Notes under the pieces: model-generated | Told to the model about the DNA's origin: nothing | Seen by the model: the letters and a program-made list of their open reading frames with translations, nothing else | Database searches by the model: none | Translations under genes and position numbers: made by a program | Source: Amphibalanus amphitrite | Lineage: Eukaryota > Arthropoda > Thecostraca > Balanomorpha > Balanidae | Assembly: GCF_019059575.1 (NCBI RefSeq) | Contig: NW_024881613.1 | Span: forward strand, 62,001 to 126,000 | DNA: 64,000 nt | Direction of reading: 5' to 3' | In this document: positions 1 through 64,000 of the stretch, piece by piece | Layout: each line of letters opens with the position of its first letter | How positions within the stretch are numbered: the first letter of the stretch is position 1

Positions 1-298
1 ATAACTGTTCCTGAAAAAAATAAGAATAAATATAAAACAATTATTTTCTGTCCGTAAGGGCTCTTGAAGGTATGCAGAAAGTTGCTTTGGAATTATTTCT
101 GATAAATAACTTGAATGCCTGCATCCATTGTTCATTGTAAGTTTAAGTTCAGCATTGATAAAATTCATCACTTTGTGGGATGTTATACCAGGCCAATGAA
201 ATATTGTATTCGCATGCTACCATCCACACAATATGTGACAAAGGACGACTGTTTTGTATGAATAGCGTGCATTCATCAGTCTTTATTGTGTGAAATGA

Positions 299-616
299 TC
301 ATATTTCGTGAGATATATGTCGACAGGAAGTGTCGATATTTTGATCAGCTGCGCGCTTGTCATATGTGAGCAACGGTCCGTCATATTGAGGCATTTTCCA
401 GATCCGGGACTTCAAAGGCATTAGAGACTGCGATTTGTAGCCATTTGCATAAATGATGAGATCGGAAATGGCCATCCGACTATTATGGCCGGTGACTGTG
501 CGGCAGTCGGTCCATTGGATGGAAGGCTGAACACTTTTTGAATGGGTAACCGCCGCGTTGTCGGTTAGCGATTTATTCCGCAAGTTTGCGTAGTTTGTTT
601 GGTCAATGGAAGGCAC
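299..616 (-). other. Open frame of unknown nature, possible exon
   Basis: 105 open codons containing ISDLIIYANGYKSQ, which loosely recalls the D-x-I-x-x-A-T-G-Y motif near the C terminus of flavin monooxygenases (Thr is Asn here). No glycine-rich nucleotide loop or clear splice borders were found, so this is a weak lead. Confidence 0.15.
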
Positions 617-1899
617 AATGGGCTCTGATTGCTACCAGACGGGTGAATCGCAAAAACGACAGCTTTTTGTCGTGTAAAAGCATTACAGATCTGCTACACA
701 ATCCATAAATTAACGGCCAAGAAACTTTGGATTTTGGAAGTCACCGCTTTTACATTTCTCATTCATATCAACGCAAGCATTCAGTTTGATGTGATGCTCC
801 TACTTATTTCCATAGCAAGCATTTACCAGACACACTTTCCAGCTAAGTGCGGGCGATGACGCAACGATTTCCAATGTCACCGAACTTGTCTCATCTTCGT
901 GGCCCCGTGCCGCGACAGTCGGGTCAATAAATGATTGGCCGCCGGCTGATGGGAGGCGGGCGTCCAGCACAATCTGGATGACACCCTTCCAGACCAAATG
1001 TCCCTCCCCCTGCCATTTGGGGTCAGCCACCGTAAACGGGGCTAGAGAGGACACATTTCGGCCAGCTGTCAGCCGTTTGGCGGTAGCTATTACGCCTCAG
1101 TTTCATAATAGTCATCTGTCAAAGCTAAGGTCTACCGCTCACACAAAAAGGCTAAAGGACAATGAGGTGCTTCAAGAATAATAAAAAAAAAACAGACCAA
1201 TCCCAAAATAGAAACATCGATTCCTGGAATAATGTATGCCTCATGAGGTTGAAAGGCATGCATTAATTTCGTAAACAAATAAACGTCCTTCAGTTGTACT
1301 TACAAGAGTGCACCTGCAAGAATGGTGCATTCTTCTGAACTGAACCGCAGGCCTTCAAAGGAATAGCATTTTATTTCATGAATACGGTCTGACGGTCATG
1401 TTCCATGGCTAGCCGACGTAATAGTATGTAAAAAAGCGTCTTTATTTTCCGATGAATTTCCTGAGGCCTACCACCAGTGCAAAGTTGTCATCAGAATGGA
1501 TGTTAGACGGCGGATAAAAGTTTGAAGCACAGTTAGCCACGATCACTGTCCAGTGTCCACACAGGATGTCAATTCATACAAGGAGGGTTGGTGGGTTATA
1601 CATAGGTTATATCCACCTGGCTAATCTTGTCAGCTCACCGTCTCATCTCCTTGCTCAACTTCTTGTCATCTCCAGTTTCCAGCGCACTGGGGTGTTAATT
1701 AGCTGCTGGAACGTTCACGCCAACGGAACGCAAACTAGTGAGAGAAAGAAGCACCGCGCTTATATAAGATAATTGATTCGTAAGTCTTCTGTACCTATTT
1801 GTAAATAACCACTTCGCATAAGCGGACTGCGCTACGTGGTATAGGTCAGGCGAGCTCAATTGTCAACTTATGCTAAGCAGCAGGCTGTAAAGGCTCTCC

Positions 1900-2760
1900 T
1901 AGAAGTGCCGGTATCATGCACCACCCGGCCTCCGCTGTCACCGTGTGCCTATCAGGACGGCCTGTCACCGATCCGTGCCGCCCCCGCGCGCCGATCACCG
2001 GGCTTCCATTTAAGACGGCGCCGCTCTATGGAAGGCGCCGGAACCGGTCTGTGCCACCGCCGTCGATCCTCCGGCGGCGCGGACAACCGTAAATTGCCCG
2101 CCGGAGCTGAGCCGTCGGCGTCCACCGCCGCGCTGCCAGTCACGGCGGCGACACGAGAAAAACGCTGCCGCGCGCGCCGCCGCGCCGTTCCCCGGAGGCC
2201 GGCGGAGCGCGGTGTGAACTGGAGCGCCGCGCCTGTCCGAAGGTGCGCGCCGTGTTGTGCTGCGATGGATCCGGCCGACAGCCGCTCCCGAGTGCCGCCC
2301 TGGGACGCCGAGATAAATGATTGCTGCTAATGGCCTTGTCGTCTGGTGGGCTGATGAATGGCCGCGTCCGTACATCACGCATCCTATTGACACAGACTGA
2401 CGGCATCAGACGGGTTAAAGCAACCGTGATTCCAAAGATATGGGATTTTTTAACCGTCGCTAAAATATGACCTTTCAGGATGCATTAGGGGAGAATGAAT
2501 TGTCATTCAATAAAGGACTAAACAGAGGACAGCTTCTGATCCCAGCCTGACGACAGGCTGAGTGATTTACGTCAGTTAGTCGGCTGTACTGCGCCGCGCA
2601 GTGCCGCAACTCGGATCTGCAGCCCGCTGCGGATGGACGACCTCCCGGGCAGTCGGGTCGGTTCGGGGACGGTCAGCGGAACGCGTCACGCGGCGACCCT
2701 GACCGTTCGGCTACGGCGCTCCGCGGAATGCGCCACTGCTGGACCAAACGCCAGCCGGTG
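1900..2760. promoter_or_regulatory. CpG-rich patch
   Basis: Two GC- and CpG-dense blocks (1.92-2.33 and 2.58-2.75 kb) in otherwise AT-rich DNA. Open frames exist in every reading frame, as expected of GC-rich sequence without stops, and none has a recognisable domain or splice context. It could be an unannotated promoter or first exon. Confidence 0.25.
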
Positions 2761-3038
2761 GCTCCCGAGAGACGTAAAATCGCAGTAGATACGCAGATAC
2801 GCACATCTCGAAAATGGAACGCTCGTAATGAGGATTGAGAAGGATATTCAGAAATTAAGCAGAAGCTTATCGGTATTATTAAGTAGCGGAGCTCTTATCT
2901 AGATCCGTTCTATTGCACAAGAGATATGTGTAAAATTGGACGAGCAGCGCTGTCCGCAAATTCGCTCCGCGGACCCACTGCAGTCACCTGATCCGTATAA
3001 TAGCCAGAGCTACTTCTGTGATATATAAGGTGTTTCGC

Positions 3039-4029
3039 TTAACCCTATTCCTGGCGGGCTCCGCCGGGACAAGAAACTGGCGGGGGGCCGATTCGGCCCC
3101 CCCCTGAGATCCCGAGAACGAAGCAAGATAGCGACAAGCGGTAAACGGCATCGGATACGCACGGCCAAGATCTACAATTTTTACAAAGGTCATTTTCAGG
3201 TCAGGTCAAAGATGACGTCACAGGGGTCGAAAAAGTCAAAATGGCGGCGCTAGATATGGAGAGTTTTTCTCGAATAACTTTCGAATTAGTCAAGATAGGA
3301 ACAAACTAAGGGCATCATCGTGATCCTCTTGTCAATCCGCATCGAATGATATATATGTTGACCTCGAAAGGTCAAGGTCAAAGGTTGACCTCAGGTCACG
3401 TGACCTCGAGGTCATCATGTATATCATTCGATGCGTCTTGACGAGCTGAACACAATGAGACCATCCACGCGTCTGTATCTTGTTCCTGTACGGAGTTATT
3501 GGCCAAAAACCTTTGGTGACCTTTGATGACGTCACATGACCTCACAGCTGCCCAACAGCAAAACAGACCTCAAGGTAGTGAAGGTTGATCGTATATGAAG
3601 TCATGTATGGTATATGGGGCCATTCCGACCCGTTTTAGTGGTAAAAACAGGGAGTTGATTTTCCCCCATTGACTTATAATGGGGAGGTCGCGAAACTGAC
3701 CTGACCTTAGGTCACCGATATCAAAATTCCGAGATATACAAATTGCACATACTGGTACCCTAACTAAAGCCTGAAGAGAAGAAATTGATCGGTCAAAAAC
3801 TCTAGCTCTGGCGTGATTGCAAACTTTTCTGAGGTAGGGTCACCAAACCGCCTCTGGTGACCTGACCTGAGGTCAGATCAACTCAAAATTTTCAGACATA
3901 TTGCGTAGAAGCCTTTTAGGAAAAGTCAGAAAATTTGAGCTTCCTAGCTCAACGCGTTTGGGAGAAATAACCAAAAAACCTCAGGGGGGGCTCCTGAGGC
4001 CCCCCCCCCCCCGCCAGGAATAGGGTTAA
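3039..4029. mobile_element. TTAA-flanked AGGTCA-rich element, subfamily A copy 1
   Basis: Left end TTAA-CCCTATTCCTGGCGG and right end CCGCCAGGAATAGGG-TTAA are inverted repeats flanked by TTAA. Just inside are G-tract/C-tract hairpins (GGGCCGATTCGGCCC at left, GGGCTCCTGAGGCCC at right). The interior holds many AGGTCA/TGACCT half-sites and no open frame of note. A near-identical copy is at 54175-55167. The TTAA target and CCC...GGG ends suggest a non-autonomous piggyBac-like element (inference). Confidence 0.85.
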
Positions 4030-5215
4030 CCCGCGCATGACTGGGGGGGCTCTACAGAGCCCCCCTCATGTTTTTCAGCAATATCTTCTAAACCGTTTGA
4101 CGGATCAACACGAAACTTGCGGTACCCTCAGAGGCATCAATTTGACATCTTGTGTTAAAATTTCAACTTTCTAGCTACCATAGTTTAGCCGGAAATGACG
4201 TCAGAGTGACGTCATGTCGGCCGATTTTCATGCCAAATACTGAAATACGGCAAACGCTCTCAAGAGCTCAGTTTTAAAGCTAGATCCATTTTCTTTGCAT
4301 GAGTGGACTACAAATACACGTAGCTATCGAACTGCTATCTCGAACTTTCGAAATTTTGAAAATTTTGAAAAATATTTATTTACAATTACAAAATAAATAT
4401 TTTTTGATTTTATTTCAAACAGTTTTTGACTTTTCGCAAAAACCGGAATATATGTGATAGAACACACACTTATGAACTACATTTGCAAGTTTTAGCCCAA
4501 TATCTGTAAAAATAGCCAAGTTATTCGCATTATTGTCAAAATTTTACAATTTTATGTTTTTCAAATCCATTTTTCAGTACGTTTTAGACGTTGTACAGCA
4601 ATATAAATGGCACCATCGTGTTCCTGAGCTCAAACTGCATCTGATAGGCACCCTTTTTATTGAAAAAATTTCATTTTCAAAATTTGACCTTTTCTGACCT
4701 GAAAGTGACCTGACCTTCGGTAAATTCAGCTGACAATGACCTCAAATGACACAGAAGACACTATTTTCTAAATCTACGAGTAAAATGGACCATAAAACAT
4801 GCGTCACGTGACCGATACATGATATACAATTTTCGTGACCTAGGATGACCTGGCCTTGACCTTAAAAATTCGAAGTAAAAGTTCGGTACCCTCAGGGTAT
4901 CTAAGGCATCCGACAAGGAGTGCGTAAACCAAAAATGAGCCTGGTTGAACCGGCGGTCCGGTGGTCAGAGCCTAAATTGTGAACTAACAAAAATGTCGAT
5001 AATTTTTACTTTGACCTGACCTGTGACGTCATCGGTTACCTTGAGGTCAATGAAAATAGGTTTCGTTCGATAGTTTTTCCAGGGCTATCAGACGCTGTTT
5101 GAATTTTGACGATCGGCCCAGTATTTTCGGAGATAGGAGGGGGGCTCTGGAGAGCCCCCCCCCCCCCCCCTAGTCACTCGCGTTATGGAAAATACCCCAG
5201 TCATGCGCGGGTTAA
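4026..5215. mobile_element. TTAA-flanked AGGTCA element, subfamily B
   Basis: Starts at the same TTAA that ends subfamily A copy 1, so the two abut with one shared target site. Ends are CCCGCGCATGACTGGGG and its reverse complement. The left hairpin is GGGGCTCTACAGAGCCCC, and the right is a matching GGGCTCTGGAGAGCCC. The right end carries a second, imperfect inner copy of the terminal repeat about 20 bases inside. No coding capacity seen. Confidence 0.85.
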
Positions 5216-8200
5216 TAACCACATCACAAACACAAAATCGAAACATCGGGATCTGAAAGAGAAACTGCAGTCATCAGGAAATGATATAAAGGTTTTTCCG
5301 CTGTTCATGTGATGCATAACAGTTACCACAAAATGTTTCGAACTGCATAGTCAAATTATTACCTACTAGCTTCATTTTCGTCAGCTCTACGTTCAGTGAA
5401 ATGAGAATAAATATGTGGAGCAGGCAATATATGGGAACATCAAACTCACGTCATGTACAGTTGACAAATTTGGCTGAAAACTGACAACATCGCTGCCCAT
5501 AACCCGGAGCGCTGCCCAGCGGAGCGCCGTAGATAATCATATATGGGCCGTTGTGTCCAGCACATTTGACCTGACCCTGAACTGGCTCTGACAGAAATAC
5601 GTCCGTCCTCTGGGTCAACCGATGCAATGCAGAGGAAGGTCTGGCGGCGACCGGACCACGGATACCTACCTCAGTGGAGTTCAGATTATCTCTCAGACTG
5701 TGCCCATAGCACCTGATGATAGAATACCTGGCAGCGCAGCTGAAGCCACGGTCAGCTTATGCGGCTGCGTTAGCTAATGGTGACGTCTTTCTCCACGGCT
5801 CGTGATGGCTCTCTGTGCCATGTTATATGATATCCCACGAACGATTAACGTCCATCCCTCGTCATCTGCGTCATTATTGTTGCTAGGAATAGAAGATAAA
5901 GGCCCTGACAAAGCAAATAATTGCATATGGCGATGTGGGGATAGGTCACGTCCTTTCACGTTCTTACCTGGTTTACCGTGTGAAATACCTACTTATTTGT
6001 GTGCAAGCCATCGCATGCTGCAGGCAGTCGTCATGAACGACCCTCGGACGTCATTCTCACTTCATGACCACGTTGTTGGGTCACAGCAAATATACGTTCT
6101 TTTTTGGGGAGCGAACTGCATCACAACTTTTATAAAATAATTTTTCAAGCGGTTAATGCACTCTTGGCAATCTAACAGCAGCTTCCATGGAGCGACGTCT
6201 AAAATGAAAACAGCCTAGAACATGGTGCTTTATATGGGGCTACATAGCAGTGCGGTTTGTTAGCGTGTCACGACCAATTGAATTTGGAGCGTCACATGTC
6301 TGATTATTGACGGCGGACTGGCGCTACAAGAAATCTCAATTATAGCTGTCGACCACCTCGAAGCTCCGGGCAGCCACGAAGGGTGACATGGCCGAATTAA
6401 TCAGCCGGTATTTGTTATGAACTGAGTGGAACATGACTAGCACTGGACGGAATTTCCGGCCTCATTTTCAAGGGCCGGATTCGAAAAGTGCTAGAAAGAT
6501 GACGTCCCAATGACACGACATTGGCTGGGGTATCCGGCCAGTCCCCATGGTCTTTTCTTTGAACGGATGTTCGTTCATAGAGGGACAAACGACAGAAACG
6601 GGAATTATTCACGAGTCTAATTGATTTTCACAGTTGGCCCAAATTTGGGGGGGGGGGGAATTTGTAGCATACGGTGCGGCGCGCTGTCTCATGTCGTATA
6701 GGACAGTCTCGTGTAGTGTAGGGGTTTCAATGTGGTACCTATGTATTGGCCTCATGTATGAACGGCCTCATATTGTATGGGGCGGCCTCATGCGGTACAA
6801 GACGGTCCCGTGTATATTATGGGACCGTCTCATGGGCGCCGCGGTGGATATCAGCCGTGAGGAGTGAGTCGGGCCTTACGACGGTAACGACAGGTCCATA
6901 GAGGTGTCACACATCAATCCTTCAGCAGCGGGCACCACCGCTGGCAGGGTACCAGACAAAAGGAGAGGTGGAATGGGTAGGCGCTCACAGATGCATTCCG
7001 ATGCTTAGAGGCGCTGCCAGACTTGAAAATAATGAGGTAAACATGCAGACGGTGACGACGTGTATAGCTGAAAATGGGTCCATGTATGTCATCTTGGCCT
7101 ATCGTCACTCAGTAACGCAGACTCATTACTGCAACTGTATTTCACTTTTTTTAATTCATTTACTACTTTTGCTTCCGCTTGTGACATAGAATAGACTGCT
7201 TTGCATAATTTAAATGACTACATGTGAGCTTAAAACAAAAGTTTGGTCGGCTGGTAAAGAAAACCTTTAGCGATAGTTCAGGACTCCTGATTTCATCTGT
7301 TTCCAGTAGCAGTCGCGCTAAGCATTACAAATGTACCATCCATTCATGTCACGAAAAGGTGCCGCGTTTTTGGCTAGGCCCTGTAAGGTAGGGCTGTCTC
7401 TCTTGTCAATCGCTGCAGGTGCGCAACGCCCTATAGTGCATTTACCGTCGTGATGAAAACTCCGCGCTATAGAAAAAGTGCCGGTCGATGATGAGGAAAC
7501 ACGAGCCCTGCATGTAGAGCTTATAGTGCACAGTCAGCGATCGGAAGTAAATTTAGCTATCGAAACTATCACAACAGAGCAGACCCATCTATAAAATGTG
7601 AGCAGAGCTAAACCACTCTTATCGTTTCTTAATCAAAAGAAAGAACGATCGATACGGAATCAATGCTGCCGACAGTTGTGCAAGTTTGCAAAGACTTAAC
7701 ATTTTTAATCGACAGCAAGCTCTTGTTATGCTTTCTGCGATAATAAGTAATATAAACTACAACAAAGTTCAACACAATAAACATTATAAGGAGGGCTAAT
7801 TAATATTGAATTAATTTACCTTTTATCTCATTTCTCTCTAATAACACTGAAATATATATTTAAAGCTATTAAACTAAATGGACACATGAAAATCACATTT
7901 TATTACCCTTCTTCTATGTTCTTCACTTTAGACAATAAAGCAAGATGTGCTGACCTTTACCAGGACAGGTTTCCAATAACTGTTGGGTGCGCATCGTTAC
8001 CCGTTTATATATTTGGACCAGTGACGTCATTACGCTGTCCCGCGGGCCCGATAGCAGACTCAGGTGCAGACTAAATCATCTCCCTGGTCGATATTAGTCT
8101 GATTAGCGCGGCCAATATAGATCACACTTTATCACGTCGGTCTTAATTGCGGCCGACATGGATGCTGCTAACAAGTAAACCGCGTGTACTATAGTGCCAC

Positions 8201-10634
8201 AATGGGTTATTGAAAACAGCCGTACTGTAACAATGGATGAGCTGTCACGGTAAAATACTGGACTTTGCTCCGAACACAGGCGCATCTCAAGCGAGCCAAA
8301 TCCGCTTGTTTATATAATGGTTGCATGGTGACCGAGACGTTCCATTAGTCGAGCAGCATAAAGGCTAATTACCAATAGGTAAAATATTAACCCACCGTCT
8401 TGGAAGGGATTGCATCGGCATTGCTGGCAGCTCAATGATGCGCGGTGTTGCCCTTGGTTTATCGAACTCATCATAGGCTGAATCTCTGCTGTATAAAATC
8501 CCAGCGAAAATTAATGATAGCTTGACAATTAGGAGTCTAACCGTGACTAACAACCTAATAAACCACTGAAGCCACAACAGTGATAAATGGTTATGTTGAC
8601 TTTGTCAAAGTTTAAAAAATTAAATAGATATTCAAAGTCCAAAGAGAATATCTTATCACTACTACCAAACACATAATTTCATGGTTCAGCAAGGCATTTA
8701 CTTTTGGTGACGTTTAACCACATATCAATCATATGTGGTGATGTTTAACCACGCATTGTCAATGGCTTTCTTAGTAGGTATCAAACGTAATCACATTCAA
8801 GCTAATGTTATCCACAAACAAAAGGCACAGAACAAATTTCGATCTCCGTCTCTTCCTCTCGAAAGTGTATTTTTAAGTCGCACTTATTCAACATAATTAC
8901 CCATGAAGACTCAGTGTTTTGATAAACTTTAGTAAAATAAAACTGAATTAAAGCATTGAACGTGCTCTCGTTTCTCGCACTTGGGTAAAATTTCGTTTAC
9001 ATTCATCTATTCTTCTCTGAAGTGTGGGGCTCGGGCGTTTCATCGACTCATGGAACGTTCCTGACGAGGTCGGGTCGCTCAGCCAAGTGACGACTGTGCG
9101 CTTCATGGTCATGTATAGTGAGCGATTATATGTGGTTAGATGCGGAACAGTGTCCGGGAAATACGGAGTGACATCATCTCGGGTTCGTTTACACTTTGCC
9201 ATACTGACCAGAAGTATAATATGACCCCAAAAATAAACAACGCATAGTTTAGTGTGACCGCCTCGAAAGTTTAAAGGGCCGCGAAGCCACCATTGCCGGG
9301 ATTATCGCATAATTTGCGCTAACAGGCTAGAGGTTGAGTGCTCTAAACTGGCCTAGTGCTAACACGAGGTGTCTGTTTACGGTGCTGAGAGTGAACGGCC
9401 ATCACCCAGCCCTTTAGGCATGTTTGCACTTCTGCTGGCTGCTCCACCTAAAACGTAGAACACTGCTGTAGAAACTTCGGCGCTAACAGCTTGCAAGGTT
9501 TTTGACGAAGCCTCATTTTGCTGGCAATAGGCAGAAACCTCATTTGGCTAGCAATAAGAAGACATTCTCATGTGATAAATTTGGTTACGCGTATATGCAC
9601 GAATAAACTTTTATGCAAGAGTTCAGCAGAATTAAACATGCAGGGACGCAAAATGATTTGAGCTGTAAACGTAGTTTAAAGATTACACTATGCATTGATC
9701 TTCATAAAATATCTGTCCAGATGGTTAAAGGTAAATGAAATTAAACCAATTGTATCATTCGGAGAACATTTATTTTTATAAAACAAAAGCAAACTAGACA
9801 CGAGCAAAGCACACACGAGCTAACATCAGTCAACCAGCATGCTGCTAATTTCCTTTTGATGTCAGTTTGCACCACGCCAAGTGACATCGCTGTAGCTCAA
9901 GCTTTTCAATGTTACTCCTGCCCGTCTGCTGTAATTGCGGCTTTACGCCTCAGCAGAGTGAGGGATTAATAGCTCCTGTCGGCCATTAGGTGAACATTTT
10001 CAGCTTCTGCCGCACGAACGGCACTGTGTAAACATTTTTCCTCTTAGTGACAGGCGCAAACCTCTCGACTGAGGTGACAGCCAAGATTCAAAGCTCATTC
10101 AGCACCAACCCGGCGCTACGCAAACGCCGTTTGAGCCTCAGCCAGCTCGCAGAGTGCGTGCTCATTTGTCTCATTCGAGGTCATTTCGGTGTCAGACGTG
10201 GTCATCTGTCGATTTAGATAGCACCTAAATGTCACCTATGACATCGAAAGTATGTTAGGCGTTATTATTGGGCTTACCTAGAGACTAAGTGGTTGAACGC
10301 TGAACGCAGCGTAATCTGTTGTCGATGATATTCTCCCTAAATTGGTATAAACGTAAAAAGCTCACATATCGATCTTTAAGCTATTGATCCTGTATAGCGC
10401 TGGATCATCCGTGGTGGACATGATGACACTATTTGGATGCGTATGGTTGTCATCCGTATCAAAAGCATATCGATGTTGTTGTCATTGAAACAAGCGATCG
10501 ACACAACTTGTCATTTGTCACGTGACGTCTGTCAGTTTGTCTGGAAGGGACTGATAAACAGAATGGCGTGTGTCGATATGATTGGGTCACATGGTCACAG
10601 TGATCATTCTTTATTGCTCACCTGATTCCAGTAA
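5216..10634. other. No supported gene
   Basis: Unique intergenic sequence with one degenerate tandem repeat (6668-6840). A diverged 35-bp direct repeat with GTTTAACCACAT is near 8706-8755. Short open frames lack domains, codon bias or splice borders. Confidence 0.5.
6668..6840. repeat. Degenerate tandem repeat, CTCATGTNGTATRGGGCGG-like
   Basis: Six or so diverged copies of a unit of about 26 bp built on GGCCTCATGTTGTATGGG, preceded by a short G run. Confidence 0.6.
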
Positions 10635-10785
10635 ACACGGAGGAGACAGCTGTGAGGCGAGACGGCTGTGACGGTAGCAGACTGTGACGGTAGACGGCTG
10701 TGACGGTAGAAAACTGTGACGATACGGCTGTGACGGTAGCACCTGTGGTGCTGGTCACACCGTGACGGTAGTGTCTGTGACACTG
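10635..10785. repeat. Tandem repeat GGCTGTGACGGTAGA
   Basis: About eight degenerate copies of a 15-19 bp unit around CTGTGACGGTAG. Confidence 0.8.
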
Positions 10786-10964
10786 GTCACCCCGCTCCCG
10801 TTGGCTGAGAGTCACAGCGTCGGACACGCACGTTCGTCGCGGACGGTGGATAATCCACAGAGACTGTCCCTTCCCCGCCGACGGCTGGCGCGCTACTGCC
10901 GCTGCCGCCGTCTGCCCGCTGCGCCGGGGACGAGACGCCCCGACGCTGCCCTGGAGCGGGGGAG

Positions 10965-11290
10965 AGGACAGGGGACAGGGGACGGAGGTGGAGGAAGGAC
11001 TGAGGACAGAAGATAGAGGGATAGAGGGTAGATGACAGAGGACAGGGGGATTGAGGGGAGGGGAGAAGAACGGAGGACAGGGGACGGAGGGATTGAAGAC
11101 TGAGGACAGGGGGATAGAGGACAGGGGATGAAGAGTTTGGAGGACTAAAGACAGAAGATAAAGGACAGAGGACAGGGGGACAGAGGATAGAGGAATAGAC
11201 GACTGAGGGACAGAGGACAGAGAACAGGGGGCAGGGGATATAGGACAGGGGAACAGAGAGACCAAAGAATCTAGGGACAGAAGATTTTCA
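10965..11290. repeat. Polypurine tract, GGACAGGGGACAGAG-like
   Basis: About 325 bases that are almost wholly A and G on the plus strand, with repeated GGACAG/AGGACAGGGG units. The 230-codon minus-strand frame rich in Ser, Pro, Leu and Val is a by-product. Confidence 0.85.
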
Positions 11291-13329
11291 GCAGAGAAAA
11301 AAATAAACAAATATACAAAAGGGCAGGGCGGGAGACGGACGGTGTTGGTGGGGCATGTTCTGATACACAGCGGGACACGTGTGTTCGTCGGACTGTCAGC
11401 ACGCCGCTGTCGCTCCGTTCAAGTCGCTGTCCCCGCAGAGCTGCTGACGGCTGGGTGATCTACTGCCGGTGTCGAACAGGGCACCTCCTGCCGGGTGATG
11501 GGTGATACGGTACCGGTGCTGGGTGATACAGCACGAGTCATTTGGCTGCACCCATGTCCCATAGACAAACTTTTGTGGCTTTTTGTTTTACTCGTACAGT
11601 CTACATATTATAGTTGATGCAAAATGTGTGTTTCCATAGTGCAAACTTCTCAGGAGAAGATGAGATGATTGCTGAAATGATAAATATTGCCACAATTGCC
11701 GTCGTCTTCATAATGGGCTGTTGAAAAGTCTATGATCGCGAGAATACTTCATCTGCCGCTTTGATTTTACAAAATGTTTTTATGGTATTTGGCTCATTTT
11801 CCAAATAACTAAATGACAGCTTATGCCATCAGAGGATGCTTTCACACTTACAACACGCAAGCCCCAAACGAGATAATCGCATCGCTTTAACTTTTGCCAA
11901 ATGCGAAACAATTTGTAGCCTCATATACCAGAGTCCCACGCTGATGCCTGCTGCAAATGACGCTATTGCGAACGAAAATGTCTGCACACTTTTCTTTCTG
12001 GTAGGTACACACATCCATTAATTTAAATAATATGTACATATATATGCGTGATATAACTGAGCAAGCAAAAAAAAAAAACAGAGTTAGCCAGCGCACAGTT
12101 TGCAGAGTTCCGCGCTCTCACGCCAATGTGTTTCGGACGCCATGCGCTAATTACAGTGCTCGTAAGTCATGGCTGACAGGACGCTAACCAGCCAGGATCC
12201 ACCGAGATCTGGCTCCACAAAGCCAGACTGATGGACAGAGATAAGGCACATTTCGTGACACTTGTGCCGGGCTTAGCCAGGTGGCGGCCGATGGGCCCCC
12301 ATGGCTACTGTTCAGGGACGCTCTCACTGTGCTACTGCAGTCACAGTCAGGGACAGTCGGGAATGCGTCAGTCAATCACTCACTGTTCCCACCAATAGAT
12401 GAGGCATGAGCTGCACCCCAGCAGTGTCGTCTGCACTGCAAACAGCCACTCATGACCTTCGTAAGTGGTACCGAGCTGATCGCTCCCTGCCAAGTTTCGT
12501 CCTCAATGTCTAATAGGCGTTTATGTTTCACGTGTGATTTACCTCACGTCACATATAATTGTGCATTGTGCCATTGTTGTTTGGCCTGTACGGCACAGGT
12601 AATGAGCCAGTCGCCGGGGCGGGGGTCCTGTACCACAGGAGCTGTGTGCCCTCCGCCCTCTGTGCCGTCTGTAGAACCGTGTTTGGAGGACGGCAGTAGC
12701 GGCTGTCGTGTGTTTTAAACACTAAATAGGGATTCCCAGTCGGCTACGGTCGTTTGACCGAGAAAAATCGACAGAGCGGTTACCAGCCGACCACAGACTG
12801 GGGAGCGACTATCAATAATACGGTAACTCAGGTATCTATTGATAAGACAGGTGTCAACACAAGCAGAAGTAAACAAAGGAAGTGAAACAACACTTACTTG
12901 TCGTAATGCTCCAACATTCGTACCATTAGTGAATATATTGATAAGTGCATAATTCCATGGATAAGAAATTCTAGCTTTAACCTAAACCCAATTCACATTT
13001 CACTTGTATATTGTATAACGTACCTATGTACTTCGAGACTCTGTTTACTTCTGACAACGATCATTAAATACAAATAGTCTTGCCACTCTACCACGTTAAA
13101 AAAAGAGTCAAATTCCTGGGATCGTACGGTACCATCGGATTTTGTACCTCGCATGCGTCGGAATATGACCTCGAGTACGTTCGCTGTCATCCGCTTTGGT
13201 TTGGAAGCTGGAGATAAAACTTTTATGTGGCACTCAGTTATACCTGCGACCTTGGCTTCCAGCTTATCGGTCGGTGACAGCAATGCGCAGATGAGTTTAC
13301 CGTTCAATGCACCGATGGAAATGGAAAAT
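11291..13329. other. No supported gene
   Basis: Unique sequence. Includes a 13-base A run near 12067. Nothing else noted. Confidence 0.5.
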
Positions 13330-13880
13330 CGATGCTATAGTTCGTTTTTTTTCAAAAGGACTCTGGCTCCAAGTACGTTTTTCGAAAAAGCACGCGTTTT
13401 GGCGACCAAAACGAGCAAAAACTGAACCTGAGAAACTCGAACGTCGCCTTATTTTAACATGTGAAATATTCCCAATAATTTTCATACGTGCATTTTGGAA
13501 CCAGATATGGGAACAGTGGTGACGTCATGCTGTCAAACTTGTATTGCAATGTAACGTATAACTATCATGGACGAAACCGCTTACTCGATTATAACCTCGG
13601 CAACAGTGAAAAACGAAGTTTCCCCCAAAACCGTCGAAACTTTGTCCCATCGTACGGACATTGGGTGCCTGCTGCCACCAGTGACGTCATCATAGTATGC
13701 TAATTTTTCCAGACACAATTTCCGGGTACTTACCGTGCACAATTTGAAATCGAATATTTTTTCGGTAAGAAATTCTTGGCCAGACGCTGAAGCTGCCAAA
13801 ACTCACGTGAGAGGTTCGATAAGGAACTTGGAGCCAGCGTCCTTTTGAAAAAAAAAAACGAACTATAATTCTTGCGTTAA
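13330..13880. repeat. Diverged foldback element
   Basis: TATAGTTCGTTTTTTTTCAA-AAGGACTCTGGCTCC at left has an inverse at about 13828-13877. The arms extend with mismatches about 100 bp each side. The middle holds two copies of a TGACGTCA-containing stretch. The short open frames here mirror one another across the repeat and are not genes. Confidence 0.55.
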
Positions 13881-14499
13881 CGTTCATTCCATACAGGTTA
13901 TAGCTTACGATTTGCTATTTCCGCTATGCAGGTACATATGGAATGGAATGGAATCCGAGAAGACGTATCAGTCCGACAAGGTTTTCCTTAGCAAAATACA
14001 CATTGTTAAATGTGCTTACAATTTACATAACTATTTGTAATTAACCGAGATGTTGGTAGGTGTTGTTAAAACTAACATATTTGCTGAAGCTTTCAGAGGT
14101 CCGTCAGTGTGAAATACAGGCAACTGCTTTTTAACAGTTACGTGTTTATCGACAAAAAGTTTTTCTTTGTATGCTCTTTTTTGTGTGGTTTCACTATACA
14201 AATGCAATGATGAAACCCGTTTAGTGTTCTTCCGTGCCAAAAGACGTGTTCCTTTGAGAGTCCATGTCCTGCATTGAATGAAAAGCATACAGTTCCTCGA
14301 CAGAAATGCAATCTTTCATTTTTCAAATTCCTCATTCTGGTTCTTTGTTATAAAAGTCAACTTTGCGTTCGCTTTCATTTACAACAGGACGCCAAATCAA
14401 CGGAAGGTATGAAATAAACTTGGTCGTATTCAGCTCTGGACTCTGGGTTTCTTTTGAACTGCGCTTCAGTTGAACACAGTAGCCGAATTCCAAGAACTC

Positions 14500-14850
14500 A
14501 CAGAGCAGCGGCGGTGGCCGCGTCTCGTTCAGTGTCGACCTCACCGCGTCAGCAGCTGTCCAGTACCAGCGTGACCTGTCGGCGCCGCGCCGAATCGGGC
14601 AGGCCACAGCCGCCGCCGAGACGCCCACCTATATGCGGCCGCCGACTGCCAGACCCCACACGGAGTGCCAGGGACACCGCGCCGCGGCTGCTGTCATCGT
14701 CCCGTCCCGTCGCCGTTTTTCTGGTGTCTGCCAGGTCACGAACGTTGACCGCAGGTGGGTGGAGAAGACCAGGGCGGCCGGAGGGATCTGGAGGGTTTTA
14801 CTGGGACCGGTGGGCCCATCAGGGCGTCCACCCACGAGGAACCTATCATA
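14500..14850. promoter_or_regulatory. CpG-rich patch
   Basis: CpG-dense block with overlapping open frames on both strands. No domain recognised. Confidence 0.22.
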
Positions 14851-17800
14851 CGGTAATGGCCAAACTTGGCCAGTGTGTTCTTGGAAACCTGTCGGCGACA
14901 CATGCTGCATGGCGAGAAATTACGTCTCTTGATCTGGCAAAGAAATGAAATTATTGCTTTATTCAGCTTTCAGCCAAGACTCGTTATATCTAGAGCAGCT
15001 GCGGAAACGCAATTTACGCAATATACTGCAATGCTTCCAACTATAACCATCACCATCCATACATTTACCTTAAACTGACGAACTTCCATTTGAAGGACCG
15101 ATGGTACAGAGTCGCAATATGTGAGCATCTAAATAAGAAGCAGCTCACCAGTATATCCTAATCTTCCAAAATGACGTACAAAATATCATTTTCATCTGTC
15201 ACTGTTTGGCCACGTTCATCAATAAACTATGCAACTCAGGCTTCGTGCCTTATTCCAGCACGCTAATGGATTTTACTCAAAACAATATTGTCAAAATAGT
15301 AAAGAGCATACGCAATATGCATGCAAATGAGCAATGAGCTTCGCGCATATTATATTGATGGAAAATGATCAATGACATTTTGAATAAAGTGTGCGATAAT
15401 TAAAAATGTTTAGAGGCCAATATCCTCTCCTCTGCGCCAGAAACGAATGTATTTACTCCAATATTTCGTTCATAATATGCACGTATACCATAATGCCTAT
15501 GCTGTATACTGAAATAGCACTCCAAAGGGACGGCGCCAATACCAGAGCGGCTGCATTAAATGGCATCCCAGACCGATCCATCTTCTGGTCAGCCTGTCGT
15601 TGTGTGAAAGGTGGGCCTTCAGTTTTGTATTGTAACGAATCACACTGCCGTGAGAGGGTGTAAAAGGACTCCTTAATCGTTTTCATGACAGGTGATCTGG
15701 CGAATGCATCAAACAGTGACCAAATTTGCACCAAATCTCTTTTTCATATCTTCATATCATATACCTATTTCAGTGTTTTAATCGAAAATAATGTCTGATA
15801 ATTTGATCAAATCGGCACCGTATCTGGACCAAATGTCTACCAATTGTGTACCAGTTACCTATCATGAAAACGGTTCTTGTGTAATTCACTGTTCGCGTGT
15901 CTGTTAGCTTTCCCGTCCACTGTCTCCGCCTATGATGGCAATAGCGAATCGACTTGCTTTGTCATAGACAACTTTTTGGTGATTTCAACGGAAATTTTTG
16001 TCGTTAGAACATAAAGTAAAAGTAAATATTTTATTAAAGTTCAGTCTACAGCGTCCCATTTAAAAAACGCATGAATTACGCCACATGTCGATATACAATG
16101 TCACTTACGTGGTTTCGATGTTATCGCATCAGTTTTTTTAGGACCGATGCGACTTCACTCCTTCAAAGGCGGGATCTAGTTGCATTTTAACTCAGAAAAT
16201 GAGCCGAAGCTGTATATGGAAGCCATTTTCTCGGAACTACATATGTCTTAGGGCTTTTTGCGCAAAACCAAATGATGTTGTTTTGCTCGTAAATCATACA
16301 AGGTCAATCGACCGATTTAAGACCGACTTAAGTCTTTTCGTAAAAAGACAGACAATCTAAAAAGTGAAACATTTCGATAGACGGTACCGACTCTTAAATG
16401 TTTCAGATCTCGGTAAACATCGTCAATAAAATAGCTGGTGTTGATAGTCAAATTAAATCAGGGTTATCGTCAAAATATTAAAACATCTGTCAAACGTTTA
16501 CTAACACACGTTGAAAACATTGGGTAAAATACTCGTCTGACTGGAATCAGCTCCCTCCCCCCAGCCGTCACCGACTGATGATGGATAGAACACTTCCCTG
16601 CCGATGTCGCTGCCGGCGGCTGGTGACTCGCCCGGCCCGGGGTTCCACCGGGGCCGGGCCGGCGGACAGGCTCTCACGGCGGGCGGCGCAGCGCTCTACC
16701 GCTCACTATTTCTGAACCGGCGCCGGGCGCCCGGCCACCGTGAGCACGTACGACGAGCTTTAATATGTGCCGGCCAGGGCTCCATCTGTGTGGGATCAAC
16801 ACTCCGTGACCGGGTGGAGCGGCATCAATTCGGCCGGCGGACGCGCGGCTCCCGGCTGTCACCGGCCGCTGGACCAGTGCCACTTTGGGCAGACGTCAGC
16901 GGCAGCTAAGTGCGCCATTCATGGCGAGCGAAGTCGACGAGGCGCCTAACAGTCGGTCACCTGCGCTCGGTCGGCTGGGCAGCAGCCCGGCACTAACTAG
17001 TTGGACAGCGCGGGCCCGGCTGGCAGCGGTGGCTGCATACTGACGAATGGGCGGCGGCTGGCTGGTCATTCGGGGCTCGCCAGGTCACCAGGGGAAGTTA
17101 GAAACTGCCCAACTGTGTGATGACTAAGAAGACAGACTAGGGCAGACTGGCAAATCCGTTATAAGCGAATAATAAACAACGGATACAGATTTACTAAAAT
17201 AGGCTAGTGAACGGAAGCATACGGCCTTATCGAATAAAGTATAGCTGCGGATTTCGAATTTATGACGCGTCAGCACCGTCATGACTCATGACGAGTGCTT
17301 GCGAAACGTTAATTAATGCTCAAGCAAGGCTACGTAGCCGTACAACAATGCATTATGCAATACAACAGTGCAACACTCAATGCTCAGCTGTTCCACTTCC
17401 GAAATTCTTCACTCTTCGGGATCATCTCAGTAGGTAACGCATTAGTCATTACGACATAGGCCGCAACAATAGGTACGCTAAAAGCGCCATTGACCGTACG
17501 GGCAGCATGCTGACCAATATTTTTATAATTGTTGTGATAATAGCTCTCTAACCATGCTAGAGGGCCTTCAGCCATGTTAAAAGGTATCTTTCCTCTAAAC
17601 ATACTATTATTTGGAGCGCTAAATCTCTCATCACCCATGCCACTACAAAGATAGACCGAACGCATCTCCACTGTGAAGGATAGACAGGTGCACTCGGGCA
17701 TGCATTTCGTAAATCAAAATTCAATTTCATTACCAGTCCATTTCGACAAAAATTCAGTGCCGATTACCTGTCAAAATTGGAGTGTGAAGTATCTAAATTT

Positions 17801-18331
17801 GCTGTGGATAAATTGTTTAGTTGATATTGTTTGGTTTTTATACCATCATAATGTCGTAGTTTATTATCAGAAAATCCCAGACGAAATTTCCAGCTCACAT
17901 GTAAAACATTTATTGAAAAGGTAAGACCGATTTGTGAAAGAATTGGTAGCAATGCTTCAGGGGCGGGGGTTAAAATCTTGAGCGGGATTTAAAAAGCTTG
18001 TGGGTATATGGATAGATAAGCAATAAGCATTGATAGTAAAGTGTGTTAAACTTTAAAACATAGGGTTATTACTTATTTTCTTATGATAATTAAAGAAGCT
18101 GTATTGTATAGTTGGTGTTTATGCTCAATTATGGCTTATATCGTGCAATCCATTCAATGATTCACCTATTTCATAAACTACAGTTTTTTTAGATAATATT
18201 GACGAACCATAAAATGCATTTGAAATCAAACACTTTAACATAAATCGTCAAACGATTGCTTCCAACGAAACAATATATGCCTAGAGCCTAGAGGATCATG
18301 TTTGAACAGATTCGAGCTATTTGTCCGCAGA
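14850..18331. other. No supported gene
   Basis: AT-rich intergenic DNA apart from the CpG-rich block at 16.58-17.09 kb. The 3' part is likely the promoter or 5' UTR side of the coiled-coil gene. Confidence 0.45.
16580..17090. promoter_or_regulatory. CpG-rich patch 1.2 kb upstream of the coiled-coil gene
   Basis: CpG-dense block about 1.25 kb before the ATG at 18339. It is the best-placed candidate for that gene's promoter or 5' UTR exon, given the acceptor-like sequence ahead of the ATG. Inference only. Confidence 0.3.
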
Positions 18332-18338
18332 GCCAGCC

Positions 18339-19394
18339 ATGTCTACGCCATCGATCAACGATGAGGCGGACAGCGAGCTCCCATCCACCGAAGTGCCGAC
18401 CACGGAGTCGGAGATCAAGACGACCTCGACGGCCGGGACCGGCTCCACGGAGGACACAACGAGCGGCGCCGCCTCCGGGTCGGCCAGCACCTCCGAGTCG
18501 AGCAGCTCCGTGAAGAAGGAGTCTTCGACCACCGACGGCAGCCCCGACTCGAGCCCCACCACCACCTCGGACACCAAGGAGGCCGACGGAGGGGAGGCGG
18601 AGGAAGGAGGAGGAGGGGAGGACGAGGCGGAGGAAGCGCCGCCGCCGCCGCCGCCGAAACCCAAGCCCAAGAAGAAGTCCGCGCCGCCTCCACCGCCCGC
18701 GGGCGATGCTGGAGAGGTCGATGTCGCTGGTGACATATCGATGCAGTATGAGAAGAAGTTCAAGGACATCCTTCGCGAGAGGAGGAAGAAGGCTGAGGCG
18801 GAGCTGGCGGCAAAGAACAAGAACAAGGCGACCATCGATGAGATGAACGCCTACTACAAGGCCTGGGTGACGGCCGACTACGAAAAGCGCAAAGAGCAGC
18901 CCAAGTCGCACGAGGCGGCCAAGAAGCGGCGCCAGGACGCCGTCCGACAGAAGAAGGCCCAGGAGGCGTTCTGCACGTGGCTGCAGTACAAGAAGCAGCA
19001 GCTGAAGATGGAGAGGCGCCGGTATCGGCTGCAGCGCAAGGAGCGCCGCCAGCTGGTGCAGAAGCGGTCGCGCGCCGCCAGTGAGCGCGCCTACGAGTGC
19101 TGGCTGGCGGAGAAGCGGCGCCAGCACCGTGCCGAGGGCCGGCCGGCCGGCCACTACCCGCCCGTGGTCCACACGCGCGACATGTCCGTCCTCTACGCCA
19201 AGTCGTACAAGGCGGCGATGGAGGCGCGCGGACCACGCTGCGCCAGCGCCTCGGGCCGCCTGCAGGGAGGCAGCGAGTTCCACGACGTCGAGAACGTCTA
19301 CTGTCCCGAGCACAAGACCGAGTACCGGCTGGAGACCAAGCGGACCGCCAGCGGCAGCTGCTACCGCCTCACCAGCGTGCGCAAACTGGACTGA
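18339..19394 (+). CDS. Charged coiled-coil protein, single exon
   Basis: 351 codons with strong GC bias at third positions, unlike the surrounding AT-rich DNA. Residues 1-95 are Ser/Thr/Glu-rich and acidic. Residues 101-120 are two proline runs around a lysine cluster. Residues 135-270 are a highly charged Lys/Arg/Glu predicted coiled coil with three aromatic-x-x-W steps (Trp176, Trp214, Trp255) of the form AFCTWLQYKK and AYECWLAEKR. The last 80 residues are mixed. The F/Y-x-x-W-L-x-x-K pattern recalls microtubule- or cilium-linked coiled-coil proteins such as CCDC181, CCDC34 and MAP9, but this is a resemblance, not an assignment. The ATG (GCCAGCCATGT) has a fair Kozak context. An acceptor-like TTTGTCCGCAG ends 7 bases before it, so a 5' UTR exon may exist upstream. 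Confidence 0.72.
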   Translation: MSTPSINDEADSELPSTEVPTTESEIKTTSTAGTGSTEDTTSGAASGSASTSESSSSVKKESSTTDGSPDSSPTTTSDTKEADGGEAEEGGGGEDEAEEAPPPPPPKPKPKKKSAPPPPPAGDAGEVDVAGDISMQYEKKFKDILRERRKKAEAELAAKNKNKATIDEMNAYYKAWVTADYEKRKEQPKSHEAAKKRRQDAVRQKKAQEAFCTWLQYKKQQLKMERRRYRLQRKERRQLVQKRSRAASERAYECWLAEKRRQHRAEGRPAGHYPPVVHTRDMSVLYAKSYKAAMEARGPRCASASGRLQGGSEFHDVENVYCPEHKTEYRLETKRTASGSCYRLTSVRKLD

Positions 19395-20735
19395 AGCGGG
19401 CAGCGGCCAGGAAAGGAGAGGTAGTGGTGCCTGAAGGAAGTGACCTTAGATAAGAGCAGCGATCCTTCAGTCGAGTTATGGAGTGGGAATTTCGGAAGGC
19501 GCCAATATCAAAGCAGGCTTAGACTTTATTTTTCCAACGCTTCCATAATTCACTGCGTAGCTCGCTTAATCTCGAGTTACTTTCTAAATCTGTCCACTTA
19601 TATTCGCCTTCTTCTCTGAAAGTTGCTAATCACTTTTTTAAATTGGATAACTCACTGCTCAAGCCTTCAGCAGTGTTCGGAGAGGCCTGATAAATACGCA
19701 GAGTCCGCTCCAAGGCATTCGGAGCATCATATTTAAATGAGACGTCCTCTTCTTGATTAAGAAACTTTGCCTTCGCACACCAAGGCGGCTAATCAGCCAT
19801 CACCTTGACAAACTTTGGATAATCAAACAAACCCACATCTTGTCACTCACCTGCACTGGTGGATACCCGATAAAATTTTAACACAACCCTGTGATATATT
19901 AACGGAGTTCAACCAATACTCTGTACAAATTTCATGGATGTATAATTAAAATCGATTTACATATAGATATTCGAATAAATATTTAATGGGCCTTCTATGT
20001 GGAAGTCCATTGGGGGGTAACTGCGCAATAGATATTTTCTTGTAACCAACAACAACTCATCATGAGTGCATGGTGTTCTGTTTTTGGATATTTCATGCAA
20101 TGTATTTTAGGTAGCTCTCGCCATTGCCAGAGAATGTATGTTGTATTATGTTTAAAATCGAGTTTCCTATGCATTTAGCAAGATGTTTCGACATTGAATT
20201 GAGATTGGATGAGAGTTGGGAGCACTTGTGGTCAACACGATTTTCAGGAAATACAACCTTACCAATCATTGTCCTTCCCAGACCTTCGCCATGACATCGC
20301 CGATTCACATCGATTCAGCACCGTATGCCGTTCACGGCATACGCGGTGGTGTGGAGGGAGTCTGAGAGGCCGAGGGACGCCATGTGTAGTTTCGCAGCAG
20401 AGTGCCGTGCTCTTTCCCACGAACTTCCCAGACCACTGCACCGAGACCGTTTCCTTGCACCTTCAGCACAAACTTGACCAATGTCCATTCACAGCTGTCC
20501 GCCGCGGGCGAAATTGGGAGGCCAGGGCCAACCGCACTGACCAGGAATGGTCTTAGACCATAGCTGTAGCTACGAACTGCGTTAACTTAGCACTGCCGGA
20601 AAACCGAATTCACCGTGGGATCATCTATGGCAGGATCGCACTTTCACATGCATTCATATGCTGGCCCTTAGCTGAAATGAGCAGTCCAAGGCAGTGAGTA
20701 CACATTATTTTACAAAACACAATGCGAATTATACA
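19395..20735. other. 3' flank of the coiled-coil gene
   Basis: Probable 3' UTR to about 20.0 kb, then unique DNA. A short hairpin, GTATGCCG-TTCA-CGGCATAC, lies at 20323-20342. Confidence 0.45.
19974..19979 (+). terminator. Candidate poly(A) signal for the coiled-coil gene
   Basis: AATAAA about 580 bases after the stop codon, in AT-rich DNA. No closer canonical hexamer was noticed, so this is the best candidate for the 3' end, by inference only. Confidence 0.3.
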
Positions 20736-21659
20736 TTAGCCCTCGCCCGTAAACGGTGTTTTGCCACCTTCGCCCATGCAGGGGGGTGGTGGTGCGACCC
20801 CCCCCCCCCCTGGCGTTTGAAAACGGAGCGTCGTAGAGCTTAGCGGAAAAACCAACGGGTTGCTCTCAACGAGATCTCGCGATTGGTGGTATATTTTTTG
20901 GTCCTAGGTCAACATTTGACCTACTTATGACCGGTCAAAGGTCAAATTTTCGGAAAAATCTCACTTTTTCAGATTTCCGCGCCGATTGCGGCAAAACGGT
21001 AAGAGATATCGACTTGAAACCTTCACTATCGTGATCCTTGATCAATTCTCTATCGTTTGGTGTGTATTTCGATGTCATAACTCTAAAAATGATGCGTTGG
21101 GAGCATTGGAAGTCTGCAAGGTCATTTGCGCATTGGGTCACGTCAGGCGTGTGACGTCACTGACCTGACCCTGACCCAAAATGGACTACAAGAAACAACC
21201 GACGATGCTTGAAATGGATAGCAAATTCGAATTCAGGGCATCAAAATACCCCGAAAAGGCATACAAGTGCAAGAAGTCATTACAGGTCAACCGAGGTCAC
21301 TGACCTGACCTTGACCTTTAGTAACCTTGAAAAGGTCAACGGACATTGTGCCAATGTCAAATCAGCCAGTCATGATTCTAAAACAATCCATCAGTGTGTC
21401 AGGTCAGTCGGCATTTATACCAATGTGAAGCAATCTCCAATTTAGCGTAAATCTGGCCGGAGGTTGTTCCCTTTATGACGTCATAACTCCGTGACCTGAC
21501 ATGACCTTGACAAAAAAATACCAAAAGTTGCGCAAAGAATGCCCCATAGGGTACTGAAAATTTGAGCAGGCTATCTGAAACGGTTCGGCGTGTAGCTAAG
21601 AAAAACCTCAGGGGGGGTTGCACCAACCCCCCCCCCCCCCCTACATTGGCGAGGGTTAG
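20736..21659. mobile_element. AGGTCA element, subfamily C copy 1
   Basis: Ends CCCTCGCCCGTAAACGG and ATTGGCGAGGG, flanked on both sides by TTAG rather than TTAA. Poly-G/poly-C hairpins lie inside both ends (right core GGTTGCACCAACC). Half-sites include runs such as TGACCTGACCTTGACC. A related copy is at 50338-51286, with a largely different middle. Confidence 0.8.
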
Positions 21660-22648
21660 ACCATTATGGTAACTGGTAGGTGGAAGGGCCCATCAACTAG
21701 CATAGATGGCGACACAAGTATGGCGCTGAGTAGCGGTGGACTTTGGAGTGGCTGAGAGGCAAAACTCATTAACTGTGCGTTAATTGGACGATAATTAGAG
21801 CCGTCCTTAATAAGCGCATCGCCGTGGACGTTTGATAAATATGCCTGATGGAAAAATGCACCAGGCTGCTACGCACTTTTTAAATTAAATCATAATTTTT
21901 ATCATGATCGCCCGGATGCCCTCCACCCGGGCGTTTTTGGCCACACCTGCCAGTTTTTTTGCGAGTGCAAAGAAAACCGCGGGGCACAGGTCCGCAAAAC
22001 TTGGTGTAGCTTATGCTACATCAATTTCGCATTGTGTGTAATATTTTTGACCCAAGGTCACATAAGGTCATGTCACCAGGTGAAGTGACCATGCCTCTAA
22101 AAAAAACTGTTATTCAGTCCTTTTTTCAGTATATATGTACCTACAATGTATGTACATACATCCCAGAAGTTTGAAACTTAGGTTGTTGCATGAGGCAATT
22201 AGTACCAACAATGTGCATGTCTCAGAATTTCGGTATCGGTGACCTAAGGTCAGGGGCCAATTTTGTGACCTCTCCATTATAAGTCAATGGGAGAAAATTG
22301 AAATGCTTTCCTTTTGGCCGTAAACACCCTTAAATGTCGGGACGCAGGGGCAGGTGAACATGACACAGAGGTGAATAATGGGCATCGAATAACAACATAT
22401 CCTAACGTATCCCGTTCTCCCCTGCGAACTGGGACGCACTATGGCGCCGTCCGGGCCGACGCCGAGTCACGTTTCCGGGCTATTCGTGATTATAAACGTG
22501 CCAGCATGTGAATTGATGCTCGTCGTAATAAATTATGATAGATACCAAGGTCACCTGAAGGTCAGGTCAAAGTCATTGACCTCAATTGACCTTGGTTCAC
22601 TTTCCAGCTTATCAAGTTTTTATGGTAGCTTTTGGAACTGATTTCGAT

Positions 22649-23806
22649 TTAACCCGCGCGGGGCTGGGGGGGTAAATTTTACCCCCCCCCCTCGCGAATT
22701 TTTGCGATATCTCAAAAACGGCGGCGCGCAGCGCCGCCAAACTTTCAGTACCTTTTCTTACATCAATTTGACACGTTCCCTGATAATTTGAGCGAAATCC
22801 GTCGGAAACTTTTTGAGAAATTGACGTTTTAGTGACGTCATGTTCACCATTTTCGCCTCAAAAACGGCAAAAGTTCAAACGCCGCTAACATCTTCATTTT
22901 TAAAGGAATCAAGACGTAACATAAAAGGTTATACGTAATTTTACTTTGTCTATCAAATGGCTATCTCGTTTTTTGAAAATTTTGGATTTTGGCCTAATTT
23001 TTTTCAAAAAACTGACTTTTTTGGGAAAATTATTATAAAATCCAAAATTTTGAGTCTATCGATAAAACCAGAATATATGTCAGAGAAGTGGTCTATGTGC
23101 ACCTACATACCAAATTTTAGAAGAATCGGTTCAAAAATGTGGGAGTTATTCAAAATTTTATGACGTCACGACACACAATTTTTTTGAAAAATGAATTTTT
23201 TGGAAGTTCTAGACCTCGTACGGAAACAAAAATAGCACCATTCGATTCGCCGTGAAAAACGGCATCAGATAGACACCTTTTTAGGCCTTAACAACCAACT
23301 TCAAAATTTGACCTCACTTGACCTGACCTTGACCTGACCTCGACCTGAAATTCATCCAGAGGTGGTCCATATCACTTATTGAGTGTGCCTATTGAATTCT
23401 ATGAGTAAAATGACCCATAAAACATGTGTCGCACATGCCCTTTTCTATATTTTGTTTTTTGGTGACCTGACCTGACCTGACCTGACCTTGACCTTGACCT
23501 CTGAATGATATTGTATGCAACGAATATTGTCTTGGTAGCCTAAGAACACGTTTTGGGCGATCAGTCTCAGTCCATGACTCCATTCTTCGGCAACTACGGT
23601 GCAAGGCCGATACTGTAGAAACTTGCAATTTGTACCCTTGACCTGACCTTGACCTTGACCTCAAACTTTAAATTAAGTACATGTTTTTAGTAGTTCGTGA
23701 TGAGAGCTTTCGATTGGCGTTTGAATTTTCCAAATCGGACCATTAGTTCGGGAGATAACAGGGGGGGTAAAATTTACCCCCCCCCCCCCAGCCCCGCGCG
23801 GGTTAA
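22649..23806. mobile_element. TTAA-flanked AGGTCA element, subfamily D
   Basis: TTAA-CCCGCGCGGGGCTGGGG and its inverse CCCCAGCCCCGCGCGGG-TTAA bound the element. Both ends have a perfect hairpin with core GTAAATTTTAC. Inside are the GGCGGCGCGCAGCGCCGCC hairpin (about 22721-22740), the CCATTATAAGTCAATGG block and long TGACC arrays. Confidence 0.85.
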
Positions 23807-24716
23807 GGACCCATTTGAACATCTGAGAAGTAATGCTGATGTCTATTTAACTTGGTTCGCTTATATATCTTATATATATAAAAATCTTCAAACATTTGAA
23901 ATAAAAAGCATAGCACAAATTACATGGATAAATCAAATGTTTAACACCGTTGACCGATTTCAAATATCTCATCAACTTTCGGAAAAAGTCGCCTCGAATA
24001 TTGTTGAACACCGCATGACGTCATAAACTGACGTAACTGTAACAGCTACCTGCTACATTGTTGACTTGAGACCAATTTAGGTCCGATATTCGGAATCAGG
24101 GCGGTGAAGAGCCCCTTATCAATTATTTTCGTTAACATCTGAGGTGGTACCGTGTACACCAGTGGTTTAGTTGGCATGAAATGACCCTGGTATAGTTTTA
24201 TAACATATTGTACCTAACTGCCATTTGATATTGCCTATTTGGGAACTTTCAGATGAACATGTTCGCATCTCGTTGCCCTGCATGCAGCATAGATATAAGG
24301 ACTAGGCATAAATTTTCACCTTTTTTACTTCCCGATAAACACTGACACAATATCGTATATCCCTCGCCGGCCGAGGGGAGGGGGCGGTGTCGCTCCCCAT
24401 GGGGTTTTTCGCGATAGCCCCGAACACACTGGCGATAGAGAGCTGAAACTTGGCATACCTAAACTTTGATTCAAGCCGGATCTTTTGACACCAACCGCAT
24501 TTTCGAGTCAGGTCAGGTCACTGACCTATGACGGCATAAGTGAACCTCTGCACGGTCTTCAGATGTCGCAACTTCGCAACGCCCTCACAGCCAGAGGAGC
24601 TTTCACAGGGAAATGAAACTTGCAGGATCTAGTATCCATTAGGAGTCTCACAACTTGTATATCTCGGATTTTTCCTTAAGGTCATATGAGGTCAGGTCAT
24701 TTTCGTAACCTCACCA

Positions 24717-25593
24717 TTAAAGGTAGTGTGCCAGCTTTCTTGGACCGTATGGAGTTAATGGCCCAGATAAGGAGAACCGGATTTTTAGAACTTATCCATA
24801 CCTTCAAAACTCATGGAAACGTCTTAAATTCTTCAAATTTTGAGTACCCCAGTGCGAAATTCGCCCCGACGGGTTGTCGGTCGTACCCCAACCACATTTC
24901 ACACCACTATGAACAATAAATGCACACACTGAAATCGCTATTACCGATATGCTCATCCAATCAAGTTTCGATAAACCCGTTCATCATCATCTCCTGCGGT
25001 TTCGAACACGCCTGTTAGGTGGCTTCTGATGCTCGTCGAGGTCGGAATTTCCAAACACGCGTGGTGCGTCGGGCCGCGCGCTCTGACTTCGGCCAATAAA
25101 AATGCGTCAGCTAATCATTGTCATTTCTGCCACTTGCGTGTGGTGAAATGGGGTCATAACTGGTCATAACTTATAAGACGGCTTTTTCATATCAATTATT
25201 TTACATAAAATCATATTTCAAACCATAAATAATGTTCGACAGCCAAATAAAAGAAACAGTACCAATACGGGTTTACAGTTTAAGGCTCGACATTGTGTTG
25301 TCTACGATTAGACAGCTGATAACTCATTCCCGTACGTCGTATGGTCGTAACACTATAATGACCTTTGCTTATTGTCACAAGTGCGCCGCATTCGCGATTG
25401 TTGCCCGACGCCTGTTTGCAGGTGAGCCCACTACAGTTGTTATACATATTTAAAAACCGATTAACTTTTAGGCGAAAAAGGCACTATTCCAGGCCCATTT
25501 TTGATTTTTTTGCGATATTAGGTAAAAACAGAAGCTTCTTATCCTAGGAAAAATAAAATGGGAAATCTTTCAAAGGTGGCACACTACCTTTAA
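24717..25593. mobile_element. TTAA-flanked MITE nested in subfamily E
   Basis: TTAA-AGGTAGTGTGCCA and TGGCACACTACCT-TTAA are inverted ends. The interior has no AGGTCA arrays, so it is a different family from its host. It shares its right TTAA with the next nested element. No coding region seen. Confidence 0.8.
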
Positions 25594-26815
25594 CCCGCGA
25601 CCGCCTGGGGGGGGGGTCGGATCCGACCCCCCCTCCGTTTTTCTTGAATAACTCATGAACCGCTTGCGCTATCAACTTGAAACTTCGCATACCTTCTCCC
25701 CCATCAATTTGACGTCTCCTGTGCAATTTTTAAGAAAAAATTTTCAAAAATTTCTGAGATATATCGATTTTAGTGATGTAACTACATGGCGTTTTCAGTC
25801 AAAAAATGATAAATGTTTGAAAAATCGCCAAAAATCGAGGTTTTAAGCAAATTGCAAATTAAGGACATGAAAAGACGCAGCTCAACGAGTTCTTTAAAAT
25901 GGCTATCTCGGATTTTCCATAACATGCGTTTTTTACCCCTAAAAATTCAAAAAACTATATTTTTTTGGAAAACAGCTAATAAAATCCAAAATTTTGAGAA
26001 TTTCCAAAAAACCGGAATATATGTTATAAAGCTCTATTAGAACATTAGATGTCCCAAATTTCAACTTTCTATCTTGATTTTTGACCCCCAAATTGTAAAA
26101 AATAGCTCCAACATGCATAGGGCATGGTGACGTCATAAGCATTTTCGCGAATTAGAGGCACTTCTGAACATCGCATGTGAATACAAATGGCACCACTAGA
26201 TTCCTGGGACAAAGCTCGTCTAGAAAAGTGCATTTTTATGTCAAAAATAAAAAGTTGAAAAATTGACTTTTTTTCTTAGCCCTCGTTTAGTTATGTATGG
26301 TATAAACGATTTTTTATGCTTTCAATGCACACTTATCACCAGCACAGTGACTTGGGGTCACATATAACCGTTACCATCGGATTTGGCGTGAAAAATAAGC
26401 CATAAAACATGTGTCGCACGCCCATGTAGCAGAAAGTGAAAACCGTGATCTTTCGTGACCTGACCTGACCTTGACCCGTACTTAGTATGACCCCTATACG
26501 CACATGGTACCTTCACTAGGTCTTTGAGGTCATTTGTGGTGAGTTTCGAGCAGCAGCTATCGATTCCGCTGTCCGTAAGCCTAATCATGCAAAACCCCTG
26601 AATTTGACCTTTGACCTGACCTTGACCCGAAAGTTGACCTCTATCTTAAAATCTTAAAAGTGCTTTGGGAAGGTCTCGTAGAGACCTTTCGAACGCCGCC
26701 TCGCGGGGCTCGATACGACCATTGGTTCTCGAGATAACAGGGGGGGGGGTCGGATCCGACCCCCCCCCCCCAGGCTGATGTGGGTACGGAAATAGCCCAG
26801 GCGGTGCCGGGTTAA
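25590..26815. mobile_element. TTAA-flanked AGGTCA element nested in subfamily E
   Basis: TTAA-CCCGCGACCGCCTGGGG at left and CCCAGGCGGTGCCGGG-TTAA at right. Both ends carry the same perfect hairpin, GGGGTCGGATCCGACCCC (about 25612-25630 and 26745-26765). A degenerate second copy of the terminal repeat (CAGGCTGATGTGGGT) lies inside the right end. It was inserted next to the MITE at 24717-25593 at a shared TTAA. Confidence 0.85.
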
Positions 26816-27711
26816 GTCAATGGGGAAAAATGAAAACTGCAATTCTGGCGTAGGGAACGATCTCCAACTACCTCAAGCATACAGAATCGTGATTTGATGT
26901 ACTCTTTGCAAGATAAGAAGCGTCATTTTTGCAATGTTGACCTTACGTGACGTCATTTATGACGTCATCAAGGTCATATTAGTTTTTCGTCAATAACTTC
27001 CGATCAAATTGAGCTAGCGAGTGGGGAAAGCTACCAATGGACTCAGGAAGACCTGCCGAATCGAATGATAGCGACATGACCTCTTTCGACGAGCTTCGTG
27101 ACCTGGGGGCGCTGACCTGACCGTGACCTGAGGTCAACACCCTAAGTTGACCTCACCCAAAAAAAGTATGTATATCATTCGACGTGGCTGAGAGATGCGA
27201 GCACGATGCTGCCAAGATCGCGGCTCTGCGGCCGTTTTTTTGCGAACTTATTGACCAAAAACTGAACCATACCTTGGGGCACTTGACCTGACCTCAGAGG
27301 TCACCGGTTGACCTAGGACCTTAAAATCAGGTATCAATCTCTGCGTCTCGTAACGGCGCACACGCTCGTTTTTCCGCGACGCGCTAGCTCCACCAGGGGC
27401 GAAACGGCGAGGGGGTCGTACCCCCCCCCCCCCCCCCCCGCCCTCGGCCGGCGCGTATGTAGAAAACCAATAGGTCCGACGAGGGATATATTTCTCGCGC
27501 CCCTCTGCAGTTCCATTCAGTGGCACGCATCACACCGACCAAAGTGGGGAAACGATGCTGCCTAGCCAATCACCAGTCGGCGCATGGCCGGAAACAATAC
27601 TCACGGTGATCAGGGCGCCCTGCTCTCCTCGAGCGGGCTTGTGGCCACAAATAACATTACCCGGCGCCTATACCGGGAATCGGAGGCGCCCGCTGCGCAG
27701 AACGGATTGTG

Positions 27712-27752
27712 GATGGTGCTGGTGGTGGTGGTGGTAGTGGTGGTGCTTCGGC
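27712..27752. repeat. (TGG)n microsatellite
   Basis: About 12 TGG/TAG/TGC triplets. Confidence 0.85.
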
Positions 27753-28737
27753 CGTGAGAGGGCCCGCGCTACTACTCCGACAGGGTGTGTTTTAACCGTC
27801 GCCGGCAATGTGGCCTTTCTGCGTACATCAAGGAAGTACAAATCACATAAATGCATAAACTGCGAACATATTTCCAGGCCCTCAGCGATATTTTCTAGTT
27901 TGCATAACAAGTCGTCTCAAAGATAGCGGGCCACGGTTACTGACGAATCCAGAGGGGAGAGACATTTGGACATTCGCCCCTCCCGCAGCATTCGAGCTAT
28001 TGCCATGAAAAATTATCGATCTGCAGCGTTCCAAACCGCTTTCTTTTTATCCGCCAATGACCCCGAACGCCGTCCACTGACTACGGAGCCGCCTGGCATG
28101 CCCTGGCCTGTAGCCCCGTGACCGCAACACCTCCCTGCTGACCCAGAGCTACTAATGTGACCTCACTGCGACGGACACATCACCTATCTTGCTGGCCCAG
28201 AAAGACCGATGTAACCTCAACGGAACCCCGACCTCCCTTGTCGACCTAAAGCGGCGTTGGCTGCACAGAAGCTACAGTTGTGAGGCTTCTGTCCTGAAGC
28301 CCTGGCTTATAACCCGCACCGAAAGTGCTACTCACGCGTGATAGTCTCATTTGGGAAACGACCCGGCGGCTCGATTTCAATTACTCTCGGGCTACTCAAT
28401 CCACCAACTGCTACGCATGTCGACGGGAGCTTGATATCCCGCATCTGAATGACAGCTCCGTCACCACGCGGATCCTGGCCGGGTCGTTTGACCGAGCCGA
28501 GCTGAGCTCAGTCCATCTGACGGGAAGGGTCGTTTGCATAGCTGCCATGAGTTATAGAGCCGTATATGGCGGCGGCAGCGACCGCTGATGTGAACTGCGG
28601 TCCTATGATTCCTTTGGAATGTCAGACACCGCAGCATAACAGTGACCTAATGGAAACCAAGCAGTCGAATATTGAAAATAGTTTCCATAACGTCAGCTTT
28701 ATTGACAATCGTATTTGCCGCTTTATTGGTCAGCTTT

Positions 28738-28810
28738 ATTGGTCGTACAGACAAAAAAGTAATTCACTGCGGGTATTGGTCGTACAGACAAAAACGTAAT
28801 GCACTGCGGG
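28738..28810. repeat. 37-bp tandem duplication
   Basis: Two side-by-side copies starting TATTGGTCGTACAGACAAAA and ending CACTGCGGG, with two or three differences. Confidence 0.85.
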
Positions 28811-29676
28811 GCTACAACAAGAAGACAAATACGGTGAAAATGACTTGTGGCGGGAAGGCAACAGCCAACAACTCAGTACACCACTATCAGCGATCAGCAC
28901 ACCTGGAAACATGGTATACAGTGACGTAAAGGCATCGCACATGGTATAACTAGTGCAAAGAGATTGGCCAGCACGATTGCTCAGCAATCACATTCAAACA
29001 ACACTGCAGTGTTGTGCAGCAGGCCAACTCTAGGAATAGTGCAAAAATAACGGAAAATGCCGATGAGGTAAGCGCTCAGCTCATCTCCTCGACAGCTCGT
29101 CACCAAATGGTATAAAGGCAATAAATACTTCGTCTTTGTAGGTTGAATCTGAAGAGGGATCAAGTGCAATATTTGCAGATACTAATGCGAATAAATGTAC
29201 GGAAAGCTCAGCGGTTACATCATCATTGTGCGAGCATCGTCTTGACAAGTCGACGCGTAACCGGTTTTCTAATGTTATATTCGCTAAACCAAATACTGGA
29301 TTCATTAAACATACCGAAAATACAATCAAACGAATCAAAACACACATAAAAACAGCGCCGTGCCATCTGATCCTGAATGACGCACAGTGTTTAGTGCCGT
29401 GACCTTACAAGTCAGTGGACTTTTTAAAACATCTTAACCGATGTATCTGTATGCATGGGAGCTCATTGTGAGGCTACATTTTTCAATTATGCACAGGAAC
29501 AAATAAATAATATCCCTTCGGTACTGTTATGCACCAAAACTGGGCAGATGCGTCCGTGAATATTCAACCGGACTTTGCCGACATGCTGTGTTCATAAACT
29601 AACACGCAGAACAGGCAAAGCGCGCCCATTAAAATATATTCCTCGCACACGTTGCGTCATTCCTGGGCGGTCCACG

Positions 29677-52392
<22,716 letters not shown>

Positions 52393-52400
52393 GTCCGTAG

Positions 52401-52690
52401 ACCTGGAACACAGCGGATGGAGTGGTTTAGCTATATCGAGCTGAAACGCGGCGAAATGGAGAGGGTCAGCTGCATCGACCTGAAACACAGCGAATGTGAA
52501 GTCAGCTAGCTTAAATCGAGCTGAAGCATAACGGGCACAGCGTGTTAGCAGTACGAACTGAAAGTCTGAAACACAGCGAAAGGAGATGATAAGGTGCGTC
52601 AAACTCAAACACAGAGAATTTGGAGTAGATTAGGTTACACATATCGATCTGAAACACGGTTGATGTTGTGGGTTGGATGGCTTGAACTGA
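52401..52690. repeat. Degenerate minisatellite abutting coding exon 1
   Basis: Repeated CTGAAACACAGCGAA-like units about 40-47 bp apart (52403, 52440, 52480, 52521, 52567, 52650). Read on the minus strand, each gives TTCGCTGTGTTTCAG, a splice-acceptor-like string. The unit nearest the exon supplies the acceptor used for exon 1 in my model. Confidence 0.7.
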
Positions 52691-52794
52691 AATAGTCAGC
52701 GGAATGAAGTGGATTATTTCATACGGTGACCGAAATCCTCGCATTTGATTCCATGCTTGTCGCATTAGCGTTCATAAATCATTGTTGGTAAAGC

Positions 52795-53299
52795 TTAAAG
52801 GGACTATCCCACCTTCTAAAATGTTGTTAAAACCAGTTAAATTGTGTCCGACTTTATAGATTGGATGACCAGGAACACGGTTCTGGCATTTATTTTTCAT
52901 TAAACATCTTAGGCTTCCCATATTCCAAACACAAACTTTCAAATATGTGACGTCACAGCCCAAAATTACCTCCTTCCCCAGGCCGCATTACTGTCATAAA
53001 GCTGATTCTTTTTACTCTGTAGGCACCACAACATAGTTCAGACCAAGTTTTAAGCGATTTTTCAACGAACAAACCCATTTAAATCAGAATGACTAAACGA
53101 GGTGACGTCACACTAACGGTCGCTCCATGTTGAAGATAGGGCCTTGTACAAGGCCCATTTTCAAATGAAGGGAACGAATTTCTTCAACACCAAGAGGCCG
53201 CGGGGGTTGCAACCTAGATAGATAGTGGTTTCTGAACCTCGCCGCAAACTTGGCTATCTCAACTCAAACCCCATGTTAAAGGTGGGATAGTCCCTTTAA
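52795..53299. mobile_element. TTAA-flanked MITE with AGGGACTATCC ends
   Basis: TTAA-AGGGACTATCCCACCTT and its inverse, ending TTAA. About 500 bp, non-coding. The ends resemble those of the element at 61804-62300, which differs in the middle of the terminal repeat. Confidence 0.78.
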
Positions 53300-53640
53300 G
53301 TGTAAAAATGGAACTATGAAACAAATAAATTACATATTTTAAGTTGCTATGACTGCAAGTTAATGTATGTATTGTTCTTTGAAGCATTGTCCTGGAGCTT
53401 AGTTTAGCTGAAGAGAAACGATTATTTATGGAGGTTGGCACATGAAATGGTGAATGACAGATGCCAGATGACAAATAAAATCAGATGACAATGACTAATG
53501 AATCTTCGTGAGCTGTTTAAATAAGTGAGCTGATCAGAACTGGCTGACAATTTATAGCTCGATTGACAAATCCTTCAGTCATGCGGTTTTCAAAGCTGGT
53601 GGAAGTTATGCCTGCTTACACAAAAAAATAGCCCACGATT

Positions 53641-55748
53641 AGGGGAAGCCGGGGGAAGCCCGGGCGCGGGGGAAGCCCGGCCACCCCGTTTCCGGCTAAA
53701 TTATTCACAATAAGATGCTCAACTGTTTGTCCTTTCAGCGTGGCAGCTAAGGTAACGCCAGCAAAAAAGTTAAGGCTGACAAAAATTGCATATTGTTAAA
53801 GTTATAGCGCAAAAATGATATTTTAAGGGTTTTTAGCTAAAAAGTGAGATATCTTGCACTGTTAATGTTATACCATACAGTACTAATATTTATACGAATG
53901 CTATGAAAGGATCGTTTAAGTGTTTGTAGTGAGGGGTGATGAGGCAGGCTGGCCTAAGTATGACATTGTTTCCAAATATCGCTGTTCTAAAATAAAAATT
54001 AGCACATTGGGGTAACCCCGGGCGAGTGGCCAAGCTTACCCCCAACCGAGAGCAATGCCACTAAACCACTGTTTTCCATGAGATAATAGGTACTGAGCAG
54101 GTTTGGTTTACACCTAGATCAAAGATGAATTTCGACAATAAACATGTTATCATAGACAAAGCCAGTCATGTCACTTAACCCTATTCCTGGCGGGCTCCGC
54201 CGGGACAAGAAACTGGCGGGGGGGGGGCCGATTCGGCCCTCCCCCCTGAGATCTCGAGAACGAAGCAAGATAGCGACAAGCGGTAAACGGCATCGGATAC
54301 GCACAGCCAAGATCTACAATTTTTACTGAGGTCATTTTCAGGTCAGGTCAAAGATGACGTCACAGGGGTCGAAAAAGTCAAAATGGCGGCGCTAGATATG
54401 GAGAGAGTTTTTTCGAATAACTTTCGAATTAGTCAAGATAGGAACAAACTAAGGGCATCATCGTGATCCTCTCGTCAATCCGCATCGAATGATATATATG
54501 TTGACCTCGAAAGGTCAAGGTCAAAGGTTGACCTCAGGTCACGTGACCTCGAGGTCATCATGTATATCATTCGATGCGTCTTGACGAGCTGAACACAATG
54601 AGACCATCCACGCGTCTGTATCTTGTTCCTGTACGGAGTTATTGGCCAAAAACCTTTGGTGACCTTTGATGACGTCACATGACCTCACAGCTGCCCAACA
54701 GCAAAACAGACCTCAAGGTAGTGAAGGTTGATCGTATATGAAGTCATGTATGGTATATGGGGCCATTCCGACCCGTTTTAGTGGTAAAAACAGGGAGTTG
54801 ATTTTTCCCCCATTGACTTATAATGGGGAGGTCGCGAAACTGACCTGACCTTAGGTCACCGATATCAAAATTCCGAGATATACAAATTGCACATACTGGT
54901 ACCCTAACTAAAGCCTGAAGAGAAGAAATTGATCGGTCAAAAACTCTAGCTCTGGCGTGATTACAAACTTTTTTGAGGTAGGGTCACCAAACCGCCTCTG
55001 GTGACCTGACCTGAGGTCAGATCAACTCAAAATTTTCAGACCTGTTGCGTAGAAGCCTTTTAGGAAAAGTCACAAAATTTGAGCTTCCTAGCTCAACGCG
55101 TTTGGGAGAAATAACCAAAAAACCTCAGGGGGGGCTCCTGAGGCCCCCCCGCCAGGAATAGGGTTAAGGTCAACTAGGGTCAAACTACGTTTTTGCAGAT
55201 AACGCGACAGACAATGAAGCTAGAGCTTCAAAAATGGTGTCGTTGTGTTCTTCTTCATCAGCCGAGTCGAATGATATGCAATATGATGCATTAAGGTAAA
55301 AAGAAAAATAAATTTTAAGGAATTTTGAAATACACATTTTCTGTCAATTTTGCATCAGGATTTTCATCGACCTGTACTGTATATGCAGTAGACGTTAGCT
55401 AAAATACCAGTAGTAACATAAACTCTAAGATGTCCAGGGCTAATCAGTACCTTAATATTTCACTTTCCGTTAATATTTGGAAAACACATAATGGTTTCAT
55501 CAACTCGTTGTAAAGCGCTGGGGAGGTGGCCGGCGTTACCCCTATGCCGGGCTTACCCCAGAAAAATCAACACTTTTTTAAAACTCGATTTTCTCAACCT
55601 TATACTTATTCCACGAAACCGAATTTTTGGGAAAACACGGCCAATGAACTTAGCTAGCTAGCAGGATATCAACATTTTATACAGCACGTATGGTATGTAA
55701 TAAAAATGAAAAAGAGCTTACTATGCCGGGCTTCCCCCGGCTTCCCCT
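53641..55748. mobile_element. Inverted-repeat element hosting subfamily A copy 2
   Basis: AGGGGAAGCCGGGGGAAGCC at left mirrors GGCTTCCCCCGGCTTCCCCT at right. Variants of the motif (GGCGAGTGGCCAAGCTTACC, GCCGGCGTTACCCC, GCCGGGCTTACCCC) recur inside. Without the nested copy it is about 1.1 kb. No coding region seen. Confidence 0.7.
54175..55167. mobile_element. AGGTCA element, subfamily A copy 2
   Basis: TTAA-flanked, nearly the same as 3039-4029 and in the same orientation. It is inserted into the element at 53641-55748. Confidence 0.87.
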
Positions 55749-56565
55749 ATAGTGTTTAAACTGTTCGTGTAATGACCAATTTCTGGAACAAGACTATTAG
55801 TTAGGTTTCGTTATTATTTATAAGAGCGCGACTGCCGAGCATGGTTTAGTTGTTCACAGAATGGCTATTAGCGCCAAGCGTTCACCTATAGCTGCTTATC
55901 CCATCCGGATCTTCCAGTACCAGAATGAATTGTAGGTGGCATCCTTGGCACTTGGCATGCTTACTTGACCACTGGCCGCCGCTAGTCCGTATAACCGCTC
56001 TATCGGTCCTACAGTCCCTCGCCCGGCCTCGGCGGACCGTGGGACCTCTCCCCGGGGGGTCAGTGAGGTCTCCGCTGCGTGTCCCCCTCCCCGCTGCAGG
56101 GGGGAGGGGTCCGCGGACAGACCTGTCCCGGATCCCGGACACACCATAGCGGCTCATCTCTGCAGATCAGTCCATCCGTGCACGGTCGGGACACGACAGA
56201 CGGCAATCCATCGCACCGGCACGACTGTCAGACGGCGCTGGATCGCAGCGGGACGGCCTGCCCAGACCGCCGCCACACTGGGCAGCGGGTATACTGACAG
56301 GAACGGGTGATCTCAGCTGGTTTGGGTCCTATCGACAGCAATTTTCTTCAGTTACGCACATGAGATAATTGACGCTCAGTTTTACGCAGTTATGTCTTGA
56401 GCATATGGCAGAGGCCTCTTTTCACGCATATTGTCTCCATAAATGAGTCTCATAGCCATATCCCTCTCTGTTATTATGTCACGCCCCCACTTGTCGTGTG
56501 CTGGTGTTATTTTCCTTCCTTGGTTCTTGTCTCTATTCGAATGTCCCTTTGTCTCCCCCGTGTAC

Positions 56566-56652
56566 CGGCATTGTCTCCACCGTGTCTCCTTTGTCTCCAC
56601 GGTGTGTCCTCTGTCTCCACCGAGTCTCCTCTGTCTCTGTCTCTATCTCCAG
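56566..56652. repeat. Tandem repeat TGTCTCCACCG
   Basis: Four degenerate 23-25 bp copies of TTGTCTCCACCGTGTCTCC, ending in TCTGTCTC repeats. Confidence 0.75.
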
Positions 56653-57050
56653 CACGGCTCGTCCACCGTCCGGCACTCGGGCCGGCCGGCGAGCAGAAGC
56701 CATTTGTCCCCCGGTGCCGGCGGCGACGGTCGTGTCCAGCCGACCCGCGGCGCGGCGCGGCTCTGTGTCCTGCTCGCCGGTGCCGCTGAGCCGTAATGTA
56801 TTCGGATCCGGTTTGCCTGGCTCGCCGGTTCATTCATAGAGCGGTGGTGGCCGGTGGCGGTGGTGGTGGGGGCAGGCGCCGGTCGTAACTCGGAGGCGAG
56901 TGGAGTGGTGCTTGGGTGTGTGAGAGGGAGGTCAGTGAGTGAGGTGACTGAGAAGGTCGTCCGCCGGCAGGGGTCACCGGCCAGAGGACTAGGGCAGTGC
57001 TCGAGCAGCACCGCGGGACCCGAGATGCGACCAAAAGGGTAGGTGCACGA
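56650..57050 (+). promoter_or_regulatory. CpG-rich block ending in a plus-strand splice-donor-like site
   Basis: GC-rich DNA ends in ATGCGACCAAAAGG|GTAGGT near 57026-57044, which reads like a short 5' coding exon (M-R-P-K) with a donor. It could be the first exon of a plus-strand gene lying beyond this block, or an upstream promoter of the minus-strand Pipe-like gene. Neither is proven. Confidence 0.25.
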
Positions 57051-58350
57051 CGGGGCTTGAAGCGAGCTGTGAAATCCTTTATACCTATTCTTTCCCAATG
57101 TCACGTTTGAGGCAGTCACCATGTTTTCTATCGTGATGATGAATTAGAGCGCATAACCTGCCGAGGTCATTTCGCATGCCAAAAGTTGTACACGTGTGAC
57201 GTGTTGTTCATATTGTAGTTAACTTGCTGAGTTTGGGAGGATATATGTTATATTTTACTAATAATGAGCGTAATCGGATCCTTGGATACATTAGCAAAGT
57301 AATTAATAAAACTAATGAGCGGGCATGCGTAGAAATGTAAATATTCAAAGAAAATATGACCGGTCCACCGGTGATGGGAGAAGGTGACCAAAAAATGTTA
57401 ACAGTAAAAACAACGGGCGAGACATGCAATCATGACGTATGTTTGGTGAACGAATGCTGTAGTTTACCTTATAGCACTCGGTTTACCTTGCATTATTGTT
57501 TACCCATAACTGGACAATGAGTAAAAATGGTCCCGAGCGACATTACCATGGCGTAACAGGCGACTTCAGCAAGGTCAGTGACGACAAACACGACATAATT
57601 TGTGTCACGATACGAAACTCTTGCCGTCACGCACAGGTTTCATGTAAAGTAGATACCTATAACTAACAGATTACCTGTGAAGATCAAATACAACAAATAA
57701 CAATGTGGAAGGGCCGATAGGTAAGTAGTACATAGGTAATACTGGAGTACAAAACCACAAATAATACTGATCGTCCTTCCCTGACTCAGAATAACGGAGA
57801 CTGATTTGGCATCTGGCGAGCTCAGATCCAATACTAACTAGCACGCCCATTTGGATTGGAGGGACCGTAATCGTTTGAGCTGCTAGCTGGCCTGTCCTAA
57901 CGAGGCCACCGGTTGACCAAGATGGGACGAGCTCAGTCGCTGCGGCCACCAGCCGGTCGCGGAGGTCGAATGAGCTCTGTGCTCGTATCTCCCCTATCCT
58001 TTCATCCAATGGTCCTGAAATGGTCAAGTAATACCGAAAGGATTTTCATTTAACCCAGCAAAATACTTCAAAGAAAATTCACATTCACTTCAGATGGATG
58101 AGCCAAGTAAATGCACACAATAAACTGTCTTGCGTGGCGCGTGCCGTTATCGATGTGAAGCTAAAAAAAAAAAATAATTGGCACTCACTAAAACAATCTG
58201 AGGAAGAAACACCATCTCATAAATATGCTCAAATTAAGTAAGTTTTGGAAACGCATGCCGTGTGATGGGTCCTGACAAACGTTTGACTGAATTCGTTAGA
58301 TCGCCATTCTGGCCCTATTACCTAGTCTTTAGGATGATATTCCAGGTAAA
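57050..58350. other. No supported gene
   Basis: Unique sequence. A 118-codon minus-strand frame at 57671-58027 has no recognised domain or splice borders. Confidence 0.45.
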
Positions 58351-58354
58351 CGGT

Positions 58355-59009
58355 CAGTGACAGATCCAGGATTTCGTCAAGGGGGAGGAATACGGTATTG
58401 TGGTGCCCCACTGGCATTTGGTGCCCCACCCCCTAAAAATCCACGGATTTCGGCCACTTACTTTTCGGCATGGTGCCCCCTCAGACCCGGGGAGAGTGCT
58501 CCTTCAGACCTCGGATTTCGGAATGGTGCCCCTGGAAACTTGGAATGGTGCCCCCGGAGACCTTGAAATGGTGCCTCTGGAGACAGACTTCGGGATGGTG
58601 CCCCCGGAGACTTCGGGATGGTGCCCCTCTGCCCTCAGACCTCGGGATGGTGCCCCCAGACCTCGCGATGGTGCCCCGGGACCCTCGAGATGGTGCCCCC
58701 TCCGACCTTGGGATGGTGCCCACGGAGAACTCGGGATAGTGCCCCCGGAGAACTCGAGATGGTGCTTCCGCGGACCTGGGGATGGAAATAGCCCCACCCG
58801 AAGCAAGGGACAGAAATGGGCCTCCGGGAGACCCCGAAAATGGTACCCTATTCCGATAGACCTGGATGGTGCCCACTTTGGGAGACCCCTCTGGGTTGAA
58901 GCCCCCGTCGGTGACCTCCGTGATGAATTAAAAAAAATCAGTGATGGTGCCCCCGGGAGGCCCTAGGAGGGGGGCATGGCCCCCATGGCCCCCTCTGGAT
59001 CCGCCACTG
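58355..59009. mobile_element. Inverted-repeat element filled with GATGGTGCCCC repeats
   Basis: CAGTGACAGATCCAG at left faces CTGGATCCGCCACTG at right; both are flanked by CGGT (58351-58354, 59010-59013), a likely 4-bp target duplication. The interior is a degenerate tandem array of about 25-30 bp units around GGGATGGTGCCCCCGGAGAC. The open frames across it are repeat-derived, not a gene. Confidence 0.65.
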
Positions 59010-59989
59010 CGGTCATAACTCATAATGGTAAGAGCTGCAACATTCTTATAGGGCTTCTACTGAAAACATCATTGCAATTTATCTATTTTTACGAGATATT
59101 CGCCATTAGACCTATAAGTAAACAAATTCAAGATGTTCTTACTCACTCGTAAAAAGCCAAGGAGCCTAGCTGGCAGCTCGCTTGCAAGTGCGAGATGCAT
59201 TTTTATGTAATTAATTTTATCTCACATCGGGGCAAGCAATGCAAATTACTGTGTTTAGTGCTGATGAGAAAGTTCTGCCAAAAATAATGCAGGCCTTGTT
59301 GTAAAACAAGTTGGTATTTATAGTTGTTAATGTTCAGCAAACGCGCGCCTGCCTGTCCAACAAATTTTATCACGCCCCCACCCCCCACCCCCACCCGCCA
59401 AAAAAAATCAGGAAACTCTACTCCAGAGAGCGTATCTCGCCACCGCTCTGGATATCTCGAATAGAGGAGAGGCGGGGCAGCCAGGGCAGCAGATGTGTCA
59501 CCATGGAAACTGCAACTCACGCAGTCAGGCACCACGCAGAAGTGTCACTCGGTCAACTGACAGCGGTCGAGAGTCACTCGGTCAAGCGTCACGAAAGCGG
59601 CTTAGCTTCCAACAGCAAACAAACTGCAGACTTTCTGCTCTGATATCTAGTCAAGTTAGTGATGACCAAGAAGGCGCCTGGTTTTCGGAATGGCTCGGCA
59701 AGAAGAGCATAGACCTCAAGGGGAGGTTAGGGGGTTTGCAATTGACAAGTTTAGGTAATTGGTAAAATTAGAAACTGGGGATGATCAAAGGCACAGCACG
59801 TCAGTGTGTTGATTTCTGTCGTATTTCACTCGCGTTTGGAATAAATAACTGACCACCAGCGCGGTCCGTGGTAATGTCGACCAGGCCACATTTCCGTCAT
59901 TAGGCAAGTGGGAACCGTTGGACACGCAGTGTTACGGTTCGTCGTCTACACGTCACACCGTCTGCTGCCGCGGCACGTGGCGCCGGTGA

Positions 59990-61520
59990 CGTCATCAGAG
60001 GCATGACGTCACGGGGCGTCACGGTGTCCGCGCTGTGCCTATTCGGCGGGCCGCCCGCCCGGCCGGCCGCCGGAGACTGCACTGCCAGGATATAACGGTA
60101 ACACCGGCCGCCGGCGCTGCCGCCAGAGCGCGACACAGCGAAGCCGACGCGCGCTGCCGCGCGAGGCACGGTCTGCCGCCTCGCGAGACATGACTCGCTG
60201 CTCACGATATTCAGACCGTTTGAATGTTGGGCGTCAGCTGGTGGTCAGCTGTTCGTATACAGAAACCGCCGAGTGATTGCTTTGGATTCCGTTGGAGTGT
60301 TCGGCCGCCGGCGCCGTGCGGTGAGAAATAGGTCGTGCGCTGAGCGTGTCACGGAAGCAGTCTACGGCCGGAAACGGACGGATATGGTGGGAGGAAGGAA
60401 GCCATGAGCCGTGTTTTAAGTCACGGTGCCTGTGACTTATGTGTGATCCAGGGGTGCTCTCGATGATCCGTTCCGTCTTCACACCGCACAGGTCCGCACA
60501 CTGCCGGTCTTAGAGCGGTAGGTATTTGACCCCGTGTATGGTAATCGGGATCTTGCCACACCGGGTCGCAAATAGCCGTTACACACAGGACTGCGAATAG
60601 TCAGCACACACGGAGGTGTTGATCTGAATACAGCACGGTGGGGCACGTGCTGACCCATATAGGTACGGCTGGCCTTCGGTGTGGCGGTCGCCGGGTTAGT
60701 GACCCCTGGTGACGACGGTGTCTGACGGTCCACTGGCAATGTCCCGAGAGTGACCTCGATTATCCTGGCTACTGAGTGCAGCCATGGGTGCCCTGAGTGC
60801 ACCCATGAGTGGCTGAGTGCCGCATAAAGTCTCCCGAGCGCCGCTCCGAGTGTCCTGACAGGTTCAGTGACCTGTTCGCTCGGCCGTGCTGGTGACAACG
60901 GAGACTAGTGGTCCCCTCCAAGTGTAAGTATTGAGCGAGACCCGAGTGTCACGGTTGGAGTTTAAACAGTCTTACTAAAACGTTATGGAAGTCAGTGATG
61001 CTAACTAATCCGGCTACAACAATCAAATTGACGGTTGCAGCATGGTGATTCTGTGCGGATTTTCCGCATGGCACTCACCTCCGCATTCCCAACAATGTCG
61101 TCATTGTTTTATCTCTGACCAAGGCTGCTCCAAAAGACGCTTGCTGCTAGAACCAACTCGGCTAATGTGCCTCCACGGCCGCCCCACTCCGCTCCGCACA
61201 GCTCAACACAGCCAAACTCAGCCGGCTCAACTCGGCTCTCCACACTCAGACACGGAGCTCAGCGCTCTCCCTGCCTCTCACAGAGCACCACACCACGAGG
61301 CACCACCTCTCGCCACTCCACAGCAGCCGAGCCGAGCCGCCCGTCTGATCTGCCCTGCGCGCTCCGCGGCGCCTCGCTGCCCGCCAGGTCACACGAGACG
61401 TCCGGAGCGCGGCAGCAGCCCCTCGCGGCCGACCCGACACCGTTACCGTTCCGCCGCCGGGCCGCGGCCAATCACCGGCGCCGACACGGAGCAGCGACCA
61501 ATCAGAACGCCGCTCTGAAG
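59990..61520. promoter_or_regulatory. CpG-rich region, candidate promoter for the Pipe-like gene
   Basis: Two CpG-dense blocks (about 59.98-60.35 and 61.15-61.52 kb) lie 8-9 kb upstream of coding exon 1. Exon 1 appears to start at an acceptor, so a 5' exon must lie upstream, and these are the likeliest places. Not shown directly. Confidence 0.22.
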
Positions 61521-61803
61521 GGCCCCAGGCGTTATTGTCTGTGGTCATGTATGTGTAGTGATGAAGCACTTACGTCTAATCATTTTAATATCTTAGGTAT
61601 GCAAATTAGTTGTGGAACTGAAATATTATCATTTCAATGCCCCAATACCAATCCATTCTAATAGTTTGTGTGATTAAAATTAAAAAAATGATTGTGGGTA
61701 AAATGATCTTGCTTATCTACCTACAGGCTACACCTAATCTAAGGTTGGGTCAGGAGGTCATGTCAAGGTCAGATCAGCTTAAAGCTTTTGTTCTCGGTCA
61801 CTC

Positions 61804-62300
61804 TTAAAGGGACCCTCCCACCTTCAAAAAAGTTTATGAATTGGCATGAAAGTGATGTCGCTCGGTTCAGAAAGAGCAAAAACGAATATCTACCAAATTT
61901 CACCGAAAAATATTCACCGGTTTTCAAGATATTAGACTTTTACTTTTGTTTACTTTTCGGGATCACCGCTGTTCCTAGCGACTTTATTTGGAAGCAATAG
62001 TTTGGCAGCTGAAAGTGCGGCACTTGTTGCGCGCAAAGCAGCATATACCACCGCGTGCTACAAAACGTTTTAGTCAAACATGTAAAAATCGTTAGATATC
62101 TGCGCTGACGTCACACATTCAGAGGGGTATTCCTATGCATTAGCCCCTCTGAATCAAAATGCTGCAATTTTGAAATTCAATATTTCCGATTTAAGGCATT
62201 TCTCGATGTTGTTAGTGCCGAAACCGGTAATTGTGAGCCAGGGACCCCATTTTGGCTATCTCAACTCAAATCTAATGTTAAGGTGGGAGGGTCCCTTTAA
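61804..62300. mobile_element. TTAA-flanked MITE with AGGGACCCTCC ends
   Basis: TTAA-AGGGACCCTCCCACCTT and its inverse. About 500 bp, without AGGTCA arrays. Its right TTAA is shared with the next element, which starts CCCTCGCATGTGGGG. Confidence 0.78.
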
Positions 62301-63272
62301 CCCTCGCATGTGGGGGAAGCGGGGGGAACACCGCCACTGTGGGAAACACCGCCACCCCATCTGGCGGCGAAAGTATGAACTATTAAGTGTGAAAATCCGT
62401 TATTTCCTATTAATCGCACGAAGGCAAGCGTCTTGTCTTCTGATTTGTGTTCCGGTGTTTCAGTGTAATCGAGGCTCAATGTGGGCATTTAAAGAAAAAT
62501 GCACATTCTCTTATAAAAATTCGATGAGTTGGGAGCACTTTTGAATGTCTTTAAGTAGAGACTCATTTTGATTTACTTGATTACGTCGAAAAATAACTGA
62601 TCGGCTTTGTCCAGTAAGATAGGTTTGCTTGAACCGTGTAGTACATTCTTGCCGCTGGCGATTTTTGCTTGTGATCACTTACCTATTGGGGGAACACCGC
62701 CACCCCGTGGCGGTGTTCCCCCAATTGAGGTTGCGGTGTTTCCTGTTCGCAGCGTGATAAGTGATGAAACTCCAAAGACATGCTTTATTTTTGTTCGTAG
62801 ATGTTCCTAAGTCGGGAATAAGCAGCTTATTAGTGATTTTTTTACTTTATATTTTTCATGCATCCCGACCAAGCACTTGCCACCTGTATAAAACTGGCAA
62901 ACAGCTGATGAACCTATACCTACCTATTTATGTGTCCATTACCGATTATTTGCGAAAATTACCACACCGACAGGAAACTCATCGCACGCGATCTCTGAAC
63001 GATGAAAAGCTTTCGTAGGGATGGGTGTTGGGTTAACATCAACACCGGTGGCGGGGTTACCCACACAATTTGTAGGTGGCAAATATGCAAGGTATTTTTA
63101 AAAGTCGTGATACATGAAAACCTTTTAGGAGCATGCAAAATTAGTGCCTAAAACACGAGAAAATGTTTAAATATTGTAACCAAGACAATAACTACCAAGA
63201 GACTACTACACACATATCCTCTCATTTTGGCGAAAAGCTTAGGGGGGCGGTGTTACCCCCACTTCCCCTGTA
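62297..63272. mobile_element. Element with AACACCGCC motifs
   Basis: The left part, GTGGGGGAAGCGGGGGGAAC-ACCGCC, is mirrored at about 63244-63268 by GGCGGTGTTACCCCCACTTCC. A perfect inner palindrome lies at 62684-62722 (GGGGGAACACCGCC around CACCCCGTGG). Architecture resembles the element at 53641-55748. The right border is blurred by adjoining sequence. Confidence 0.5.
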
Positions 63273-63366
63273 GGGGGGTCGGATGGACCCCCCCCCCCAT
63301 GGTTTTTCGCGAATAACTCGCGCAAAAAGCGGCCAATCGCGACGAAACTTTCAGTACCCTCGGCCG
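63273..63366. mobile_element. Fragment of an AGGTCA-type element end
   Basis: A GGGGGGTCGGATGGACCCCCC hairpin-like run is followed by TTTTTCGCGAATAACTCGCG and CGAAACTTTCAGTACCCTC, the order seen just inside the ends of subfamilies D and I. The rest of the element is absent. Confidence 0.5.
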
Positions 63367-64000
63367 CAGTGGCGTAGACAGGGGGGGCCATGGGGGCCAT
63401 GGCCCCCCTTTCCGCCCAGCCGCCCAAATGGCGCCCCAATTAGCGCCGACTAGGCTGATGCCGTTTTACAGAGAGAACATGAATTAAAAAGTGATGTGCA
63501 GGCAGGGATCGAACTCAATATCTCTTTGGGGGTGCCTGGACACCTAAATAATCTCCAGGGCACCCCCAAATACGACCTGAGCCCCCAAATGTTGAAGGGC
63601 GCCCCTCCGGAAACCAGAATATTCCGAACCCCCAGGGTCGATGGCGCCCCTGAAGAGCCGCTGGCACCCACCTAAACGGAACAGTCGCCCCATTAAAGCT
63701 TGATGGCGCCCCTCGAGCACCCGGCGCCCCTCTGAAGTTCACAGCTGCCCCAATCGACCCATCCAAGATCGATCCCTGAAACCACTGGCGCCCCTCTAAA
63801 GCACCCGCATTCTTCTCAAGATCACAGTCGCCCTACCCGAGATCAATAGCGCCCTCAAGAGCCACTAGCGCCCCACCCCCTTGAGACTGAAGTCGTCCCG
63901 CTTGAGACTAAAGTCGCCCCATTCAAGCCCAATGACGCCCCTCCAGAGCGTCCGGCGCGCTTCTGAAGATCACGCCCATCTAAACGAAGGTTACAGCTGC
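63367..64000. mobile_element. GGCGCCCCT-repeat element, cut by the window edge
   Basis: Begins CAGTGGCGTAGACAGGGGGG then GCCATGGGGGCCATGGCCCC, followed by a degenerate array around GGCGCCCCT. It resembles the element at 58355-59009 in plan. A tRNA B-box-like GAGTTCGATCCC occurs on the minus strand near 63505. Confidence 0.45.

Follow-up and report, generated by a model that had tools for sequence, protein, structure and literature searches.

Lattice-spaced AGGTCA arrays as predicted transposase-docking sites in non-autonomous piggyBac elements of Amphibalanus amphitrite

The TTAA-target elements in the window (the whole stretch of 64,000 nucleotides analysed here) are probably non-autonomous members of a piggyBac clade which are moved in trans by the transposases of their relatives. 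Judged from sequence, their dense AGGTCA arrays would be docking sites for these transposases, perhaps phased with nucleosomes. AGGTCA occurs 231 times in the window against 29.4 expected (sd 5.5, maximum 44; 100 dinucleotide shuffles of the 64 kb). Of these, 179 lie inside 14.6 kb of listed elements, with a density of 12.2 per kb within the elements and 1.05 per kb elsewhere in the window. Part of the AGGTCA outside falls in extra fragments near 21.9–22.6 kb and 24.4–24.8 kb. No Rfam or tRNA content is found in the window DNA. The elements and fragments are as follows.

3039..4029, + strand: A1, ends TTAACCCTATTCCTGGCGGG; 18 half-sites in five clusters centred at 161, 349, 491, 667 and 821
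4026..5215, + strand: B1, ends CCCGCGCATGACTGGGG; 11 half-sites, right half; two TGACGTCA at lattice point 1 of the left end
20736..21659, + strand: H2, TTAG on both flanks; 14 half-sites (count span 20737-21666); related to the 674-aa autonomous element
21900..22345, unstranded: fragment akin to families E and G, rich in half-sites
22649..23806, + strand: C1; 16 half-sites, right half; on the left, TGACGTCA close to lattice points 1 and 3
24440..24800, unstranded: fragment rich in half-sites
25590..26815, + strand: D1; 8 half-sites, right part
26816..27400, unstranded: fragment K1; 12 half-sites
34560..35745, + strand: E1, ends CCTTCGCCCCAGTGG / CCCGCGCCCCAGTGG; 22 half-sites in six clusters; apparently derived from the 666-aa autonomous lineage
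35742..36623, + strand: F1, ends CCCTATTAGTGGCAGG; 0 half-sites
40043..41150, + strand: G1; 20 half-sites (count span 40043-41180); right end lost or rearranged
45880..46837, + strand: I1; 9 half-sites; degraded ends
47060..47460, unstranded: J1, a family G fragment that keeps its right end; 3 half-sites
48678..49856, + strand: E2, 93.9% identical to E1; 20 half-sites; TTAA flanks lost
50338..51286, + strand: H1, ends CCCTCGCCCGTAAACGG / CCCTCGCCCATGTAGG; 7 AGGTCA
51353..52240, + strand: F2, 98.2% identical to F1; 0 half-sites; right tip mutated
54175..55167, + strand: A2, 97.3% identical to A1; 18 half-sites

Apart from the two unnamed fragments, 15 TTAA-type elements or fragments are found, and 13 of them are rich in AGGTCA. 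The pattern that the sequence-only reading described for at least thirteen copies is thus real, and it extends beyond what that reading saw. These 13 carry 3–22 half-sites each (per-element shuffle means 0.18–0.61, maximum 4), the weakest being J1, where 3 are found and shuffles reach 2 at most. TTAA is intact on both sides in 8 of the 15 (A1, B1, C1, D1, E1, F1, H1 and A2), one has TTAG on both sides, and six are degraded or partial. CCC...GGG ends are seen in the sequence, with G-tract/C-tract inverted repeats adjoining the tips. The same reading had ascribed one set of features to all copies; the ends and G-tract repeats stand, while the half-sites are not general, being absent from both members of family F and from the left 0.66–0.87 kb of B1, C1 and D1. 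The first ~110 bp of F1 resemble an end of family A. With up to 2 mismatches allowed, the genome holds 2615+2597 occurrences of the A1 end itself.

Judged by their alignments, families E and H are non-autonomous (MITE-like) piggyBac elements with autonomous partners in the same genome. Two autonomous copies (C431 388-5119 and C33 333-5055) have a 666-aa frame, ends CCTTCGCCCTGGTGG / CCCGCGCCCTGGTG and TTAA on both sides. The region 490-1186 of E1 is 71.6% identical to the right end of these partners, and its regions 154-210 and 284-379 match their left end at 79–80% with nearly equal offsets. Two end stretches of H1 match both ends of the 674-aa element with 79.8% and 87.4% identity. Families A, G and I align with subterminal parts of the 666-aa partner; the matches of B1, C1 and D1 to the two autonomous elements are limited to short stretches, and for family F no alignment match to them is found. 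The half-site arrays sit in the long subterminal ends of the autonomous partners. The domain PF13843 (DDE_Tnp_1_7) is detected in the 666-aa and 674-aa proteins with E values of 1e-59 and 2.4e-69. In a phmmer search the 666-aa protein matches Trichoplusia ni (T. ni) piggyBac 6x67 at E 1.3e-56, and 6x67 is also the top PDB match of its AlphaFold2 model (Foldseek, E 6.6e-31), in which the CRD portion has low confidence. Four residues, D287, D316, D400 and D499, do not vary across an alignment of 11 proteins and are candidates for the three catalytic Asp of piggyBac. The terminal CCY...RGG inverted ends are those of the piggyBac superfamily, and TTAA flanks both sides of 24/24 distinct A-ended copies, TTAA being part of the search word. 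The earlier proposals of piggyBac-like ends with a TTAA target and of non-coding elements related to each other as a superfamily are borne out. The autonomous DDE_Tnp_1_7 relative with the same ends, for which that reading suggested a search, exists as the 666-aa element for E and the 674-aa element for H.

Nested piggyBac elements are observed inside a D-like copy at another locus and inside K-like copies elsewhere. A 604-aa piggyBac with ends CCCATTAGTGCCC is ruled out as mobiliser, since those of its copies that adjoin window-like sequence have inserted into elements of the D-like and K-like types (L022, L023), and a 588-aa piggyBac (L010) is likewise an insertion and ruled out. Kolobok elements also target TTAA; a Kolobok origin is ruled out by the piggyBac tips and transposase.

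Dense half-site arrays are confined to one transposase clade among the 12 bounded elements, as read from their sequences. The comparison covers 19 loci of 116 PF13843 places, 12 of them with bounds, those of L062, L065 and L071 having imperfect TTAA; the printed frame of L062 shows no CRD. The three bounded elements of the one clade carry 33, 13 and 12 half-sites (7.0, 3.3 and 3.0 per kb), while the nine of other clades carry 0–4 (≤1.5 per kb). Identity to the 666-aa protein is 36–39% within the clade and 19–22% for the others, in a transposase tree interpreted without support values. The 666-aa element stands out strongly, and the 674-aa element has only about twice the density of the richest outsiders. 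The array-rich clade has a cysteine-rich domain (CRD) of the T. ni piggyBac type.

By sequence comparison, half-sites are also kept across diverged families well above background. In cross-family alignments (those above 88% identity excluded, both directions counted), 352/451 aligned half-site occurrences are identical, against 4,983/19,694 for other 6-mers. When half-sites are masked before alignment, 53/118 are identical versus 229/1,454 in six pairs, a total that retains the 0/18 given by reverse-complemented A1 (A1rc) against the partner ends. The enrichment therefore holds after correction for shared ancestry. The alignment to autonomous partners took 20/24 distinct A-ended copies; the other 4 form subfamily A', with 74–79% identity to A1. 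Each A' copy has 17 half-sites on the lattice, and just 11–12 of the 18 half-sites of A1 are still in place. Over all 24 A-ended copies the half-site contrast is 0.0298 versus 0.0557, and 6.2% of circular shifts are as low.

The AGGTCA clusters follow a ~165-bp lattice measured from the tip, which is lattice point zero and is itself without a half-site. Clusters are found at ~165, 330, 495 bp and onward, with steps of ~190 bp in family H; the fitted period is 166.5 or 192 by lineage, the fit for family H allowing GGGTCA besides AGGTCA. The arrays extend ~0.7 kb into the ends, and their TGAC-core sites are mostly AGGTCA/TGACCT, with TGACGTCA in some families. In the window, A2 and E2 left aside, half-site pairs at 151-180, 316-345, 480-509 and 645-674 bp number 161, 96, 48 and 24, against 9, 4, 8 and 5 between the lattice steps (65-94, 233-262, 400-429 and 560-589 bp). 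In the same bins, 30 other loci (123,920 bp, 341 sites, with the overlaps of an earlier 38-locus set removed) give 283, 140, 83 and 51 pairs against 15, 12, 30 and 28. The genome-wide tests use one off-lattice bin each. Same-orientation AGGTCA pairs number 572,367 at 151-180 bp, 69,655 at 233-262 bp and 315,554 at 316-345 bp, with 7,208, 6,288 and 5,915 in reversed-letter controls. TTAACCC is followed by AGGTCA 94,230 times at 150-179 bp and 2,607 times at 232-261 bp (controls 665 and 450), and a tip is followed by TGACGTCA 21,044 times on the lattice versus 394 times off it (controls 40 and 66). Among the listed genome places the tip-to-cluster distance is tight over many end types.

The sequence-only reading took the arrays to exist for nuclear receptors. 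In that case host receptors (FTZ-F1/NR5A, ERR, HR3 etc.) would occupy them, the transposon would gain germline expression or accessibility, and its copies would spread response elements. AGGTCA is indeed the canonical nuclear-receptor half-site, and the DR4 (17) and DR0 (11) neighbour pairs are compatible with receptors, so that incidental receptor binding is possible. Spacing as a whole gives a mixed picture. The commonest neighbour step is one of 5 bp (28 pairs; a 10-bp step accounts for 17), in which half-sites overlap by one base that two receptor domains could hardly share; ER1 is found 12 times, and the classical IR1 (2) and DR1 (1) are rare. The extended form TCAAGGTCA, which had been read as a receptor-type site, is enriched in the window (19 versus a shuffle mean of 0.51, maximum 3), but 13/19 are GGTCAAGGTCA, which is two overlapping half-sites, and the extended form is thus mostly an overlap effect. 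In addition, TGACGTCA occupies the same first lattice position as AGGTCA, and the arrays are kept in non-coding copies without a promoter to drive. The receptor purpose is not supported, because the arrays are placed in autonomous transposon ends and are dense in one clade only, and we consider it unlikely. For the AGGTCA clusters, docking of a transposase appears more likely than receptor switches. An architectural or silencing factor of the host that binds the arrays and phases nucleosomes would suit the nucleosome-scale period. It would also suit the base composition of 40 inter-cluster units, where A/T runs are rarer in mid-unit (0.103 vs 0.144, rotation p 0.0015) and GC is slightly higher (0.424 vs 0.391, p 0.0165) in a mid-unit interval picked after the unit scores were seen. 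It would leave the clade contrast and the array placement in autonomous ends unexplained, and is highly improbable.

The lattice could also be a mere relic of an ancestral tandem duplication of a ~165–190 bp subterminal unit, with a functionless spacing. Tandem units of ~187 bp are recognisable in family H and the 674-aa element, so that duplication contributes to the periodicity of H. The lineage-dependent period would fit such a relic, and the net indels that separate families mostly stay inside the range of a random walk and show no clear compensation. Once half-sites are masked, a few unit pairs reach the edge of the shuffled range (1/6 in G1, score 21 with a shuffled maximum of 21; 1/3 in H2, 21 with a maximum of 20), while successive units of A, B, C and E score within it (one unit pair each in B and C). 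These masked scores rule out recent tandem duplication as the sole source of the lattice outside family H. Furthermore, a lattice whose point zero is the half-site-free tip, and whose tip-to-cluster spacing is tight across end types, speaks against a mere relic, which we regard as quite improbable.

Under the preferred transposase-docking reading, full-length relatives in the same genome would supply the transposases that mobilise the non-coding copies in trans, and the long ends would offer clusters of TGAC cores as docking sites. With lower confidence, the period being of nucleosome scale, nucleosomes may sit between the clusters, and the tip and docking clusters may stay exposed in linkers. 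Selection would act via transposition, since copies with good arrays jump, and not via host gene regulation. It is conceivable, though we put it forward only tentatively, that this amounts to a chromatin-aware end: docking clusters one nucleosome apart with the cleavable tip as zero would allow efficient mobilisation from chromatin, and the lineage would so have multiplied to tens of thousands of ends, sowing a 165-bp AGGTCA lattice through the genome. The AGGTCA arrays of B1, C1 and D1 are in one half only, an observation that counts against docking. Family F has similar tips and no half-sites, so either another transposase is in use or arrays are not required. Also against docking, the CRD sites known from piggyBac elements are at most tens of bp away from the tip, and the arrays here lie 165–660 bp in.

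The spacing logic of subterminal repeats, which are common in DNA transposons, is poorly known. Here, in one genome, tip-to-half-site matches that obey a single tight distance rule number in the tens of thousands. Its autonomous partners with open frames and its half-site-poor piggyBac clades make the idea of nucleosome-built ends directly testable. AGGTCA counts in such a genome would reflect transposon ends and not hormone-response networks.

A literature search joining AGGTCA half-sites or nuclear receptors with piggyBac MITEs gave no relevant match. The motif and residue match of the 666-aa protein to the T. ni CRD is partial, because the core of the latter is TGCGT/ACGCA and not TGACC, and because Y558 is not conserved. 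By alignment, its last six zinc ligands keep the T. ni piggyBac spacing, and two of the three DNA-reading residues named in the excerpted text of PMC7351741 have R/K aligned to them. Among known systems, the Daphnia Pokey and mPok elements are similar as crustacean piggyBac elements with MITEs (PMC3849761, PMC4912750, in part). The coral CMITEs of Acropora are TTAA-targeting, piggyBac-related and have a non-coding interior conserved between families beyond expectation; they differ in being ~100 bp long with a single 75-base internal block, AGGTCA and TGACC are absent from the main text, and its excerpts show no lattice (PMC2872659). Arrays of subterminal repeats are noted for many transposon systems, and piggyBat of Myotis has subterminal CRD-binding palindromes that regulate its activity; its CRD, however, has another fold, its sites are near the tip, and the word 'nucleosome' is absent from the main text (PMC11707139). 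T. ni piggyBac (6x67/6x68) shares TTAA, CCY tips, PF13843, a cross-brace-type CRD pattern and asymmetric ends. According to the excerpted text, its CRD acts as a dimer on a subterminal repeat that contains TGAC and is bound by it, with the site TGACGCATG and a similar TGACGTACG, and the repeat lies inside minimal ends of 35 and 63 bp (PMC7351741), whereas the arrays described here run over ~0.7 kb with a cluster every ~165 bp.

The window contains 231 copies of the half-site AGGTCA/TGACCT, where dinucleotide shuffles predict 29.4, and 19 copies of TCAAGGTCA, where they predict 0.51. Fifteen elements or fragments (labelled A to K) were delimited by the terminal words TTAACC/GGTTAA and by self-comparison of the window. 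Intact TTAA is found on both sides of 8 of the 15, H2 is flanked by TTAG on both sides, and the other six (E2, F2, G1, I1, J1 and K1) are incomplete or decayed. The listed elements span 14,646 bp and contain 179 of the 231 half-sites. The half-site-dense plan proposed in the sequence-only reading holds for 13 of the 15; it fails for F1 and F2, which have zero half-sites, and for the left 0.66–0.87 kb of B1, C1 and D1. The tip of family F (35742–36623, 51353–52240) resembles that of family A, yet half-sites are absent; this family may use another transposase, or may show that the arrays are dispensable. A1/B1 (3039–5215) and E1/F1 (34560–36623) stand tip to tip with one TTAA in common, suggesting that insertions have repeatedly hit the TTAA flanking an existing element. 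The window also holds a 362-aa open frame with many charged residues (18306–19394), probably a host gene exon, with weak sub-cut-off Pfam matches only (CCDC34, E 0.015; Rieske_4, E 0.024), and a 194-bp AG dinucleotide microsatellite (43407–43600) adjoining a 44-bp tandem array (43186–43359).

Half-sites in these elements form clusters on a lattice with the element tip as point zero. With second copies included, their distances peak at 160–170, 320–340, 490–520 and ~660 bp and are nearly empty around 80 and 240–270 bp. The same spacing is observed in 30 overlap-free loci elsewhere (123,920 bp, 341 sites; 38 loci in an earlier set that included overlaps), a non-random sample picked for family-A tips and transposases.

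Half-site pairs by distance: window without A2 and E2; 30 loci elsewhere
65–94 bp: 9; 15
151–180 bp: 161; 283
233–262 bp: 4; 12
316–345 bp: 96; 140
400–429 bp: 8; 30
480–509 bp: 48; 83
560–589 bp: 5; 28
645–674 bp: 24; 51

Family H is best fitted by a period of 192 bp, and families A, B, C, D, E, G and I by one of 166.5 bp; absent clusters leave gaps of about twice the period (342, 344 and 372 bp; 412 bp in family H). When the window members of the seven families with the shorter period are divided into bins, three of ten being lattice bins, these hold 77 of 129 TGACC and 19 of 29 TGACG words; for comparison, TTGCA has 3 of its 22 occurrences there and the reversed word ACTGG 4 of its 7.

Across the whole assembly (G000, 807.55 Mb, 2,644 contigs; the window is C116:62001–126000), same-orientation AGGTCA pairs, measured start to start, number 572,367 at 151–180, 69,655 at 233–262 and 315,554 at 316–345 bp (reversed-letter controls 7,208, 6,288 and 5,915). 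TTAACCC followed by AGGTCA gives 35,222 + 59,008 matches at 150–179 bp (control 665) and 1,121 + 1,486 at 232–261 bp (control 450). The forward and reverse counts are unequal, the likely reason being that tips are counted in one and half-sites in the other, so these matches do not equal the number of elements. With TGACGTCA as the second word, the two distances give 21,044 against 394 (controls 40 and 66). Many different tip types occur among the matches listed (100 per search); thus the lattice is not confined to one family. Satellites supply some off-lattice AGGTCA pairs among the matches listed, and the off-lattice counts are inflated by a tandem repeat with AGGTCAGCCGGGCGT:
C1:826691–827138, tandem repeat
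C1:1312110–1312557, tandem repeat
C1:1773674–1774045, tandem repeat

The 20-base family A tip has 2,615 + 2,597 genome-wide matches with at most 2 mismatches, compared with 1 and 0 for its reversed letters, and most tips among the 100 matches listed are paired ~970–1,000 bp apart. TTAA is present on both sides of 24 distinct A-ended copies, the search word itself containing TTAA. Four of them form a subfamily, A', 74–79% identical to A1; family A is young, since pairs among the remaining 20 show a median identity of 0.984.

With half-sites masked, successive units between clusters are within the shuffled range in A, B, C and E, and at its edge in one of six unit pairs in G1 and one of three in H2; the H1 units are clearly duplicated (score 50, shuffled maximum 21). 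Across families, 352 of 451 aligned half-sites are identical, against 4,983 of 19,694 other 6-mers and 525 of 1,862 permuted 6-mers. When half-sites are masked before alignment, so that they cannot anchor it, the figures are 53 of 118 against 229 of 1,454, one badly aligned pair of six (0/18) included. The half-site density and the conserved body first read from sequence alone are both borne out, the latter across diverged copies. CCCCCC is conserved on par with half-sites (103/134), so the G-tracts are constrained too. Each A' copy has 17 half-sites on the lattice, with only 11–12 of A1's 18 in place, as would be seen with site turnover under constraint. Among the 20 young A copies the mismatch rate is 0.0014 in half-sites and 0.0104 otherwise; an equally low rate occurs in 3.2% of circular shifts (6.2% with all 24 copies, where the contrast is weaker), and the difference is no more than suggestive.

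The PF13843 transposase profile matches 116 places genome-wide. The kinship with piggyBac, earlier read from ends and target site, now has its autonomous relatives, as two PF13843 lineages carry ends matching window families:
C33 333–5055, 666-aa lineage, both ends bounded
C431 388–5119, 666-aa lineage, both ends bounded
C257, 666-aa lineage, single end seen
C527, 674-aa lineage
C1173, 674-aa lineage, second copy

The 666-aa lineage is the partner of family E. Its tips CCTTCGCCCTGGTGG and CCCGCGCCCTGGTG resemble the asymmetric E1 tips, its last 695 bp are 71.6% identical to E1 490–1186, and 156–212 and 286–381 of its other end match E1 154–210 and 284–379 at 79–80%. These subterminal regions are also matched by G1, A1 and I1 (longer stretches ~68–85%). 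H1 and H2 match both ends of the 674-aa lineage, with main stretches of 76–87%. With either partner, B1, C1 and D1 have no more than stretches of 34–57 bp in common, and F1 has none. Sequence comparison links the 666-aa protein to T. ni piggyBac (PDB 6x67; E 1.3e-56), and 6x67 is also the best structural match of its predicted model (E 6.6e-31, TM 0.80 by target length; mean pLDDT 67.8, C-terminal domain poorly predicted). The left end of the 674-aa element (L066 115–950) carries roughly four units of ~187 bp; every unit holds a GGTCA-type run and TGACGTCA, and the end is a visible intermediate of array growth through tandem duplication. At L022 and L023 (604-aa frames) and L010 (588-aa), piggyBac is inserted at an internal TTAA of D-like or K-like elements; these half-site elements thus serve other piggyBac families as insertion sites.

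A midpoint-rooted tree covering 19 transposase loci, drawn without support values, places the half-site-rich L066, L067 and L074 in one clade with L064, whose ends were not located. Identity to the 666-aa protein is 36–39% for members of this clade and 19–22% for the seven other proteins aligned. The clade's bounded elements carry 33, 13 and 12 half-sites (7.0, 3.3 and 3.0 per kb), against 0–4 (at most 1.5 per kb) in nine bounded elements of other clades. The rich-clade C-terminus reads C-x2-C ... C-x2-C-x4-C-x2-H-x4 or x7-C-x2-C, and the last six ligands of the 666-aa protein are spaced as in T. ni piggyBac (alignment read by eye). The Cys-rich tail is arranged differently in 8 of the 9 bounded elements of other clades, and is absent from the one L062 frame examined. 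The cysteine-rich domain (CRD) of T. ni piggyBac binds as a dimer to a palindromic internal repeat, its site being TGACGCATG, with TGACGTACG described as similar, and reads DNA through Y558, R567 and K569 (PMC7351741). Counted on the alignment, the 666-aa protein has R, R and K at these positions. The T. ni CRD core is reportedly TGCGT/ACGCA, which counts against a match of the TGAC sites with that domain.

We propose that transposase dimers would cut at the tip and load via their CRDs onto TGAC clusters at lattice points 1–4 of each end, and that non-autonomous copies keeping the array would be mobilised, the arrays being selected through transposition. The nucleosome repeat is close to ~165 bp, and the similar lattice step suggests that clusters and tip would lie in linkers, phased by nucleosomes. 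The middle of the units between clusters has fewer A/T runs (p 0.0015) and slightly higher GC (p 0.0165), in a mid-window that was selected post hoc. As for receptor binding, the commonest neighbouring half-sites overlap by one base (28 pairs), followed by DR4 (same direction, 4 apart; 17), TGACCT-N-AGGTCA (12) and DR0 (11), with two IR1 pairs and one DR1. These spacings differ from the usual nuclear-receptor grammar; the DR4 and DR0 pairs could be receptor sites.

Among open-licence PMC articles, in titles and abstract starts of the matches listed, we found no piggyBac family with nucleosome-scale subterminal or AGGTCA arrays. Judged against that literature, we class the window elements as putative new families and a further variant within the piggyBac MITEs rather than as a separate type of transposon. 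The nearest description found is that of the coral CMITEs, piggyBac MITEs whose conserved interior has no assigned role (PMC2872659).
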